Origin: an uncultured Kordia sp.
GTDB taxonomy: Bacteria > Bacteroidota > Bacteroidia > Flavobacteriales > Flavobacteriaceae
Assembly: GCF_947489565.1 (NCBI RefSeq)
Contig: NZ_CANLEA010000003.1
Span: 62,001 to 126,000 of the forward strand
DNA: 64,000 bases
Direction: 5' to 3'
Part shown: piece by piece, positions 1-64,000 of the stretch
How the letters are laid out: each line of letters starts with the position of its first letter
How positions within the stretch are numbered: the first letter of the stretch is position 1
Notes under the pieces: model-generated
What the model was told of the DNA's origin: nothing
Database searches by the model: none
What the model saw: the letters and a program-made list of their open reading frames with translations, nothing else
Program-made: the position numbers and the translations under genes

Positions 1-140
1 AAACCACTTCAGGAGCATTTTATGTATTGGAAATCAATTCTGGCGTGATGATTGAGCATTTTTTAAACAGCAATCCGCAAGAATATGATCGTGTGAAAAC
101 GATTTATGAAAAAGCGGTGTTACGAATGTTAAATATTTAG
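1..140 (+). CDS. C-terminal end of an ATP-grasp family protein (partial)
   Basis: An open frame runs in from the left edge (first full codon at 3) to a TAG at 138-140 and encodes about 45 residues. The segment reads FYVLEINSGVMIEHFL, the usual glycine/asparagine end of an ATP-grasp fold, where E and N of the E-x-N motif hold the metal and ATP phosphates. This suggests a RimK-like or peptide-ligase ATP-grasp enzyme. The substrate cannot be inferred because the substrate-binding region lies outside the window. About 95 bp without a gene follow. Confidence 0.55.
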   Translation, partial: TTSGAFYVLEINSGVMIEHFLNSNPQEYDRVKTIYEKAVLRMLNI

Positions 141-235
141 ATCTGAACGTAGCACTGTTATTACACTAAACATTTATGTTATATGTAACTTTATAAACTA
201 ATTACTGACATATACATATATAAACCATTTGCAGC

Positions 236-532
236 GTGAATCTTACCTATGTATTTTTAGTTATTTTATTTCTAGTATATTTTTTCTACACTTTTAACGT
301 GCAAAAAAAGATTACACTAAATATTGTCTTAACAAAAAGACAAAAGATTTTAAATTCAATACTGATTTGGTTGGTACCATTTGTTTGGTATTATCTCATT
401 AAAGATTTGATTACAGATGAAATCGAAATAATGACAAAAGAAAAAAGAAATAAACTACGAACAAAACATGATCGAAATCCTCATTCAAATGGAAATGTAG
501 GAACTTATTCTGGAGGAGATATGGGCTTTTAA
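236..532 (+). CDS. Small membrane protein, uncharacterised
   Basis: A 98-residue frame starting with GTG. I do not recognise a family. It has two hydrophobic segments, roughly residues 4-20 and 40-58 (the second Trp/Tyr-rich), followed by a basic, polar tail with an Asn/Gly-rich end (NPHSNGNVGTYSGGDMGF). This looks like a small two-pass inner-membrane protein with a soluble tail. It ends 8 bp before the stop of paaY, which is convergent. The GTG start and lack of recognisable homology keep confidence moderate. Confidence 0.5.
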   Translation: MNLTYVFLVILFLVYFFYTFNVQKKITLNIVLTKRQKILNSILIWLVPFVWYYLIKDLITDEIEIMTKEKRNKLRTKHDRNPHSNGNVGTYSGGDMGF

Positions 533-539
533 TTAAAGT

Positions 540-1136
540 TTATTTCCCCATAAAATCACGCAAGGTATCATAAAACGCTTCCTGTGTTGGACGTTCTTTG
601 GGAACTTCACGTAACGGCTCGACTTCGCGTAAAGTTTCATGACAATCGGCTGGTAATTGTTGATATAATTGTGTGCCTTTGGTTTTCCAAGCTATCATTT
701 CATCACTAACTTGTTTAATGACTTTTGCAGGATTTCCAACTACCAAACTACGTTTAGGAATGACAGTTTTTGCTTTGACAAACGCCATCGCACCAATGAT
801 ACTTTCATCACCAATTTCGGCATCGTCCATAATTACAGTGTTCATTCCAACCAACACATTTCGACCAATATTGGCACCGTGAATGATAGCACCGTGACCA
901 ATATGTGCACTTTCTTTCAATACAATCGATTTTCCTGGAAACATATGCACGGTACAATTTTCTTGTACGTTTACGCCATCTTCCAAGATAATTTCTCCCC
1001 AATCGCCACGAATAGCTGCTCCAGGTCCTATATAACAATCTTTCCCAATAATTACATTTCCTGTTACGGCTGCTAATGGATGTACAAAACTACTTTCGTG
1101 TACAACGGGAATGTATCCTTTAAATTCGTAGATCAT
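540..1136 (-). CDS. paaY: PaaY-type hexapeptide-repeat (gamma-carbonic-anhydrase-like) protein
   Basis: A 198-residue left-handed beta-helix protein built from imperfect [LIV]-G-x4 hexapeptides over about residues 10-145. It matches PaaY closely: the GDWGEI and VHMFPGKS regions, metal-type histidines in HIGHGAIIHG, VGMNTVIMD, and the C-terminal EPLREV signature. PaaY is a thioesterase that relieves CoA trapping by dead-end products of phenylacetate breakdown, so this gene belongs functionally with the paa cluster 11 kb away. An in-frame ATG two codons upstream (1142) exists. The start at 1136 is preferred because known PaaY proteins begin at the equivalent of MIYEFKGYIPVV. A GAAA-loop hairpin ends six bases before this ATG, as at three other paa-type genes here. 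Confidence 0.85.
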   Translation of the reverse strand: MIYEFKGYIPVVHESSFVHPLAAVTGNVIIGKDCYIGPGAAIRGDWGEIILEDGVNVQENCTVHMFPGKSIVLKESAHIGHGAIIHGANIGRNVLVGMNTVIMDDAEIGDESIIGAMAFVKAKTVIPKRSLVVGNPAKVIKQVSDEMIAWKTKGTQLYQQLPADCHETLREVEPLREVPKERPTQEAFYDTLRDFMGK

Positions 1137-1142
1137 ATTCAT

Positions 1143-1160
1143 TTCCCGTGAAAGCGGGAA
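1143..1160 (-). promoter_or_regulatory. Start-site hairpin upstream of paaY
   Basis: The + strand reads TTCCCGT-GAAA-GCGGGAA, a 7-bp stem with one G-T pair and a 4-base loop. In the transcript it is followed by ATGAAT and the paaY ATG. The same arrangement precedes the enoyl-CoA hydratase, paaC and paaB in this window. It may be a translational control hairpin or a REP-like repeat that lands next to start codons. Confidence 0.5.
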
Positions 1161-1353
1161 CCTTTTTTGTTTGTAATCTCAACAAAGATACTGCATTTTC
1201 GATTTACGAGCGAGCGTCTGTTTTTTGAAACCTTTCTGCAAAATTCCAAAATAACATTTCATGCGTTAAAATGTTAAATTTCTACAAATCACGCAGGTTT
1301 CTGTAAGTTTTCATGTAAAAAATGCTACTACATTCCTATAAAACTGAAAAGCT

Positions 1354-1644
1354 ATGAATCACACAACACCTTCGTGCATTATCCAAAAAGAAGATATTCC
1401 AACATTAAAATTTTCTAAAACAGAAATCTTACAAAGTCCAAGAAAAAGAAGTTTACGATCGTACTATTTAGATCGTGCTACAAAATTAGGAAACTTGTTA
1501 AAGAATAAAGTCACTATTTATTTTAAAGATCATACCGATCAATTAATGCAAGTAAACACAACTATTTGGGCTGTTACCACTGATTTTGTGGTTTTAAAAC
1601 AAGGCATTACCATTCCGAAGAGAAGTATTTTATATATTGATTAG
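1354..1644 (+). CDS. Conserved small flavobacterial protein, unknown function
   Basis: 96 residues, no signal peptide, basic. From memory, similar proteins with the pattern RATKLGNLLKNKV...TTIWAVT..FVVLKQGITIPKRSI occur widely in Flavobacteriia as uncharacterised proteins. The second half alternates hydrophobic and polar residues as in a small beta-barrel or Sm/PilZ-like fold, which is only an impression. It stands alone between divergent paaY and a repeat-filled spacer, 210 bp downstream of the paaY start. Confidence 0.6.
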   Translation: MNHTTPSCIIQKEDIPTLKFSKTEILQSPRKRSLRSYYLDRATKLGNLLKNKVTIYFKDHTDQLMQVNTTIWAVTTDFVVLKQGITIPKRSILYID

Positions 1645-1685
1645 TAAGCGAGTTTTCACATCTGAAGCTTGCTATAATTTCTAAG

Positions 1686-1741
1686 TTGTTCTCGATACAA
1701 TTTTCTCCATTTTATTCCGAAAATCACTCGAACTGACGTTT
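1686..1741. repeat. Dispersed repeat B, single arm
   Basis: Begins with GTTCTCGATACAATTTT and ends with CACTCGAACTGACGTT. The same words form both arms of the large inverted repeat at 11624-11750, so this is one arm of that element. It lies in the 235-bp spacer between the 96-residue gene and the end of the TonB-receptor gene, just before repeat A. Confidence 0.6.
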
Positions 1742-1750
1742 AGCACCTTA

Positions 1751-1862
1751 ATACGTCATTACGAGGAAACATGACGAAGTAATCTGCCGATCGCATATAA
1801 GAGTTTGTATTTGAAACAAACAGATTGCCACGAATTTCCTCTAAATTCTCGCAATGACGTTT
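1751..1862. repeat. Dispersed inverted repeat A, copy 1
   Basis: The ends are ATACGTCATTACGAGG and TCTCGCAATGACGT, which are complementary. Internal words (ATGACGAAGTAATCTG, CAGATTGCCACGAATTTC) recur in copies at 5799-5886 and 11769-11885. This copy is in the opposite orientation to the other two. With copy 2 it brackets the sigma/FecR/TonB-receptor operon. Confidence 0.7.
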
Positions 1863-1879
1863 TAAAGAAGTTTCAACAC

Positions 1880-4237
1880 CTAAAAATTCACGCGAAACAC
1901 CATATTCAACGTTGTTCCCAAACCGATATCTGTTTGTTCTACCAATTGTTGCGTAGTATCGCCTTCAACTCTGTACAATTTATCAATCTCATTTTCTCTG
2001 TTGTATAGATTGATTACTGACACGCCAAATCGCGCTTTGATGTTTTTTTCTTTCTGTAGATAGAAATCATACAGCACACTTGCATCCAATCGATGATACG
2101 CTGGCAATCGCTTGTTATTTTGATCTTCATAAATGATTTCAACATCTGTATTGCCTTCATCATCTGTAAATTCTATAATGTCAGCAGCCTGTGTAAATGG
2201 TTTTCCCGTAGTATATTGCCATCCAAAAGCAAACTCGAAATTCTTGTAATTAAAGGTATTTGACAATGATAAAACATGTCGTTGGTCAAAGTTTCCAAAG
2301 AAAGTTCCTGCTTGTAAGTTTGGAAATCGGAAGTCGTTTTGACTTAGTGAATAGCCCAACCAAAAACTCGTTTTTTTAATTCTCTTTTTTACCAATACAT
2401 CGACTCCGTACACAGTGCTATTTCCAGAAATATAATCTTCTGCAATTTGATTTGCCGTGCGAAAACCTCGTGTAAAAGAAGTAAGTCCTTTAATGCGTTT
2501 GTAATACCCTTCTACATCTAACTTCCAACCATTTTTTGCGAATTCAAATCCTGTGGTTATTTGTCGATTGGACAATATTGGAACATCTTCTTTGTCTGCC
2601 AAGGCCCAAATTTCATTGCTTAATCCTAATTCGTTAAATTCAAATGTCAACAACTGACTTATGGCTTGATTCCGTAATTCTGCGGAAGCTTTCACTTTCC
2701 AATAATCATCAAATGCATACTCGCCATACAAACGCGGTTCTAGATAAATATCTTGAAAGTCCGAAAAATAATTTCCGCGCAATCCAACTCTCAAAAACCA
2801 ATGCGCATCCGCATATTTATATTCTGTAAATGCGCTGTGTACGGTTTGTTCACTGCGTACAATTTCATTTCCTGTAAAATCTTGTCCAGCTTCTATAATA
2901 TCATAATTGACTTTATAGTCTGAAAACTCATATCCTACAGTAAATGTATGTGCTTTTTTGGGACGATAACTCACTTGTGCAATTCCTCCAAAATCATTGA
3001 TGATATTTTCTTTGCGATATGATTCGTTATCGACTCCTGCAACAAAATCACGGAAGGTATTTTCCAATTCATATTTTGAATACTGAACTTTTAGGTCTGT
3101 TTCCCATGAATCACCATATTTTCCATTCCATTGAAAACTCAAGCCATTATTTTGAAGTTTTAATGCATCTGCTGAACCTTCTCGTTCCACATTTTCACTT
3201 GCGTGATTTAGACTGTTGTTGATCAATAATGTACTGACGCTAAGTTTATGGTCTTCATGCGGTTGATAAAGTATTTTTCCAAAGAAATCTGTGAAGTAAA
3301 ATTTATTTTCAAGAATGTTCAATTCTTCTTCGACGCGAATGTTATTAATTTCTTCGATTTTGGTATGTTGAAATACACGATCACTGAGCGAATTGAAAGT
3401 AAACGAATCCCAAACATCGGTCAGCGATCTTCTTCCCGAGACAATAATTCCCAATGTATCTTTTATGATCGGAACTTTCACAAAAGCATCTGCATTAATG
3501 GTTGTTGTTCCAATACCACCCGAAAATTCATCTGGAACTTTTCCAAACGATTGCATGTCAATAATTCCAGCTACACGCGAACCATATTTGGTACTTGCGC
3601 CACTTTTAAATACATCAACACGTTCGGTAATGTGTGGATTGAACGGCGAAATCATTCCAAAAAAATGTCCACCGTGATACATGGTAATTCCATCAAACAA
3701 TACCAAATTCTGATCGGGCGTTCCTCCGCGAATGTGCAATGCTGAAGCTGATTCCGTTGGACTCGAAATGCCTGGAATACGCTGTAAACTTTGTAAAATA
3801 TCTGGTTCGGTTAATCCTGCCAAAATATTCAGCTTATTCGGTTGTAGCGTAATGGCTTTGTTTATTTTATTTTGATCAAATCCTGAAGTCACATATTCGG
3901 AAACAATCACCACTTCATCCAAACTATATTGACGAATAGCATCTTTTGCAACCGCAGCAGCTTCCGTAATTACAAAATTCTCCGCATCAATTTCAGTGAT
4001 TTCTACTTGCTGTTTTGCTTCTATAACGGAGAGCATTTCTGACAATGTTGCCATTCCATTATAGGAAATAAAAATTCCTTGAAGCGTAGCTGTATTGTAT
4101 GAAAAACGCACTTGAAAACGCTGTTCCAAATCGCGAATTACGTCTGAAAGTGGTTTTTCTTGATATCGTATATTTTGTTCTTGTGCATTCGCTAGGAATA
4201 CAAACAGGCAAAAACAATACGCTAAAAGTTTTTTCAT
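1880..4237 (-). CDS. TonB-dependent outer-membrane receptor with STN domain
   Basis: 785 residues. A signal peptide (about 1-18, ending FLANAQ) is followed by a secretin/TonB N-terminal (STN) signalling domain at about 25-90 (DVIRDLEQRFQVRFSYNT), a plug domain from about 125 (LQRIPGISS, LHIRGGTPDQNLVLFDGI) and a 22-strand-type barrel ending in Phe (MVFRVNF). The STN domain normally contacts a FecR-type anti-sigma factor, and the FecR gene overlaps this start by 1 bp, so this is a substrate-sensing transducer with the two upstream genes. No SusD partner is adjacent, which argues for an iron chelate or small ligand rather than a polysaccharide. The ligand is not deducible. Confidence 0.88.
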   Translation of the reverse strand: MKKLLAYCFCLFVFLANAQEQNIRYQEKPLSDVIRDLEQRFQVRFSYNTATLQGIFISYNGMATLSEMLSVIEAKQQVEITEIDAENFVITEAAAVAKDAIRQYSLDEVVIVSEYVTSGFDQNKINKAITLQPNKLNILAGLTEPDILQSLQRIPGISSPTESASALHIRGGTPDQNLVLFDGITMYHGGHFFGMISPFNPHITERVDVFKSGASTKYGSRVAGIIDMQSFGKVPDEFSGGIGTTTINADAFVKVPIIKDTLGIIVSGRRSLTDVWDSFTFNSLSDRVFQHTKIEEINNIRVEEELNILENKFYFTDFFGKILYQPHEDHKLSVSTLLINNSLNHASENVEREGSADALKLQNNGLSFQWNGKYGDSWETDLKVQYSKYELENTFRDFVAGVDNESYRKENIINDFGGIAQVSYRPKKAHTFTVGYEFSDYKVNYDIIEAGQDFTGNEIVRSEQTVHSAFTEYKYADAHWFLRVGLRGNYFSDFQDIYLEPRLYGEYAFDDYWKVKASAELRNQAISQLLTFEFNELGLSNEIWALADKEDVPILSNRQITTGFEFAKNGWKLDVEGYYKRIKGLTSFTRGFRTANQIAEDYISGNSTVYGVDVLVKKRIKKTSFWLGYSLSQNDFRFPNLQAGTFFGNFDQRHVLSLSNTFNYKNFEFAFGWQYTTGKPFTQAADIIEFTDDEGNTDVEIIYEDQNNKRLPAYHRLDASVLYDFYLQKEKNIKARFGVSVINLYNRENEIDKLYRVEGDTTQQLVEQTDIGLGTTLNMVFRVNF

Positions 4238-5172
4238 TAATGTGAACGAATTTCTACTGTTTTTCCTTCAGTAATAGTGTACGGAATTCCCATCGCAACA
4301 AATACTGTTCTTGCAGCTGATATAAGATTGTCATGTTTGAATCTTCCAGAAAAATAGATCTCTTTTAAATGCTCTTTCCCTGTGATTGTTATTCCATATT
4401 GACGCTCCATTTCCGCCACTACTTCTTTGATATTGACTTTATAAAAAGAACTTTCATTCAACAACCATTGTGGTTTTTCTTCATAAATATCATACTTTTC
4501 TAAGTTGCCTTTCTGCAATGAAATAGATTTTCCTTTGGTCAAAATAATAGTGTCACTATTTTTTAATTGCACTTTTACTTTCCCTTCATAACATTGTACA
4601 ATATAAGTATCAACTCTCGAATTTACAGAAAATTGTGTTCCCAAAACCGTGACATCTCCTTGATTGGAAGTTACGGTAAACGTCTCTCCTTTTTTGACTT
4701 TAAAGAATGCTTCTCCTTCTAAATTAAGCTTTCGATTGCTTTCCCAATTGAACGCTGTAAATGTTACTTTAGAATCAGCATTGAGTTGTACTTCTGAATC
4801 ATCTGGCAATTTAAATTCCGTTTGTTGTGCTACTTCCGTAGTGTAAATCGTTTCCTGAAACATAAACGTATAGCCCACAAAAAGTAGTACGCAAGCTGCA
4901 GCTGCGGCAAATATCCATCTTGGAACGAGTCGCTTTGCTTTTGTTGGTGTTTCTTCAATAATTTCCGCTTTGGATTCGTTTTGAATCTTTACTTGGAAAG
5001 CAGCATAATTTGCTTCCACATCAGGTTCAGAAAAAGAAGCCGTATCTAGCGTATCTAAAATCTTTGCATAATCAGCATAGTCTTCAGATTTCTGAAATTC
5101 TGCAAGTTCTGACTTGGTGAGTTCACCTGCCATCCAACGTGCTAAAAAGTTATCATCATAGTTCTGTTGCAT
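4237..5172 (-). CDS. FecR-family anti-sigma factor
   Basis: 311 residues. A short cytoplasmic N-terminus (FLARWMAGELTKSELAEF) resembles the sigma-binding region. One transmembrane segment lies at about 86-105 (RWIFAAAAACVLLFVGYTF). A periplasmic FecR domain follows (TEFKLPDDSEVQLNADSKVTF...LNLEGEAFFKVKKGETFTV), then a C-terminal DUF4974-like domain. It should hold the ECF sigma factor encoded 57 bp upstream and release it when the cognate TonB receptor binds ligand. Its stop overlaps the receptor start by one base, so the two are translationally coupled. Confidence 0.88.
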   Translation of the reverse strand: MQQNYDDNFLARWMAGELTKSELAEFQKSEDYADYAKILDTLDTASFSEPDVEANYAAFQVKIQNESKAEIIEETPTKAKRLVPRWIFAAAAACVLLFVGYTFMFQETIYTTEVAQQTEFKLPDDSEVQLNADSKVTFTAFNWESNRKLNLEGEAFFKVKKGETFTVTSNQGDVTVLGTQFSVNSRVDTYIVQCYEGKVKVQLKNSDTIILTKGKSISLQKGNLEKYDIYEEKPQWLLNESSFYKVNIKEVVAEMERQYGITITGKEHLKEIYFSGRFKHDNLISAARTVFVAMGIPYTITEGKTVEIRSH

Positions 5173-5228
5173 ATGCTATTTATTTTGGATTATATACGTA
5201 TAACCGCTTTGTCGAAAAAAAACCTATG

Positions 5229-5747
5229 TTAGAGTTTATAATTTTTTATACTACTTCGTAATTGTATCAATGCGCGTTGCATCCTTGTTTCCACTGATTT
5301 GACTGAAATTCCTAGCATTTCCGCGATTTCTTTATACTTCTTTTTTTCGATTCTGTTGAGTAAAAAAACTTCGCGCTGTTTTTCAGAAAGTGCATTAATG
5401 GCAGCTGTTAATTGCTGTTGAAATTCCTTTTCTCGCAATACAAAATCGGGATCTTCAATTTCCACATTGCGCTGTTTAACTTGTTTGTATTTCAGCACTA
5501 CTTTTTGATGTTCGTAAATATTGAAATACGCATTCTTTACAATGGTAAATAAATAGGAAACTGCTTTTTCGGGAGACACTTTTGCACAATTCTTCCAGAG
5601 TTTCACAAAAGCATCCTGCGTTAAATCGTCTGCCTGCGCTTCATCTTTACATTTGATATAAATGAAATTTCGAACCGTTGCGAATTGCTTCGTAAACACA
5701 TTTTTAAAAATCTGTTCGTCACAAACGTTTGTAAAGAGTTCTGGCAT
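5229..5747 (-). CDS. ECF-type RNA polymerase sigma-70 factor
   Basis: 172 residues with sigma region 2 at about 20-85 (DDLTQDAFVKLWKN, SYLFTIVKNAYFNIYEHQK) and region 4 at about 115-165 (ALSEKQREVFLLNRIEKKKYKEIAEMLGISVKSVETRMQRAL). This is the FecI-like group common in Bacteroidota. It is the first gene of a three-gene operon with FecR and the TonB receptor. It likely directs transcription of the receptor gene or an unlinked uptake locus when FecR releases it. Confidence 0.88.
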   Translation of the reverse strand: MPELFTNVCDEQIFKNVFTKQFATVRNFIYIKCKDEAQADDLTQDAFVKLWKNCAKVSPEKAVSYLFTIVKNAYFNIYEHQKVVLKYKQVKQRNVEIEDPDFVLREKEFQQQLTAAINALSEKQREVFLLNRIEKKKYKEIAEMLGISVKSVETRMQRALIQLRSSIKNYKL

Positions 5748-5798
5748 TGATGTTTTTTCTGGATTTATGTTGTAAATATAGGATTTTTATAAAAATAG

Positions 5799-5886
5799 AT
5801 ACGTCATTGCGAAAGTTATGAAAAAACTTGTGGCAATCTGTTTCTTTAGTCACAGATTACTTCGTCATGCTTCCTCGTAATGACGT
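5799..5886. repeat. Dispersed inverted repeat A, copy 2
   Basis: Begins ATACGTCATTGCGAAAG and ends CTTCCTCGTAATGACGTTT. It shares GTGGCAATCTGTTT and ACTTCGTCATGCTTCCTCG with copy 3. It fills most of the spacer between the divergent sigma factor and transglutaminase genes. Confidence 0.7.
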
Positions 5887-5913
5887 TTCACATGATTTAT
5901 ATTTTTTTCAAAA

Positions 5914-5948
5914 CCAAACATAGGGTAAATTTCACAGTTCCTGTTTGT
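5914..5948 (+). promoter_or_regulatory. Upstream box shared with the 10-kb locus, site 1
   Basis: Contains CCAAACATAGGGTAAA followed by TTCCTGTT, with AGGGTA (5922) and CCTGTT (5940) separated by exactly 12 bases. The site at 9977-10011 has the same words and spacing. AGGGTA lies 53 bp before the transglutaminase ATG. It is probably a regulator site or an extended promoter. Confidence 0.5.
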
Positions 5949-5974
5949 CTCGTAAATCCAATAATACAATCGTT

Positions 5975-7549
5975 ATGAGCAGACCTAAAAGTTTAACAAT
6001 CTCACTCGCAATTCTTTTTCTTTTTACGATTGGTTTGACTTGTTTTAAACTGAAACCAATTTCAAAATCGTACAATGAGTTTCTTCCAAAAGAAATATAC
6101 AATGTGTCGTATGACTTCTATTTTAAAGGAAAAGATTCCATGTTTGTAAAATCGTATTTACCACAAGATAACGAGCGACAACGTATTTCAGAAACTCCAC
6201 AAAAAGTAAAAAACAGTTCATTTTCTATTGTAAAAGAAGGTCAAAATCATCGTGGAATTTGGCGAACTACTCAAAAAAGAAACTTTCACACGGTACAATA
6301 CGGTTTTACATTTAAAGGCAAAGCTTTAAAATATGTGATCGCTGATGATTTATCGAAAAAATTAAATCGTCATGTGGATACAAAATATCTGAAACCATCA
6401 AAATATATAGAAGTTTTTCATCCGAAGATTAATAAACTTGCGAATAAACTAACCGCAACTACGTATGATTTAAAGAGTAGCATTACGGCATTGTATACGT
6501 ATGTCTACAAGATTCCTTCAGCTCCCATCAATCAGCGAACCAGCGCTTTGAATGCCCTAGAACAAAATTTGGCTTCTTGCAATGGAAAAGCACGATTGTT
6601 TGTGGCCATGTGTAGAAATCAAGGAATTCCTGCCCGCTTGAAAGGTGGATTGATCTTAGAAAATACACAGAAAAGAATTTCACATTTATGGGCAGAAGTC
6701 CACATTCAAGACAAATGGGTTCCGTTTGATGTATTGAATGGTCACTTTGCCTATTTGCCAGCGAATTATTTAGAGTTATACACAGGCGATCGCCCATTGA
6801 TTACACACTCAAAAGATATTTTGTTTGATTATAGTTACACGATTGAAAAAATGGATCATGTACCGTTTATCAACTCAGATGCGTACACAAAATTACAGAG
6901 CAATCCATTTACATTGATCAAATTGTCGGAAAGTGGAATTATTCCTAAAAAAGTGCTTAGTTTTTTATTGCTATTGCCATTGGCTGGATTGTTGATTTCC
7001 TTATTGAAAAATGTCATCGGATTGAAAACGTACGGCATCTTTTTACCTGTGTTGATTGCGTATACGTTAAGCATGATCGGATTCATTTCGGGAATCTCGC
7101 TATTCTTATGTATTACAGGATTGATTGCACTGTTTTCTATTCCGCTAAATCGTTGGGGATTGTTATATACGCCAAAAATCGTTGTGTTATTGACCTTAAC
7201 TGTACTTAGTATTTTAGTATTGATTTCGATCGGATTGTATTTTGAAATTTCTTGGTTGACGAAACTATCATTTTTCCCAATCATTGTGATTGTAATCATG
7301 TCCGAACGTTTTGCGCGTGCCATTGAAGAAGATGGTTATCAAAAAGCCGCAAGTACCATTGGACAAACCTTACTAGTAACTTCGTTTTGTTATTTAATTT
7401 TTGCCTCAAGCACCCTAAAAACCCTTGTATTAATTTTTCCCGAATTTATACTCGTAAGCTTGATGATTAATTTGTTTATCGGAAAATGGATTGGATTACG
7501 TGTGACGGAATATTTTCGTTTTAAACGGTTGATTTTCAATACCAATTGA
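5975..7549 (+). CDS. Membrane-bound transglutaminase-like protein (7TM_transglut type)
   Basis: 524 residues from the ATG at 5975; a TTG at 5945 is in frame but lies inside the conserved upstream box. An N-terminal transmembrane segment (about 7-25) is followed by an extracytoplasmic domain and a transglutaminase-like fold at about 160-260. The C-terminal half has several helices (LLLLPLAGLLISLL, ISLFLCITGLIALF, IVVLLTLTVLSILVLISIG). The family is known as an inactive transglutaminase fused to seven transmembrane helices, but here Cys202 (SCNGKA), His237 (SHLWAEVH) and Asp252 (VPFDV) match an intact papain-like triad. The next gene is the RimK-like ATP-grasp ligase that usually accompanies this family, so a joint envelope peptide modification is likely. 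The substrate is unknown. Confidence 0.8.
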   Translation: MSRPKSLTISLAILFLFTIGLTCFKLKPISKSYNEFLPKEIYNVSYDFYFKGKDSMFVKSYLPQDNERQRISETPQKVKNSSFSIVKEGQNHRGIWRTTQKRNFHTVQYGFTFKGKALKYVIADDLSKKLNRHVDTKYLKPSKYIEVFHPKINKLANKLTATTYDLKSSITALYTYVYKIPSAPINQRTSALNALEQNLASCNGKARLFVAMCRNQGIPARLKGGLILENTQKRISHLWAEVHIQDKWVPFDVLNGHFAYLPANYLELYTGDRPLITHSKDILFDYSYTIEKMDHVPFINSDAYTKLQSNPFTLIKLSESGIIPKKVLSFLLLLPLAGLLISLLKNVIGLKTYGIFLPVLIAYTLSMIGFISGISLFLCITGLIALFSIPLNRWGLLYTPKIVVLLTLTVLSILVLISIGLYFEISWLTKLSFFPIIVIVIMSERFARAIEEDGYQKAASTIGQTLLVTSFCYLIFASSTLKTLVLIFPEFILVSLMINLFIGKWIGLRVTEYFRFKRLIFNTN

Positions 7550-7561
7550 TATGAGATTCAG

Positions 7562-7664
7562 AGTACTTCTCGATACACACTCGAAGTGACGCTTGCTGCT
7601 CACCTAAAAAACCTACACGTCAGTTCAAGTGGCGAATCTGTGATTCGTTGTATCGAGAAATACT
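7562..7664. repeat. Inverted repeat related to repeat B
   Basis: Left end GTACTTCTCGATACA pairs with right end TGTATCGAGAAATAC. The interior has CACTCGAAGTGACG and CGTCAGTTCAAGTGG, variants of the repeat B words. It lies directly after the transglutaminase stop and could end its transcript. Confidence 0.55.
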
Positions 7665-7780
7665 TTGAATTCAATATCATTCTGCACGAACATTGAGAGA
7701 AGTCGAAATGTGATGCGGAATCCAAATTCATAACTAAATAGATTCCTACCTCCACAGGAATGACAAAAAAAAACAAAATC

Positions 7781-8647
7781 ATGCTCAAAAAACTCTTTAA
7801 AAAAAGTCTGGATAACAACTTTGAAGCCATGGGAATTAACGAACGAAATGTCTCGTTGATTTACCCAAACAATCAACGTAAGCATTACAAACTCGCGGAT
7901 GATAAAGTACTCACCAAAAATATTTTGGAAACTTATGATATTCCATGTGCAAAAACCTATGCCGTGATTGAACGTATTGGCGATATTATTCCGAAGTGGA
8001 AAAGTATTCAGCAGTATAAAAAGATTGCCGTAAAACCTGCGAATGGAAGTGGCGGCGGCGGAATTCAAATTCTCACAAAAAAAGAAGATGGTTGGTATCG
8101 CAATGGTGAATTGTATCCTGAAGAATCTATTTTTATGCACATGGCAAATATCATTATGGGTTGTTTTTCGCTGGGTTCAGACGATCGTGTGTTGATAGAA
8201 GCTTGTATAGAACCACATCCGTTTTTTCATGAAATCTACCCAGAAGGTGTTCCCGATTTTCGCGTGATTTTACTTCACGGAAAACCTATTATTTCTATGC
8301 TTCGTATTCCAACCGACATTTCAGATGGAAAAGCCAATTTACACCAAGGCGGTTTGGGCATCGGAATTGACATGCAGAAAGGCGAATTGCTACAAGCACA
8401 TGACGGACAAAACTATCATGATGTACATCCAGATAATGGCAACCAAATTAAAGGCAAAAAAATTCCATATTGGGAAGCGATTATAGAAATTTCTAAGAAT
8501 ACTGCTGCACATTTTCCGCTGCAGTATTTAGGCATTGACATTGTCATTGATAAAACCTTAGGTCCGTTGATTATGGAAATTAATGTACGTCCTGGATTGG
8601 GGATTCAGTTGGCTAATGGGGTTGGGATGAAGGTGGTTTTGAGTTAG
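7781..8647 (+). CDS. RimK-related (alpha-L-glutamate ligase-like) ATP-grasp protein
   Basis: 288 residues from the ATG at 7781. An earlier in-frame ATG at 7760 lies inside a dispersed CCTCCACAGGAATGAC repeat and is unlikely to be used. The ATP-grasp core shows the glycine-rich loop KPANGSGGGGIQI, PDFRVILLHGKPIISMLR, and the metal/ATP-binding end MEINVRPGLGIQLAN. This fits the alpha-L-glutamate ligase-like family that sits beside 7TM-transglutaminase genes in many bacteria. It would join an amino acid to a carboxylate using ATP. The acceptor is not known. It is cytoplasmic and probably works with the upstream membrane transglutaminase. Confidence 0.82.
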   Translation: MLKKLFKKSLDNNFEAMGINERNVSLIYPNNQRKHYKLADDKVLTKNILETYDIPCAKTYAVIERIGDIIPKWKSIQQYKKIAVKPANGSGGGGIQILTKKEDGWYRNGELYPEESIFMHMANIIMGCFSLGSDDRVLIEACIEPHPFFHEIYPEGVPDFRVILLHGKPIISMLRIPTDISDGKANLHQGGLGIGIDMQKGELLQAHDGQNYHDVHPDNGNQIKGKKIPYWEAIIEISKNTAAHFPLQYLGIDIVIDKTLGPLIMEINVRPGLGIQLANGVGMKVVLS

Positions 8648-8667
8648 TCTTGATAATATTAAACATA

Positions 8668-9855
8668 CTATTTTTTGGAAATCTTTTTTTGCCTAGTATT
8701 GTCGAAATCAATATCTCCTATAATATTTTTGTTTCTCAAGTATTTTAAATGAACCAAAGGCTCTATTAAAAGGCTTCTTACTCTTTCTTCGTCCAAATAA
8801 GGGAAATCATGTTCAATATTCTTCAAAAGGCTCAGACGTTCTTTGATAAATTTATTTTCTAACACAAAATTTTCTAATCGTTTACGTTCATATTCTAATT
8901 CTTCATGTTCAATTGATTTTTTATTTTTTTCTTCATTATATTCCAGCTTCATACGTTGTTCAGACAAAAGCAGCTCATGTTGTTTTTGCATATATTCATT
9001 ACTGAGCTCACTCTTCTTTTGCTCATTTCTATTTCTGTAATCCCTATCTTTTTTACGCTCATGCCTCTCATTTAAATATAAACGTAACTGCTCAAAAACA
9101 TTCAACTTTCCTAAAAACTCCCAAAAACCAGGAGAGCTGATTGAAACACGATTCAAAAAAAGTCGATCAGCTGATGGTACAGATTTACTTACCAAATAAC
9201 TATAATGATAAAATTCATTTTTTTCCCCATATTGACAATCAATCACATTAGTAATACGAATTAATTCTTTAGGAAAATATTCTAAGATGTAATATATATT
9301 GTATGCAAATTCAAACCAAAATAAGAACTCTTGAAAATCCTTAACGTCTGAAGATTTTTCAGTGTTAAAACTTATCCTCTTTTGCCCACCTGCTGATAAA
9401 TATTCATCTAATTGTTTAAGCTTGAAATCACTCATATTTTGAGTAGCTTTAGGAGATACTATTTGACTTTTTTGGTTGTTTAATGGTAAATCAGGTCTAA
9501 GAAAATTTTCTGCAATTTTTAACAGAACTTCTTCTTTTCTTAATGGATCTTTGACATTCTCCAAAATCTCAATAACAGTACAAACTCTACTTTCATCTAA
9601 CAACAAACTCTTCTTATCTTTTTCCACTAAATATCTTATATATAAATGGGCTATAACCAAAACTGCCCCAATAAATTCAAAACTTATAGTTAAAATAAGA
9701 ATAGTTATAGACAAAGAAGCTAATACTTGAATTGAATAAAAAATAATAATAAGTCCTAAAAAATTAAATACAATTCCTATTACAACTAAATAAGGAAACC
9801 CTGAAGCCACTTTCATTAATATATCTTTTTTTACTTTATCTACTATATTACGCAT
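8668..9855 (-). CDS. Membrane-anchored coiled-coil protein, unknown
   Basis: 395 residues, not recognised. Two long hydrophobic segments near the N-terminus (about 20-42 and 45-73: FPYLVVIGIVFNFLGLIIIF; LSITILILTISFEFIGAVLVIA) are followed by a cytoplasmic-looking domain. A charged coiled coil at about 255-345 is rich in E, K, R and Q (ERHERKKDRDYRNRNEQKKSE). A middle part (FLFWFEFAYNIYYILEYFPKEL) resembles the helical region of DUF4760-type membrane proteins, a weak impression. The DNA is more AT-rich than its neighbours and the gene is antisense inside an otherwise + strand envelope group, so it may be a late arrival. Confidence 0.65.
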   Translation of the reverse strand: MRNIVDKVKKDILMKVASGFPYLVVIGIVFNFLGLIIIFYSIQVLASLSITILILTISFEFIGAVLVIAHLYIRYLVEKDKKSLLLDESRVCTVIEILENVKDPLRKEEVLLKIAENFLRPDLPLNNQKSQIVSPKATQNMSDFKLKQLDEYLSAGGQKRISFNTEKSSDVKDFQEFLFWFEFAYNIYYILEYFPKELIRITNVIDCQYGEKNEFYHYSYLVSKSVPSADRLFLNRVSISSPGFWEFLGKLNVFEQLRLYLNERHERKKDRDYRNRNEQKKSELSNEYMQKQHELLLSEQRMKLEYNEEKNKKSIEHEELEYERKRLENFVLENKFIKERLSLLKNIEHDFPYLDEERVRSLLIEPLVHLKYLRNKNIIGDIDFDNTRQKKISKK

Positions 9856-9976
9856 AAGATATTTTTTTATTCTAAAGCTATAATAATCTTATTTAAGCTC
9901 AAAACAAAAAGTAAGATATTATTTTCTTTTTACAAAGCAAATTCATCATTTTAAACTTTCTCAAAAAAATCTCAAC

Positions 9977-10011
9977 CCAAACACAGGGTAAAATCTTTTC
10001 TTCCTGTTAGT
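9977..10011 (+). promoter_or_regulatory. Upstream box shared with the transglutaminase gene, site 2
   Basis: Contains CCAAACACAGGGTAAA and TTCCTGTTAGT; AGGGTA (9985) and CCTGTT (10003) are again separated by 12 bases. AGGGTA is 49 bp before the ATG of the 66-residue gene. About 27 of 35 positions agree with the site at 5914-5948 by eye. Confidence 0.5.
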
Positions 10012-10033
10012 AGGGAAAACAAAGAGATAATTT

Positions 10034-10234
10034 ATGACATTTCAAAAATCACCATTTCCGTATGTATTCCTGTTTATCGTGATGATGAGCATTACTATAT
10101 ATTTTAATTTTTCTGTAGATGCTTCGATTGAGCAACCCATTGTACACACGATTGAGAAACAAGAAACGAGTTCGTATCAAATTGCAACAGAAGAAGCAAC
10201 AACTGATAGTCCAACTGTAGTTAGCAATTATTAG
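10034..10234 (+). CDS. Small single-pass membrane or secreted peptide, unknown
   Basis: 66 residues: a short N-terminus, one hydrophobic helix at about 9-27 (YVFLFIVMMSITIYFNF), then a polar acidic tail rich in Thr, Glu and Ser. No family is recognised. It follows a box almost identical to the one upstream of the membrane transglutaminase, and the outer-membrane barrel gene is next, 165 bp downstream on the same strand. A small membrane subunit or secreted factor of that envelope group is plausible but unproven. Confidence 0.55.
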   Translation: MTFQKSPFPYVFLFIVMMSITIYFNFSVDASIEQPIVHTIEKQETSSYQIATEEATTDSPTVVSNY

Positions 10235-10399
10235 TACGGACTATATACTTAAGTTCACTCGGGCATTAGAGATTCCATAAAACGAGATTTTCATTCTAGT
10301 TTTTCGATTGCGATATGGGCATTGTCAATCCATGGAAAATAATGCTCGAAGTGACACAAGTTTATCCTAACAATACACAAGATTCTTAAAATTTATTAT

Positions 10400-11530
10400 A
10401 TGAAATTTCCTCGATTCCTTGTTGCAGTAATTGCTGTAACGTTTTCAAATACTATATACGGACAAGTTCAAGTCAGCACAGAAACGACAACCGGATTTGA
10501 ATCCAATATTTTTAAAGCGCCAAATAGTTTGTTTTCAGAAGATACTGATGTACTAATGCAACGTGAAGCTTTGGTGACTGAAAGTCTGTACCAAGATGCG
10601 TTGTTTAAGTTTTCGTATCGATTTAAAGATCGAAACTACGATTTTAAATTTTCGATGAATCCAGAGTTTCGTTATTATTTTGATGCGCCAAACGCGAAAC
10701 GATTGCTCCTAAATAGTCGTGCAAATTACACCATGAAACTAAAAAGACGTCTGGAATGGGAAAGTGATGTACATTTTAAATTACGAGATCAAAAAGGACA
10801 AGATTTAGATCAGAATGAATTGAATACAACCTTAGGATACCGTCAACTAAATGCTTTTAGCGGATTGAATTTTAGATGGTATAAAAATAATCGTTCGTTT
10901 GTACGCTTGGAGTATCGTTTTAAGGATTTTTACAATTCCAATACACGTTCGATTGCGTATCACAGATATGGAATTTCCACAGGTTTTCGTCATCTCGATT
11001 GGAAAGATGGTTTGTTGCATAGTGTCGGTATTGAAGCTGGTTTTTACCACAGATCGTATGATATTGTTTCGCGTGCTACTGGTCAGACTTCCGATCGAGT
11101 TTGGCAATATTTGAATGTCGCTTTATCGTATAAACTTCCGTTGAGTCAACACTGGAATCTAACCACAGGATTCGCTTACGAAAAACGTATGGATCGTACG
11201 AATGATGAGTTTGGATACAATCAATTTCGCTCATCGATCAAATTACAATACAAAGCAGAGAAATTGAATTTACGATTGACAAGCAGTTATAGCTTGCGAA
11301 AGTTTAATGAATTAGTTGCCGAAAACAGTGAAGAAAATGAAGTCGGATTGTTGAAATATGATTATTTGCGTTTGCGATTTTTAGGTTCGTATCAACTGAA
11401 TAATAATTGGTCAATCATTGCAAACGGATATTTGATTGATAGAGCTTCAAACAATACAAATGTGAATACGACTGCTTTTCGAGCGTATAATTCGTATTAT
11501 GCTGGTATTGGGATTCGATATACTTTTTGA
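10400..11530 (+). CDS. Outer-membrane beta-barrel protein, unknown function
   Basis: 376 residues. A signal peptide (about 1-22, ending SNTIYGQ) is followed by alternating aromatic/polar strands with tight turns throughout (FKFSYRFKDRNYDFKFSMNP; RSFVRLEYRFKDFY) and a final Phe (GIGIRYTF), the signature of a BamA-recognised barrel. About 14-16 strands could be drawn. It has no TonB plug and no peptidoglycan-binding domain. It probably belongs with the 66-residue gene upstream, and through the shared upstream box with the transglutaminase/ATP-grasp pair, suggesting export or attachment of a modified product. Confidence 0.75.
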   Translation: MKFPRFLVAVIAVTFSNTIYGQVQVSTETTTGFESNIFKAPNSLFSEDTDVLMQREALVTESLYQDALFKFSYRFKDRNYDFKFSMNPEFRYYFDAPNAKRLLLNSRANYTMKLKRRLEWESDVHFKLRDQKGQDLDQNELNTTLGYRQLNAFSGLNFRWYKNNRSFVRLEYRFKDFYNSNTRSIAYHRYGISTGFRHLDWKDGLLHSVGIEAGFYHRSYDIVSRATGQTSDRVWQYLNVALSYKLPLSQHWNLTTGFAYEKRMDRTNDEFGYNQFRSSIKLQYKAEKLNLRLTSSYSLRKFNELVAENSEENEVGLLKYDYLRLRFLGSYQLNNNWSIIANGYLIDRASNNTNVNTTAFRAYNSYYAGIGIRYTF

Positions 11531-11623
11531 GATTAGATTTGAGATTTTAGTAGTGAGTATTGAGAATGTTTCAAATGGAATGTTTCGTTCTTTGAGAAAC
11601 TAAATATTATTGAATGACCTAGT

Positions 11624-11750
11624 CGTCAGTTCGAGTGGTTTTCGGAATAAAATGGAGAAAATTGTATCGAGAACAGCTTGGAAATTCAAAGCTGTTCTCG
11701 ATACAATTTTTATTTCCGCTTTGCTCCATAAAAATCACTCGAACTGACGT
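11624..11750. repeat. Large inverted repeat B
   Basis: Two arms of about 55 bases face each other. The left runs CGTCAGTTCGAGTG to TTGTATCGAGAACAGCTT, the right AAGCTGTTCTCGATACAA to CACTCGAACTGACG. Transcribed either way it would fold into a long imperfect hairpin. It sits with inverted repeat A in the 408-bp gap between the convergent barrel and enoyl-CoA hydratase genes, where it may serve as a two-way terminator. A further CTCAATACTC-type word lies at about 11555. Confidence 0.75.
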
Positions 11751-11768
11751 TTTGTATATTTAAATCTT

Positions 11769-11885
11769 TGATACGTCATTGCGAGAATTTAGAAGAAATT
11801 CGTGGCAATCTGTTTATTTCATAAAAACATTTAACTTATGATTTCAACAGATTGCTTCGTCATGCTTCCTCGCAATGACGTATCA
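11769..11885. repeat. Dispersed inverted repeat A, copy 3
   Basis: Perfect 17-base ends: TGATACGTCATTGCGAG and CTCGCAATGACGTATCA. The interior GTGGCAATCTGTTTATTTC and CAGATTGCTTCGTCATGC match the other copies. This is the best preserved of the three. Confidence 0.8.
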
Positions 11886-11938
11886 AAAAAACTCAATTCT
11901 CAATACTAGCATCTAATAACTATAAAATACTATAAAAT

Positions 11939-12691
11939 CTATGCAAATCGCTTCAAGGTTTCTTTTGTAAAGTCAGAAAGGACTAGTCTTCCTGAGATTG
12001 CTGCACGTTCCGCTAATAAGTTATCCCAATCTTCCGTTCCTGCCCAAAATGCTTTTTTCATTTCTGCCATCGCTTCCGGATTGTACGTGCATAAATGGTT
12101 TGCAAACGCAGTAACTGCTTCGTCCAATTCTTCGTTTGAATCATAAACTTTCATATATAAACCTTTGCTTCTCGCCCATTCTGCATCGTAGAAACTGTTT
12201 GCATCAATGGCAATTTGTGACATTCCGCTTAAACCTAGTTTACGTTCTACGGCTGGTCCAACTACAAATGGTCCGATTCCAACATTGAGTTCGCTTAGTT
12301 TGATAGAAGCAAATTTTGATGCCATGCAATAGTCTACCGCAGAAGCCAATCCAACGCCGCCACCAACAGTTTTTCCTTGTACACGTCCGATGATGAATTT
12401 TGGACATTTACGCATTGCGTTGATCACGTTTGCAAATCCTGAAAAGAAGATTCTTCCTGTTTCTGCATCGTTGATGTTTATTAATTCTTTAAAGCTTGCT
12501 CCTGCACAAAAAGTTCTATCCCTTCCACTTTTTAGAACAATAACTTTGATGTTGTCATTCGTTCCTGCATCGGTAATCGTTTGTGCTAATTTGGCTAATA
12601 TATCTCCTGGCAACGAGTTGTGTGCCGGATGAAAAAATTCGATGGTTGCTACACCGTTTTGTATGTCTTGTTTTACGTATGGATCGCTCAT
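11939..12691 (-). CDS. Enoyl-CoA hydratase/isomerase family protein of the paa cluster
   Basis: 250 residues with the crotonase fold: the CoA-binding FCAGASFKEL loop and the oxyanion-hole region GKTVGGGVGLASAVDY. The second catalytic acid (Glu164 of rat enoyl-CoA hydratase) is present as LSELNVG. The first (Glu144) is replaced by Gly in GGGVGL, so it is a one-glutamate crotonase. By position behind paaZ it likely does the PaaF step, hydrating 2,3-dehydroadipyl-CoA. The start at 12691 is preferred over 12697 because the same hairpin-ATGAAT-ATG pattern gives the PaaY start. It is transcribed away from a GIY-YIG gene 97 bp upstream. Confidence 0.82.
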   Translation of the reverse strand: MSDPYVKQDIQNGVATIEFFHPAHNSLPGDILAKLAQTITDAGTNDNIKVIVLKSGRDRTFCAGASFKELININDAETGRIFFSGFANVINAMRKCPKFIIGRVQGKTVGGGVGLASAVDYCMASKFASIKLSELNVGIGPFVVGPAVERKLGLSGMSQIAIDANSFYDAEWARSKGLYMKVYDSNEELDEAVTAFANHLCTYNPEAMAEMKKAFWAGTEDWDNLLAERAAISGRLVLSDFTKETLKRFA

Positions 12692-12697
12692 ATTCAT

Positions 12698-12715
12698 TTC
12701 CCACGAAAGTGGGAA
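12698..12715 (-). promoter_or_regulatory. Start-site hairpin upstream of the enoyl-CoA hydratase
   Basis: TTCCCAC-GAAA-GTGGGAA on the + strand, a perfect 7-bp stem with a GAAA loop (TTTC in the transcript). It is followed by ATGAAT and then the ATG. The stem bases differ from those upstream of paaY and paaC, but pairing is kept. Confidence 0.55.
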
Positions 12716-12794
12716 TCTTATTAATGGTTAGACTTTATTTTTTTGAGATTCCAGATTTCTTAACAAACCATCAGGAATCTTGTTTTTGTTAGTT

Positions 12795-13085
12795 CTATTT
12801 TATTTTATCTACTAAATCTTCCCAATTAGGATTATCTTTCTCAATCAGTTCAACCTTCCAATCACGATTCCATTTCTTCATACGTTTCTCTCTGAGAAGA
12901 GCCGCTTCTTTTTCTTTATGATTTTCGAAATACACCAACATATTCAAATTATATCGCGCTGAAAACGTAGTTGGATGCACTTTATTTTTATGTTGCCTGA
13001 TTCTTCTTTTTAAATCTTTTGTGACTCCTATATACAATACACCTTTTGGCTTGTTTGTGATGATGTATACGGAGTATGTTTCCAA
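12795..13085 (-). CDS. GIY-YIG nuclease domain protein
   Basis: 96 residues making up a complete minimal GIY-YIG domain: YSVYIITNKPKGVLYIGVT at the N-terminus, the catalytic Arg in DLKRRIRQHK, and Glu in KEKEAALLREKRMKKW. These UvrC-N/Slx1-like stand-alone proteins are frequent in Flavobacteriaceae and their role is unsettled (DNA repair or remnants of homing elements). It interrupts the paa gene order between paaZ and the enoyl-CoA hydratase, with an AT-rich spacer and repeated GACTCCCGATTTCTCGG words on its upstream side (13180-13250). Confidence 0.85.
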   Translation of the reverse strand: METYSVYIITNKPKGVLYIGVTKDLKRRIRQHKNKVHPTTFSARYNLNMLVYFENHKEKEAALLREKRMKKWNRDWKVELIEKDNPNWEDLVDKIK

Positions 13086-13269
13086 TTTTTGATTTACTTT
13101 TTTTAGTTTTTCACTTTCGTGAGAATGTTTCTATTAATATTACTTTTTTGAGTAAATAACTTTTTGTTGCTATTTTTTAAGACTCCCGATTTCTCGGACA
13201 TATTCTTTTAACTCCTACTTTTCTTAAATATAAAGACTCCCGATTTCTCGGGAGCTTTGAATAATTCGA

Positions 13270-15762
13270 CTATAATAAGCCGAATTGTTCAAAGTGATGA
13301 TTAAAATGCTTTGTATTCATCAAGCTCCACTCAAATTTGTCTAGATGTCCGAAGACTGCATTTTTCGTCGTTGCTTCAGGGTTTTCTTTGAAGTACAATT
13401 CAAATGCATCATACGCTTCTAGCAATTTGGTTTTGGCTTCCGCCAGATTTTCGTAACGTGCTTCCGTGATTAGATTTTCTAATAGTTTTGGCGCATCAAA
13501 GTTTCTTGGCATTTTATCGTGTGTGTATAAACTGTCTTGTACTTTTTCTAAATACTTTTCTGGTGTCTCTATTTCGAAATCTTGAATTTCCCCAGAAGCT
13601 ACTTTCAACGTGTATTCTAAATGTTCTACCATTTGCTGTGCAGACATTTTCCCCCAAGCCGGTTTTGCGTCTTCTGTTAATTTCCCTAAGTAGTTTTGAA
13701 TTGTCTTTTTGTTGATCGTTGCAAACGGATTTTTCTTTTGAACCATGGTCAAAATTGTCGCAATTGCCACTAATTCGTCTTCTTGATCGAATACCTCAAC
13801 AAACCATTTTACGATTCCACTTGGCAATTCTTTTCCTCTCGAATCTCTGTCTACTTTTTCTTTACATGTCAGTCGTACATAAATGGTATCATTATGATAA
13901 ATTGGACGTAAGAAACGACATTCTTCCAATCCGTAGTTTGCTGCAACTGGACCTTTGTTTGGATATACAAATAATCCCGCTGCTGCGGCAATGATAAAGT
14001 ATCCATGAGCTGTACGTTTTTCAAAAATACTTCCGTCTAAAGAAGTGATGTCTGTATGCGCATAAAAATGATCCCAAGTTAAGTTTGCGAAGTTGATGAT
14101 ATCCGTATCTGTAACCGTGCGTTTGTGTGTTTTTAACGACATTCCCGCTTCGATATCTTCCCAGTGATATGCAAACGGATGCTTCTCCGTTTCTTTGTAT
14201 TCGGCATTCGCCTGATAGATTCCTGTAACTTCCGTTAATGTGGTTGGTGAACCTTGAATGGCACAACGTTGCATATAATGTTTGATGCCTCGCATTCCGC
14301 CCATTTCTTCGCCTCCACCAGCACGTCCTGGACCTCCATGCACCAATAATGGTAATGGTGAACCGTGACCTGTACTTTGTTTTGCCATATCGCGATTCCC
14401 TACTAAGATACGTCCGTGATGTGAAGCCGCTCCAACTACATATTCTTTGGCTTTTTTATCGTCATTTGTAAAGATAGAAGATACTAAAGATCCTTTCCCC
14501 ATTTGCGCCAATTCAATAGCTTCATCCATGTTTTTGTATGGCATGATCGTACTAACTGGTCCAAATGCTTCAATTTCGTGAACGTTTGTGTTTTTGAATG
14601 GATTGTTTTCTCTAAGTAGGATTGGACTTAGGAATGCTCCTTTTTCACCATCAGCTCCAACAGCATCGATCGTGTCTAAACTTCCGTATACGATATCGGC
14701 AGTTTTTGCTAGTTTTGACACTTGATCTTTTACAGATTGCACTTGTGCTTTGTTGATCAATGCGCCCATGCGTACTTCTTTCAATCTTGGATCTCCAATA
14801 GTGACTTTACTCAATTGTTTTCCTAAAGCAATTTGCACATCTTCCACTAAATTCTCTGGAACGATGATTCTTCGGATTGCCGTACATTTTTGACCTGTTT
14901 TTACGGTCATTTCTTTTCGAACTTCTTTGATGAATAGATCAAATTCTGGAGTTCCTGGCACAGCATCTTCTCCTAAGACAGAACAGTTTAAGGAATCGGC
15001 TTCCATTGTGAATGGTACAGCTTCTTGCGTGAGTCTTGGATGTGCTTTTAGGATGCGTCCTGTATGTGCAGAACCTGTAAAAGTTACTACATCTTGTGAT
15101 TCTACTGTATCTAGAATTGATTTTGTCATTCCGCTTAACAATTGTATTGCACCTTCTGGTAAGATTCCAGAGTCTACAATGACTCTCACCACTGCTTCTG
15201 TTAGATATGCAGTTTGTGGCGCTGGCAAAACGACTGCTGCCATTCCTGCCATCCAATTCACGGCGCATTTTTCTAACATTCCCCATACTGGGAAGTTGAA
15301 TGCGTTGATATGCACAGCTACTCCTCGTTTTGGAACTAAGATATGATGTGCCATAAAACGTCCGCCACGAGATAAATCGATTGGATCGCCTTCTACATGA
15401 TAAGGTTGATTTGGAAAGAGTTTACGAAGTGATGCATTTGCGAATAGGTTTCCGAATCCACCTTCAATATCAATCCAGCTATCAACGCGCGTTGCTCCCG
15501 TTTTGTAACTGATATCGTAGAATTGTTCTTTTCGTTTGTTGAGATATAAAGCTAGTTTTTTGAGCATGTTTCCACGCTCTTGAAAGGTCATTTTTCGAAG
15601 TTTTTCGCCTCCTTTTGTTCTTCCATAATGTAATGCTGCTGGAATATCGAGTCCTTCTGTAGTTGCAAATCCGATAGTTTCTCCGGTTACGGCATCGAAC
15701 ATTGGTGAACCGTCTCCAGTTCCTTGCATCCATTGTCCGTTGATATAGCTTTGTAGAATCAT
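13270..15762 (-). CDS. paaZ: PaaZ: oxepin-CoA hydrolase / 3-oxo-5,6-dehydrosuberyl-CoA semialdehyde dehydrogenase with extra C-terminal domain
   Basis: 830 residues against about 680 for E. coli PaaZ. The aldehyde-dehydrogenase half (about 1-520) has Glu254 (TMEADSLNC) and the catalytic Cys293 (GQKCTA). A MaoC-like hot-dog hydratase half (about 530-680) carries the Asp-His pair in TWDHFYAH. Together they open the oxepin ring of 2-oxepin-2(3H)-ylideneacetyl-CoA and oxidise the aldehyde. Residues about 685-830 are an added domain that looks DinB/DUF1569-like (PAWGKMSAQQMVEHLEY...FGHLDKFEWSLMNTKHFNHHF), with metal-type histidines. It is not found in E. coli PaaZ and its role is unknown. The gene is separated from paaJ by a 5.6-kb block. 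Confidence 0.92.
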   Translation of the reverse strand: MILQSYINGQWMQGTGDGSPMFDAVTGETIGFATTEGLDIPAALHYGRTKGGEKLRKMTFQERGNMLKKLALYLNKRKEQFYDISYKTGATRVDSWIDIEGGFGNLFANASLRKLFPNQPYHVEGDPIDLSRGGRFMAHHILVPKRGVAVHINAFNFPVWGMLEKCAVNWMAGMAAVVLPAPQTAYLTEAVVRVIVDSGILPEGAIQLLSGMTKSILDTVESQDVVTFTGSAHTGRILKAHPRLTQEAVPFTMEADSLNCSVLGEDAVPGTPEFDLFIKEVRKEMTVKTGQKCTAIRRIIVPENLVEDVQIALGKQLSKVTIGDPRLKEVRMGALINKAQVQSVKDQVSKLAKTADIVYGSLDTIDAVGADGEKGAFLSPILLRENNPFKNTNVHEIEAFGPVSTIMPYKNMDEAIELAQMGKGSLVSSIFTNDDKKAKEYVVGAASHHGRILVGNRDMAKQSTGHGSPLPLLVHGGPGRAGGGEEMGGMRGIKHYMQRCAIQGSPTTLTEVTGIYQANAEYKETEKHPFAYHWEDIEAGMSLKTHKRTVTDTDIINFANLTWDHFYAHTDITSLDGSIFEKRTAHGYFIIAAAAGLFVYPNKGPVAANYGLEECRFLRPIYHNDTIYVRLTCKEKVDRDSRGKELPSGIVKWFVEVFDQEDELVAIATILTMVQKKNPFATINKKTIQNYLGKLTEDAKPAWGKMSAQQMVEHLEYTLKVASGEIQDFEIETPEKYLEKVQDSLYTHDKMPRNFDAPKLLENLITEARYENLAEAKTKLLEAYDAFELYFKENPEATTKNAVFGHLDKFEWSLMNTKHFNHHFEQFGLL

Positions 15763-15829
15763 GTTGTTGTGTTTTTGGCTTTTAGCTCTTGGCTACTTGG
15801 TGTTGGTTTTATATTTTATTGCTTACTCT

Positions 15830-16345
15830 GACGTTTGCTTTGTTTATTCGTTAATTTGTCTATTTGTTTTGCTCACTCTTATGTTTTTTACCACGAATTC
15901 ACGAATTGGTTTTTGTTAATTTGTTTATTCGTTAATTTGGTAGCTCACTCTTAACTCATCACTTTTTAACTCTTAACTTTTGTCTGTTTGTTTTGCTTAC
16001 TCTTATGTTTTTTTACCACGAATTCACGAATCGGTTTTTGTTGATTTGTTTGTTTATTAATTTGGTAACTCACTCTTAACTCATCACTTTTTAACTCTTA
16101 ACTTTTGTCTGTTTGTTTTGCTTACTCTTATGCTTTTTACCACGAATTCACGAATCGGTTTTTGTTGATTTGTTTGTTTGTTAATTTGGTAGCTCACTCT
16201 TAATTCATCACTTTTTAACTCTTAACTTTTGTCTGTTTGCTTTGCTTACTCTGACGTTTGCTTTGTTGATTCGTTAATTTGGTAACTCACTCTTAACTCA
16301 TCACTTTTTAACTCTTAACTTTTGTCTGTTTGTTTTTATGAGCAC
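15830..16345. repeat. Tandem repeat, unit about 124 bp
   Basis: Part of the 883-bp gap after the start of paaZ. The words TTACCACGAATTCACGAAT (near 15888, 16013, 16137), CTCTTAACTCATCACTTTTT and CTTAACTTTTGTCTGTTTG recur every 124-125 bases for about 3.5 units. A diverged single unit is found at 22263-22345 on the other side of the inserted block. No coding frame survives in it. Confidence 0.75.
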
Positions 16346-16387
16346 AAATTTTGTTCGCTTTTAGCTTTTAAAAAATGTCTTTTCTTG

Positions 16388-16602
16388 TTTAAAATTCAAT
16401 TATTAATCACGAATTGTACTTTAAAAACTTCTCAATACTAATATCTGACTACTTGTCTCCCATTTCGTAGGAAGTTCTGCGTTAGCGATTGAGGTTTTGT
16501 GGAGCTCTTTTTGAGATTCCTGCCTACGCAGGAATGGCAACAAAGCGACTACCGAAAGCGCGACCGCCATTTTTCATGGTGGAAACGCCCAAATTATTTC
16601 AA
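16388..16602. repeat. Left copy of flanking repeat (with repeat C)
   Basis: Runs from TTTAAAATTCAATTATTAAT through ACTTCTCAATACTAATATCT and GCGTTAGCGATTGAGG to GGAAACGCCCAAATTATTT. The copy at 22421-22699 has the same order and orientation with internal differences. The last 120 bp are repeat C, also found at 30413-30498. It ends about 45 bp from the stop of the response-regulator gene. Confidence 0.7.
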
Positions 16603-16645
16603 ACGTTTTCGCTTTTAGAACATTTTGTCAAATTTACTAAATTCT

Positions 16646-17386
16646 TTACTTAAGAATGTTGATATTTTTGAGCAAACTTGGTTTGAATCGTTCACTGATT
16701 GTGATTTTATCCTGACTTTTGAGTAAGACGAGGTTATCATTGAGAAATATGTCTTCTATTTGTTCAATATTGATGATGTATTTTCGGTGTGTTTGAATGA
16801 AATTTTCTGCTGGCAAGATGCTTTTCATTTTTTTGAGCGCGAGTTGTACCGTAAATTTTCCTTGCTCGCAATAGATGTAACTGTAATTGCCATCGACTTC
16901 GATGTAGTGAATGTCTTGAATGTATACTTTTTTGAGATAGTTTCCTTTTTTGATGAAGATGGAATTTTGATTGAGCACTGCGTTTTTTTCTTCTTCAAAC
17001 GCATTAGGTTGTTCGTAATATTTACCAATAACGACTTCCAACATATAGAGAAATTCTAGTTCGTTAAACGGTTTGATGACGTAACTAAATGGCTTGGTGA
17101 GTTTGGCTTTTTCGAATACCTCTTTGCTTTTGGAAGATGTTAAAAATAGAAATGGAATGTCTTTTTCTAAGTTGTTGATTTCTTTAGCTAAGTCAATTCC
17201 GTTTTCGTTTTCGCCTAAGAATATATCAATAATGAGCGCATCAATTTTTGTGGTTTCGACTAAATGCAATGCTTTTTGAATCGTGCTTGCCAATATCACT
17301 TCATATCCATTTTCGGTAAGCGTATTCATGGTGATTTCGGCTTGCGAAATGTCATCTTCTACGACAAGAATTTTTAGATTTAGCAT
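16646..17386 (-). CDS. LytTR-family response regulator
   Basis: 246 residues. The receiver domain (1-120) has the acidic pair at 11-12 (VVEDDIS), phospho-acceptor Asp54 (LIIDIFLGE) and Lys105 (VIKPF). The C-terminal LytTR DNA-binding domain spans about 140-245 (KKVYIQDIHYIEVDGNYSYIY; FIQTHRKYIINIEQIEDI). It overlaps the histidine-kinase gene by 7 bp and will be its partner. Its targets may include the divergent 75-residue/FkbM/glycosyltransferase genes, though that is only suggested by proximity. Confidence 0.9.
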   Translation of the reverse strand: MLNLKILVVEDDISQAEITMNTLTENGYEVILASTIQKALHLVETTKIDALIIDIFLGENENGIDLAKEINNLEKDIPFLFLTSSKSKEVFEKAKLTKPFSYVIKPFNELEFLYMLEVVIGKYYEQPNAFEEEKNAVLNQNSIFIKKGNYLKKVYIQDIHYIEVDGNYSYIYCEQGKFTVQLALKKMKSILPAENFIQTHRKYIINIEQIEDIFLNDNLVLLKSQDKITISERFKPSLLKNINILK

Positions 17387-19101
17387 GATTTTAGTTTTAG
17401 TGTAAACGTAGTTCCAACCTCTTTTTGACTTTGAATTTCGAGTGTTCCTTGATTTTTATCAATCAAGGTTTTCGTTAGATATAATCCAAGACCTGTACTA
17501 TTTTTGTTTTGTTGTGTTTGGAATTTGTTCTGCAAGATATTGTTTTTGATAGTGTCGTCCATTCCAATTCCTGTGTCCGCAACTTTTAACAATGTATAGT
17601 TTTCATTGAGTGTTTCTGCGCTTACCGTAATTTTTCCGCCTTCGTTGGTATATTTGAATGCATTGTCTAATAGATTTCGCAGTATGATTTTTAGCGATTC
17701 TCTGTCGACAGCAACTTTTACATTTTTAGGAATTTCCGTTTCTAATGTGATTTGTTTTGTTTTGACAAAGAGTTGATAATCATCCAAAATTGGTTGTAAA
17801 AGAATGAACGCAGGAATCGTTTCCATGCTGAAATGCAGTTGCTCTGATTGATCCAAAGACCAATTCAACACATTATCTAACATGAGATATACTTTATCCG
17901 TAATTGATTTGTTATTGATGACTAGTTGTTGTGTTTCTTGCAGATTTTTGCCTTCGATACTTTCGCCCAATTTTGCATTGTTTTTTTGAATGGCATTGAC
18001 TGGTGAACGCAAATCGTGGGAAACTATGGAAAACAGTCTATTTTTTGTATCGTTAAGTTTTGCGAGATCTTTCTTTTGTTTGACTCTTTGTCGATAGAAA
18101 TACGCACCAATTGCCAAGAATAATAACAACATCACTGAAGCGACAATGAATAGATTTCGTTGCCAGCTTTTACTTTTAAGTTCTGCTTCTTGGTATTTTT
18201 TATCTAATTGTAAGAGTTGTACTTCTTGCTGTTTTTCTTTGACTGCAAATTCTTTTTGTTGCTTTGCTAAACTCCACACTTTATCACGATTCCACAGTGA
18301 ATCTTTCCATTGTTCGTATTCTTTTCGATACTGTAAGCTTTGCGCTAATTGTTTTTGATTTTCAGCAACTACAGCCATATTTAATGCTGCATTTTGCTTG
18401 AATTCAAAGTCATTTACTTTTTTTGAGAGTTTGTAAGCCTTTTGAAACATTGGAATGGCAAGATCGTCTTTGTATTGATCGTAATATACATTTGCCAAAT
18501 CCATCAACGTTAAGCCCATTCCGAGTGAATCTTTGTCTTCAATTTGTAACTTATAGGTATCTTTTAGATATTTTTCGGCTAAATCGTGCTTTTGTGTATG
18601 TAAGTAACACAAGCCAATATTATGATAGATTTCTTTCTTATTGTAATCGTTCCCGGTATTTGCATAATAGACTTCCCATTTTTTATAGAACGTTAAAGCT
18701 TGTTCAAATTTATTTTGTTGCGTATAAATTCCTCCTAACTTTATATATTTCAAATACGCATAGGGAAACGCATCTGAAATTTTTAAGAAGTTTTGTTCTG
18801 CATCTTGCAATATTCCTTTTAGCACTAAAACTTGTGCTTTTATATAGAATGCACAATCTAATAGTTCATTATTCGATTTTTCTTTGTTAATGAATCGATC
18901 GCTATACAACAATGCAGAATCGAGTTTATTTTCAAAGAAAAATGTATGTGCCTTGTGAAATGTTTCTGGTGAATTATGTTTTTGACAAACAGTTTCAGGA
19001 AACTTTTTAAATACTTCTGAAAATTTCGCTTTCTGCGCATATCCAGAAATCACAAAGAATAAAAAATATAGTATTCGTATTTTTCTCAGTTTACTGACCA
19101 C
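17380..19101 (-). CDS. TPR-containing sensor histidine kinase
   Basis: 573 residues: signal peptide (about 1-22), periplasmic tetratricopeptide repeats (about 45-270, for example YHNIGLCYLHTQKHDLAEKYL), a coiled linker, and one transmembrane helix (316-336). The kinase core has His362 (FSIVSHDLRSP), N box NLLDNAFKYTNEGG, G1 DTGIGM and G2 GLGLYL. This is the common Bacteroidota architecture that pairs with LytTR regulators. It overlaps the regulator gene by 7 bp and the upstream 148-residue gene by 11 bp, so three genes form one coupled operon. Confidence 0.9.
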   Translation of the reverse strand: MVSKLRKIRILYFLFFVISGYAQKAKFSEVFKKFPETVCQKHNSPETFHKAHTFFFENKLDSALLYSDRFINKEKSNNELLDCAFYIKAQVLVLKGILQDAEQNFLKISDAFPYAYLKYIKLGGIYTQQNKFEQALTFYKKWEVYYANTGNDYNKKEIYHNIGLCYLHTQKHDLAEKYLKDTYKLQIEDKDSLGMGLTLMDLANVYYDQYKDDLAIPMFQKAYKLSKKVNDFEFKQNAALNMAVVAENQKQLAQSLQYRKEYEQWKDSLWNRDKVWSLAKQQKEFAVKEKQQEVQLLQLDKKYQEAELKSKSWQRNLFIVASVMLLLFLAIGAYFYRQRVKQKKDLAKLNDTKNRLFSIVSHDLRSPVNAIQKNNAKLGESIEGKNLQETQQLVINNKSITDKVYLMLDNVLNWSLDQSEQLHFSMETIPAFILLQPILDDYQLFVKTKQITLETEIPKNVKVAVDRESLKIILRNLLDNAFKYTNEGGKITVSAETLNENYTLLKVADTGIGMDDTIKNNILQNKFQTQQNKNSTGLGLYLTKTLIDKNQGTLEIQSQKEVGTTFTLKLKSC

Positions 19102-19537
19102 TACCTGTTCTTCTTACTGTAGTTACTGTTCCTCTTCTTGTTTTTGGATCATCTTTATCGTTGGTCACTGTATGTGTGTAAAAAACACAATCGATTTCTG
19201 CATCAGGCACATATAATGTTAGTTCGCAACTATATACATTAAAATACTCAGGAATTCCCTTAGGTTGATTGTATGTAACTTTTATCCATCTTGCAGGTAA
19301 ATCGCCAACAGGAGTTTCTACTTTTATTATTCTATCAAACTCACTCGTATCTAATTTCATATTGGCACTTCCTTCAGGAATGCAAGCTTGTATAACCATT
19401 TTATAATTCCCAACAGCTTCTCCAATGTGTTCTAGTTCAAATACAGAGACTAATGGTGTTAGACAAAAAGAAGTGTCTGAAGCAGTTACAGTTTTATTAT
19501 TAATTTGATTAAAAGTTGGTGTATTTAGAATTTTCAT
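19091..19537 (-). CDS. Uncharacterised protein co-transcribed with the kinase
   Basis: 148 residues from the ATG at 19537; an upstream in-frame ATG (19594) would add a hydrophobic stretch that could be read as a leader. I do not recognise the family. The body alternates short beta-like strands (YKMVIQACIPEG; ARWIKVTYNQP; YFNVYSCELTLYVPD; CVFYTHTVTND) and ends in a basic Thr/Arg-rich tail. No signal peptide exists from the chosen start. The 11-bp overlap with the sensor kinase argues for a stoichiometric link, perhaps as ligand, chaperone or output of the signalling pair. Confidence 0.6.
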   Translation of the reverse strand: MKILNTPTFNQINNKTVTASDTSFCLTPLVSVFELEHIGEAVGNYKMVIQACIPEGSANMKLDTSEFDRIIKVETPVGDLPARWIKVTYNQPKGIPEYFNVYSCELTLYVPDAEIDCVFYTHTVTNDKDDPKTRRGTVTTVRRTGSGQ

Positions 19538-19863
19538 GATGTAAAACGATATGTTTGTTAGATGTTGAAAGATATGAAATATAAACAACTTCACTTTATC
19601 TTTTATTTGAGCGAATTCCCTTATAAATAGTGTGTTTTTTAGACTTATTTAATCTTGAAAATTAGGTTTCTGCGCTTATCAATCATTTTTCCGCACTCGT
19701 AATTATAAACTTCTCGCTTATACGTTTCTCGTCATTTTCTTGCTGAATTTTCAGGAGTTTTGAAGTATCAAAAAAATAGTTGTAGTCACTTATTTTTTTG
19801 TGAGGCGTTACCTGAAAAGCCTATTAATAATAGAGTAAGGAGAAAACTTAAAATTTTAAAATT
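19538..19863. other. Divergent intergenic region
   Basis: 326 bp between the kinase operon (-) and the 75-residue gene (+). It must hold both promoters. CGCTTATCAATCA and CGCTTATACGTTTCTCG are loose direct repeats (about 19674 and 19713) that could be regulator sites. An AAGGAG at 19837 is 21 bp from the ATG, too far for a normal ribosome site. No coding potential seen. Confidence 0.4.
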
Positions 19864-20091
19864 ATGGAAATCATTATTAAAAACGGAACAAAAGACACGA
19901 TTTACTTTTCAACAGACACATTAGTAGGTTCAGGATCTCTTATTCCTGATCAGACTGCTAACCTAAAAGGATCAGGAAAAGTTGACTATGTTAATACCGT
20001 AGAACCAAATGAAAATACAGTTGGAGGAAACTTTGTTGCACAAGAAGGTGAGTTTTATACAATTCTTGGAGTAAAAGAAAGAAGAATATAA
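19864..20091 (+). CDS. Small 75-residue protein, unknown
   Basis: No signal peptide, Cys or transmembrane segment. The sequence has repeated short strands (MEIIIKNGTKDTIYFST; GSGSLIPDQTANLKGSGK; GGNFVAQEGEFYTILGV), rich in Gly, Thr and Asn. Codon use looks like the neighbours and a strong terminator follows at once, so it is a real, separately terminated gene and is probably highly expressed. It precedes a FkbM methyltransferase and a glycosyltransferase on the same strand, so it may be their substrate, but nothing in the sequence proves that. Confidence 0.65.
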   Translation: MEIIIKNGTKDTIYFSTDTLVGSGSLIPDQTANLKGSGKVDYVNTVEPNENTVGGNFVAQEGEFYTILGVKERRI

Positions 20092-20105
20092 GTCTTTGAT
20101 TTATA

Positions 20106-20133
20106 AAAAGAGAAGTGTAAAAGCTTCTCTTTT
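20106..20133 (+). terminator. Rho-independent terminator after the 75-residue gene
   Basis: AAAAGAGAAG, an 8-base loop, and CTTCTCTTTT give a perfect 10-bp stem, followed by ATTTTTTT. It would separate most transcripts of the small gene from the methyltransferase downstream. Confidence 0.85.
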
Positions 20134-20160
20134 ATTTTTTTAATCTAACAACACTTTATT

Positions 20161-21045
20161 TTGAAAACTACTGAATCCATTTTTTTAGAAATTCCGAATG
20201 TTTCCAAGCTGCAAATGCAGATTAAACCGCAAGAAGATTGGATTATTTCTGGTTATTTGAAACAACACAAGTTCTGGGAATATTACAACACCTGCATCAT
20301 ACATGAATTGCTACAAAAAGGCAATTGCTGTATTGACATTGGCGCCAACTTAGGCTATTTTTCTTTGATTGCTGCTGACAAAGTTGGCGAACATGGAACT
20401 GTGATTTCGTTTGAACCTGAAGCGTCTAATTATGAGTTGCTGACTGAAAATATTTATTGTAATAGTTTTCAAAATCGAATTCATGCACATGCGGTTGGAA
20501 TTAGTTTTCAATATGAAGAACGCTTGTTGTTTATGTCTGATCATAATCATGGTGGACATCAGTTTGATTTTCCAACCTTAGATACGCAAACGGCGTCAGG
20601 TAGACTTTGCAAAAATGTTCGTTTGGATGATTTTATGCATGAAAATTATCCTGAACAAAAAGTCGATTTTATTAAAATGGACGTACAAGGGTACGAAACA
20701 AAAGCTTTACAGGGAATGATGAATGTGATTGAACAAAACAAAGATCATCTGGTGATGCTTATTGAATATTCGCCAACGTTATTACAAAATTTTGATGATG
20801 AACAATTGGGTTTAACTGCTTTTCATGAGTTTTTGGAAGCAAATTGCTCACAGATATATTTAGTGCATCAATATGTTGATGAAGCTAAAAACCCCATTAT
20901 CTCCCCTATTTCCCTATCCCAAATTAAAGCACAAATTCCACCACTTGAAAAAGCAACGCAAACCAGCGGATTGGATGCTTGTTTGGATCTTTTACTACTC
21001 TTTTCTGAAGAAGGACATACTTCTTTTTTAAACAAATTATCTTAG
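20161..21045 (+). CDS. FkbM-family SAM-dependent methyltransferase
   Basis: 294 residues. The Rossmann core has motif I CIDIGANLGYFSLIAAD (about 58-75), the SAM-ribose acidic residue in ISFEPEASNYELL, and the FkbM signature VDFIKMDVQGYETKALQGM (about 170-190). FkbM enzymes O-methylate sugars or peptides. The frame opens with TTG at 20161; the first ATG is at 20215 and would remove 18 residues that look like normal N-terminal sequence, so TTG is chosen with caution. The glycosyltransferase follows after 2 bp, so the two are an operon acting on the same glycan or glycoprotein. Confidence 0.8.
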   Translation: MKTTESIFLEIPNVSKLQMQIKPQEDWIISGYLKQHKFWEYYNTCIIHELLQKGNCCIDIGANLGYFSLIAADKVGEHGTVISFEPEASNYELLTENIYCNSFQNRIHAHAVGISFQYEERLLFMSDHNHGGHQFDFPTLDTQTASGRLCKNVRLDDFMHENYPEQKVDFIKMDVQGYETKALQGMMNVIEQNKDHLVMLIEYSPTLLQNFDDEQLGLTAFHEFLEANCSQIYLVHQYVDEAKNPIISPISLSQIKAQIPPLEKATQTSGLDACLDLLLLFSEEGHTSFLNKLS

Positions 21046-21047
21046 TT

Positions 21048-22259
21048 ATGAAGCAACAAAAACCACGCATATTGATATTAGGAGATGCAGTAGCAACTAC
21101 TGGATTTGCAAAAGTTATTTACGAAATATTTTTTCCTTTAAAAGACGAATACGAGTTGTTTCAACTTGGCACAAACTATTTTGGTGATCCACATGAATGG
21201 CCTTGGAAAATTTTCCCTGCAAAAATAGGACAGTATAGCACAGGTGAGCAACGACTTGCCGATTTGGTTAAAAATATTAAACCCGATTTAGTGTTTATGT
21301 TACAAGATCCTTGGGTACAGATTAAATATCTGGCCATTATGAAGCATTTTCCACATATTCCAACAGTTGTGTATGCTTCTTTTAATTCTGGAAATATTGA
21401 AGCTTCATTACCAGCAAAATTACAATCAGCTAATCGTTTTGTGGTGTATACCGAATTTGCGAAAACTGCTTTGAAAGAAGCTATTTCAAATAATGACTCT
21501 ATTAGTTTCCCCACTATTGAGGTAATTCCTCATGGAGTTGACTCAGTCACATTTTCACCTTTAGCATCAGATAGAACAATTGCAAAAAAAATAGCCAGAA
21601 AGCAATTGTATCCTGATGAAAATCATGCACTGCAAAACGGTTTTATTGTATTGAATGCCAATCGAAATCAGCCACGAAAGCGTATTGACACAACGATGGA
21701 AGGTTTTCATTTGTTTTCGAAAGATAAAAAAGACGAAGCTTTTTTACACTTACACATGGGATTGAAAGATATTGGTTGGGATATTAAAAACTTAGCCAAA
21801 CGCTATCAGTTAGAAAATCAGTTAGTGTTTTCTACAGAAAGTCCAAATGCGCCTAGATTTACAGAAACGACTTTGAACACTATTTTTAACGCTGCCGATG
21901 TTGGTATAAATACAGCTTCTAGTGAAGGCTGGGGATTGTTGAGTTTTGAACAAGCTGCTGCTGGTTTGGCACAAGTTGTTCCAAATCATACAAGCGGAAA
22001 GGAATTATGGAGTAACACTGGATGCTTATTGGAACCTTCTATTACATTGGTAGATCCACACACAAATATTAACGAACATATTATTCGCCCAGAAACTGTT
22101 GCTGAATCTTTAGAAAAGTTATGGAATGATATGAATTATTTGAGAGATGTAGAAGAGAAATGTTATAACAACGCCATGCAATCTAAGTATGATTGGAAAC
22201 GCATTTCGAAGCAGTGGAAAACGATTTTTGAGGAAGAGTTGATGGCAGTTGTGAGTTAG
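21048..22259 (+). CDS. Glycosyltransferase, GT4-like (GT-B fold)
   Basis: 403 residues. The N-terminal Rossmann half opens with RILILGDAVATTGFAKVIYEIF. The C-terminal nucleotide-sugar half has FIVLNANRNQPRKRIDTTMEGF (donor-binding Arg/Lys), NAADVGINTASSEGWGLLSFEQAAAG (the GT4 E-x7-E motif) and a GSGKELW-like end loop. No membrane segments. Two bases separate it from the FkbM methyltransferase. It is probably part of surface glycan or protein glycosylation. Donor and acceptor cannot be inferred. Confidence 0.82.
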   Translation: MKQQKPRILILGDAVATTGFAKVIYEIFFPLKDEYELFQLGTNYFGDPHEWPWKIFPAKIGQYSTGEQRLADLVKNIKPDLVFMLQDPWVQIKYLAIMKHFPHIPTVVYASFNSGNIEASLPAKLQSANRFVVYTEFAKTALKEAISNNDSISFPTIEVIPHGVDSVTFSPLASDRTIAKKIARKQLYPDENHALQNGFIVLNANRNQPRKRIDTTMEGFHLFSKDKKDEAFLHLHMGLKDIGWDIKNLAKRYQLENQLVFSTESPNAPRFTETTLNTIFNAADVGINTASSEGWGLLSFEQAAAGLAQVVPNHTSGKELWSNTGCLLEPSITLVDPHTNINEHIIRPETVAESLEKLWNDMNYLRDVEEKCYNNAMQSKYDWKRISKQWKTIFEEELMAVVS

Positions 22260-22373
22260 TTGCTTGGGTCTTGTTTTTTGTCGATTTGTTTGTTTGTTGA
22301 TTTGTTTTGCTTACTCAGACACTTTTTTGTCACGAATTCACGAATGTTTTTATTTTATCGCTTACACTCTTGC

Positions 22374-22403
22374 TTGGGTCTTGGGTCTTGGGTCTTGGGT
22401 CTT
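22374..22403. repeat. Short tandem repeat (TTGGGTC)x4
   Basis: Four exact heptamers plus two bases. It lies in the 439-bp gap between the glycosyltransferase and paaJ stops, next to a diverged copy of the 124-bp unit (22263-22345). Confidence 0.9.
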
Positions 22404-22420
22404 AAGAAATATATTTTTTA

Positions 22421-22699
22421 TTTAAAATTCAATTATTAATTACGAATTGTGCTTTAAAACTTCTCAATACTCAATACTAATATCTCAGTACTTTTCTCGC
22501 GTTAGCGCTGGAGCAATTGTTGGAGCTCTTTTGAAAAGTGGATTCCTGCCTATACTGAATCAAGTTCAGCATAAACTACGGAAATGACAGTTTTCAAAAA
22601 GCGACTTGCGACATAGCGACCGCAAAAGCACATTTCGACTCCGTTCAATGTAAACACTAAACGGTAAAATGTGCTTTTGTGGAAACGCCTTAATTATTT
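22421..22699. repeat. Right copy of flanking repeat (with repeat C)
   Basis: Same order of words and same orientation as 16388-16602: TTTAAAATTCAATTATTAAT, CTTCTCAATACT, AATACTAATATCT, GCGTTAGCGCTGGAG, TTGGAGCTC, ending TGTGGAAACGCC and AATTATTT at the stop of paaJ. It is longer than the left copy because of inserted hairpins (GTGGATTCCTGCC...; GCACATTT...AAATGTGC). Confidence 0.7.
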
Positions 22700-23910
22700 T
22701 ATGAGTTCACATTTTCAATGATAGCTGCATAGCCTTGTCCGACACCAATACACATCGTGATTAATGCATAACGCTTGCCAGTTTCCTGCAATTGTAATGC
22801 CGCAGAATACGCAATACGCGCTCCTGTAACTCCAAGTGGATGACCAATTGCAATGGCGCCTCCATTTGGATTGATTCTAGCATCATCATCAGCCAATCCC
22901 CATTCGCGAATGCAAGCTAAACTTTGTGCTGCAAAGGCTTCGTTGAGTTCGATTACGTCCATATCATCCATGGTTAATCCTGCTTTTTGCAATGCTTTGT
23001 TGGAAGCATTTACTGGACCAATTCCCATGATGCGTGGTTCTACTCCCACAACTGCCGAACTTACAATTCGTGCCATTGGTTTTAGATTGTATTTTTTAAC
23101 TGCAGCTTCAGAAGCTACAATTGTTGCAGCCGCACCATCGTTTAATCCAGATGCATTTCCTGCAGTCACACTTCCGCCTTCTTTTTTGAAAGCTGCTCTT
23201 AGTTTTGCTAAGATTTCTGGTGTTGTCGTTGGTTTTATGAATTCATCTTGATTGAAGATGATTGGATCTTTTTTACGTTGCGGAATTTCAACCGCTACAA
23301 TTTCTTTGGCTAAGCGTCCAGATGCTTGTGCTGCTGTTGCTTTCATTTGACTTCTATACGCAAAGGCATCTTGATCTTCACGAGAGATATTGTACTTTTC
23401 TACTAGATTTTCGGCAGTAACTCCCATTCCGTCCGTACCATATGCAGCGTGCATTTTTGGATTGATGAATCGCCACCCGAAACTAGTATCATACATTTTT
23501 GCATCGGTTCCAAAAGCACTTGATGGTTTTGCAATTGCGTATGGTCCGCGTGTCATGTTTTCCACTCCACCAGCTACAAATAAATCTCCATCGCCCGCTT
23601 TGATGGCACGATTGGCATGAATGATGGCTGATAACCCAGAACTACAAAGTCTGTTTACCGTTTCGCCAGGAACCGTATATGGCAATCCTGCTAGTAGCGA
23701 TGACATACGCGCCACATTACGATTGTCTTCTCCTGCTTGATTGGCACAACCGATAATTACATCGTCATATGCATCTTTTGGAATGTTTGGATTGCGATCG
23801 GTTACTTCTTTGATAACTATAGCTCCTAAATCATCAACACGTGTGGTTGCCAATGATCCTTTGAATTTTCCTATGGGAGTTCTAACTCCGTCTATGATGT
23901 ATGCTTCCAT
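22699..23910 (-). CDS. paaJ: 3-oxoadipyl-CoA / 3-oxo-5,6-dehydrosuberyl-CoA thiolase
   Basis: 403 residues, normal thiolase length. Nucleophile Cys89 (VNRLCSSGLSAI), the conserved NEAFAAQ, the His loop GGAIAIGHPLGVTGAR, and the C-terminal acid/base Cys in MCIGVGQGYA. The usual CIGGGQG has Val in place of one Gly. PaaJ (pcaF-type) releases acetyl-CoA at the last step and works twice in the phenylacetate path. It lies downstream of paaI on the same strand, with AT-rich AAATGTAAAATG-type repeats in the 170-bp spacer. Confidence 0.9.
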   Translation of the reverse strand: MEAYIIDGVRTPIGKFKGSLATTRVDDLGAIVIKEVTDRNPNIPKDAYDDVIIGCANQAGEDNRNVARMSSLLAGLPYTVPGETVNRLCSSGLSAIIHANRAIKAGDGDLFVAGGVENMTRGPYAIAKPSSAFGTDAKMYDTSFGWRFINPKMHAAYGTDGMGVTAENLVEKYNISREDQDAFAYRSQMKATAAQASGRLAKEIVAVEIPQRKKDPIIFNQDEFIKPTTTPEILAKLRAAFKKEGGSVTAGNASGLNDGAAATIVASEAAVKKYNLKPMARIVSSAVVGVEPRIMGIGPVNASNKALQKAGLTMDDMDVIELNEAFAAQSLACIREWGLADDDARINPNGGAIAIGHPLGVTGARIAYSAALQLQETGKRYALITMCIGVGQGYAAIIENVNS

Positions 23911-24040
23911 GCTTGAAATGCTAAATTTTAAATGCTAAATCTTAAATATAAAAGTGGTTGGTAATGCTTCAATTTAAAACTTTTGCTGTTTGTTTAATGT
24001 AAAATGTAAAACTCTAAATGTAAAATTTTAAAGTGTTTGT
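23911..24040. repeat. AT-rich word repeats between paa genes
   Basis: Repeated AAATGCTAAAT, TAAAATGTAAAAC and AATGTAAAATTTTAAA. Similar stretches lie at 26553-26640, 27430-27533 and 30319-30365, always in spacers between paa genes. They are too degenerate to assign an element. Confidence 0.45.
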
Positions 24041-24080
24041 TTTGATTATCAAACTGTATTTAGTGTTTTATCTTTGATGT

Positions 24081-24443
24081 TTATTTTTTGTTTGATGTTT
24101 TTATACTTGTTGTAAAGATAGCTACTAATTCACTACACTCTTTTTGATTTTGTTTGAACTTATTTTCGTCCTGAATTAAGTTTGCTTCTACCATAATCTC
24201 CATGTTGACTTGAGATTCTCTTAATTCTTTTAAGCAGATTTTCATTTTATGTATGAAATCTCTTTTTGATTCAGCTGATTGTGCTTCACCATAGTTTAAA
24301 GCTGCAGATGTAGACGAACGAATCAATTGTTTTATTAAATGCTCGGATGCATATTCTTTTTTCAAAGCAGAAGAATTGACGATAACATTTGCTGAAAATT
24401 TCACCAAACGTTTTTGTAAGTCGTATTGTTTCTTTTTTTCCAC
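24081..24443 (-). CDS. Four-helix bundle protein (23S rRNA intervening-sequence type), copy 1
   Basis: 120 residues, all helical, matching the family first seen encoded in 23S rRNA intervening sequences (LIKQLIRSSTSAALNYGEAQSAESKRDFIHKMKICLKELRES). Members are also found as bAvd-like accessory proteins of diversity-generating retroelements, but no reverse transcriptase or variable repeat is seen here. In Bacteroidota they are often scattered between unrelated genes. This copy lies between paaI and paaJ and interrupts the gene order without breaking either gene. Confidence 0.85.
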   Translation of the reverse strand: MEKKKQYDLQKRLVKFSANVIVNSSALKKEYASEHLIKQLIRSSTSAALNYGEAQSAESKRDFIHKMKICLKELRESQVNMEIMVEANLIQDENKFKQNQKECSELVAIFTTSIKTSNKK

Positions 24444-24484
24444 TTTAGAATTTTTAATTTAAAATTTTACATTTAGCATTTATT

Positions 24485-24898
24485 TTATTCTTCCCAATCT
24501 TTTTGCGTTCGATATACAACACCTTTGAAGAGCGCAATGAGTTCATCACCACGTTTGACTTCTATGATGTTGAAACCAAGTTTGTTTTTTACTTTTTCTA
24601 TGACAGATTCGGCTACAATGAAGTCACCTTCCTCTAATGCTTCAATATGATTGATAGAAGTTTCTATAGAAACCGCATATTTTCCATGTGTATTTGCAGC
24701 AAAACCAAAAGCGGTATCTGCTAAGGAATAACTGATTCCGCCATGTGCTTTCCCCATACTGTTGAGCATATCTCTTTTGACCGTTAACCCAACTTTACAT
24801 CTTCCTATTTCACATTCTAGAATCTCAATTCCGAGCCATGTACTGAATGGATCGAGGCTTAACATTTTATGTGGTATGTCTTTTCCTTTTATCGGCAT
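24485..24898 (-). CDS. paaI: PaaI-type hot-dog thioesterase
   Basis: 137 residues in one hot-dog domain. The signature GKAHGGISYSLADTAFGFAANTHG carries the catalytic Asp/Gly region of PaaI. DPFSTWLGIEI and CKVGLTVKRDMLNSMG agree with the family. PaaI hydrolyses ring-hydroxylated phenylacetyl-CoA to free CoA. The spacer toward the next gene upstream (24899-24960) is built from GGGATTAG and GGCATTAG words. Confidence 0.88.
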   Translation of the reverse strand: MPIKGKDIPHKMLSLDPFSTWLGIEILECEIGRCKVGLTVKRDMLNSMGKAHGGISYSLADTAFGFAANTHGKYAVSIETSINHIEALEEGDFIVAESVIEKVKNKLGFNIIEVKRGDELIALFKGVVYRTQKDWEE

Positions 24899-24960
24899 TA
24901 GTTGTTTGGGATTAGGGATTAGCGTTTTCTTTCTTTTTTAAAGGCATTAGGTAATTGGCA

Positions 24961-25350
24961 TTAGGGATTAGTTTTTTTCCTTTCCAATATTCTTTTTCTC
25001 AAAGATGACATCATTTTTGTCAACTCTGAGATTAACTTCCTATTTTCTTCATCATCTTCAAAATTAATATAGTTTCTTCTTCTCGCTTTCGTACTACAAC
25101 TTACACATTCGTTTGCACTGTAAATGGCATGATTTAAATGCTTCACAAATTGAGCATCTGAACCAGGATATCCTTCTGCAATATTTAATGCTATGGAATC
25201 AGCTGCTCTTCTAAATTGGGATGATAAAGCATACAGTTCGTGATTAGGAAACTTTTTTACTATTAAATTAACTAATTCACCAAAATCCATTGCTTTTTGA
25301 TAGACTCTTAAATCTTCAAATTTAAAATTGTATTTACTTACTTGACTCAT
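24961..25350 (-). CDS. Four-helix bundle protein (23S rRNA intervening-sequence type), copy 2
   Basis: 129 residues: FEDLRVYQKAMDFGELVNLIVKKFP, then the AADSIALNIAEGYPGSDAQFVKHLNHAIYSANE core typical of the family. It is clearly diverged from copy 1, so not a recent duplication. It sits between paaH and paaI; the two copies flank paaI. GGATTAG/CTAATCC words occur on both sides (24905-24970 and 25351-25373). Confidence 0.85.
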   Translation of the reverse strand: MSQVSKYNFKFEDLRVYQKAMDFGELVNLIVKKFPNHELYALSSQFRRAADSIALNIAEGYPGSDAQFVKHLNHAIYSANECVSCSTKARRRNYINFEDDEENRKLISELTKMMSSLRKRILERKKTNP

Positions 25351-25373
25351 ACCTAATTCCTAATACCAAATCC

Positions 25374-26552
25374 CTAGTCAAAAAAGGTTTTCCCTTGTCT
25401 GTTTAGTTTTCGTAATAATGGCGAACAACGATAACGATCTTCATGGTATTCGTCGTATAAACTGTCTAAGGTTTTCACACACCAATCGATTCCTTTTTCA
25501 TCTGCCCAAGCGAGTAATCCTTTTGGATAATTCACTCCTTTTGTCATTGCATTGTCAATGTCTTCCGCGGAAGCAATATTTAAGAATAGTGCGTCTGCTG
25601 CTTCGTTGATGAGCATGACTAATACACGATCGAATATTTGATTGGCCAATTCTTCATCATACGTCGTCTCGACTGCGCTCGATGTGACACGTTTTCCGTT
25701 TTCATCATAGTCGTAATATCCTTTTCCAGTTTTTCTACCTAGATATCCCGCTTCTGATAAACGCTTTTGCGTGAACGATGGTTTGTATCTTGAATCGAAA
25801 TAGAACGCCGTAAATACGGTTTCTGTTACCGTATAATTTACATCATTTCCAATGAAATCCATCAATTCAAAAGGTCCCATACGGAATTTACCAATTGTTT
25901 TTAGCGCATTGTCAATGGTAGCAAAATCTGCCAAACCTTCTTCATAAATTCGTAATGATTCTCCATAGAAAGGTCGCGCTACTCTATTTACGATAAAACC
26001 TGGTGTATCTTTTGCTACTGCTACCACCTTTTTCCAATCGGCAATGGCTTGCGTTGCTTTATCTAATACTTCTTGTGAGGTTTGAATGGCAGGAATGACC
26101 TCAACTAATTTCATCAATGGTGCTGGATTGAAAAAGTGAATTCCGATACAACGTTCTGGTTTTTGTAATGATGAAGCAATAGAAGCTATGGATAATGACG
26201 ACGTATTTGATGCAATGATTGCTGTATCACTCACATACGTTTCTAATTCGGAAAATACTTTTTGTTTGATGTCTAGATTTTCAATGATTGCTTCAATCGT
26301 TAAATCAGAATCTCCTAAATCTTTAAGTGTATCTACATAGGAAATGTTTCCTTGAATTCTCGATTTTTCAGCTTCATCGATACGTCCTTTTTGAATGAGA
26401 CGATTTAATATTTTTTCTAAAGCAGCTTTACTTTTGTCTAAAGCAGCTTGTTTTGTATCGTATAGTTTCACCATGCATCCTGCGGTTGCTGCAACTTGCG
26501 CAATTCCGCTTCCCATAGTGCCTGAACCTATTATTCCTACGTTTTTAATCAT
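25374..26552 (-). CDS. paaH: 3-hydroxyacyl-CoA dehydrogenase
   Basis: 392 residues. The NAD-binding motif is GIIGSGTMGSGIAQVAATAG at the N-terminus. The catalytic His lies in CIGIHFFNPAPLMKLVEVIP, and the C-terminal domain has KFRMGPFELMDFIGNDVN. It is shorter than E. coli PaaH (about 475) but has both C-terminal helical parts (GYLGRKTGKGYYDYDENGK). It oxidises 3-hydroxyadipyl-CoA to 3-oxoadipyl-CoA. It lies 91 bp downstream of paaG. Confidence 0.9.
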   Translation of the reverse strand: MIKNVGIIGSGTMGSGIAQVAATAGCMVKLYDTKQAALDKSKAALEKILNRLIQKGRIDEAEKSRIQGNISYVDTLKDLGDSDLTIEAIIENLDIKQKVFSELETYVSDTAIIASNTSSLSIASIASSLQKPERCIGIHFFNPAPLMKLVEVIPAIQTSQEVLDKATQAIADWKKVVAVAKDTPGFIVNRVARPFYGESLRIYEEGLADFATIDNALKTIGKFRMGPFELMDFIGNDVNYTVTETVFTAFYFDSRYKPSFTQKRLSEAGYLGRKTGKGYYDYDENGKRVTSSAVETTYDEELANQIFDRVLVMLINEAADALFLNIASAEDIDNAMTKGVNYPKGLLAWADEKGIDWCVKTLDSLYDEYHEDRYRCSPLLRKLNRQGKTFFD

Positions 26553-26643
26553 AAATTATAAATGTTAAATTATAAATGTTAAATGTCTGTCTATTCACCT
26601 TTTACATTTAATATTTAAACTTTTAGATTTTTCGGTTTGGTAC

Positions 26644-27429
26644 TTATTTTCCTTTAAAATTTGGTTTTCTTTTTTCAACAAATGAAGCAACACCTTCGCG
26701 ATAGTCATCAGATTCACTCGCTTCTATTTGATGTTTTGATTCTAGTGCTAATTGTGATTCTAAGTCGTTTGAAAGTGATTGATTTAATACTTTTTTGGTT
26801 AAACCAAGTGCTTTTGTTGGCATCTTCGCTAGTTTTTCAGCTAACGCGACTACATCTTCTTTGAATGTTTCTAGCGGTAATACTTTGTATAACATTCCCA
26901 ATCGTTCTGCTTCTTCTGCTCCAACTTTATCTCCTAACATCATGAGTGCAGAAGCTTTTTGAAATCCGATTAATCGTGGTAAGAAGAATGTTCCTGCGCT
27001 GTCTGGAATTAATCCGATTTTGCTAAACGCCTGGATGAAACTTACTTTTTCATGTGCTACTACAATATCACACGCCAAAGCAATGTTTGCTCCAGCTCCT
27101 GCTGCTACACCATTGACAGCTCCAATTATTGGTTTTTCTATGGCACGAATTCGCTGAATGATTGGATTGTAATGTTCTTCTAGTATTTTTTTGAATCCAG
27201 GATTGAGTTCTGGATGTGTAACTTCTTTTAAGTCTTGTCCTGCACAAAATGCTTTTCCTTCTCCAGATAATACAATCGCGCGTACTTCGTCATTTTGTTC
27301 ACATTGATCTAGTGTATCTTGTAAACGCAATGCCATTTCGCGATTGAAACTATTGAATACTTCAGGACGATTGAGCGTTATATACGCTACATTGTTTTCA
27401 ATTTTTAATTCAATTGAATTATTACTCAT
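26644..27429 (-). CDS. paaG: PaaG: ring-1,2-epoxyphenylacetyl-CoA isomerase (oxepin-forming)
   Basis: 261 residues from the ATG at 27429; the frame extends 10 codons upstream without homology. Crotonase fold with FCAGQDLKEV and GAVNGVAAGAGANIALACD. Both hydratase glutamates are missing (Asn in GANI, Phe in QAFSKIG) and the isomerase Asp is present in GLIPDSAGTFFLPRL, which is the PaaG pattern. It converts the PaaABCE epoxide to 2-oxepin-2(3H)-ylideneacetyl-CoA. It is distinct from the hydratase at 12 kb. Confidence 0.88.
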   Translation of the reverse strand: MSNNSIELKIENNVAYITLNRPEVFNSFNREMALRLQDTLDQCEQNDEVRAIVLSGEGKAFCAGQDLKEVTHPELNPGFKKILEEHYNPIIQRIRAIEKPIIGAVNGVAAGAGANIALACDIVVAHEKVSFIQAFSKIGLIPDSAGTFFLPRLIGFQKASALMMLGDKVGAEEAERLGMLYKVLPLETFKEDVVALAEKLAKMPTKALGLTKKVLNQSLSNDLESQLALESKHQIEASESDDYREGVASFVEKRKPNFKGK

Positions 27430-27533
27430 ACCTTTATAATGTAAAATGCAAAATATCAAAGTTTAAATGTAAAATGTTAATCGTATTAAATATCATTTTT
27501 ACATCTAGCATTTAAAATTTTGCTGTTTATAAT

Positions 27534-28034
27534 TTATTTCAAGCATTTAAAGTAATCAAATGGCTCTAAACAGTCTTCACATTTGAATAATGCTTTGCAG
27601 GCTGTTGAACCAAATTGACTGACTAGTTTTGTATTTGTCGAATTGCAGTTCGTACATTTTACGATGCGCTTATCACCAAGCAATGCATCTTTGTCTGCAT
27701 CTGGATTTAGTGGCGGTGCAATTCCGTATTCTCGCAATGCATTTCGTCCGCGTTCGGTAATCCAATCTGTTGTCCAAGCTGGTACTAATACTAATTTTAC
27801 TTTTGATTCGTAATTATGCTCCTTGAGCGCTTTGGAAATATCATCTCCAATGACATCCATTGCAGGACAACCTGAGTATGTTGGTGTAATACTTACTTCT
27901 ACAATTCCGTTAATCAATCTTGCAGAACGTACAACACCCATGTCCATTATGGAAAGTACTGGAATTTCTGGATCCGATACTTTTTCCAAGATTGGAATAA
28001 GAACTTCGTCTATGTGTTGATTGGTCGCGATCAT
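27534..28034 (-). CDS. paaD: PaaD: MIP18/DUF59-type assembly factor of the phenylacetyl-CoA epoxidase
   Basis: 166 residues. The N-terminal DUF59 domain (VSDPEIPVLSIMDMGVVRSARL; TPTYSGCPAMDVI) is followed by a C-terminal zinc-ribbon-like Cys set (KCTNCNST...CKALFKCEDC...FKC). PaaD helps mature the iron centres of the epoxidase, probably the PaaE iron-sulfur cluster. It is encoded 63 bp after paaC, as expected for paaABCD order. Confidence 0.9.
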   Translation of the reverse strand: MIATNQHIDEVLIPILEKVSDPEIPVLSIMDMGVVRSARLINGIVEVSITPTYSGCPAMDVIGDDISKALKEHNYESKVKLVLVPAWTTDWITERGRNALREYGIAPPLNPDADKDALLGDKRIVKCTNCNSTNTKLVSQFGSTACKALFKCEDCLEPFDYFKCLK

Positions 28035-28097
28035 TTTATTTGGATGATACTTTGTGTGTTATTTGCATCTCAACTCCGCTTGATGTGACAAATTATG

Positions 28098-28850
28098 TTA
28101 CCAATTCATGTTTGGATAGGCTCTTTGCATGTATTGCATGTCTGCTAATAAGTAGCCCATATGTTCTGTGTGAATTCCTGCTTTTCCTCCTTTTTGGAAG
28201 TATTTGCTTTCTGGAACTGTTAACGTAGCTTCTTGTAATAATGAAGTTACATTTTGATAGTATGTTTCTTTTAATTTAGAAACATCTACTCCTATTCCTT
28301 GTTCAGCTAGGGCTTTTGCTTCTTCGGTTACTTCGAACAATTCGTTTGTGTATGTCCAAAGTCCATCAATAGCTGCTTGCATTTTTTCATGACTTTCTTC
28401 GGTTCCATCACCTAAGCGCTTAACCCAATCACCTGAGAAACGCACATGATAGGAAACTTCTTTGATCGATTTTTTTGCAATTGCACTTAAGGTCATATCT
28501 TGACTAAACTGTAATTTTTCCAGTAATAATAAGTGAAACACATCGAATAGATATTGTCTTGCTATAGTATATGCAAAATCACGATTTGGCTGCTCTACTA
28601 ATAATACATTTTTATATTCACGTTCGTAACGTAAGAAAGCAATACTGTCTTCTGTTGCATCACCACCTTTGATATCTGCTGCATACTGAAAGTAACTACG
28701 TGTTTGTCCAAATAGATCTAAGGAAATATTTGTACAAGCAATGTCTGTTTCTAGACTTGGTCCGTGTCCACATAATTCTCCTAAACGCTGTCCTCCTATT
28801 AAACAGTTATCGGCTAGTTCGAGTATGTAGTTGTATAAGTTTGTTTTCAT
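28098..28850 (-). CDS. paaC: PaaC: structural subunit of the phenylacetyl-CoA 1,2-epoxidase
   Basis: 250 residues, all-helical ferritin-like. Family marks: LADNCLIGGQRLGELCGHGPSLETDIACTNISLDLFGQ, EQPNRDFAYTIARQYLFDVF, and KEVSYHVRFSGDWVKRLGDGTEESHEKM. PaaC pairs with PaaA and lost most metal ligands in evolution. Its start follows a GAAA-loop hairpin plus ATAAAT. The 112-bp spacer to paaB holds further inverted words (ACACTTCGACTTCGCTCAGTGT; TTCCCAATTTCTTGGGAA). Confidence 0.92.
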   Translation of the reverse strand: MKTNLYNYILELADNCLIGGQRLGELCGHGPSLETDIACTNISLDLFGQTRSYFQYAADIKGGDATEDSIAFLRYEREYKNVLLVEQPNRDFAYTIARQYLFDVFHLLLLEKLQFSQDMTLSAIAKKSIKEVSYHVRFSGDWVKRLGDGTEESHEKMQAAIDGLWTYTNELFEVTEEAKALAEQGIGVDVSKLKETYYQNVTSLLQEATLTVPESKYFQKGGKAGIHTEHMGYLLADMQYMQRAYPNMNW

Positions 28851-28856
28851 ATTTAT

Positions 28857-28874
28857 TTCCCGTGAAAACGGGAA
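28857..28874 (-). promoter_or_regulatory. Start-site hairpin upstream of paaC
   Basis: TTCCCGT-GAAA-ACGGGAA on the + strand, a perfect 7-bp stem. In the transcript ATAAAT and then the paaC ATG follow at once. Same layout as at paaY and the enoyl-CoA hydratase. Confidence 0.55.
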
Positions 28875-28962
28875 TCTTTTTGTTGTTAAACTTCATAGTA
28901 CACTTCGACTTCGCTCAGTGTACGGATTTAGATTCCCAATTTCTTGGGAATGACACTGCGTG

Positions 28963-29247
28963 TCACATATGCTTAATCTCGTCTGGTAACGTATAAAAAG
29001 TTGGATGACGATATATTTTGTCCTGTGCTGGTTCAAATAGTTCGCCATTGTTTTCAGGATTTGAAGCTGTAATGTTTTTTGATTCTACAACCCAAATACT
29101 TACACCTTCACTTCTGCGCGTGTACACATCTCTTGCATTTTCTAATGCCATTTCTGCATCAGCTGCATGTAAGCTTCCAAAATGTCTGTGTTCTAATCCG
29201 TTTTTACTTCTCACGAATATTTCCCAAAGAGGCCAATTTTTTTCCAT
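28963..29247 (-). CDS. paaB: PaaB: small subunit of the phenylacetyl-CoA 1,2-epoxidase
   Basis: 94 residues, the usual PaaB size. PLWEIFVRSKNGLEHRHFGSLHAADAEMALENARDVYTRR and EGVSIWVVESKNITAS are family hallmarks. PaaB bridges PaaAC dimers into the active complex. The start follows a hairpin and ATAAAT. It is 108 bp downstream of paaA. Confidence 0.92.
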   Translation of the reverse strand: MEKNWPLWEIFVRSKNGLEHRHFGSLHAADAEMALENARDVYTRRSEGVSIWVVESKNITASNPENNGELFEPAQDKIYRHPTFYTLPDEIKHM

Positions 29248-29252
29248 ATTTA

Positions 29253-29272
29253 TTGCCCACGAAAGTGGGTAA
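29253..29272 (-). promoter_or_regulatory. Start-site hairpin upstream of paaB
   Basis: TTGCCCAC-GAAA-GTGGGTAA on the + strand, an 8-bp stem with one G-T pair. The transcript continues ATAAAT then ATG. Fourth member of the set; here stem bases changed on both sides. Confidence 0.5.
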
Positions 29273-29355
29273 CTTTTAGTTAGTTTTCTATTTTTTAGTA
29301 CCTGTATGCATATTGAGATGTCTCAACTGAGTTCTACATGACATTTACAGTGATA

Positions 29356-30318
29356 TTATACTGCTTTCGCTTGATTTTCTTTTTTGTTTTGTTGTTTTTC
29401 AGCATACGCCATGGCTGCATCACGAACCCAAGTTCCTTCTTCCCATGCACCAACTCTTGCATTCATACGTTCTTTGTTACAAGGACCATGACCTTTGACT
29501 ACTTGCCAAAATTCATCCCAGTCAATTTCTCCAAAGTCATAGTGACCTGTTTCCTCATTCCATTTTAAGTCTGGATCTGGAACTGTGATTCCTAAGATGT
29601 CTGCTTGTGGCACGGTTTGATCAATGAATTGTTGGCGTAATTCATCGTTTGTTTTACGTTTTAGCTTCCATTTCATTGATTGTTCTGTATGTACAGATTC
29701 TGCATCTACAGGACCTAACATCATCAATGATGGCCACCACCAACGATTTAATGCATCTTGCGCCATTTGCTTTTGTACTTCCGTTCCGTTACACAAACTC
29801 ATCATGATTTCAAACCCTTGACGTTGGTGAAAACTTTCTTCTTTACATACACGAATCATCGCTCTTGCATACGGTCCGTATGAAGTATTACACAATGGCA
29901 CTTGATTGATAATGGCTGCACCATCTACCAGCCAACCAATTGCTCCCATATCTGCCCAAGTGATTGTTGGGTAATTGAAAATACTAGAGTATTTTGCTTT
30001 TCCTGAGTGCAGTTGATCATATAATTCATCACGAGAAATACCTAGCGTTTCGCAAGCACTGTATAAGTATAATCCGTGACCTGCTTCGTCTTGTACTTTG
30101 GCTAATAAAGCAACTTTTCTACGTAGTGAAGGTGCTCTTGTAATCCAGTTTCCTTCTGGCAGCATTCCTACGATTTCAGAATGTGCGTGTTGCGATATTT
30201 GACGGATATGTGTTTTCCTGTATTTTTCAGGCATCCAATCTTTTGGTTCTATCTTTTCGTCATTGGCAATACGTTGCTCAAAGATTTCTTCTAGGTCTTT
30301 TAATTGTGCTTCACTCAT
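29356..30318 (-). CDS. paaA: PaaA: catalytic di-iron subunit of the phenylacetyl-CoA 1,2-epoxidase
   Basis: 320 residues. Carboxylate-bridged di-iron ligands in two E-x2-H motifs, [17 protein letters not shown] (about 95) and [15 protein letters not shown] (about 150), plus helices matching PaaA ([32 protein letters not shown]). It inserts one oxygen atom into the aromatic ring of phenylacetyl-CoA with PaaB and PaaC, using electrons from PaaE. An unusual Lys/Glu/Gln-rich tail ends the protein. It lies 183 bp downstream of paaE across repeat C. Confidence 0.93.
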
Positions 30319-30412
30319 GATTATGAATTTTAAATTAAAAATGCTAAATGTGAAATTTCATTTAGACTTTGTTTTTTCTTTTTTTTGAGAATTCCGATTT
30401 CTCGGAAACTTT

Positions 30413-30498
30413 AGCGTTAAGGATAGAGCAACTTGTTTGAGCTCCTTGAAAAGAGCGAGTTGCGAAAGCCTGACCCAAAGGGTAACGCCCAAATTATT
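30413..30498. repeat. Repeat C, copy at the end of paaE
   Basis: Runs from AGCGTTAAGGATAGAGC through GAGCTCCTTGAAAAGAGCGAG and TGCGAAAGCCTGACCC to AACGCCCAAATTATTTA, reaching 3 bp before the paaE stop. It shares its end words with the copies next to the LytTR-regulator and paaJ stops. It folds on itself (TGACCCAAAGGGTAA) and may be a transcript 3' end. Confidence 0.6.
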
Positions 30499-30501
30499 TA
30501 G

Positions 30502-31575
30502 CTACACGTCAAAGTCTACTACGACTTTTTCTGTAGTTGGAACAGCTTGGCATGATAATACCAATCCGCTCGCAAGTTCTTCTTCTACTAATGCGTAGTT
30601 AATTTTCATTTCTACAGAACCTTCAACTACTCTACATTTACAGGTACTGCATACACCACCTTTGCAAGCAAATGGTAAGTCTGCGCCTGCTGCCAATGCG
30701 CCGTCTAATATGTTATCATATTCGTCTTCCATGATGAAGTGAAATTCTTTTCCTCCATCGACAATGGTTACATCTGTTCCATCAACTTTTTGTTCTAGAA
30801 TTTCAGCAATATGTGCGTTAGACTCTTTTTTGTCGCCTGAAAAGAATAGTTCATAATGAATATTTTCTTTTGGCAATCCTGCAGCTTCTAGTTCATCTCT
30901 GATGAGAAAGATCATTTCTTCTGGCCCACAGATAAAACAGTCTGCTGTATCCTTAATATCTATAAACGTTTTTGTAAGTGTTTGAATTTTTTCTGGAGTA
31001 AATCGTCCATTCAAAAATTCAATATCACGTTGTTCTTTTGTTAAGAAATAGAAAATATTAAAACGCTGTAAGTATTTGTTTTTCAGTTGTTCTATCTCTT
31101 CCTTAAAGATAATAGATTTTACCGTTCGATTCAAATAAAACAGTTTGAATGTACTTTCTGTCTCCAGTTCTAGATGTGTTTTTATGATGGACAACATTGG
31201 CGTAATTCCACTACCTGCGGCAAACGCAATGTAGTTTTTCTTCCCATTTGGATCGACTTCTACATAGAAACGACCTGCGGGCGCCATTAATTCTAGCGTA
31301 TCACCTGCTTTTAATTCTGTGTTTGCAAATGTTGAAAATATACCGCCTGGAATTTGCTTTACAGCGACTTTCCATTCGTTGTCTATAGGACTTGAACATA
31401 AGGAGTAAGATCTACGAATGTCTTCATCGTTGATCATTTTACGTAGCGTAAGATACTGCCCTTGCTTATATTGAAACTCTTCTTGAAGGTTTTCTGGAAT
31501 ATTGAATGTGATTACCGTACAATCTGAAGTTTCTTTGTGTACTTCAGCGACTTCGATTTCATGAAACTTTGCCAT
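30502..31575 (-). CDS. paaE: PaaE: NAD(P)H reductase of the phenylacetyl-CoA 1,2-epoxidase
   Basis: 357 residues. FAD-binding domain with RRSYSLCSSP, NAD(P)-binding domain with AAGSGITPMLSIIKTH and CFICGPEEMI, and a C-terminal plant-type [2Fe-2S] domain with CKGGVCSTCKCRV plus a final Cys (LVLSCQAVP). It passes electrons to the PaaA di-iron centre. It is the first gene of the paa run and has its own promoter with a perfect palindrome 24 bp before the ATG. Confidence 0.93.
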   Translation of the reverse strand: MAKFHEIEVAEVHKETSDCTVITFNIPENLQEEFQYKQGQYLTLRKMINDEDIRRSYSLCSSPIDNEWKVAVKQIPGGIFSTFANTELKAGDTLELMAPAGRFYVEVDPNGKKNYIAFAAGSGITPMLSIIKTHLELETESTFKLFYLNRTVKSIIFKEEIEQLKNKYLQRFNIFYFLTKEQRDIEFLNGRFTPEKIQTLTKTFIDIKDTADCFICGPEEMIFLIRDELEAAGLPKENIHYELFFSGDKKESNAHIAEILEQKVDGTDVTIVDGGKEFHFIMEDEYDNILDGALAAGADLPFACKGGVCSTCKCRVVEGSVEMKINYALVEEELASGLVLSCQAVPTTEKVVVDFDV

Positions 31576-31596
31576 GCAATTTTTAGTTGTTTTCTA

Positions 31597-31627
31597 CAAA
31601 ACTAACAATTGTTAGTTTGACTTGCAA
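31597..31627 (-). promoter_or_regulatory. paaE promoter with overlapping palindromic operator
   Basis: On the - strand a -33 TTG (31627-31625) and a -7 TAGTTTTG (31604-31597) lie 20 bases apart, the Bacteroidota TTG/TANNTTTG layout. A perfect 20-bp palindrome, AAACTAACAATTGTTAGTTT (31599-31618), fills the spacer and most of the -7 element. It is a good repressor site for the TetR protein encoded next upstream, which would block polymerase when phenylacetyl-CoA is absent. Confidence 0.7.
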
Positions 31628-31672
31628 CTAATTTTTTGTTAAATATTAAAAATCAATTCTTTACATATATAA

Positions 31673-31696
31673 AAAGAGCACTAAAAAGCGCTCTTT
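31673..31696 (-). terminator. Terminator of the 59-residue peptide gene
   Basis: AAAGAGC and GCTCTTT arms around a 10-base loop. Read on the - strand the stem is followed by TTTATATATG. It lies 27 bp after the stop at 31723 and upstream of the paaE promoter. Confidence 0.65.
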
Positions 31697-31722
31697 CTTT
31701 GTTTTAGGTTCATTAATATAAG

Positions 31723-31902
31723 TTAACATGTCCGGTCGCAGGTTTGCTGATTGCACGTTTCTCCTTCACAAGTTAGGCATGTTTGTTCTTGTGGACAAGA
31801 GTTACTTCCTGGTGGTACTGGCGGTCCGCCAGCAACTACTGCATTCAGGTTTGAGATCATACTTTTTTTCAATCTCAACCTATTCATCGATTTTTTCTTC
31901 AT
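31723..31902 (-). CDS. GG-leader Cys-rich peptide precursor (class I lanthipeptide-like), 59 residues
   Basis: 59 residues. The leader MKKKSMNRLRLKKSMISNLNAVVAGG has the Bacteroidota pattern of a basic K/R/L stretch, a SNLN-type motif and a double glycine. The 33-residue core starts PPVPPGSNS and holds six Cys spaced 3-6 residues apart (SC, TC, TC, TC, TC, TC), several with Thr beside them. No LanB, LanC, peptidase-transporter or radical enzyme is in the window. It lies between the TetR gene and paaE but has its own terminator. Confidence 0.75.
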   Translation of the reverse strand: MKKKSMNRLRLKKSMISNLNAVVAGGPPVPPGSNSCPQEQTCLTCEGETCNQQTCDRTC

Positions 31903-32021
31903 TTATGGTAGGTTTAAAAATTAATTAAACCTAATTTACGTAAGATAAAACCTACTTCAAAATGGTTTTACAGTAGATTTTTTAATGCAAACACTATCGT
32001 AGATTTATAGGTTTACCATCG

Positions 32022-32600
32022 TTATGCAGTAACTCCAGTAAGCATCACTTGACTCAATTTGCCTAATAGATTTTCCTTTATAATATCTTCTCTTTTGGGA
32101 ATCCAAAGATATAAGGAGCGTAAGGTAGAAAGAATTGAGAATAATATAATTTCTGGATTTACAGCTTTAAGTTCGCCTTTTTCGATACCTTGTTTTAATA
32201 TTTGACGAAAGCTTTCTTCATAGTTTCTGCGGAGTTGTAAATAATAATCTAATTTTCCTTCTAAATGCATCCAATCATTGTTCATTGTTGCCATTTTTGA
32301 AGGGTTTTCCATCGTAATTTGCACATGAAGTTTTATGATACGTTCTAGTTTTTCGATACTCGTTATATTTTCTGCGGCTACTATTTCTGCCATTCCTTCC
32401 GTAAATTGCTCTCCAATTTGAATAATGATATCAGAAAGTATTTGTTGTTTGGATTGAATGTGATTGTATAAGCTTGCTGCTTTGATTCCCATTGCTTGTG
32501 CAATATCACGCATCGTAACAGCGCTGTACCCTTTTTTCTTGAAAAGTGCCTCTGCTGTCCGCACGATTTCTTCTTTCCGTGTTTCTGATTTTTGTATCAT
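32022..32600 (-). CDS. TetR/AcrR-family regulator, likely of the paa genes
   Basis: 192 residues. N-terminal helix-turn-helix domain (EEIVRTAEALFKKKGYSAVTMRDIAQAMGIKAASLYNHIQSKQQIL) and an all-helical ligand domain. The place directly upstream of paaE and the palindrome in the paaE promoter suggest a PaaR-type repressor released by phenylacetyl-CoA; that ligand is an inference from PaaR proteins elsewhere. Divergent from the phenylalanine hydroxylase gene. Confidence 0.85.
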   Translation of the reverse strand: MIQKSETRKEEIVRTAEALFKKKGYSAVTMRDIAQAMGIKAASLYNHIQSKQQILSDIIIQIGEQFTEGMAEIVAAENITSIEKLERIIKLHVQITMENPSKMATMNNDWMHLEGKLDYYLQLRRNYEESFRQILKQGIEKGELKAVNPEIILFSILSTLRSLYLWIPKREDIIKENLLGKLSQVMLTGVTA

Positions 32601-32630
32601 AATTGTTGCCCTTAATAAGTTTGTGAAGAT

Positions 32631-32650
32631 ACATATTTTATAAAATACGT
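32631..32650. promoter_or_regulatory. Palindrome between TetR and phenylalanine hydroxylase genes
   Basis: ACATATTTTATAAAATACGT, a 20-bp palindrome with one mismatched pair, 31 bp before the TetR ATG. Its sequence is unlike the paaE palindrome, so it may be an autoregulatory site, a site for another protein, or just AT-rich promoter DNA. Confidence 0.35.
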
Positions 32651-32667
32651 TGAATTTCTACTTTTTA

Positions 32668-32699
32668 TTGCATTGATATTTTATGTTTTAATAGCTTTG
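32668..32699 (+). promoter_or_regulatory. Promoter of the phenylalanine hydroxylase gene
   Basis: TTG (32668-32670) and TAGCTTTG (32692-32699) are 21 bases apart, fitting the Bacteroidota consensus. Transcription would begin near 32705, only about 10 bases before the ATG at 32714. Confidence 0.6.
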
Positions 32700-32713
32700 T
32701 GAAAATTTGCCAG

Positions 32714-34453
32714 ATGAATCAGAATATTGAAACGAATCCTTTATTGGATAGACTTCCACCACATTTACAACAGTACATTAAGCCGCAGAATTATAATGAT
32801 TATACAGCTATTAATCAGGCAGTTTGGCGTTATGTGATGCGTAAGAGTGTTTCGTATTTGAGTACTGTAGCTCACGATTCGTATTTGGAAGGTTTGAAAA
32901 AGACCGGAATTTCTATTGATGCAATTCCTAGCATGTACGGCATGAACCGTATTTTGAAAGAGATTGGTTGGGCAGCTGTTGCTGTAGATGGTTTTATTCC
33001 GCCAAATGCTTTTATGGAGTTTCAAGCGTATAAAGTGTTGGTCATTGCAAGTGATATTCGTCAGTTAGAACATATTTCATACACACCAGCTCCTGATATT
33101 ATTCATGAAGCAGCTGGACATGCTCCTATTATTGCTAATCCTGATTATGCAGAATATTTACGCCGTTTTGGTGAGGTTGGTGCCAAAGCAATTTTGTCTG
33201 CGCATGATAATGATATGTACGAAGCTGTTCGAAAATTATCTATTGTAAAAGAAGCACCAGGAAGTACTGAAGCCGAAATTGAAGCTGCAGAAACGCGTGT
33301 GAATGAGTTACAAGCCAAGAAAGTAGAATTGTCTGAAATGGCCATGATTCGTAATTTACATTGGTGGACCGTAGAATATGGTTTGATAGGCAATGTTGAT
33401 GATCCAAAGATTTATGGTGCTGGTTTACTTTCTTCTATTGGTGAAAGCAAATGGTGCATGACCGATGAAGTGAAAAAGATTCCTTATTCTGTAGAAGCTG
33501 CGTACCAAGAGTTTGATATTACCAAACCGCAACCACAGTTGTATGTGACTCCCGATTTTTCATATTTGATGCAAGTATTGGAAGAATTTGCGGAAACGAT
33601 GGCATTGCGAAAAGGCGGATTTAGAGGTTTACGAAAACTTATCGCATCTAAAAAAATTGGAACGATTGAACTGAGTACTGGTTTGCAAGTTTCGGGTGTG
33701 TTTACCGAAATGATTATGAATGAAGACAATGAAGTGGTATTTTTTAGAACAGAAGGTCCAACCGCATTATCAAACCGCGAAAAAGAATTGATTGGTCATG
33801 GTGTTACGATGCATCCACATGGTTTTAGTTCTCCTTTAGGCAAATTGAAAGGTATTAATTTGGCGATTGAAGATATGAGTCCGCGCGATTTGAAAGCGTA
33901 TAGTTTTTATGATGGCGAGCGTATTTCTTTTGAATATGAAAGTGGTATAAAAGTAGATGGTTTGAACGTTACCGGAATTCGCAATATTTATGGAAAGTTA
34001 ATTTTGATTCAGTTTACCGATTGTACCGTGACGTATAAAGATCGTGTGCTGTTTAAACCTGAATATGGTACGTTTGATTTAGCTTTGGGTAAAAAGATTG
34101 TGTCAGCATATTCTGGTGCTGCAGATTACAATTCGTTTGATACCATGCATTTTAAATCGGAAACCTTGACTGTGAAAGTTCCGAAATCGGAAGAAGAGAA
34201 AGATTTGGAAGATTTATATGCCAAAGTTCGCAAGTATAGAATTGAAAAAGATGTTTCTGTTTCTTTAGTAACAATTCTGCAAACACTCACAGAAAAACAT
34301 CCAAAGGATTGGTTATTATTGGTTGAATTGTATGAATTAACCAAGGATCAACCAATTACACAAACACAAATTTTACAACGTCTACAAACCCTTCAAATGG
34401 AACGCCCAGAAACCGCACAATTGATTCGCGATGGTGTTGATTTGGTGAATTAG
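32714..34453 (+). CDS. phhA: Phenylalanine 4-monooxygenase (aromatic amino acid hydroxylase), long form
   Basis: 579 residues from the ATG at 32714; the GTG at 32699 overlaps the -7 promoter element and is unlikely. The iron site is visible: His131 and His136 (DIIHEAAGHAPI) and Glu221 (WWTVEYGLIG). It hydroxylates phenylalanine to tyrosine with a pterin cofactor. Bacterial PhhA is usually 260-300 residues; here about 240 extra C-terminal residues follow, including a beta-rich part (GKLILIQFTDCTVTYKDRVLF) and a helical end. This long form is, to my knowledge, normal in Bacteroidota. Divergent from the TetR gene. Confidence 0.88.
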   Translation: MNQNIETNPLLDRLPPHLQQYIKPQNYNDYTAINQAVWRYVMRKSVSYLSTVAHDSYLEGLKKTGISIDAIPSMYGMNRILKEIGWAAVAVDGFIPPNAFMEFQAYKVLVIASDIRQLEHISYTPAPDIIHEAAGHAPIIANPDYAEYLRRFGEVGAKAILSAHDNDMYEAVRKLSIVKEAPGSTEAEIEAAETRVNELQAKKVELSEMAMIRNLHWWTVEYGLIGNVDDPKIYGAGLLSSIGESKWCMTDEVKKIPYSVEAAYQEFDITKPQPQLYVTPDFSYLMQVLEEFAETMALRKGGFRGLRKLIASKKIGTIELSTGLQVSGVFTEMIMNEDNEVVFFRTEGPTALSNREKELIGHGVTMHPHGFSSPLGKLKGINLAIEDMSPRDLKAYSFYDGERISFEYESGIKVDGLNVTGIRNIYGKLILIQFTDCTVTYKDRVLFKPEYGTFDLALGKKIVSAYSGAADYNSFDTMHFKSETLTVKVPKSEEEKDLEDLYAKVRKYRIEKDVSVSLVTILQTLTEKHPKDWLLLVELYELTKDQPITQTQILQRLQTLQMERPETAQLIRDGVDLVN

Positions 34454-34586
34454 ATCTCTAGATTTTTAGACACGCTATCGCTCTTAGATTGTTGGTATTG
34501 CCTTTGGTGCCGCTGTCGCTCATAGATTATAATATAGTTTCGCCTGTTGACATGCAGGATTCACTATGCTTTTAGAGTGTTAGAAA

Positions 34587-34610
34587 AAAAGCGAACCAAA
34601 GTTCGCTTTT
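34587..34610 (-). terminator. Terminator of peptide gene copy 1
   Basis: AAAAGCGAAC-CAAA-GTTCGCTTTT, a perfect 10-bp stem, with a T run on the - strand side. Related hairpins follow each of the next two peptide copies and the 65-residue gene. Confidence 0.8.
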
Positions 34611-34637
34611 AGAATCATGATTGACACTTACATCATA

Positions 34638-34826
34638 TTAATTATGTCTTTCATTTTTCCCTGAACAAATATTAGCTCTATTTGTCACATTTACCCAGCC
34701 ATTATCTCCATCTTCATCCCCATTTTCATCTTCATCATTAATTCCTCCTGTTACAGCATAGCGTATTTGCCTTGAAATAATTTCTTTGTTTAAGAACAGT
34801 TGACTCTTTACATTTCGTTTTTTCAT
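34638..34826 (-). CDS. GG-leader acidic peptide ending KNERHN, copy 1 (62 residues)
   Basis: Start chosen at MKKRNVK; 12 extra codons upstream lie in the promoter region. The leader MKKRNVKSQLFLNKEIISRQ...AVTGG ends in a double glycine. The core is very acidic (INDEDENGDEDGDNGWVNV) with one Cys (ANICSGKNERHN). Together with copies 2 and 3 it forms a family with a strictly kept C-terminus and variable acidic middle. The single Cys does not suit a typical lanthipeptide. Confidence 0.75.
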   Translation of the reverse strand: MKKRNVKSQLFLNKEIISRQIRYAVTGGINDEDENGDEDGDNGWVNVTNRANICSGKNERHN

Positions 34827-34893
34827 AATAAATAGTTTTAAGTTTATATACACTAGGGACACAACCTCAAATTCATTACCCTAAAAAACTCAA

Positions 34894-34917
34894 AAAAGCG
34901 AACCGAAGTCCGCTTTT
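34894..34917 (-). terminator. Terminator of peptide gene copy 2
   Basis: AAAAGCGAAC and GTCCGCTTTT arms around CGAA, one mismatch. On the - strand it is followed by TTTTTTGAG. Confidence 0.7.
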
Positions 34918-34943
34918 AGAATCATGATTGACAATAATTGAAA

Positions 34944-35120
34944 TTAATTATGTCTTTCATTTTTTACTTCGCAAATGTTCACATGTGTATTCACCCTTAC
35001 ATCTTCGTCTTCATCATCATTATCAAGGTCATTAATTCCTCCTACTACAGCATGAAGCATTTGTCTTGAAATAATTTCTTTGTTTAAGAACAATTGATTC
35101 TTTACATTTCGTTTTTTCAT
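34944..35120 (-). CDS. GG-leader acidic peptide ending KNERHN, copy 2 (58 residues)
   Basis: MKKRNVKNQLFLNKEIISRQ leader, AVVGG cleavage site, acidic core INDLDNDDEDEDVRV and the end NICEVKNERHN. The protein is identical to copy 3 although the DNA differs at a few sites, so the 294-bp unit was duplicated recently. It has its own AGGGTAA box 56 bp upstream and its own terminator. Confidence 0.78.
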   Translation of the reverse strand: MKKRNVKNQLFLNKEIISRQMLHAVVGGINDLDNDDEDEDVRVNTHVNICEVKNERHN

Positions 35121-35186
35121 AATAAATAGTTTTAAGTTTATGTACACTTGGGACAAAATCTCAAATTCATTACCCTAAAAACTCAA

Positions 35187-35210
35187 AAAAGCGAACCGAA
35201 GTCCGCTTTT
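35187..35210 (-). terminator. Terminator of peptide gene copy 3
   Basis: Same hairpin as after copy 2 (AAAAGCGAAC, CGAA loop, GTCCGCTTTT), downstream of the 35238 stop. Confidence 0.7.
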
Positions 35211-35237
35211 AGAATCATAACTGATACTTACATCATA

Positions 35238-35414
35238 TTAATTATGTCTTTCATTTTTTACTTCGCAAATGTTCACATGTGTATTCACCCTTACATCTTC
35301 GTCTTCATCATCATTATCAAGGTCATTAATTCCTCCCACTACAGCATGAAGCATTTGTCTTGAAATAATTTCTTTGTTTAAGAACAATTGATTCTTTACA
35401 TTTCGTTTTTTCAT
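35238..35414 (-). CDS. GG-leader acidic peptide ending KNERHN, copy 3 (58 residues)
   Basis: Same protein as copy 2. The start at MKKRNVK is supported by the equal spacing (56 bp) from the AGGGTAA box in all three copies. Likely secreted after cleavage behind GG by a peptidase-containing ABC transporter encoded elsewhere. No function is known. Confidence 0.78.
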   Translation of the reverse strand: MKKRNVKNQLFLNKEIISRQMLHAVVGGINDLDNDDEDEDVRVNTHVNICEVKNERHN

Positions 35415-35480
35415 AATAAATAGTTTTAAGTTTATGTACACTTGGGACAAAATCTCAAATTCATTACCCTAAAAACTCAA

Positions 35481-35504
35481 AAAAGCGAACCAAAGTCCGC
35501 TTTT
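35481..35504 (-). terminator. Terminator of the 65-residue peptide gene
   Basis: AAAAGCGAAC-CAAA-GTCCGCTTTT, 10-bp stem with one mismatch, 23 bp after the stop at 35527. Confidence 0.7.
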
Positions 35505-35526
35505 CTATTATCGTAAAGAATACGTA

Positions 35527-35724
35527 TTAGCAATCACACCAAGATGCAAAAGACTGACATCCAGTTGCATTGGTATTACAAGCTGTTCCATTGGTATCTG
35601 GCTCAGGACAAATAATTACACTTTCATATCTACATGTTCCACTTCCTCCAATAGATTCCATACTTTTCAAGTTAGAGATTGACTTTTTACGTAGTTGTAA
35701 GTTTTTTAAGCTTTTCTTTTTCAT
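35527..35724 (-). CDS. GG-leader Cys-rich peptide precursor (class I lanthipeptide-like), 65 residues
   Basis: Leader MKKKSLKNLQLRKKSISNLK with the SNLK motif and SIGG cleavage site. The core of about 38 residues has six Cys (GTCRYES, VIICPEP, TACNTN, TGCQS, SWCDC) and many Ser/Thr, fitting lanthionine formation. An AGGGTAAAAC box lies 73 bp upstream (35792-35797, on the - strand). It is next to the KNERHN triplet but is not the same family. Confidence 0.78.
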   Translation of the reverse strand: MKKKSLKNLQLRKKSISNLKSMESIGGSGTCRYESVIICPEPDTNGTACNTNATGCQSFASWCDC

Positions 35725-35877
35725 AGTAATTTTGTTTTTTCATTTAACTACCTTAAAGTTAATTTAAACAAAAAATTGCCCATTACGGTTTTACCCTATT
35801 TAACTATAAATTAATAATTTACCCACCTATTTGTTAAATTTTTACAAGAAATAGCTTTATACTATTTTGTTGCTTTT

Positions 35878-36828
35878 TTAAAATTTTAGTGTTGGGATTT
35901 TTTGTTGAAGTTGCTCAATTTTAGTTTGAAGATTCGCTAAAAATTTTTGGTGTTGTTCCGAGTTTGGATTGAATGGTTTGTGCGCTAGTCCTTTCTGAAT
36001 CGTAGCTATAGCTTCCATCGTTTGTTCACTTTCGTGGGAAATCCAAGCGTGTTGAAATTTTTCCCAAATATAATTCACGGCCAATGTATTTGGATGCAAC
36101 ATATCGTCTGTGTAAAATCGGTAATCACGCAGTTCATCTATCATTAATTCGTAGGAAGGAAAATAATGAACTACATCTCGCTTTGATATGTGTTGATGAA
36201 TTCCTGCTAGCAAATGTGCTTTGCTACGTTGATTTTCCACAAAACCATCTTTTATATGTCGCACTGGAGACACCGTAAATAGAATGGTTATTTTTGGATT
36301 GACACTTTTTAGTAAAGCAATACAATTTTCAATACTTGCAGATACTTCATCCACCGATAAAATTTCTTTTAAAAATTGCTTCTGTGGCACTTTATGACAA
36401 TTGGCAACAATCGTATCGGTTTCAATATGTCGATACGTCCATGCCGTTCCTAACGTAATGATAATATGTGAAGCTTCTTGTAATAGCGTATGCGTTTGTT
36501 GAATGCTAGCATTTAAGTTTTCTAATATTTTTTCTTTGTTAGAATGACTCAACTCAGAATGTGCTCCGAAACAATGCCAACGTTCATTTACATAGAAAAT
36601 ATCTTCTTCCGTATATACTTCTTGATTGATGGCTTTTAGAATTATATTTTCGATGGATTTCGGGTGAAATAGAATTCCGAATGGATTTTGAAACGTTTTG
36701 AATTTATAATACGTCAACTTCTCACCTATATGTTCCGAAAAACAAGAACCTAACAAACATACCTTTGAATCATAATGAATTGGATTGTATTTTTCTTTCG
36801 TGAACGGAATATTGGTTTGCAATAACAT
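35878..36828 (-). CDS. GSCFA-domain protein
   Basis: 316 residues. The N-terminus has the family name motif VCLLGSCFSEHIGEKL, followed by FQNPFGILFHP, LGTAWTYRH, TVSPVRHIKDG and DDMLHPNTLAVNYIW. GSCFA proteins look like SGNH-type esterases (Gly-Ser near the start, Asp/His near the end: DMLHPN). The substrate is unknown; a role in glycan or polysaccharide deacylation is assumed for the fold. Single gene between the peptide cluster and the next GG-leader gene. Confidence 0.85.
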   Translation of the reverse strand: MLLQTNIPFTKEKYNPIHYDSKVCLLGSCFSEHIGEKLTYYKFKTFQNPFGILFHPKSIENIILKAINQEVYTEEDIFYVNERWHCFGAHSELSHSNKEKILENLNASIQQTHTLLQEASHIIITLGTAWTYRHIETDTIVANCHKVPQKQFLKEILSVDEVSASIENCIALLKSVNPKITILFTVSPVRHIKDGFVENQRSKAHLLAGIHQHISKRDVVHYFPSYELMIDELRDYRFYTDDMLHPNTLAVNYIWEKFQHAWISHESEQTMEAIATIQKGLAHKPFNPNSEQHQKFLANLQTKIEQLQQKIPTLKF

Positions 36829-37018
36829 ATATTATTTTTTTAATAAAATGCTTTCATATAGACTCATAAGTGGCTCACAAAGATAGGATAGTATTTGATA
36901 TCGTTTCTTTTTTGTCATGAGAAAAATAGTGCTGACGTTTTATAAAACATCAGACGCTCCTGTTTTTAGTATCAATATATTTCTATTTCTTCGGTGGAAA
37001 CATTTTTAAAATTAGATT

Positions 37019-37195
37019 ATGAAAAAAAGAAGTATCAACACATTAATGCTCCGTAAAAAAACAGTTTTTAACTTTCAACACATTTCGGGAGGTGCTATTC
37101 GTACGCAATTTTGCTATACTGATCAATTATGTCCACTTCCGCCGCACGAACCAGAGCCTTTGAAACCCATTCCAAACCCAGATGTACCGTTGTAG
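37019..37195 (+). CDS. GG-leader peptide precursor, Pro-rich core, 58 residues
   Basis: Leader MKKRSINTLMLRKKTVFNFQHISGG has the same K/R-L-x-K-K-T/S-[VI]-x-N layout as the other precursors. The core has two Cys (TQFCYTDQLCPL) and then a proline-rich tail (PPHEPEPLKPIPNPDVPL). A strong terminator follows. Confidence 0.7.
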   Translation: MKKRSINTLMLRKKTVFNFQHISGGAIRTQFCYTDQLCPLPPHEPEPLKPIPNPDVPL

Positions 37196-37237
37196 ATTTT
37201 TATCAGATATTTTTACAATGATTATGTGCTAAAAACA

Positions 37238-37268
37238 AAAAACCAATAACATGTTGTTATTGGTTTTT
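37238..37268. terminator. Bidirectional terminator
   Basis: AAAAACCAATAAC, 5-base loop, GTTATTGGTTTTT: perfect 13-bp stem with A/T runs on both sides. It serves the 58-residue gene on the + strand and the 132-residue gene on the - strand. Confidence 0.88.
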
Positions 37269-37300
37269 ATTCTTTTATGTTGCTCTAAGCAAAGTTTAGA

Positions 37301-37699
37301 CTATTGCTTCTCCTTTTCTTCTGCAGCTCTTTTGGCCATATGATACATTAAATTTACCCTGTTTTTCATCCCTTGCGTAAATCCAACTAATTCTTTGCTT
37401 TCATACGTAACGCCTTTTATTTTTTCAAGTTTTAAAATAGCGTCACTAGTTGCACGATCTAACTTTCCTTTTTCTACGATATCGTACGGATTTAAAAATT
37501 TAAGATATACCAATTTGTCTTGAAAATCAGTGACCACTTTAGGTGTTGGCTTTTCTAATTTATACCATTTTCCTTTTTTATTTTGCATCATACACCAAAC
37601 ATACACATCATCTTTGGTATCTTTTTCTTTCGTTTCTTCTTGAGCTAGCATTGGTATTGCAAAAAACAATGCCAACACAACGATATACATTTTTTTCAT
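37301..37699 (-). CDS. Secreted or periplasmic small protein, unknown
   Basis: 132 residues. Signal peptide MKKMYIVVLALFFAIPMLAQ, then a charged soluble domain (VWCMMQNKKGKWYKLEKPTPKVVTDFQDKLVYLKFLNPYDIVEKGKLDRA is the most ordered part). No family recognised. One Cys in the mature part. It lies downstream of alaS on the same strand with 105 bp between. Confidence 0.6.
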   Translation of the reverse strand: MKKMYIVVLALFFAIPMLAQEETKEKDTKDDVYVWCMMQNKKGKWYKLEKPTPKVVTDFQDKLVYLKFLNPYDIVEKGKLDRATSDAILKLEKIKGVTYESKELVGFTQGMKNRVNLMYHMAKRAAEEKEKQ

Positions 37700-37804
37700 T
37701 TGACTATTATATATTTGGGTTATTTTTATGCTTAAAATAAGTTAAATATAATTTTCTTTCCAAGAAAATTCTTCTTTTTTAAAAAACCTAATCTTACTCT
37801 TTTG

Positions 37805-40417
37805 TTATTTTACATATTCACGAACACGTTCTATTGCTTTCGGAATTCCTCCTGGATTTTTTCCTCCAGCAGTTGCAAAAAACGCTTGTCCGCCGCCGCC
37901 GCCGTGGATTAACTTTCCTAATTCACGCACAACTTTTCCAGCATCATATCCGCGTTCTGCTACTAATTCTTTCGAAATATAGCAGGTCAACATCACTTTA
38001 CTTTCTGTCGCTGTAGCGAAGAATAAAAATAGATTTTTCATTTCTCCACCCAATTCAAAAGCTAAGTTTTTAATTCCGTTTTGATCTAAATCTACTTTTT
38101 TAGCTAAGAACTGAACGCCATTAATATCTTCCAATTCGTTTTTAAGATCGCCTTTCAAGTTTTTCGCTTTGTCTTTTAATAGGCTTTCGATCTGTTTTTT
38201 CAGCTTTGCGTTTTCATCTTTCAAATCGCTTACTGCTTTTACAGCATCTTTCGGATTGTTTAAAACGTCTTTTATTTCGTAATACGCTCTGTTGTTTTCA
38301 AAATAAAATTCTTTCGTCGCATCAAAAGTAATCGCTTCTATTCTACGAATTCCAGCAGCTACAGCACCTTCTGATTTGATTTTGAAATGCCAAATATCTG
38401 CCGTGTTTTGCACATGTGTTCCTCCACATAATTCTATGGATTGACCAAAACGAATGGAACGAACTGTATCGCCATATTTTTCGCCAAATAATGCCATTGC
38501 TCCATCTGCCATTGCTTCTGCAACAGGTCTGTTTCGTATTTCTTCTAACGGAAGTTTTCCTTCAATTCTAGCATTGACAAAGTTTTCTACATCGCGCAAT
38601 TCTTCTACTGTCAATTTAGAAAAGTGAGAAAAGTCGAAACGCAAATATTTTGAATGCACTGCCGAACCTTTTTGCTCAACATGAGTTCCTAAAACTTCTC
38701 TTAATGCTTGATGCAATAAGTGTGTTGCTGTATGGTTTGCCGCTGTACGTTCACGTTGTTTTTTATCTACAACAGCACGTAAAGTTTCATCTAAGCTTTT
38801 TGGTAAATTTTTAGCAATATGAATAATGAGATTGTTCTCTTTTTTCGTGTCTAAAATATACACAACATCACCATTTGGAACTTCCAAATATCCTTTATCT
38901 CCTACTTGTCCACCGCCTTCTGGGTAGAATGGTGTCATATTGAATACCAATTGATATTGCACACCTTCTTTTTGGGTTTCAATTTTGCGGTAACGCGTCA
39001 ATTTTACATCAACTTCCAGCGAATCGTATCCCACAAATTCTTCGTCTTCATCTTCTAATAAAACAACCCAATCGTCAGCTTCAATCTTAGTTCCTATACG
39101 TCCATCTTCTTGCTGTTTTTTAAGTGCTTTTTCAAACTCTTCTTTATTATAAGTGAATCCTTGTTCACTTAAAATCAACTCCGTTAAGTCTTCTGGAAAA
39201 CCATACGTATCTTTCAATTCGAATACTTTTTTTCCGGAAACTACTTTTCCTTCTACATTTTCAATCACACGATCAAGCAAGACCAAACCTTGATCTAGCG
39301 TACGTAAAAATGATTGTTCTTCTTCTTTGATTACATTCTGAATGAGTTGCTTTTGCTCTTTGAGTTCAGGAAATGCTTTCCCCATTTTTTTGTCTAGCAC
39401 ATCTACTAAACGATAAATAAATGGTTCTTTTTTGTTTAAGAATGTGAATCCGTAACGAACTGCTCTACGCAAAATTCTACGAATTACATATCCTCTCGTA
39501 TTGTTACTTGGCAATTGTCCATCTGCAATAGAAAAAGATACGGCACGCACGTGATCGGCAATGACACGAATAGCGACATCTATTTTTTCATCTTTTCCAT
39601 AATCTACATTTGCAATTGCTTCAATTTCTCTGATAATTGGCGTAAAAACGTCTGTATCATAGTTCGATTTTACATCTTGCAACACCATACACAAACGCTC
39701 AAATCCCATTCCCGTATCTACATGTTTCGCAGGTAATTTTTCTAAAGATTTGTCTGCTTTACGATTGTATTGCATGAAAACCAAGTTCCAGATTTCCACT
39801 ACTTGCGGATGATCCATATTTACTAAATCGGCTCCAGGAACTTTTGCTTTTTCTTCATCAGAACGAATATCGACATGAATTTCAGAACAAGGTCCGCAAG
39901 GTCCTTGACTTCCCATTTCCCAGAAATTGTCTGCTTTGTTTCCCATCAAAATGCGTTCTTCTGGAATAATTTCTTTCCACAAATCATACGCTTCTTGATC
40001 GAGTTTCAATCCATCTTCATCACTTCCTTCAAACACCGTAACATATAAAATATCTTTATCAATTTTATATACTTCTGTCAGTAATTCCCATGCCCAAGCA
40101 ATGGCTTCTTTTTTAAAGTAATCTCCAAAACTCCAATTCCCCAACATTTCAAACATCGTATGGTGATAGGTGTCATAACCAACTTCTTCTAAGTCATTAT
40201 GCTTTCCGCTTACACGTAAACATTTTTGTGTGTCGGCGATACGATTGCTTGTTGGCGTTCCATTTCCTAAGAAATATTCTTTAAAAGGTGCCATTCCAGA
40301 GTTGACAAACATCAAAGTTGGATCGTTCTTCGTAACCATTGGCGCAGAAGGTACAATTTGATGTGTTTTAGATTTATAAAACTCTAAAAATTTAGCTCTA
40401 ATATCCTGAGATTTCAT
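37805..40417 (-). CDS. alaS: Alanine-tRNA ligase
   Basis: 870 residues, normal length. Class II synthetase core at the N-terminus ([41 protein letters not shown]), editing domain with the zinc motif [16 protein letters not shown] and the distal CGGTH, then a coiled coil and the C-Ala domain with [15 protein letters not shown]. It charges tRNA-Ala and clears mischarged Ser/Gly. Divergent from the M23 peptidase gene across 264 bp. Confidence 0.95.
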
Positions 40418-40604
40418 GTGTTATATATTATTATTCTTTAATGGTCACATGTTATTCGCTATTTATAATTTTGTTAAAAAAAAGCGTTTTTAACATGCTC
40501 ATTTCATGTTTTATTCTTTATATAATGATGGTTAAATAATTGATTTTTTCTATTAAAATTATCTTAACCTAATTCAAAATTCTTAAAAACTGTGAAACAA
40601 TAAC

Positions 40605-40612
40605 TATATTTG
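40605..40612 (+). promoter_or_regulatory. Promoter -7 element of the M23 peptidase operon
   Basis: TATATTTG fits TANNTTTG; transcription would begin about 63 bp before the ATG at 40682. Confidence 0.45.
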
Positions 40613-40681
40613 TTCGTCTTACAGCTACCTCGCGAATCAATATTTCACGAAAATCTGTACAAAAATAGAATAATTTAAGGA

Positions 40682-41656
40682 ATGAGTAAGGTAAAATATT
40701 ATTACGATTCAGAAACATTATCATATCGGAAGATTGAAACTAAGCGCGGACGCAAAATTGGCTATGCTTTAGTGTACATCGCATCGGTGGTTTTAGGTTC
40801 AGTTTTGTTGCTTATTTTGTTTCTTAATACTGCTTTTGAAACACCAAAAGAAAAGGTATTGAAGCGTGAATTGGCGCAAATGGAACTTCAGTATAATTTA
40901 TTGAATAAAAAAATCAAGCAAGCGCAAGAAGTTCTAAAAAACTTAGAAGAACGCGATAATAATATTTACCGATTGTATTTTGAAGCAAATCCAATTCCGG
41001 AAGAACAACGAAAAGCTGGTTTTGGTGGTGTCAATCGCTACGAAGCTTTGTATAATTATGAAAATGCCGATTTGTTAATTTCTACCACAAAGGAATTAGA
41101 GAAATTACAGAAACGTATGATTGTGCATTCAAAATCCTTGGATGAGATTGCAATACTAGCCGAAGATAAAGAGAAGTTTTTGTCTTCTATTCCAGCAATA
41201 CAACCTGTCAACAATGAAGATTTAACACGTATGGCTTCTGGATATGGATGGCGAAACGATCCATTTACCAAAGCGCGTAAAATGCATTGGGGAATGGATT
41301 TTACAGCACCAAGAGGAACACCTGTGTATGCCGCTGGCGATGGTGTTGTGGTTCGTGCAGATAATTCTTCTTCGGGTTTTGGAAAACACATTCGAATTGA
41401 TCATGGATATGGATATGTTTCTTTATATGCGCATTTGAGCAGATACAATGTTCGTAAAGGAAGAAAAGTAAAACGCGGTGATTTGATTGGTTTTGTGGGA
41501 AGTACAGGACGTTCGCAAGCACCACATTTGCATTATGAAATTCGAAAAAATGGTGATAAAATCAATCCAATTAATTTCTACTACGGGAATTTATCTGCCA
41601 TAGAATTTGAACAATTACTTAAAAACGCTGCTAAGCAGAATCAATCGCTTGACTAA
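40682..41656 (+). CDS. M23-family metallopeptidase
   Basis: 324 residues. Cytoplasmic N-terminus, one transmembrane helix (about 28-48), a periplasmic coiled coil (about 55-105) and a LytM/M23 domain at about 190-305. Zinc ligands are in MHWGMDFTAPRGTPVYAAGDG and the HLHYEIRKNG motif, so the enzyme should be active. It cuts peptidoglycan peptides and probably acts in growth or division. It overlaps the next gene by one base, and the alaS/M23/MerR order is common in Flavobacteriaceae. Confidence 0.9.
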   Translation: MSKVKYYYDSETLSYRKIETKRGRKIGYALVYIASVVLGSVLLLILFLNTAFETPKEKVLKRELAQMELQYNLLNKKIKQAQEVLKNLEERDNNIYRLYFEANPIPEEQRKAGFGGVNRYEALYNYENADLLISTTKELEKLQKRMIVHSKSLDEIAILAEDKEKFLSSIPAIQPVNNEDLTRMASGYGWRNDPFTKARKMHWGMDFTAPRGTPVYAAGDGVVVRADNSSSGFGKHIRIDHGYGYVSLYAHLSRYNVRKGRKVKRGDLIGFVGSTGRSQAPHLHYEIRKNGDKINPINFYYGNLSAIEFEQLLKNAAKQNQSLD

Positions 41657-41985
41657 TGCATATTGATTTACCAGAAAAATTATATTACAGCATCGGCGAA
41701 GTTGCAAAAGCTTTTGGCGTAAATGCTTCTTTGATACGTTTTTGGGAGAAAGAATTTGACGAAATTCAACCGAAAAAAAACGCGAAAGGGAATCGTAAAT
41801 TTACTCCAGAAGACATCAAACATATCGAACTTATTTATCACTTGGTAAAAGAGCGCGGGTTTACACTTGACGGCGCTAAAGTTCATTTAAAAGAGGAAAA
41901 GAAAAAAACACTTTCCAATTTTGAGATAATTCGTAAATTACAACATATTAGAGCAGAGCTTGTAAAAATTAAAGATAACCTGTAA
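41656..41985 (+). CDS. MerR-family transcriptional regulator
   Basis: 109 residues: the winged helix (YYSIGEVAKAFGVNASLIRFWEKEFDEIQPKKNAKGNRKFTPEDIKHIELIYHLVKERGFTLDGA is the region, residues 9-74) and a short dimerisation helix. No ligand domain or metal-binding Cys. Start overlaps the M23 stop. Confidence 0.88.
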   Translation: MHIDLPEKLYYSIGEVAKAFGVNASLIRFWEKEFDEIQPKKNAKGNRKFTPEDIKHIELIYHLVKERGFTLDGAKVHLKEEKKKTLSNFEIIRKLQHIRAELVKIKDNL

Positions 41986-42031
41986 CGCTCAGACCAAATA
42001 CAATACTAACAATAGATAAACCCGAATAATT

Positions 42032-42625
42032 ATGAATAAAAAAACGATCATCATAATCGTTGTCCTAGCGGTTATAGCCATTTTTACGTACACAAAATAC
42101 AATGGAATGGTAGGAATTAATGAAGATACAAAAACAGCTTGGTCTAAAGTAGAAAGTGAATATGAACGTAGAAGTGCGTTGATTGGAAACTTAGTTAAAA
42201 CTGTACAAGGTGCTGCCGATTATGAAAAATCTACGTTAGAAGCAGTTATCAATGCAAGAGCAAAAGCTACCTCAACACAAATTAATGTAGATGATATAAC
42301 GCCTGAAAATATGGCAAAATTTCAACAAGCACAGGCTGGATTATCAGGTGCTTTATCAAAATTATTAGTGTCTGTAGAACGTTATCCTGACTTAAAAGCG
42401 AACCAAAGCTTTTTGAAGCTTCAAGATGAATTGGCAAGCACTGAAAATTCTGTTCGTACCGCAAGAAATCGTTATTCTGAACAAGCCAATAAATTAAATA
42501 AACACATCAAAACATTTCCAAACAATCTATTTGCAAGCATGTTTGGATTTAAAGAAATGGCACGCTTTAAAGCAGCAGCTGGTTCTGAAAACGCACCTGA
42601 CGTTGAATTTGACTTTAATAAATAA
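42032..42625 (+). CDS. lemA: LemA family protein
   Basis: 197 residues. N-terminal transmembrane helix (KKTIIIIVVLAVIAIFTY) and helical LemA domain with KTAWSKVESEYERRSALIGNLVKTV and ARNRYSEQANKLNKHIKTFPNN. LemA proteins are envelope proteins of unknown activity that travel with TPM-domain genes, as here, where two follow. Confidence 0.9.
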   Translation: MNKKTIIIIVVLAVIAIFTYTKYNGMVGINEDTKTAWSKVESEYERRSALIGNLVKTVQGAADYEKSTLEAVINARAKATSTQINVDDITPENMAKFQQAQAGLSGALSKLLVSVERYPDLKANQSFLKLQDELASTENSVRTARNRYSEQANKLNKHIKTFPNNLFASMFGFKEMARFKAAAGSENAPDVEFDFNK

Positions 42626-42646
42626 TTCGCAATACGCACATACAAT

Positions 42647-43087
42647 ATGTCTAAAGTAGAAGATTTCCTTTCCACAGAGGAAGAACAAGAAATCGTTGCT
42701 GCCATTAGAACAGCAGAACGAAGTACTTCTGGTGAAATTCGCATTCACATTGAAGATCATGTTAATATTGATCCTTTTGAACGCGCACTAGAAGTATTTC
42801 ATATGCTGAAAATGGACAATACCAAACTCCGCAATGGTGTGCTTATTTATGTTGCTGTGCGAGATAAAAAATTTGTGATTTGCGGTGATGAAGGCATTAA
42901 TAATGTGGTTCCAGACAATTTTTGGGATACTACGCGTGATACGATGCGCAATCAATTCCGACAAGGAAATTTTACAAAAGGATTGATTGAAGGCGTATTG
43001 CAAGCCGGACTAGAATTACAAAAGCATTTCCCTTGGGATGTGGATACTGACGAAAACGAACTCTCAAACGAAATTTCAAGAGGCTAA
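42647..43087 (+). CDS. TPM-domain protein (soluble)
   Basis: 146 residues making up one TPM (TLP18.3/Psb32/MOLO-1) domain: FLSTEEEQEIVAAIRTAERSTSGEIRIHIEDH and VLIYVAVRDKKFVICGDEGINNVVPDNFW. No signal peptide or anchor, so cytoplasmic. It overlaps the following TPM gene by one base. TPM domains act as phosphatases or in protein repair in other organisms; the role beside LemA is unknown. Confidence 0.85.
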   Translation: MSKVEDFLSTEEEQEIVAAIRTAERSTSGEIRIHIEDHVNIDPFERALEVFHMLKMDNTKLRNGVLIYVAVRDKKFVICGDEGINNVVPDNFWDTTRDTMRNQFRQGNFTKGLIEGVLQAGLELQKHFPWDVDTDENELSNEISRG

Positions 43088-43911
43088 TGCTGAAAACACT
43101 CAAAACAACATATTTACGCACATTTCTTTGCCTTTTAGGATTATTATTCTTGAATGTTTCGCATGCACAGTTTGATATTCCTCCTAAACCAACAAAGGCA
43201 AATCCTGATGCTATCTACGATTATGCGAATTTACTTTCTAGTAATGAGAAAGCTACTTTAGAGCATAAAATCATTAAGTATTCTGATACGACTTCTACTC
43301 AAATTGTGATTGCAATTATTGAAAGTTTACAAGGAGAAAGTATTGGAATGTTGACGCCAAAATGGGGACATGAATGGGGCGTTGGACAAAAAGGAAAAGA
43401 CAATGGTGTGATGATTGTTCTTTCAAAAAGCGATCGTAAAATATGGATTTCTCCAGGATATGGTGCCGAAAACGAATTGACCGCAGGAATTGTGGGACAG
43501 ATTACCCGAAATCGGATCATTCCGTTTTTTAAGAAAGGTGATTATTATGGCGGATTAAACGCTGGTGTTGATAGTATTATTGAAGTATTAGCTGGCGAAT
43601 TTACTGGTGAACGCAGACGTTCTTCCAAAGGTACGCCCGTTGGCGTTGTTTTCTTTTTGATTATCTTTTTTATAGTCTTGGTGTCAATTTTAGCTAATAA
43701 TAAACGAAATGGCGGCGGCAATAATCGCGGTGGCGGACGACGACGAAATAGCACTGGAAGTGATTTACTGGATATCATTATTTTGAGTAATCTTGGAAAA
43801 GGTTCTTTTGGTAGTGGTGGCGGAAGCGGCGGTGGCGGCTTTGGCGGTGGATTCGGTGGTGGCTTTGGCGGCGGCGGATTCAGCGGTGGTGGCGCTGGTG
43901 GAAGTTGGTAG
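43087..43911 (+). CDS. TPM-domain membrane protein with Gly-rich tail
   Basis: 274 residues. Signal peptide (about 1-27, ending VSHAQ), TPM domain (about 40-165: YDYANLLSSNEKATLEHKII; NGVMIVLSKSDRKIWISPGYGAE), one transmembrane helix (VGVVFFLIIFFIVLVSIL), then a basic Arg/Asn segment and a tail of GGG/SGG/FGG repeats ending AGGSW. This matches YgcG-type proteins. With lemA it forms a known pair. Confidence 0.88.
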   Translation: MLKTLKTTYLRTFLCLLGLLFLNVSHAQFDIPPKPTKANPDAIYDYANLLSSNEKATLEHKIIKYSDTTSTQIVIAIIESLQGESIGMLTPKWGHEWGVGQKGKDNGVMIVLSKSDRKIWISPGYGAENELTAGIVGQITRNRIIPFFKKGDYYGGLNAGVDSIIEVLAGEFTGERRRSSKGTPVGVVFFLIIFFIVLVSILANNKRNGGGNNRGGGRRRNSTGSDLLDIIILSNLGKGSFGSGGGSGGGGFGGGFGGGFGGGGFSGGGAGGSW

Positions 43912-43948
43912 TTTTTGTTAGACTTTATTAGATTTTTTGACTTGTTGC

Positions 43949-44075
43949 TCTCTTAGATTATTAGACCTGTTTTACTTTTAGATTGTTAGACTGCCTTAGA
44001 CTGATTTTTCTCTTAGATTATTAGACTCGCTTTACTCTTAGATTGTTAGACTATCTTAGACTAATTTTTCTTGAA
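43949..44075. repeat. Tandem repeat, unit 60 bp
   Basis: TCTTAGATTATTAGAC and TTAGATTGTTAGACT recur at 43951 and 44011 with period 60, in the 280-bp convergent gap between the TPM gene and the T9SS cargo gene. Related words occur after phhA (about 34465-34530). Confidence 0.7.
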
Positions 44076-44191
44076 GACATGAAAAGCATAATAGATCTGG
44101 AAGTTCTCTAGATCTTTTCGGTTAAAAAAATCGTGCTATGATCTGTTTCGTATTCTCAGAAACATCTCAATACTCACTACTAAGAACAAAA

Positions 44192-46612
44192 CTATCGTTT
44201 CAAAGTAAAATGTCCTGTAAAAGTACGTCCATCTTGTAATTGTGCAGAAAACCAATAATCGTTAGAAGGCATTTTTGCGCCGTTAATGGTTCCGTTCCAA
44301 GCATCTTCGGAATTGATTAAAACTCTGAGCAACTTCCCATAACGATCGTATATGAACACTTGCGAATTCCCTTGAAAAACCGATGAAATTCCTTTGAGTT
44401 GCCAAGTATCATTAATTCCATCGTTGTTTGGTGTGAAGAATCTTGGATATCCAATTACGGCGATGTCTGCATCTACCGTTCCACAATTATTTTTAATGTC
44501 TCTCACATACACCGTATGAAATCCTACACCTACATTTTGAAAGATATTTGATTCTTGATATACACCATTTGGATTGTCGAGCGCATATACATATGTACCT
44601 TCTCCAGAAACCATGACTGTAACAATATTGTTATCGGAAATATCATCAATTTGAATTTCTCCTATGGTGGCAATATCTGATGGCTGTACTGAGATCGTTT
44701 TTGTTTTTGTGCAAGCACCAATTTCAGTAACTTCCACCGTATAATTCCCTATTTGATTTACCTGAATTTCTGGCGTTGTTTCTCCATTTGACCATACAAA
44801 AGCATAGTCACTAAAGTTACTATTAATCCCACTTGAAAGCGTGATCATTTGTGGTGAAAAATTCACACAGTAATAAACTTCTTCTGTCGTTTCAATTGCT
44901 GGTAAGTTAATTACATTAAGCATGACTTCTCCTATTCCATAACAATCGCCATTTTGCGCTACACGTGCATAAATTGTTTGTGAATAAGCTGTTGTATTGG
45001 TGAACTGATTTCCTAACGGATTGGACAGTAATAATGCATTTTCTAAGGTTTCAAAATAAGTAACCGTAACATCCGTCGGCAAACCATCTGTGATTTGCGC
45101 ATCAGCTTCTGATAGATCAAATTGCGTAAGTCCGACCTCTTCTACCGCATCACAAGCATTGATGACGGCATTATTGACCGCATTTGAATTTACTTGAAGC
45201 GTGACTTCCGCAGTATTTTCACAACCAGAAACTAGGTCCGTTACTTTTGCATATATTACTTGCGGATTGGCTGTATTTGTGTAAGCTCCTGTTGTGATTT
45301 CATCCGTTAAAGCACTGTCTGTATAATAACGTACTTGCCGATCTACAACAATTCCAGCTGCTACTTCTTGATTGTATTCAAAAAGATTAAAAATAGTTGC
45401 ACCACTGGTTGATCCACATTGTACAATGGAAATATCTTCTGTTGCTGGCAATCCAAAAATTGATCCTGTTATTGGTATGCGTGGACCACTTGTACAGCCT
45501 GAAAACGCTGGAAATACCCAAAATGTAGTCGTTTCTGTGAGCGAGACTGTATAACTTGTTCCTGTATGAATAGGCGTTGTTGCCGTTTCTGATGCAAACC
45601 ATTGTACACTATCTGTGTTTGTTGCGATGCTTAAAGTTAACTCTGCTGCATCACAACTTCCGCTTTCTGTGATTGTTGATTTTGGAGTTTCAATTCGTGT
45701 ACTCGCAGATAAATTGATGGCGGGTTCTCCTGGCATTCCGCCAAATTCTACAATGTATCCTTGTGGATGATATGGATTGTTCGGATCGGTTGAACCTTGA
45801 TTGGGTAAATCGTTCCAAGAACCCATCAAACCGATACTTGGATCGGTAATATGTGCATAATGTTCGCCTCCAAGGTTGTTAGGTTCGCCCGTATTCCAAA
45901 ATGAAAATGCTCCATTTTGTGGTGAACCATTGACGGCTCCTAACCAAAAAACTGTTCCTGCTTCGGGTCCCGTAACCCATTGCCATGTTCCTTCTTGATC
46001 TACGTCTGAAGCGCCAATCCAACCCGTTCCTGAACTCTGTGAACCTGCGAGTTCTGCTTCTTCCTCTGTGGTGAGTGTAGCCAAATATCCTTCCAACCCA
46101 AAATAGGTTTGTGCCGCCGCCGCATCACGTGCTTGTGTCCAAGTAATTCCTGTGTTTTGCACATAGAAATAGTAATGTCCTGTAGATGGTAAATAGTTGG
46201 CATCTCCTAAGTTGATGGAGAAAAATTTATCTTCTGTAAAGTTCGTTTGTGTAGTTTCAAAAACGATTGCTTCAATGGCAGCTTCGTATTCTGCAAACGT
46301 TGCAGGACCAACTAAAGCTAATCTACCAAGATTTGGTGTCCAAAAAGCATCAATATTAGGATGTATCCCTGTTAAACTCAATTCATCTTCACCATTGGTA
46401 TACCCTTCAGAAATTTGCACATATATAATAGGCAAACTGGTATCTCCAGCATCAGGATCGGTAATTGATACGTTCATCGCTATACTCATTGGCGCATCAC
46501 CACAATATTGCTGATCACCTTCTGCGGTGATTGTTGGTGGTGTTTGCGCATGCGATATTGCAGTTGCTAATAGCAGCATGCAAAAGCATATCGATCTAGA
46601 AAAATTAAGCAT
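44192..46612 (-). CDS. T9SS-secreted C-type-lectin-domain protein (type B sorting)
   Basis: 806 residues. Signal peptide (about 1-22, ending ISHAQ). An N-terminal beta domain resembles cadherin-like repeats. A C-type-lectin-like domain at about 150-295 (YYFYVQNTGITWTQARDAA; GWIGASDVDQEGTWQWVTGPEAG; WNTGEPNN) keeps the EPN Ca/sugar motif. Then several Ig-like repeats. The C-terminal gliding-motility/type IX sorting domain (RFFTPNNDGINDTWQLKG; VFIYDRYGKLL) ends with HFTLKR. It should be exported by T9SS and fixed at the surface, binding glycans. Confidence 0.9.
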   Translation of the reverse strand: MLNFSRSICFCMLLLATAISHAQTPPTITAEGDQQYCGDAPMSIAMNVSITDPDAGDTSLPIIYVQISEGYTNGEDELSLTGIHPNIDAFWTPNLGRLALVGPATFAEYEAAIEAIVFETTQTNFTEDKFFSINLGDANYLPSTGHYYFYVQNTGITWTQARDAAAAQTYFGLEGYLATLTTEEEAELAGSQSSGTGWIGASDVDQEGTWQWVTGPEAGTVFWLGAVNGSPQNGAFSFWNTGEPNNLGGEHYAHITDPSIGLMGSWNDLPNQGSTDPNNPYHPQGYIVEFGGMPGEPAINLSASTRIETPKSTITESGSCDAAELTLSIATNTDSVQWFASETATTPIHTGTSYTVSLTETTTFWVFPAFSGCTSGPRIPITGSIFGLPATEDISIVQCGSTSGATIFNLFEYNQEVAAGIVVDRQVRYYTDSALTDEITTGAYTNTANPQVIYAKVTDLVSGCENTAEVTLQVNSNAVNNAVINACDAVEEVGLTQFDLSEADAQITDGLPTDVTVTYFETLENALLLSNPLGNQFTNTTAYSQTIYARVAQNGDCYGIGEVMLNVINLPAIETTEEVYYCVNFSPQMITLSSGINSNFSDYAFVWSNGETTPEIQVNQIGNYTVEVTEIGACTKTKTISVQPSDIATIGEIQIDDISDNNIVTVMVSGEGTYVYALDNPNGVYQESNIFQNVGVGFHTVYVRDIKNNCGTVDADIAVIGYPRFFTPNNDGINDTWQLKGISSVFQGNSQVFIYDRYGKLLRVLINSEDAWNGTINGAKMPSNDYWFSAQLQDGRTFTGHFTLKR

Positions 46613-46707
46613 ATAATTTAGAGTATATCTCTAAAAATAGGTATTTTTTTTATGCAGTCTAGTGAGTTCGTAGATTTTTAACAACTATAACGTTATAGTA
46701 GTGAAAA

Positions 46708-47658
46708 TTAATTTCCGTTGTTGTTGTTGGGATACATTTTTTTGATTTTTTGCTGCTGTTTTTCTGTCAGTTCATCGAATGGCTTTTTATACTTTTTTAA
46801 TGCAAACTCGTTGCGAACTGCATGTAAAGCATCACTAATTACTTCCTTTATATCTGCAACAGTGCTCATCATGGTTTCGCCACTCACATTTAGTGACACA
46901 CTACTATTAAATGTGTGTGTTTGATAATGTTTTTTAAGCACCTCTTTTAATTCATCAATAGAAACTTCTTCATTATTTACTTTTAAAGTGCTTTTGCCTT
47001 TGGTTACGATTTGAAGATTGGTTGCTACAGTCAGGTCTTTTTGTAATACATTTTCAATTTCTTTTGCTAAATGTAATTCATCTATATCAACTTCTTGTAT
47101 TATTGGTTTTATATAGTAGTTATCTATAGTTGTAATCATTAGGAACTTATAATATTCATGTGTAAAATCTTCTGCTGTAAACATTTTAGAAATTTCATTT
47201 CCTATTTCGGAAATACTGCTTGTGCCTTTATTTTTGATTATAGATTTTAAGAACTCAGTATTTTTATTGATACGAGTTTCTTTAAAACCCGTTTCATTCA
47301 TCATTTCGCTAACACAAGATTTGTATTTTTCAAAACTAAAGTCTTTTGCTTTCACCATTGTATTTAGAATAAAATCTGCAACTCCTAAACTTACAGTCTC
47401 AGAACTTTTAAGTATTTCTAAATTTTTAAATACGTTTAGATAGCTTTCGCCTGAACCATCTTTCAGCAACTTTTTTTCAATTAATAGTGTTTCTGCTTTT
47501 TGAATAAGATTTTCAAGTTTAGCTCCATTGTCTTTAAAGCCATTACGAAAACAATTCATCGCGATAGTTTCTTTTTCATATTTTTCTGTTTGCCCAAAAA
47601 TATGCATCGTGCTAAATAGAAGAATCACACAACTAAGCTTTTGAAATATTGTTTTCAT
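46708..47658 (-). CDS. Secreted protein with ExbD-like C-terminal domain, paralog 1
   Basis: 316 residues with signal peptide (ending HIFGQ). N-terminal domain (about 25-180) is shared with the genes at 48624 and 49159: MNCF..G..DNGAKLENLIQKAETLLI, GSGESYLNVFKN, and EDFTHEYYKF. The C-terminal part (about 215-310) resembles the periplasmic half of flavobacterial ExbD (LKVNNEEVSIDELKEVL; EVISDALHAVRNEFALKKYKKPFDEL; KKMYP). It lacks the ExbD transmembrane helix. Function unknown; perhaps a soluble competitor or partner in a TonB/ExbBD-type machine. Confidence 0.7.
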   Translation of the reverse strand: MKTIFQKLSCVILLFSTMHIFGQTEKYEKETIAMNCFRNGFKDNGAKLENLIQKAETLLIEKKLLKDGSGESYLNVFKNLEILKSSETVSLGVADFILNTMVKAKDFSFEKYKSCVSEMMNETGFKETRINKNTEFLKSIIKNKGTSSISEIGNEISKMFTAEDFTHEYYKFLMITTIDNYYIKPIIQEVDIDELHLAKEIENVLQKDLTVATNLQIVTKGKSTLKVNNEEVSIDELKEVLKKHYQTHTFNSSVSLNVSGETMMSTVADIKEVISDALHAVRNEFALKKYKKPFDELTEKQQQKIKKMYPNNNNGN

Positions 47659-47684
47659 TGATTGTTTTTTGTTTGATTGGTAAT

Positions 47685-48578
47685 TTAGTGCAACTGCTTT
47701 CTAATAAAATTTAACCACTTTTTCTGATAGTCTTCTCCTCCTTTTACACCAACATCAAAATGCCCTGCGCCTTTTACCAAGATGAATTCTTTTTCTGTAG
47801 AAGCACAATTTTGATAGAGCTTTTCACCATAACTATAATGAATATTTTCATCCTGATCGCCATGTGCAATCATAATGGGTTGATGAATATTTTTTACGGA
47901 AAGAATTGGTTTTACCTCATCGGGATTGAAGTCCGCAATTTTTCCAGCTTCGCGCAAAGCTGCATCCGACACAAAACGCAATCCGAAGCCGCCTAGCATT
48001 TTCTTTTTGTAATCGTATACAATTTGATCTAAGTCTGCAAAAGTACTTTCTATAATGCCAAATTCGATCCGTTTGTCAAATTCTAAGGCTTGAATAGCAA
48101 TAGCACCTCCTAAAGAGTTTCCCCAAATCCCAATTTTTAATGAAGGATTCCGTTTTTTGAGTTCGTCTACAATGGTGGCAATGTCTTGCTTTTCGTGAAA
48201 ACCATAGCTACAATATTGTCCGCCACTTTCACCATGTGCTCTTCCGTCAAAAACAACAGAGGCAATTCCGCGTGAAGCCAAATTTCCCGCAAGGTTTAAA
48301 AAGTGTTCTTTACAACCGCCAATTCCGTGTATTAAAATCATTACTGCTTTAGCTTCTTGCGTCTTTGGCTGAATATAATAGCCTTTGAGTGATATGCTAT
48401 CTTTTGTCGAGATTGTTACGGTTTCACTTTGCAATCCAAGTTGTTCTGGCGTAATGTCAAGATTGATTTTTTGTGGTTGAATAATCGCATATGGCGCTAC
48501 GTGAATGGTAAGAATGTACCCTGCAATTCCTACTAGAAATAGTACTACAATGAATATTTTTAATAGTTTCTTTTTCAT
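47685..48578 (-). CDS. Alpha/beta-hydrolase with N-terminal membrane anchor
   Basis: 297 residues. N-terminal helix (FIVVLFLVGIAGYILTI) then an alpha/beta hydrolase fold: oxyanion region LIHGIGGCKEHF, nucleophile Ser in IGIWGNSLGGAIAI, Asp in IAHGDQDENI and His in GAGHFDVGV. The catalytic triad is complete. Substrate unknown; related to BAAT/dipeptidyl-type or FrsA-like lipid-side esterases. It lies between two of the ExbD-like paralogs on the same strand (27 and 46 bp gaps), so it may be part of their operon. Confidence 0.85.
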   Translation of the reverse strand: MKKKLLKIFIVVLFLVGIAGYILTIHVAPYAIIQPQKINLDITPEQLGLQSETVTISTKDSISLKGYYIQPKTQEAKAVMILIHGIGGCKEHFLNLAGNLASRGIASVVFDGRAHGESGGQYCSYGFHEKQDIATIVDELKKRNPSLKIGIWGNSLGGAIAIQALEFDKRIEFGIIESTFADLDQIVYDYKKKMLGGFGLRFVSDAALREAGKIADFNPDEVKPILSVKNIHQPIMIAHGDQDENIHYSYGEKLYQNCASTEKEFILVKGAGHFDVGVKGGEDYQKKWLNFIRKQLH

Positions 48579-48623
48579 TAGATTTCTATTTCAATAGTGC
48601 TCGTTACTTGTACAATTCTAGGA

Positions 48624-49166
48624 TTACTTTTTATTAGAGACATGGTATTTGTCTATCAGTGAAAACGTAAGGTATTTGTAGAATTCATGATTAAAATCTT
48701 TAGCTTCAAATATTTCTAGCATTTTACTTGTCAAGTCTGTGATTTTAGGATTATTTCCAGAGGAAGACATGGTAATAAACTTGCTCAATTTAGAATCTTT
48801 GAAGTCAGGACTTTTAAGAATTCCATCCATACATTTACTATATTTTTTAGTATTCTTAGGATCTAATAATCTTTTAATCACATAGTCGCTAATTCCAAAG
48901 TTGGAGATTCGTCCATCAATGGCCATTCTTATGTTTTTGTAGAGTGTTATATAACTCTCGCCACTTGTATTTTGAAGCAATTCTGCACTAATTAATTTTT
49001 GCTCTGCTTTTTTGATGAGTGATTTAAATTCGACTCCGTTGTCATCAAACAAACTGCACATACAGTTCATGTAGGTTGCTTCTAACTTGTAATTATTTTG
49101 GGCTTTTGTTTGGAATGAAATTAATAGTACAAAAGCGCAGAGTATTGATTTGATCATTTTATTCAT
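48624..49166 (-). CDS. Secreted protein, paralog 2 (short, without ExbD-like domain)
   Basis: 180 residues with signal peptide (ending FQTKAQ). It has only the N-terminal domain of the family (MNCMCSLFDDNGVEFKSLIKKAEQKLI; TSGESYITLYKN; AKDFNHEFYKY) and stops where its paralogs enter the ExbD-like part. It overlaps the end of the 49159 gene by 8 bp. Either a natural short form or a truncated copy. Confidence 0.68.
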   Translation of the reverse strand: MNKMIKSILCAFVLLISFQTKAQNNYKLEATYMNCMCSLFDDNGVEFKSLIKKAEQKLISAELLQNTSGESYITLYKNIRMAIDGRISNFGISDYVIKRLLDPKNTKKYSKCMDGILKSPDFKDSKLSKFITMSSSGNNPKITDLTSKMLEIFEAKDFNHEFYKYLTFSLIDKYHVSNKK

Positions 49167-50091
49167 CTATTTCTAAATTCTTAATTTGTAATGGATATGT
49201 TTCTTTAATTTTTGTTTGTTCTGATGTTGACAATTCACTGTAAAAACGCTTGTATGTTTCTTTCGCCAATTCATCTCTTACCATTTCTAATCCTTCTTGA
49301 ATTCTTTCTTGAACTCTCATGAAGTTTCCATATTCAGTCATTCTGCTAGTTTGAAACACCACGATACTTTTGGAAGTATTTTGTTTAAAATATGAAATTA
49401 CTTTTTTTCTTAGAACTTCTATGGCAATTTTTTCATCATTCACAAAGATTTGTTGCTCAGCGTTAATTTTTACGAATAATGCATGCTTTCGCTCTTCTTC
49501 TGTTAACGATTTTTCATCTTCTGTTTTTGGCAATTGAGGAGTAAAACTAAGATCTACATAATTCATAGACTCAATCATCGTAAATGTGGTCATTTTGTAA
49601 TAATCGTGTGTAAAATCTTCTGGGTCAAGAATTGCAATAAATTGTTCTATGAATTCATTTGAGCTCGGTTCAGCTTGTTTTAACGACGCTATTAACTTCA
49701 ACATTCTCGAAAGCTTTGAGTCTTTAAAATTTACCGCCGAAAATACTTTTTGCATGCAATCTTCACTTTCTAATGAAATGATTTTATCGGATACTTCCGT
49801 CATGTATTTTGCGACTCCTAAATCTTGCAGTTTTTCATTAAACATATTGTCTAGATTTCTATACATTGCTAGATAACTTTCGCCACTTTTATCTTTTAAA
49901 TAGCCAAAGTCAATTAACTTTTGTTCTGCTTTTTTTAGAATGTTTAAGAATTCAACTCCTTTGTCTGGTAAGGACTGATAAAAGCAATACATAAATTCAG
50001 TTTCCGTTTTGAGTCGTTTTTTTTGACTGAAAACGGTCATCGAACTTGATAGAATGATTAGACAAATAAGTGACCTTAGTATGTTTTTCAT
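49159..50091 (-). CDS. Secreted protein with ExbD-like C-terminal domain, paralog 3
   Basis: 310 residues from the ATG at 50091 (50097 is equally possible). Signal peptide ends TVFSQ. N-terminal domain as in the other two (MYCFYQSLPDKGVEFLNILKKAEQKLI; KSGESYLAMYRN; EDFTHDYYKM). C-terminal ExbD-like domain (FVNDEKIAIEVLRKKV; RIQEGLEMVRDELAKETYKRFYSEL; KETYPLQI) matches the end of ExbD proteins of this phylum more clearly than paralog 1. Confidence 0.7.
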   Translation of the reverse strand: MKNILRSLICLIILSSSMTVFSQKKRLKTETEFMYCFYQSLPDKGVEFLNILKKAEQKLIDFGYLKDKSGESYLAMYRNLDNMFNEKLQDLGVAKYMTEVSDKIISLESEDCMQKVFSAVNFKDSKLSRMLKLIASLKQAEPSSNEFIEQFIAILDPEDFTHDYYKMTTFTMIESMNYVDLSFTPQLPKTEDEKSLTEEERKHALFVKINAEQQIFVNDEKIAIEVLRKKVISYFKQNTSKSIVVFQTSRMTEYGNFMRVQERIQEGLEMVRDELAKETYKRFYSELSTSEQTKIKETYPLQIKNLEIDE

Positions 50092-50168
50092 GCACATTTT
50101 TTCTGTTGGACGACACTTTTGAAGCATTCGTTACATTTAAAGCCTCAAAATACAAAATTAAGTGTACA

Positions 50169-50203
50169 AAAAAAGCTTCTGTGTATTTGTCAGAAGCTTT
50201 TTT
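50169..50203 (-). terminator. Terminator after the large barrel gene
   Basis: AAAAAAGCTTCTG, a 9-base loop and CAGAAGCTTTTTT: 13-bp stem with T run, 26 bp after the stop at 50229 (- strand). Confidence 0.85.
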
Positions 50204-50228
50204 GTATGGTATGCATTATATGTGTGTA

Positions 50229-53000
50229 CTAAAACATTTCAAAGCTGTTTTTATTTCCTCCAACTTTGCTGAGTTTATAGGTAAAACCTAGCATAAAGTA
50301 ACGCTGTAATACTGTACTTTGTGAATCTTGAATGAAGTCAGCCGTAATCGATCTTCTTGTATTGATATTTTGATCTAACAAGTCATAAGCTGTCAATTTG
50401 ATGGTTCCTTTATCGTTGAGAATTTTTACACCTAAACTCATGTTCCAAAATAACGAACTTCGTTCAAATCCTGGTGCTACATTGGTTCGATAGGTATAAC
50501 GTAAATCATTTCCAAATACAATTTTTTTAGGCCAATACGTAGTTGTTTTTAAACCTGCAGTATGTGTTTGAAAGGTTTCGTTATCAAAATTATCTAAACT
50601 ATACCGTGTTGTATTGAATCCTACGTAATAGTTAGGTTCAATTTCTATCAATTCTTTGTAGTTATATGTCAGACTCATGCTTGGCGTAATCGTATTTCGC
50701 TTTGTAGAGAATTCAACGCCATTCGTGAAATTAATTTCTTTGTTGATATTTGTATATAACCCAACTCTGTATCGCAAAGATGTACTATCTTTTTTGATGG
50801 TTTTACTAAACGATCCACCTCCATTTATTCTGTAAATTCCATCTACATTTGTATACGTCGTTGTTCTAATTCTGTTTTCATCAATTACCGATAAAGGAAC
50901 AATTCTATCATTTGTAAGACCTCCATTCATCCATATAAAAAAGCCACTTTTTGATTTAAAATCATAGTTGTTAAAGTTTGCATAGAAATCATGGTTGAAT
51001 TCTCTGTTTAAGTTTGGATTACCAACAGTGATATTTAGCGGATTACTCACATTGGCAACAGGTTGTAATTGCTGAGCACTTGGCGCTTGTGTTCTTGTAT
51101 TGTAGTTAAAATAAACGCTCATTCCTTGTTTAATGGTGTAGCGCGCATAACTATTGATATTGATATCTGTAAACGTAGAACGAACTGTCGTATTTTGAAT
51201 AAATTCTTCGTTTTCTAGTTCCGAAAATAACAATCCTGTTGTGACACCAAATCGTAGTTTTTCTCCAGAATAGTTAATCCCAATTCTTGGTGAATGCGTT
51301 TGAAAATTTACTTTTAAGTCAGAACTCAAACTTTCGTTGAAATCGTCATAGGCATTGTTTGTATTATCAAAGTCAAATACGCGTCTGTCATTGCGTTCAC
51401 GTCTGTTAGAAAATCTATATTCAAGATCTAAGAATATCTTTTTTGCTTTTAGCGGAATTCGATATTCAACATTCGCAGAAATCGTATTTTGTCTAGATTC
51501 CGAATCTGTCAATTGATCTCTGGTTTCAATCGAAGGTATAGTTCCAAATATTTCATTTGTTGTATTTAAGAAATTTTCAGAAGTATTGTTTATAAAGTTT
51601 CCATCGGCGCCTACTTGTATATACGCTCCTTTACTACCAAACTTTTTGATTACATATAAATTACTTCTAAAATTGCGACGTTCGGAATCCGTTTGGTTTT
51701 GCGATTCACCACGGTTGATCACTGTTCCATCGTCTTCTAACGATTCTTCATTACGTGAAGAAAAGTTTTCTCCTTCTGAAAATTGAAAGTTTGGTCTAAA
51801 AATTACTTTGAAGGTTGAATCGATTTCAAATTGCAAGTTTGCATTTGCTCTATGATTATCATTTCTGTTTAAAAATGTACTTCTCGAATTGGTAAAGAAA
51901 CTTCCATCTGGCAGAATGTTTTCACGCTCTACTCTATTTTCGTTTTCTGAATCGGCACGCGAGAAAAAGTAATCTGCAGCAATTTCAGTTTTGTCTTCGT
52001 ATTCATCTACAAAACTAGCTCCTGCATTGGAAGATGTGGTAATTCCTTGTCCGCCACCAAATTGTTGTCCTCCAATGGAAAACGAACCATTATCGCTCCA
52101 AGATACACCTCCGCCGGCACTTCCCATCATATCATAAATTTCATCAAAACTAAATCCGGAACTATTGATATTGTTTTTACTGGCAAGAACGCTGACGCGC
52201 TGTTTGTCATTAAAATAGTTTCCAATTCCACTCATGGCATAGCGTTCGTCTGTTCCTCCACTTACGGTGGCACGTCCGAAGAAACCTTTATTTTGATCTT
52301 CCTTGAGTTCTATATTGATCGTTTGATTTTCCGAAGTGCTTTCTTTCCCTGTAAATTCTTCCGAATCACTTTTGGTCGTGGTCACCTGAATTTTATCTAC
52401 AATTTCTTTCGTTAAGTTTTTTGTGGCAATTTTTGGATCGTTCCCAAAGAACGGTTTTCCATTTACCAGAATTTTGTTGACTTCTTTTCCGTTGACTTTT
52501 ATTTTTCCATCACTGTCTACCTCAACACCTGGCAGTTTTTTAATCAAATCTTCTACCGTAGCATCTGGACGTGCTTTGAACGAATCGGCATTAAATTCTA
52601 AAGTATCTTTTTTAACTGTAATCGGTGCTTTGATAGCCGTAAGTTGCACTGCATCTAGTTCGTCCGTTGCCAATTCCATAGCAATTTCTGGAAGTGTGAT
52701 CACTGATTTGTCTAAGGTAATTTTTTGTTGATAGACTTTAAATCCGGTAAAAGTGATAAATAAATTAGCTTCTTTTTGTTGGGTTCTTCCCGCCAATTCA
52801 AAGCGTCCTTTATTGTCACTAATGGTATACGTAATAAGCGTAGAATCTTTGATGGTTTGCAGATATACTGTAGCAGATTCTAATGGAGTTTTGTCTATTT
52901 TGTCAACAATATTTCCTTTGATTTCAAATTCTTGAGCAGAAAGTTGCCCTGAGAAAAAGCTGGCTAAAATAAGTAGCAGCAGACTTAATGGTTTATTCAT
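50229..53000 (-). CDS. Outer-membrane barrel protein with carboxypeptidase-like domain
   Basis: 923 residues from the ATG at 53000; 14 further codons upstream lack a signal-like start. Signal peptide (FSGQLSAQ), a CarboxypepD_reg/transthyretin-like domain at about 25-110 (IKGNIVDKIDKTPLESATVYLQ), a plug-like region (VEDLIKKLPGVEVDSDGKIKVNGKEVNKILVNGKPFF) and a long barrel of the OMP_b-brl_3 type ending KNSFEMF. It is TonB-receptor-like but no SusD or STN is seen. The ligand is unknown. Confidence 0.85.
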   Translation of the reverse strand: MNKPLSLLLLILASFFSGQLSAQEFEIKGNIVDKIDKTPLESATVYLQTIKDSTLITYTISDNKGRFELAGRTQQKEANLFITFTGFKVYQQKITLDKSVITLPEIAMELATDELDAVQLTAIKAPITVKKDTLEFNADSFKARPDATVEDLIKKLPGVEVDSDGKIKVNGKEVNKILVNGKPFFGNDPKIATKNLTKEIVDKIQVTTTKSDSEEFTGKESTSENQTINIELKEDQNKGFFGRATVSGGTDERYAMSGIGNYFNDKQRVSVLASKNNINSSGFSFDEIYDMMGSAGGGVSWSDNGSFSIGGQQFGGGQGITTSSNAGASFVDEYEDKTEIAADYFFSRADSENENRVERENILPDGSFFTNSRSTFLNRNDNHRANANLQFEIDSTFKVIFRPNFQFSEGENFSSRNEESLEDDGTVINRGESQNQTDSERRNFRSNLYVIKKFGSKGAYIQVGADGNFINNTSENFLNTTNEIFGTIPSIETRDQLTDSESRQNTISANVEYRIPLKAKKIFLDLEYRFSNRRERNDRRVFDFDNTNNAYDDFNESLSSDLKVNFQTHSPRIGINYSGEKLRFGVTTGLLFSELENEEFIQNTTVRSTFTDININSYARYTIKQGMSVYFNYNTRTQAPSAQQLQPVANVSNPLNITVGNPNLNREFNHDFYANFNNYDFKSKSGFFIWMNGGLTNDRIVPLSVIDENRIRTTTYTNVDGIYRINGGGSFSKTIKKDSTSLRYRVGLYTNINKEINFTNGVEFSTKRNTITPSMSLTYNYKELIEIEPNYYVGFNTTRYSLDNFDNETFQTHTAGLKTTTYWPKKIVFGNDLRYTYRTNVAPGFERSSLFWNMSLGVKILNDKGTIKLTAYDLLDQNINTRRSITADFIQDSQSTVLQRYFMLGFTYKLSKVGGNKNSFEMF

Positions 53001-53185
53001 TTTGATTTTTGATTGATAGTAAATCGGTTTGCATACAAACAAACAGAAAAATTCCTCATTTATTATTAAAATAATCTTAAAACACTTGGTTAAAATCTTA
53101 AAATCACCAATATTCCTTTTTCAAATTTGATCTACTTAATTACTTATTTTTGTAATTCACCTATCATACAAACTCTTAGCTACAC

Positions 53186-54913
53186 ATGTTTAAATCTGTC
53201 TTTTTCATACTTATATATGCACTATGCTCTTTGCAAATTCATGCACAAGAAGATCAGTTTAAGACAGATAGTTTGGCTAAATTTTCTTTTGAGATTTTAA
53301 CTGAGAAATATAATTTTTATAAGAATACGACTCCTAATACTGCAAAAGTCTATTTGAACAACATGCTTTTGAAAGCTACAACTTTGGAACAGCGTGTTTC
53401 TTCACTTTTAATAGCTTGTAGACATGAAACTTTTTATGGTGCAACGGAAAAAGCACTTACACATGTTGACACTGCAATTTCTTTATTACAAACTCAGCAA
53501 AATAATAGCTTATTAGGAAAAGCATATGAACGAAAAGGCTTTGTTTTTTATTATAAAGAGAAAAATTATGAGGTAGCACTAGATTTTTATTTGAAAGCAT
53601 TGCAACTTGCCAAAGATGCTGATAATAAGCTGTTATTAATCACTGTTGAGCATAAGATTGCAGCTTTGTATTTTATGATTGATAATAAAGAAGTTGCGCT
53701 ACAAAAATATCGCGCTTTATATCATGAAACTTACAATAAGTCTAACATTCCTTATGAAGTGAAAATCCCTATTTTAAAAAGTTTAAGCAATGTTTATTTT
53801 AAAAAGTATTCTGTACATCCTGCGGAGAAAAAGTTATTAGACTCTTCCCTTTTTTTTGGCGAAAAAGGTTTGAAACTTGCTTTAGCAGAAAAAAACAAAA
53901 AAGATATTACCTATTTGACAACCTTATTAGGAATTGCTTCTTATACTGACAAATCGTACGATGAAGCTTTGTCATATCTAGCGAAAGCGGAAAACACAGC
54001 CATCAAAATTGGCTTACAAGGACGATTGCCATCTATATATCATTATAAAGGCATGGTTTTTTTGGCAACACAGACATCCGATTCGGCGATTTATTATTTT
54101 CAAAAGAATGCCGAACATTTGAAAGACACTACAAAATTGTTTGCTTTTCCAAATACCTATGCCTTGTTATCTGAAGGTTACGAGCAACAAAACGATTTAG
54201 AAAATGCTTTACATTATGCTCAATTAGCCATTGATTATACCACAAAAACATATACTAAAAGAGCCGCATTACAATATACATTAGATACAAAATACGACAT
54301 TCCGAAACTCAAAGAGCGATCAGAGTTACTGAGAAAAGAGTTACAAAAGGCTTCGTATACTAAAGGAGTTTGGATAGTTTTGACCATATTTTTAGCCGTT
54401 ATTTTGATGTGTAGTTTTATTTTTTTTAGAAGAAGAGAACGCTTACATCAGAAAAAAATTGACACTATAACAGTCGCTACCGAAACAGAGAATGTTATTA
54501 ATACTGCTACGAAACAAACTGTGACTACTCAGGTTTCAGAAGCACAAACCAATACTATTTTGAAAGCTTTGGAACATTTTGAAAATAGTACTTTGTTTGT
54601 AAATCCAGATTGCACTTTGTCATTTTTAGCGCAAGAATTAGCTACAAACACTTCGTATCTTTCAAAGACTATCAATACACATAAAAAACAAAGTTATACG
54701 GAATATTTAGTCAACTTACGTATTTCTTATGCCATAAAACGACTGAAAAATGAAAAACGATTTAGAGCCTATTCTGTAGCTTCCATAGCGCATGAATGTG
54801 GTTTTAAAAGCGCCAAATCATTTTCAAGAGCATTTAAAAAACATACCGGAATTTATCCTTCAAATTATATTAAAAATATAAAGTCCGAATTCTCACATGG
54901 ACGAAATCCTTAG
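53186..54913 (+). CDS. TPR-containing AraC-family regulator
   Basis: 575 residues. Signal peptide (about 1-20, ending IHAQ), periplasmic tetratricopeptide repeats (about 100-360: GKAYERKGFVFYYKEKNYEVALDFYLKAL), one transmembrane helix (about 395-415: GVWIVLTIFLAVILMCSFIFF) and a cytoplasmic AraC DNA-binding domain (about 485-565: LSFLAQELATNTSYLSKTINTHKKQSYTEYL; SVASIAHECGFKSAKSFSRAFKKHTGIYPSNY). A one-component membrane regulator. It is directly upstream of the 77-residue GG-leader peptide gene, a possible target. Confidence 0.88.
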   Translation: MFKSVFFILIYALCSLQIHAQEDQFKTDSLAKFSFEILTEKYNFYKNTTPNTAKVYLNNMLLKATTLEQRVSSLLIACRHETFYGATEKALTHVDTAISLLQTQQNNSLLGKAYERKGFVFYYKEKNYEVALDFYLKALQLAKDADNKLLLITVEHKIAALYFMIDNKEVALQKYRALYHETYNKSNIPYEVKIPILKSLSNVYFKKYSVHPAEKKLLDSSLFFGEKGLKLALAEKNKKDITYLTTLLGIASYTDKSYDEALSYLAKAENTAIKIGLQGRLPSIYHYKGMVFLATQTSDSAIYYFQKNAEHLKDTTKLFAFPNTYALLSEGYEQQNDLENALHYAQLAIDYTTKTYTKRAALQYTLDTKYDIPKLKERSELLRKELQKASYTKGVWIVLTIFLAVILMCSFIFFRRRERLHQKKIDTITVATETENVINTATKQTVTTQVSEAQTNTILKALEHFENSTLFVNPDCTLSFLAQELATNTSYLSKTINTHKKQSYTEYLVNLRISYAIKRLKNEKRFRAYSVASIAHECGFKSAKSFSRAFKKHTGIYPSNYIKNIKSEFSHGRNP

Positions 54914-54991
54914 GTTTTATTTACAAATGAACACTAGTATGTTTGACTTTACATTTACATTTGAAAATACATTTTTTAAAACCTTATTATT

Positions 54992-55225
54992 ATGAAAAGA
55001 AAATTAGTCTTAAAAAAACACTCTGTCTCTAATTTGAGGAGTTTTAAGATTGCCGGAGGAACTGGCGAAGGAAATTCATTAGACGATGAAACGAACCAAG
55101 TACCAACAGGCACTTGTGTTCAAACACAACAACAACAAAATGGTTGCAGACATACCCGAGATTATCCTGCTGATTGTAGTGCAGAACCTTGGAAATGCAT
55201 GGTTGATCCGCCTACGCATCCGTAA
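54992..55225 (+). CDS. GG-leader peptide precursor, 77 residues
   Basis: Leader MKRKLVLKKHSVSNLRSFKIAGG has the SNLR motif and AGG site. The core of about 54 residues has four Cys (GTCVQ, NGCRH, ADCSA, WKCMV) in an otherwise polar Gln/Asp/Pro context. Ser/Thr are fewer than in the neighbours, so a disulfide peptide is as likely as a lanthipeptide. Confidence 0.75.
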   Translation: MKRKLVLKKHSVSNLRSFKIAGGTGEGNSLDDETNQVPTGTCVQTQQQQNGCRHTRDYPADCSAEPWKCMVDPPTHP

Positions 55226-55243
55226 GCTATTTTATTTTGAGAA

Positions 55244-55284
55244 ATAATTCCATTGTTATCCCAAAAAGACAACAATGGAATTAT
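55244..55284. terminator. Convergent terminator
   Basis: ATAATTCCATTGTT and AACAATGGAATTAT, a perfect 14-bp stem, between the convergent peptide genes. No long T run on the + side, so it may serve both strands as an RNA end. Confidence 0.7.
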
Positions 55285-55303
55285 AGTCATCTTATGCTAC
55301 CTT

Positions 55304-55588
55304 TTAACAAACATTTATCTGATTACTTGGATTGCACATTCCATTAAAACATGATGGTTGACAACTCACGTTTGTTGGACAATTGTTGTTGGTAGGACAT
55401 GTTACCGTGCAATTTACAGTACAACCTGCTGATGGACAATTTGCAACACTTAAACACACAAAAACTTGTGATGTATCACAGGTAACTTCTCTTGTATCTC
55501 CTGTTCCACCTTTTACTTGTGAAGCTTTAAGGTTTGATACAGTCGTTCTTTTAAAAGATAATTTTGCTCCTAAATTCTTTTTTTTCAT
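55304..55588 (-). CDS. GG-leader Cys-rich peptide precursor (class I lanthipeptide-like), 94 residues
   Basis: Start set at MKKKNLG; the frame is open for 48 codons upstream without signal or homology. Leader MKKKNLGAKLSFKRTTVSNLKASQVKGG with the SNLK motif and KGG site. The core has eleven Cys, many as T-C or N-C (GCTVNCTVTC; NNNCPTNVSCQPSC), and many Thr/Ser, fitting multiple thioether rings. It is the richest of the eight precursors in the window. No maturation genes adjoin. Confidence 0.8.
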   Translation of the reverse strand: MKKKNLGAKLSFKRTTVSNLKASQVKGGTGDTREVTCDTSQVFVCLSVANCPSAGCTVNCTVTCPTNNNCPTNVSCQPSCFNGMCNPSNQINVC

Positions 55589-55709
55589 GGTATAAATTTT
55601 AAATGGTGTATACTTTGAATTGGTATTGCAGTCAAAGTTTCTGCGTTTGAATTCTGAGTGAATCCAAACGAAAGTAACCATTCGTTTTAGGCATAAAAAG
55701 AAAAAGATA

Positions 55710-55729
55710 TGCCCATTTATAAATGGGCA
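55710..55729 (-). terminator. Terminator of the choice-of-anchor I gene
   Basis: TGCCCATTTATAAATGGGCA, a perfect 20-bp palindrome, 47 bp after the stop at 55776; ATCTTTTTCTTTTT follows on the - strand. Confidence 0.75.
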
Positions 55730-55775
55730 CACCTAAAGATTGCTTGTAGTATGTAGTTTTGGTTATTCTGAGAAT

Positions 55776-57323
55776 TTATTCGTTTTCATAAATAGAAACG
55801 GTTCCACTATCTTCATAAGAAATGATGACCAATGCTTTTCCTGTTGGACTATCTTCTGCTTTTACAGCCAATAATCCTTCTGGAGCAAAGTCAGTATCTT
55901 TTTGCAGGAATTGTAAAAATTGTGGCGCTACAGGATTGGTAATATCGTATACCATTACTTGACTGTTTCTTTCCAAGCCCACAAAAAGAATGTAACGTTG
56001 GTTGGCAATGTTTAAGACTTCTACAGATTCTGGTTCTGCGCCTTTGTCATCGCTTCTTTTGTCTGTAGCATCATCTTCCCAATCCCAATTGAAACGATCT
56101 GGAGTTTCTGCTAATACACGTGTTGCAATTTCGTTTCCGCTATCATACAATAATGCTCCGTCGGCAGACCAAATACTGAACGAACGTGCTCCGTAATTGT
56201 ATAATTTATCATAATCGCCATCGCCATCGGTATCTCCTAAATCTAGCGCAATTTTTAAACGACCAATTTTTTCATTTGCTTGATAGTCTTCTGAAGTTGG
56301 AAAGGCAGTTTCATCAAGTGTTACGTCTTTTACACGATCTTCCCCAACATATCCTGGTGTTCCTTCGTATTCTCTAGAATCTCCTTCGTTTGCCGAAATT
56401 ACATAGTCAGTTCCATTAATATTTACCGAAGTAATGGCATCAGGTTGATACATTCCGTATACAGGCCATGTTTTCAATTCGTTGGTATCATCTTTATCGC
56501 TGGCATCAATCGCATTTCCTGAAACACTGTAATCTTTGAAACCTAATGGATAAATAGCTTCAATTGTTTTTGTTTGTAAGTTGACTTTCGCAATTCCGTT
56601 GTTTTCTTGCAACGAAACCCATGCATATTGTGAGTCTTCTGAAACCGTAATGTATTCTGGTTCTACATCTGCGGCTAAATCTGCATTGGGTCCAAATACT
56701 CTAAATCCTTGATTTTCCAATGCTGCTTCTTGCGAGTTGAATGCTGAAAAATCTAAAGTTGTTACCGTATTATTAGCCACTTCAATAATACTTACCGTTC
56801 CGTCAGGATCTACCGTATAATCGTCATTGGGTTCACCTTCATTCGCCACTAAAATAAAGTTTCCATCTTTCGTAAATGTCACCATATCTGGCAAAGAACC
56901 TACGGTGTATTCATTGGCTAAAGAACTATCGGAGGTATTGTATACATATACTTTTCCTGCTGCTTGTTTATTGCTTGCTTCTACAGCAACAGCCACTTTT
57001 CCATTATGAACCGCAACGCTGTTTGGCGCACCAAAAGCGCTTACATCAATTGGAGTTGCTAGTACAGGAACATTTACATCAGAAATATCATAAATTGAGA
57101 TTTGATCTGATTCTGTATTCACAGTAAATAATTTGTTTGTGGAAGGATCGAAAGCAGAGATTTCTGCCGAACCTTCTCCTCCAATATTGATGGTGCTTTT
57201 AAATTGAAAGTTTACAGAAGTATCTACTGGAGGCGTCGTAGTTTGATTGTCATCATCGTTATTACAACTGTTTAATCCTACGAGAGCAGCTGCAACAAAA
57301 AGTGTGTGTTTTAAGGTTTGCAT
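55776..57323 (-). CDS. Choice-of-anchor I family lipoprotein (beta-propeller)
   Basis: 515 residues. A lipoprotein-type N-terminus (LFVAAALVGLNSC) is followed by an Asp/Asn linker (NNDDDNQ). The rest is a beta-propeller-like protein of the choice-of-anchor I family, with YNTSDSSLANEYTVGSLPDMVTFTKDGNFILVANEGEPNDDYT, AWVSLQENNGIAKV, ISANEGDSREYEG and a Ca-loop-like DLGDTDGDGDYDKL. Often annotated as phytase- or phosphatase-like, but no catalytic centre is clear. Likely outer-membrane anchored. Confidence 0.85.
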   Translation of the reverse strand: MQTLKHTLFVAAALVGLNSCNNDDDNQTTTPPVDTSVNFQFKSTINIGGEGSAEISAFDPSTNKLFTVNTESDQISIYDISDVNVPVLATPIDVSAFGAPNSVAVHNGKVAVAVEASNKQAAGKVYVYNTSDSSLANEYTVGSLPDMVTFTKDGNFILVANEGEPNDDYTVDPDGTVSIIEVANNTVTTLDFSAFNSQEAALENQGFRVFGPNADLAADVEPEYITVSEDSQYAWVSLQENNGIAKVNLQTKTIEAIYPLGFKDYSVSGNAIDASDKDDTNELKTWPVYGMYQPDAITSVNINGTDYVISANEGDSREYEGTPGYVGEDRVKDVTLDETAFPTSEDYQANEKIGRLKIALDLGDTDGDGDYDKLYNYGARSFSIWSADGALLYDSGNEIATRVLAETPDRFNWDWEDDATDKRSDDKGAEPESVEVLNIANQRYILFVGLERNSQVMVYDITNPVAPQFLQFLQKDTDFAPEGLLAVKAEDSPTGKALVIISYEDSGTVSIYENE

Positions 57324-57428
57324 TGTGTTGATTTATGTTTATTTCAACAAAAATGAACCTTGTGTTTTATTTGAATGTTAGTGAAAAGTGATTGAATTGT
57401 GTAGCTTTTGAAAACTTATTGTAAAGAA

Positions 57429-58160
57429 TTACTCATCCGTTAATATAAGCTTAATGATAACTTCTTGTTTGCTTCTTATTGCTGCTTCTAACTGTGTTAA
57501 TTTTGAATGAGAAGCTACTGCAGGAAAATCTTTGAAATTATAGTCAAGCCAATCCATGTTTCCTGTATATGCATCTCTAACTTCCACTTTTATATTTTTT
57601 AATATTGGATAGTTTTTTTGCAAGCCACGAATAGCATTTTCAAAAGCAGTTAGTTTTGCTATAAATTGTGTGGATTTCTCTGTGTATTTGCCATTTTCTT
57701 TGAAGAAAACGGCATTGTTTTCTGTTATTTTAGGGGATTCACCAAGATCGTGTGCGGCAAGTCCGCCTGGAAATAACGCTTCTTGCAACTCTTTTATATG
57801 TGTGATGATTACTTCGGAAATGCTATTGAACGCTTCCAAATTCACTTTTTTATCTGTTGATTCTTGTGATTTTATAATCGATTTTAGTGAATCTATTTGC
57901 GCTTCAGTTCGAAGTACTTCGTTTGGATTGATCGTTTTCCTTATAACGAAATCCTCTAGTTTAGGATCGTCTTTCTGTATAATCCTTTTTAGGGAATCCT
58001 CCTGTTTTGTCGCTTCATCCACTTTGCTTCTTTTTGAAGTTTCTGTAACTGGATGTTTTTCTAAAACCGAATTATTTCTACCATCAACCGCTAAAAACAT
58101 AATTCCAATCAATAAAAGACTGACAACTGCAAACGTGATGAGAATTCCTTTTGGAGACAT
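57429..58160 (-). CDS. Membrane-anchored protein, unknown
   Basis: 243 residues from the ATG at 58160; an upstream in-frame ATG would overlap der by 47 bp. One transmembrane helix near the start (GILITFAVVSLLLIGIMFLAV), a Lys/Glu-rich helical linker, and a helical periplasmic domain (ITHIKELQEALFPGGLAAHDLGESPKITENNAVFF) with some beta near the end (KVEVRDAYTGNMDWLDYNF). This resembles the N-terminal part of GldM-type T9SS proteins, a weak impression. It starts 1 bp after the der stop, so co-transcribed with der. Confidence 0.6.
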   Translation of the reverse strand: MSPKGILITFAVVSLLLIGIMFLAVDGRNNSVLEKHPVTETSKRSKVDEATKQEDSLKRIIQKDDPKLEDFVIRKTINPNEVLRTEAQIDSLKSIIKSQESTDKKVNLEAFNSISEVIITHIKELQEALFPGGLAAHDLGESPKITENNAVFFKENGKYTEKSTQFIAKLTAFENAIRGLQKNYPILKNIKVEVRDAYTGNMDWLDYNFKDFPAVASHSKLTQLEAAIRSKQEVIIKLILTDE

Positions 58161-58161
58161 T

Positions 58162-59466
58162 TTATTTTTTTCTAAAATACACTTGTACAGGAACTCCGTT
58201 AAAATCAAATTGTTCTCGGAGTTGGTTTTCTATGAAACGCTTGTACGGATCGCGCACATATTGTGGCAAGTTTGCAAAAAAGGCAAATTGCGGATACGGC
58301 GTTGGCAATTGCGTACAGAATTTGATTTTCACATATTTTCCTTTGTGTGCTGGCGGCGGCGTACGTTCAATGATTGACAACATTGTATCATTTAGTTTGC
58401 TCGTTGGCACACGGTTGGAACGATTTTTATAGACTTGCACAGCCGTTTCAATTGCTTTGAAAATACGTTGCTTTGTCAATACCGAAATAAATACGATTGG
58501 CACATCTGTAAACGGTTCAATCTGCTTGCGAATGTGTTGTTCAAATTCTTTAACTGTAGATGTATTTTTTTCTACCAAATCCCACTTGTTGACCAAGATG
58601 ACAATTCCTTTGTTATTTTTTTCAGCCAACCAGAAGATATTTTGTACTTGCGAGTCAAATCCACGAGTAGCATCTACCACTAACAAACATACATCACTAT
58701 GTTCAATAGCACGAATAGAACGCATTACAGAATAAAATTCTAAATCTTCTTTTACTTTGGCTTTTCTACGGATTCCGGCAGTATCTACCAAGTTGAATTC
58801 AAATCCAAAACGATTGTATTTGGTATCAATAGCATCACGTGTAGTTCCTGCAATGTCGGTTACGATGTAACGTTCTTCTCCAATTAAAGCATTGATCAAC
58901 GATGATTTTCCAGCATTTGGTCTTCCGACAACCGCAAAACGAGGTAAGTTTTCTTCTTCAACTTCTTCAATGTCTGGCAGAGCTTCTACCAAAGCATCTA
59001 ACATTTCTCCTGTTCCACTTCCGTTGATGCTGGCAATAGGATAATATTCGCCTAAACCTAAAGAATAAAATTCGGTAGCATCATGCAAACGATTGGCTGC
59101 ATCTACTTTGTTTACTACTAATAGTACAGGTTTATTTACACGACGTAATAAGTTTGCAACTTCTTCGTCCATTCCTGTGACACCCGATTCTACATCCACT
59201 ACAAAAAGAATGGCATCTGCTTCATCAATAGCCAATTCTACTTGCTTGTCAATTTCTTGTTCAAAGATGTCATCACTTCCAACTACATATCCGCCAGTAT
59301 CGATAAGCGAAAATTCTTTTCCGTTCCAATCTGATTTTCCGTAATGGCGATCTCTGGTTACACCACTTACTGAATCAACAATCGCTTCTCTACGTTTAAT
59401 CATACGATTAAATAAAGTCGATTTTCCAACATTTGGACGTCCTACGATGGCTACTATATTACTCAT
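58162..59466 (-). CDS. der: Ribosome biogenesis GTPase Der
   Basis: 434 residues from the ATG at 59466; a possible start 10 codons upstream overlaps the promoter. Two G domains in tandem: [14 protein letters not shown] with DTGGY and NKVD, then [12 protein letters not shown] with DTAGI and NKWD. A C-terminal KH-like domain follows ([22 protein letters not shown]). It helps assemble the 50S subunit. Confidence 0.95.
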
Positions 59467-59485
59467 TTCGTTCTTTTTGTGCCTG

Positions 59486-59493
59486 CAAAGGTA
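59486..59493 (-). promoter_or_regulatory. der promoter -7 element
   Basis: TACCTTTG on the - strand, fitting TANNTTTG, 20 bp before the der ATG, so a very short leader is expected. Confidence 0.55.
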
Positions 59494-59569
59494 CATTTTC
59501 TGTCGATGCGTAAAAAGTAAATTGAAGTAAGTTTTTCTATAAACCTGCTAAAGCATGCTATTTATGCTA

Positions 59570-60037
59570 TTATTTGACACTTCTGATACATTGTTTATAT
59601 CTTTCTAGACACGTTTTTCCTAGTTCAACTTTATCATTAGACACCCATTTTTCTTTTAGAGTACTTACTTCTACCCTCATTAATTCTAAGGTTTCTAAAT
59701 TCAGAAGTATTTTGCTTTTACGTGCCTTTTTTTCTTGATAAATTTCAAATTTTATATAATAAGGCATGATCTCTTTGGAATGATACCAAGAAGCTAACAC
59801 ACGTATATTTGAAGTATTCGAAGTTTCAAAATATTCACGAACACATCGAGGAAACGTAATTTTTTTATCTTTTATTCTCAGGTGTTTATTTTTCAAATTA
59901 AACCTAGCTTTCCCATATTCTGCAGGCAATCCAAGTATGTTTCCGTTTTTATCAATTTTAAGAATTGTGTCTTTATGTAAAGGATGATGACTTGATAAGA
60001 AGAAAAATGTGGCTAAAAGCAGTAGTTGGAGTTTCAT
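59570..60037 (-). CDS. Secreted small protein, unknown
   Basis: 155 residues. Signal-like start (KLQLLLLATFFFLSSH), then a basic, Lys-rich domain with strand-like segments (NILGLPAEYGKARFNLK; IRVLASWYHSKEIMPYYIKFEIYQ) and three Cys, two in the C-terminal part (KTCLERYKQCIRS). No family recognised. Single gene between der and another unknown gene. Confidence 0.55.
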   Translation of the reverse strand: MKLQLLLLATFFFLSSHHPLHKDTILKIDKNGNILGLPAEYGKARFNLKNKHLRIKDKKITFPRCVREYFETSNTSNIRVLASWYHSKEIMPYYIKFEIYQEKKARKSKILLNLETLELMRVEVSTLKEKWVSNDKVELGKTCLERYKQCIRSVK

Positions 60038-60117
60038 GGATATAAAAATTATGTACGTACTATTTGATATAACTTTCTAACATAAACGCACACATACTTC
60101 ATATCATATTCTGAGGA

Positions 60118-60795
60118 CTACTTTTTTGTTGTTTTTACAGCAAAAGCATTTTCCTTGTAAAGTTTCATGAACAGTTTTGGATCAAATTTCATTTCATATT
60201 TTGGATTGATCTGATTTCGTTCGAATCTAAATTGTACCAATTCATTTAGAAATGATGAAAGTCCGCCAAAACCACTTTTAGTATCAAATCCCACAAAAGA
60301 AACTTTCATGATTTTATTCTTAAAATAGAATGTATAGTATGCTCCAACGTTATTACTCAAAGGTTTTTTATACAAAACATAATCTCCGTTTGCATAATAA
60401 AGATGCAATTTCTCACTAGAGTTTTTATACCTTTCTATGTATTTTTCATCTTTTTCAACCCAATATTTATAAATAGCATCAACAAACTTTTTTCGGAGAC
60501 TATTATCATCATCAATCGCAATTTCTAAGAGATAGTTAGCCGTTACAGTATCAAATGTTCCTCCTGTTAAGTTACAAGATGTTTGCACTCTTATGTTACT
60601 ATTTATTTTAAATCTTTGGACTGGAATTGGCTTCTTATCAAAAAATGTACTTGTAGAATCTGAAAGCTTTTCAATAGTATTATATCTCAACATAAGACCA
60701 TCTAGAAGCGCCAAACTATCTTTTGGAAGCTGTGTTTTTTGTTGTGAATATCCGCATATACTCGCTAGCAACACAAACATACATACCATTCTCAT
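60118..60795 (-). CDS. Secreted protein, unknown
   Basis: 225 residues. Signal peptide (ending SICGYSQ). The mature part has mixed strands and helices (VQTSCNLTGGTFDTVTANYLLEIAIDD; YVLYKKPLSNNVGAYYTFYFKNKIMKVSFVGFD). No recognised family or catalytic motif. It is 80 bp upstream of the 59570 gene on the same strand. Confidence 0.58.
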   Translation of the reverse strand: MRMVCMFVLLASICGYSQQKTQLPKDSLALLDGLMLRYNTIEKLSDSTSTFFDKKPIPVQRFKINSNIRVQTSCNLTGGTFDTVTANYLLEIAIDDDNSLRKKFVDAIYKYWVEKDEKYIERYKNSSEKLHLYYANGDYVLYKKPLSNNVGAYYTFYFKNKIMKVSFVGFDTKSGFGGLSSFLNELVQFRFERNQINPKYEMKFDPKLFMKLYKENAFAVKTTKK

Positions 60796-60963
60796 AGCAT
60801 TGATTTTTAGTATTTATAAAAGTAATCGATTGTATTGTAGAATTAAATTTGAGATTGATAAAGTTTTCATAAATCATTTTAATTCTTGTCAAACCAACAT
60901 GATATATATCAGTCTTATTTTTAACGGAATGCACTATTTTGGAAGCCTAAAAAAGTATTTGTA

Positions 60964-61458
60964 ATGAGTTTAGGAGAAGAAATTGTATTACGTCCGCGGT
61001 TTCAAATAACGATTCCAGAAGCATCTGAAAGTATATTAAATCGTTTGGAAGCAACTAAAAAAACACAGAAAGATTTTGTGGTTTCTCGAATTGATCAGCA
61101 TGTTTTTATAAAAATTCCGAAACAACAACAGCATTTTTGGTCGCCGCAATTGCATCTAGAAATTGATGAGATTGATGATCATAATTGCCTGCTTCATGGA
61201 TTATTTGGACCAAGTCCGACCGTTTGGACCTTTTTTATGTTTTTGCACTTTTTGGTGGCATGTTTGTTTATTGGATTTGGTGTTTGGGCGTATTCCAATG
61301 CTACTTTAGGGAATTCGTATGCTATTCAAGTTGCGTGTATGTTTTTCATGGTATTGGTTTGGTTTTCGTTATATCTTGGTGGTCGTTGGGGAAAAGCTAC
61401 TGGAAAACAGGAAATGCATGATTTGTATGGTTTTTTGAAAACTATGATTGAGGTGTAA
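60964..61458 (+). CDS. Two-pass membrane protein, unknown
   Basis: 164 residues. A soluble N-terminal half (EIVLRPRFQITIPEASESIL; SRIDQHVFIKIPKQQQHFWSPQLHLEI) is followed by two transmembrane segments at about 86-107 (WTFFMFLHFLVACLFIGFGVW) and 117-136 (YAIQVACMFFMVLVWFSLYL). Similar unannotated proteins are, from memory, common in Flavobacteriia. Confidence 0.62.
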   Translation: MSLGEEIVLRPRFQITIPEASESILNRLEATKKTQKDFVVSRIDQHVFIKIPKQQQHFWSPQLHLEIDEIDDHNCLLHGLFGPSPTVWTFFMFLHFLVACLFIGFGVWAYSNATLGNSYAIQVACMFFMVLVWFSLYLGGRWGKATGKQEMHDLYGFLKTMIEV

Positions 61459-61547
61459 TTTTCATTTTTACACTATTTTTTCATAGTAATTATGGGAATC
61501 CACAAAGTTATTAATATGAGATTATCTTATTTTATAAATTAAAAGAT

Positions 61548-61901
61548 ATGACTGAAGCACAAAAAAATGGTTTAGAATTGAGTCAGTTTGTAAACACCCA
61601 CAAACTGCGAAATAAAAATGGAATCATTCTCTTTAATGCATTAATATCAATTTTCACTACTAAAAACAAACTACTAAATCAACAATTAGAGGTGATGATT
61701 TCATTTGATAATTACAATAGTTATGGAGACTTGAAGTTTTTAACTGGTGAGCTAGATCCCTATTTATTTCCAACAGATTTTGAGGCTAAATGGCAAAAGT
61801 TTGAAAATGAACCTGATCATCTACTAATTACTGGAAATCATACTCAAAATAAAGATATTGGGAAGTACAGCGTTAAAGTTACACCTTTAGGGCTAATTTA
61901 A
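61548..61901 (+). CDS. Uncharacterised protein
   Basis: 117 residues, no signal or transmembrane segment. Contains ILFNALISIFTTKNKLLNQQLEVMISFDNYNS and DPYLFPTDFEAKW. No recognised family. Convergent with era across 32 bp. Confidence 0.5.
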   Translation: MTEAQKNGLELSQFVNTHKLRNKNGIILFNALISIFTTKNKLLNQQLEVMISFDNYNSYGDLKFLTGELDPYLFPTDFEAKWQKFENEPDHLLITGNHTQNKDIGKYSVKVTPLGLI

Positions 61902-61933
61902 TGCTTAAAATTCCATCTTAAAGTATCTAAAAA

Positions 61934-62818
61934 CTACTTATTGTTATACCCAAAACGCTTCAATTGCTTAGCATTGCTACGCCAGTTTTTGTTAACTTTT
62001 ACATACAATTCAATATGGATTTGCTTCCCAAAAAACTTTTCCAAGTCTTTTCGAGATTGCATTCCTACAGTTTTTAGTGCGCTTCCTTTGTGACCAATGA
62101 TGATTCCTTTTTGAGTTTCGCGTTCTACCATGATTACAGAGCGAATTCGGATGATGTTTTCTTCTTCAAAAAACTCTTCCGTCTCTACTTCTACTGCATA
62201 TGGAATTTCCTTTTTGTAGTTTAATAAGATTTTTTCGCGAATGGTTTCGTTGACAAAGAAACGTTCTGGTTTGTCTGTCAATTGATCTTTTGGATAAAAT
62301 GCTGGCGATGCAGGTAATAATTCAATAATTCTTGAAAATACTTGTGGTACATTGAAGTTTTCCAACGCTGAAATCGGATAAATTTCTGCTGTTGGTACTT
62401 TTTCCTTCCACAATTCCATTTGCTCTTCCAACTGTTCTTGTGACGATTTATCAATCTTATTCAACAATAACAATACAGGAATTTTACTGTTGATGATCTT
62501 TTTGAAAAATGCTTCATCTTTTAAGCTTTTCTCTCCAATTTCTACGATATAAATTAATACATCAGCATCTTCAAAGGCAGACTTCACAAAGTCCATCATA
62601 GAAGATTGTAATTCATACGCAGGTTTTATAATTCCAGGTGTATCTGACAAAATCACCTGAAAATCATCTCCATTTACAATTCCCAAAATGCGGTGACGTG
62701 TAGTCTGCGCTTTTGAGGTAATAATGGAAAGTTTTTCACCAACAAACGCGTTCATTAAGGTTGATTTCCCAACATTTGGGTTTCCAATAATATTTACAAA
62801 TCCTGCTTTATGTGTCAT
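61934..62818 (-). CDS. era: GTPase Era
   Basis: 294 residues. G domain with GNPNVGKST (G1), DTPGI (G3) and LNKID (G4), then a KH domain (GIIIGHKGSALKTVGMQSRKDLEKFF) that binds the 3' end of 16S rRNA. Normal length and start. Confidence 0.95.
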   Translation of the reverse strand: MTHKAGFVNIIGNPNVGKSTLMNAFVGEKLSIITSKAQTTRHRILGIVNGDDFQVILSDTPGIIKPAYELQSSMMDFVKSAFEDADVLIYIVEIGEKSLKDEAFFKKIINSKIPVLLLLNKIDKSSQEQLEEQMELWKEKVPTAEIYPISALENFNVPQVFSRIIELLPASPAFYPKDQLTDKPERFFVNETIREKILLNYKKEIPYAVEVETEEFFEEENIIRIRSVIMVERETQKGIIIGHKGSALKTVGMQSRKDLEKFFGKQIHIELYVKVNKNWRSNAKQLKRFGYNNK

Positions 62819-62900
62819 ATATTGTATTGATATTCAAGTATTGTTCTGTCGATCTTAGATTTTCTAAAAAAACAGCATTCTACTTCTCCTTTACAGCATG

Positions 62901-62908
62901 CAAAAGTA
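62901..62908 (-). promoter_or_regulatory. era promoter -7 element
   Basis: TACTTTTG on the - strand (TANNTTTG), about 83 bp before the era ATG. Confidence 0.45.
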
Positions 62909-63068
62909 CACATATTTCCCAAGAAACATTGGTTTTCCTGCTTTTTCATTGTTTTGATTTTCAAACAATTCTCATTTATTTTTTTAATTCATTACACATT
63001 TTTTTTCAAAAAAAATAGTTAAACTTTTATTTTTCAATAGTATTACTATTATATTTGTAATTAGTAGT

Positions 63069-63737
63069 ATGGATCGTTTGCAAATACATATCGTTATCAG
63101 TGAAGAACTCTACACGAAAAATCCTGAATCGTCAGAATTGGGTAAAAAAATCGTGTCGCGTAGTATTGAAATGATTGATGAATTGGGTTTTGAAGCATTT
63201 ACATTCAAAAAACTCGGACAGTCAATTGGTTCTAACGAGAGTTCTATTTACCGCTATTTTGAAAGCAAACACATGCTGCTAGTGTATCTGATTTGTTGGT
63301 ATTGGAGTTGGATTGAATATAAGTTAGTATTTGCTACGACAAATATTCAGTCGAAAGAAGAAAAATTATCTGCTGCGGTTGAAATTTTGACACGCAAAGT
63401 AGATGTCGATAATTCTTTTTCATACGTAAATGAAGTTATTTTGAATAGAATTATCATTGCAGAATCTTCCAAAGCGTATCATACCAAAGATATCGACACC
63501 GAAAACGAAAAAGGATATTACAAAGTATATAAACGTGTTGTGCAACGTGTAAGCAATATGGTAAAAGAGATTAATGCAGATTTTGATTGTCCGCAAATGT
63601 TAATTTCAACAGTTATTGAAGGCGCGCATCAACAACGCTATTTTTCAGAACATTTGCCATCATTGACAAACGTTCAAGAAGGAAAAGACACTATTGTTCA
63701 ATTTTATAACAATTTAGTTTTTAAAGTAATTAACTAA
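63069..63737 (+). CDS. TetR/AcrR-family regulator
   Basis: 222 residues. N-terminal helix-turn-helix (GKKIVSRSIEMIDELGFEAFTFKKLGQSIGSNESSIYRYFESKHMLL) and a helical ligand domain with aromatic residues (LICWYWSWIEYKLVF). It lies 2 bp upstream of a partial gene on the same strand, which it probably controls together with itself. Confidence 0.85.
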   Translation: MDRLQIHIVISEELYTKNPESSELGKKIVSRSIEMIDELGFEAFTFKKLGQSIGSNESSIYRYFESKHMLLVYLICWYWSWIEYKLVFATTNIQSKEEKLSAAVEILTRKVDVDNSFSYVNEVILNRIIIAESSKAYHTKDIDTENEKGYYKVYKRVVQRVSNMVKEINADFDCPQMLISTVIEGAHQQRYFSEHLPSLTNVQEGKDTIVQFYNNLVFKVIN

Positions 63738-63739
63738 GA

Positions 63740-64000
63740 ATGCTAAACAACCACCAAAATATATCAAAATTGCTAAAACAACTTCCGTTTTTGCTGGTGA
63801 TGTGTGCATTATTGTCACAACCTATTATACAAACGTATTCGATACTTTCTGATTCTAATATAGAAGTTGCAGACTTTGACTTTGAGGATGATACCGAAGA
63901 AGAAGCTGAAGATGCATCGGAAGACGAAAAAGTAACACAAGATTCAATTCATTTTATACTTGCTACCAATGATTTATCTTTGTACAATTCTCACTTTTAT
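63740..64000 (+). CDS. N-terminal part of a secreted or membrane protein (partial)
   Basis: 87 codons run off the right edge. A hydrophobic segment at about 14-32 (QLPFLLVMCALLSQPIIQTYSIL) is followed by an acidic stretch (FDFEDDTEEEAEDASEDE). Too short to name. It follows the TetR gene after 2 bp. Confidence 0.5.
   Translation, partial: MLNNHQNISKLLKQLPFLLVMCALLSQPIIQTYSILSDSNIEVADFDFEDDTEEEAEDASEDEKVTQDSIHFILATNDLSLYNSHFY

Follow-up and report, generated by a model that had tools for sequence, protein, structure and literature searches.

The window, as we call the whole 64,000-nucleotide stretch of DNA analyzed, contains the phenylacetate-degradation genes paaY, paaC, and paaB and a paa-linked gene for an enoyl-CoA hydratase/isomerase (ECH). 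The first-pass annotation placed a hairpin directly before the start codon of each, and all four lie where it located them, on the minus (coding) strand. The features are:

1137..1142, minus strand: paaY spacer ATGAAT; ATG at 1134-1136, coding sequence 540-1136
1143..1160, minus strand: paaY start-adjacent hairpin, TTCCCG-CTTTCA-CGGGAA, with C.A next to the loop
1161..1172, minus strand: A-rich stretch upstream of the paaY hairpin
12692..12697, minus strand: ECH spacer ATGAAT; coding sequence 11939-12691 (ECH_1, PF00378)
12698..12715, minus strand: ECH start-adjacent hairpin, TTCCCAC-TTTC-GTGGGAA
12716..12727, minus strand: A/T-rich stretch CCATTAATAAGA upstream of the ECH hairpin
28851..28856, minus strand: paaC spacer ATAAAT; coding sequence 28098-28850 (TIGR02158)
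28857..28874, minus strand: paaC start-adjacent hairpin, TTCCCGT-TTTC-ACGGGAA
28875..28886, minus strand: A-rich stretch upstream of the paaC hairpin
28932..28951, plus strand: REP-like hairpin ATTCCCAA-TTTC-TTGGGAAT, then GAC, in the paaB-paaC gap, in opposite orientation and not start-adjacent
29248..29252, minus strand: paaB spacer TAAAT; coding sequence 28963-29247 (TIGR02157)
29253..29272, minus strand: paaB start-adjacent hairpin, variant class TTACCCAC-TTTC-GTGGGCAA

The stems had been described as 7–8 bp, which is accurate for ECH and paaC, both perfect 7 bp stems closed by a TTTC loop, but not for the shorter or imperfect stems of paaY (6 bp with the C.A apposition beside the loop) and paaB (5 bp, CCCAC/GTGGG, followed by an A.C apposition and two T-A pairs). 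The spacers are 5–6 bases long, as described; counted from the final G of GGG, the ATG lies 8 nt away in all four cases. The in-frame ATG inside ATGAAT is the start in the ORF list; the second ATG agrees with homologues. The best NCBIfam match of the paaY coding sequence is PaaY (TIGR02287), at 244.7 bits, under the cut-off of 319.6. The paaC hairpin fold has a z score of −3.14, with none of 200 shuffles as stable. In 65-nt folds, neither paaY (z −0.71) nor paaB (z −0.35) exceeds its shuffles in stability, which counts against the split-region reading developed below.

Across the 6.4-Mb home genome, the strict motif stands only before paaY, ECH, paaC, and paaB. A strict test (five pairs, G.U allowed, 6–10 nt before the ATG of a frame of at least 60 aa) returned paaB, paaC, ECH, and one in-gene match at 29721, and no other; it skips paaY owing to the C.A apposition, so similarly imperfect copies elsewhere could escape it. 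The core CCCNNTTTCNNGGG occurs nine times in 6.42 Mb, six of them in the window (reversed control, one), and GGGNAATRAATATG five times, four of them in the window (reversed control, none). Hairpin copies in the home genome exceed chance. An enrichment P of 1.9e-9 for the strict test was set aside, as it relied on assumed gene numbers. Two other patterns were discarded: CCCNNNTTTCNNNGGG, which misstated the stem, gave four matches and ATTCCNNNNTTNNNNNGGAATG two, all unrelated. A genome-wide REP in the home genome is ruled out by the total of nine core hairpins in 6.4 Mb.

The proposal that the hairpin serves a single pathway did not survive a wider search. Of 299 family genomes, 15 carry the strict motif, at 36 places in all, and with other spacers the motif stands before obgE, rimO, trpS, hisS, ruvB, and more; these genes rule out a paa-only regulon. 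Copies at 7–8 nt stand before some 70 gene families, by a crude grouping in which at least one family is a likely chance match. The C2 gene is presumably an SDR, judging from its sequence. A few genes have a second small stem before the ATG (L317, L339, and L206 with a TAAA loop; L295 with another loop).

Within the home genus (11 species), paaY, ECH, paaC, and paaB account for 24 of 47 places. As anticipated, close relatives keep the hairpin at paa genes: paaC in 11/11 species, although the upstream DNA varies in several, paaB in 6/11, ECH in 6/9, and paaY in 5/9 of those examined. The remainder (5/11 for paaB, 3/9 for ECH, and 4/9 for paaY) lack it, indicating frequent gain and loss. In the family-wide set, counting the home genome, any hairpin was scored at 5/30 paaB and 4/30 paaC loci. 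Other genera have it at paaB (L291, L189, and L175, and with longer spacers L171 and L174), and ECH orthologues elsewhere have it at L284, L091, and L317. At rimO, four of seven congeners have clearly paired hairpins with differing stems; clear pairing is lost in the other three, which, like the gaps at the paa loci, counts against the split-region reading. One rimO leader (L330) contains TATCTTTG, which we take to be a Bacteroidetes −7 promoter-like motif, 60–67 nt before the ATG.

A preference for start codons, on which the first-pass annotation made its case depend, is borne out in 1.6 Mb of stretches sampled from three genomes. Considering starts 3–40 nt downstream, 15 of 22 pyrimidine-loop hairpins have an ORF start at 7–9 nt, against 0/3 on the purine-loop strand; at 7 or 8 nt, the numbers are 11 and 0, respectively. 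Mirror repeats give no peak. Two of the genomes (G157 and G168) were chosen as holders of several motif copies and the signal comes mostly from G168; the home-genome and G157 samples on their own yield little or no peak.

Stem bases vary yet stay paired, as had been noted from the four copies. Both free inner pairs are Watson-Crick in 56/85 start-adjacent copies, whereas 5000 shuffles gave a mean of 22 and a maximum of 34. Non-start copies are paired too (18/23), and this counts against the split-region reading. Single mispairs at stem positions 2–4, positions picked after the table had been seen, comprise 12 G.U and 2 A.C at starts versus 23 and 38 elsewhere (p = 0.002). Because G.U rather than A.C mispairs occur there, wobble appears to be tolerated in the mRNA sense at start-adjacent stems. 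Over five stem positions, the comparison is not significant (17:10 versus 42:51, p = 0.13). The loop-closing pair includes five C.A and five C.T cases, and the loop is TTTC in 62/70 one-per-family copies.

Compensatory changes were sought in an alignment of all 11 paaC leaders (eight distinct). Covariation is present, but it reflects mainly two module states, and neither the two two-sided pair changes nor the further pair types exceed shuffles, of which 336 and 492 of 500, respectively, reached equal values. Left out of a second alignment were, for rimO, two of the seven leaders (L334 and L336, which lack a clear stem) and, for paaC, two leaders with indels (L352 and L353) and another three that match L160 exactly.

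The 55 one-per-family genes with 8-nt spacing give the consensus WAAAAAGATTCCC-RY-TTTC-RY-GGGAA-RTRAAY-ATG, where the four positions ahead of CC had been filtered. It includes an A box upstream of the hairpin, which in-silico removal of the hairpin places at −12/−13. With the hairpin removed from 61 one-per-family genes, and no flank filter, A reaches 0.87/0.85 at −13/−12; general genes (n = 1084) have 0.48/0.51 at these positions, a peak of 0.56 at −11, and a baseline of ∼0.38. The flank is 76% A at starts (n = 108) versus 41% next to hairpins that lack an ORF start within 35 nt (n = 81; Fisher 2.7e-22, with orthologues not independent), and the contrast persists with one copy per family versus 15 controls (3.7e-6). 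At 7-nt spacers, the A box remains fixed to the stem, which counts against a split region. In Flavobacterium johnsoniae, A-3, A-12, and A-13 favor initiation, with −6 named alongside (PMC6847099).

These positions suggest how the hairpin might be read. Shine-Dalgarno pairing is little used in these bacteria, the ribosome preferring A near −12/−13 plus a Kozak-like A at −3. In hairpin genes, the 18-base stem-loop parts the A box (AAAAAGA) from the final six bases (RTRAAY), and folding would loop the stem out and bring the A box to its normal distance from the AUG. The module of A box, hairpin, and spacer would form a repeat family with a stem and loop akin to CGTC REPs, and in the course of flavobacterial evolution start codons would have acquired, lost, and exchanged its members. 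At the level of sequence, position and strand, pairing, the register of the A box, and both retention and turnover are established. We put at about even the chance that the hairpin is an mRNA element within a split translation initiation region carried by a repeat. We infer that the hairpin, once folded, fits into the ribosome and that initiation stays on through its folding; the hairpin might act as a switch or be a silent insert that the ribosome tolerates.

Hairpins similarly lie between an upstream ribosome-binding element and the AUG in T4 genes 25 and 38 and E. coli thrS. The T4 hairpins shorten the effective spacing from 27 to 11 nt and from 22 to 5 nt, respectively (PMC3014915), and thrS has a split ribosome binding site (PMC3936740). 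In T4 the upstream element is a Shine-Dalgarno sequence, whereas the consensus here has the AAAAAGA box, in SD-poor bacteria; each T4 case is a single gene, whereas the repeat precedes ∼70 gene families. The T4 accounts demonstrate an effect on translation; for the flavobacterial hairpins, whose removal in silico restores the spacing of the upstream element (A box at −12/−13), such an effect is predicted from sequence. TAACTGA direct repeats of Beggiatoaceae and some Bacteroidetes also lie directly upstream of many unrelated starts, with a suspected translational role, but are tandem heptamers with no predicted structure (PMC4679880). Kozak-like initiation in F. johnsoniae shares the A at −3, −12, and −13, but the passages of that study cited here describe low structure near starts and no hairpin-split leaders (PMC6847099). 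Rfam, at gathering score over 12 sources, gave two matches (SAM in L044 and Flavo-1 in L028), neither over a hairpin. No earlier description of the start-adjacent hairpin was found in the literature searched, in which subscription journals were thinly covered. What appears to be new is the A-rich initiation box upstream of the hairpin, in register once the hairpin is removed in silico.

The best-surviving alternative, possible though on balance doubtful, is selfish REP-like DNA that prefers start contexts, its hairpin having no mRNA role; A box and spacer would then either be what is left on both sides of an older leader that was divided, or move along with the element. Stem and loop agree with the GATTCCC..GGGAATGAC repeats, and CGTC REPs, including neisserial dRS3, share the short palindrome, a 4-base loop (family 1), and A-T outer pairs (PMC3733652). 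The first-pass suggestion of a REP-like repeat thus holds for stem and loop, and for the copy at 28932-28951, but start-adjacent copies differ in flank, spacing, and strand. CGTC REPs end in CGTC, most also have a CCA tail, and they are found chiefly downstream of genes (PMC3733652). Start-adjacent copies have AGATT, lack the CGTC tag (GACG on the other strand), run on as RTRAAY-ATG, and stand 7–8 nt from starts; nor do they appear to be mainly downstream of genes, judged from the 7–9 nt peak before ATG in the sampled stretches. The GGGAATGAC end occurs in 0/20 copies of named Flavobacteriaceae records, whereas 55 of 61 copies in named records outside Bacteroidota have it, Neisseria and Nitrospirota included, and loci of these two groups share an exact 20-mer with the hairpins described here. 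Selfish spread would fit the patchy presence, the two module classes at one paaC site, the near-empty sites in the genus (paaY, L398 versus L357), and the 11 of 20 named Flavobacteriaceae copies not scored before an ATG start; mutation bias, moreover, can keep inverted repeats perfect. Against it are the single strand at starts, the G.U rather than A.C mispairs there, and the paaC hairpin's presence throughout the genus. A Y1 transposase, expected of a RAYT-mobilized REP, does not clearly follow the motif: it is present in 10/15 motif-bearing versus 6/15 other genomes, with none found in motif-rich G168.

Clearly less probable is a true regulatory switch, in which a putative factor, be it a protein, a helicase, or temperature, would lower or raise translation through the UUUC-loop hairpin. 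The near-constant loop and the clustering on paa within the home genus favor it, as does the hairpin's position in a part of the mRNA that usually has little structure. Low structure from −20 to +20 is the tendency in F. johnsoniae mRNAs (PMC6847099), so the hairpin might lower initiation, which counts against the split-region reading. As for the switch, REP-like non-start copies have the same loop, which may thus be inherited, and the gene set is mixed. An antisense intrinsic terminator, for which the other strand at paaC and paaY reads a GAAA-loop stem and then TCTTTTT or CCTTTTTT, is highly improbable, since many copies have ATGAGATT or ACGAGATT in front and so no U run, and it leaves the ATG spacing unexplained.

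The split-region reading extends to a more speculative proposal, which we think unlikely in full: that Flavobacteriaceae have a mobile, SD-independent start module, a repeat made of A box, loop-out hairpin, and AUG spacer that places itself right at start codons; that initiation depends on its folding (folded being on); and that exchange of modules tunes operons, paa among them. For the choice of start codons by ribosomes of SD-poor Bacteroidetes, a hairpin that recurs and always divides the leader at one point, the A box staying in register across it, is a natural experiment on reading by the 30S subunit. Such a hairpin would connect REP-type repeats with the starts of translation instead of the ends of genes.

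The first-pass annotation had placed hairpins on the minus strand immediately 5' of paaY, the paa-linked enoyl-CoA hydratase/isomerase gene (ECH), paaC and paaB, and all four coordinates are confirmed. Its stems of 7–8 bp hold at ECH and paaC (7 bp) but are shorter or imperfect at paaY and paaB. At each gene, 8 bases separate the final G of GGG from the ATG. These hairpins and other features of the paa region are as follows.

1143–1160, minus strand: paaY hairpin, 6-bp stem with a C·A apposition at the loop
12698–12715, minus strand: ECH hairpin, 7-bp stem, loop TTTC
13237–13254: hairpin CTCCCGAGAAATCGGGAG with TCTTTATATTT directly 3' of the paaZ stop, perhaps the paaZ terminator
24961–25350: four-helix-bundle (TIGR02436) gene between the paaH-like and paaI-like genes
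28857–28874, minus strand: paaC hairpin, 7-bp stem, loop TTTC
28898–28923: inverted repeat GTACACTTCGACTTCGCTCAGTGTAC, paaB–paaC gap
28932–28951: REP-like hairpin ATTCCC..GGGAATGAC, paaB–paaC gap
29253–29272, minus strand: paaB hairpin, 5-bp stem with an A·C apposition
32699–34453: 584-aa frame adjoining the paa cluster, with a biopterin-dependent aromatic amino acid hydroxylase domain (PF00351)

Relatives carry different repeats in their paa gaps, for example GTCATCCTGAACTTGTTTCAGGATCTC, TCAATTTCAATTTC or CAATCAGCAATC. As described initially, the remaining paa genes appear to lack the hairpin: a strict scan of the window adds no gene, but because paaY is among the genes that it overlooks, imperfect copies may go unnoticed.

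Of the nine occurrences of the core CCCNNTTTCNNGGG across the 6.42-Mb genome, six fall inside the window. GGGNAATRAATATG occurs five times: at the four paa genes and, with loop TTGC, at C2:354340, 5' of an SDR-like gene that we take to encode an SDR oxidoreductase. These low counts rule out the rival view of a REP-like repeat (repetitive extragenic palindrome), insofar as it implies dispersal in the organism's own genome.

The hairpin is also present in close relatives. Each of the 11 home-genus species has paaC, with a hairpin ending 7–8 bases before the ATG (11/11); it recurs at paaB in 6/11 and, where the start was in hand, at ECH in 6/9 and paaY in 5/9. The paaC hairpin of G313 is imperfect, its outer stem altered on both sides (TTCTC..GAGAA), and G179, G310, G307 and G311 carry TACCC..GGGCA or TATCC..GGGCA in place of TTCCC..GGGAA; the strict motif CCCNNTTTCNNGGGNAATRAATATG is absent from G179. 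The variant class TACC..GGCA, with its A·C apposition, recurs at 29253–29272 of the window and at L025, L088, L220, L304, L311, L171 and L174, and is swapped with TTCC..GGAA at one paaC site within the genus. A search tolerating up to two mismatches yields 47 places across these 11 genomes, and none for the reversed pattern: 24 lie at paaB, paaC, ECH or paaY by gene identity or position, three lack an ATG, and others precede the SDR-like gene (five species), trpC (three) or a carbamoyltransferase-like gene (L378). Two further places, both in G307 (L356, L366), are followed by related ORFs of 36 codons, MNETRLQFLKGFITGFLTA... and MNKEKLLFLKGFITGFLTA..., possibly small proteins.

Restriction to one pathway, as first proposed, does not survive the family-wide comparison: the pattern is paa-centred in the organism's own genome, but across the family many non-paa genes carry it. 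The strict motif CCCNNTTTCNNGGGNAATRAATATG occurs at 36 places in 15/299 family genomes, and its reversed pattern at none among the matches listed. Among listed matches with other spacers, judged in part by the letters beside them, many more copies precede an ATG. NCBIfam named nine of a first set of ten proteins behind hairpins (thymidylate synthase, metF, trpS, rimO, obgE, hisS, 3-oxoadipyl-CoA thiolase, ruvB and tpiA; one unnamed). A second set of nine comprised trpD, trpC, argC, serC, cmk, the 16S rRNA (cytidine(1402)-2'-O)-methyltransferase, an N-acetylornithine carbamoyltransferase matched below cut-off, a dihydrolipoyl acyltransferase without a match above its cut-off and one protein without a match. 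Over all loci, 99 copies combine a spacing of 7 or 8 bases with a TTT or CTT loop, and a crude N-terminal comparison sorts them into 70 gene families, many of the regions having been chosen for being start-adjacent; 19 families have more than one member in a wider set of 91. At least one family, that of L118, lies outside the group and is probably a chance match. Across the family Flavobacteriaceae, paa genes rarely carry the hairpin: in 30 loci, ours among them, hairpins of whatever sequence within 14 nt of the start were scored at 5/30 paaB, 4/30 paaC, 1/20 paaA and 1/28 paaD.

Sampled stretches show a start preference. Both strands of 1.6 Mb from G157, G168 and the home genome were scanned for perfect CC+3 hairpins whose loop has 4 bases (79 pyrimidine-loop and 79 purine-loop views); starts, here and throughout, are called by homology or longest ORF. 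Where the sense strand held the pyrimidine loop, 22 starts lay 3–40 bases downstream, 15 of them at 7–9, versus three and none with a purine loop; narrowed to distances of 7 or 8 bases, the figures are 11 (G168, 8; G157, 3; home genome, 0) versus 0. Mirror-repeat controls gave no distance peak.

The observation that stem bases differ yet stay paired is borne out. Of 85 start-adjacent copies chosen on CCC, TTTC and GGG alone, 56 form Watson-Crick pairs at both free inner positions, against a mean of 22 and a maximum of 34 in 5000 shuffles of the right arms. The 23 copies that are not start-adjacent pair similarly (18, against a mean of 3.2 and a maximum of 9 in shuffles), and pairing by itself therefore sets no boundary between the two groups. 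At paaC (11 species, 8 distinct sequences), 87.3% of cells pair versus 40–51% for slid structures. The covariation score there lies above all 500 shuffles, a signal explained by two pair states; neither pairs changed on both sides (2) nor the number of pair types are in excess over shuffles. In an alignment of 14 selected rows, taken from paaC, rimO and the window genes, 89.8% of cells pair. As an indicator of the strand involved, single mispairs at stem positions 2–4, picked after the fact, are 12 G·U and 2 A·C at starts versus 23 and 38 elsewhere, a set that includes other phyla (p = 0.002); over all five positions they are 17:10 versus 42:51 (p = 0.13), both values being optimistic because the sequences share ancestry. 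In another genus, rimO of seven congeners (94–100% identical) has four clearly paired hairpins (CCCGC/GTGGG, CCCGG/TCGGG, CCCGT/ATGGG, TCCAC/GTGGG), one weakened (CCCTT/TTGGG) and none in two, and among seven ECH starts the hairpin differs between species (e.g., CCCAC/GTGGG versus CCCTT/AAGGG).

The REP view retains one part, the palindrome itself. By our own reading of the tag, GGGAATGAC matches the CGTC REP form described in an excerpt of PMC3733652. A GTDB scan with one exact 20-base form found at least 136 copies at at least 120 loci, 80 with names, grouped by record title. Among the named matches listed, 0/61 copies outside Bacteroidota lie 7–9 nt before an ATG and 55/61 read GGGAATGAC; in other Bacteroidota 2/11 are start-adjacent and 8/11 read it; in Flavobacteriaceae 9/20 are start-adjacent and 0/20 read it. 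CGTC REPs, by contrast, lie mainly downstream of genes, according to the same excerpt. Y1 transposases, the enzymes of RAYT-mobilized REPs, do not clearly track the motif: they are present in 10/15 motif-bearing and 6/15 other genomes, and none was found in motif-rich G168. In our view, the start module branched off from the CGTC REP palindrome within flavobacteria.

In 61 copies with 8-base spacing, one for each gene family, A reaches 0.85–0.95 at three positions of the flank upstream of the stem; taking out the 18-base hairpin would shift these to −13, −12 and −9. In G157, G168 and the home genome, general genes (n = 1084) peak in A at −11 to −13, in a profile that is noisy because it uses longest-ORF starts. 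Where no ORF start lies within 35 bases, the hairpin has AGA beside the stem but less of the A box behind it. Some copies (L317, L339, L206, L295) have a second small stem (e.g., CGC-TAAA-GCG) abutting the ATG, as if the spacer had turned stem. In F. johnsoniae, A-3, A-12 and A-13 favor initiation (excerpt of PMC6847099). A looped-out hairpin in a split initiation region has been demonstrated for T4 genes 25 and 38 (excerpt of PMC3014915), and E. coli thrS has a split region in its own form (excerpt of PMC3936740); we liken the flavobacterial leader to both. Linear spacing puts the A box ∼30 bases from the AUG, where ordinary genes have baseline A only. Going by base composition, we propose that the initiation region of these leaders is split and that the hairpin would loop out and place the A box at −13/−12 relative to the AUG.
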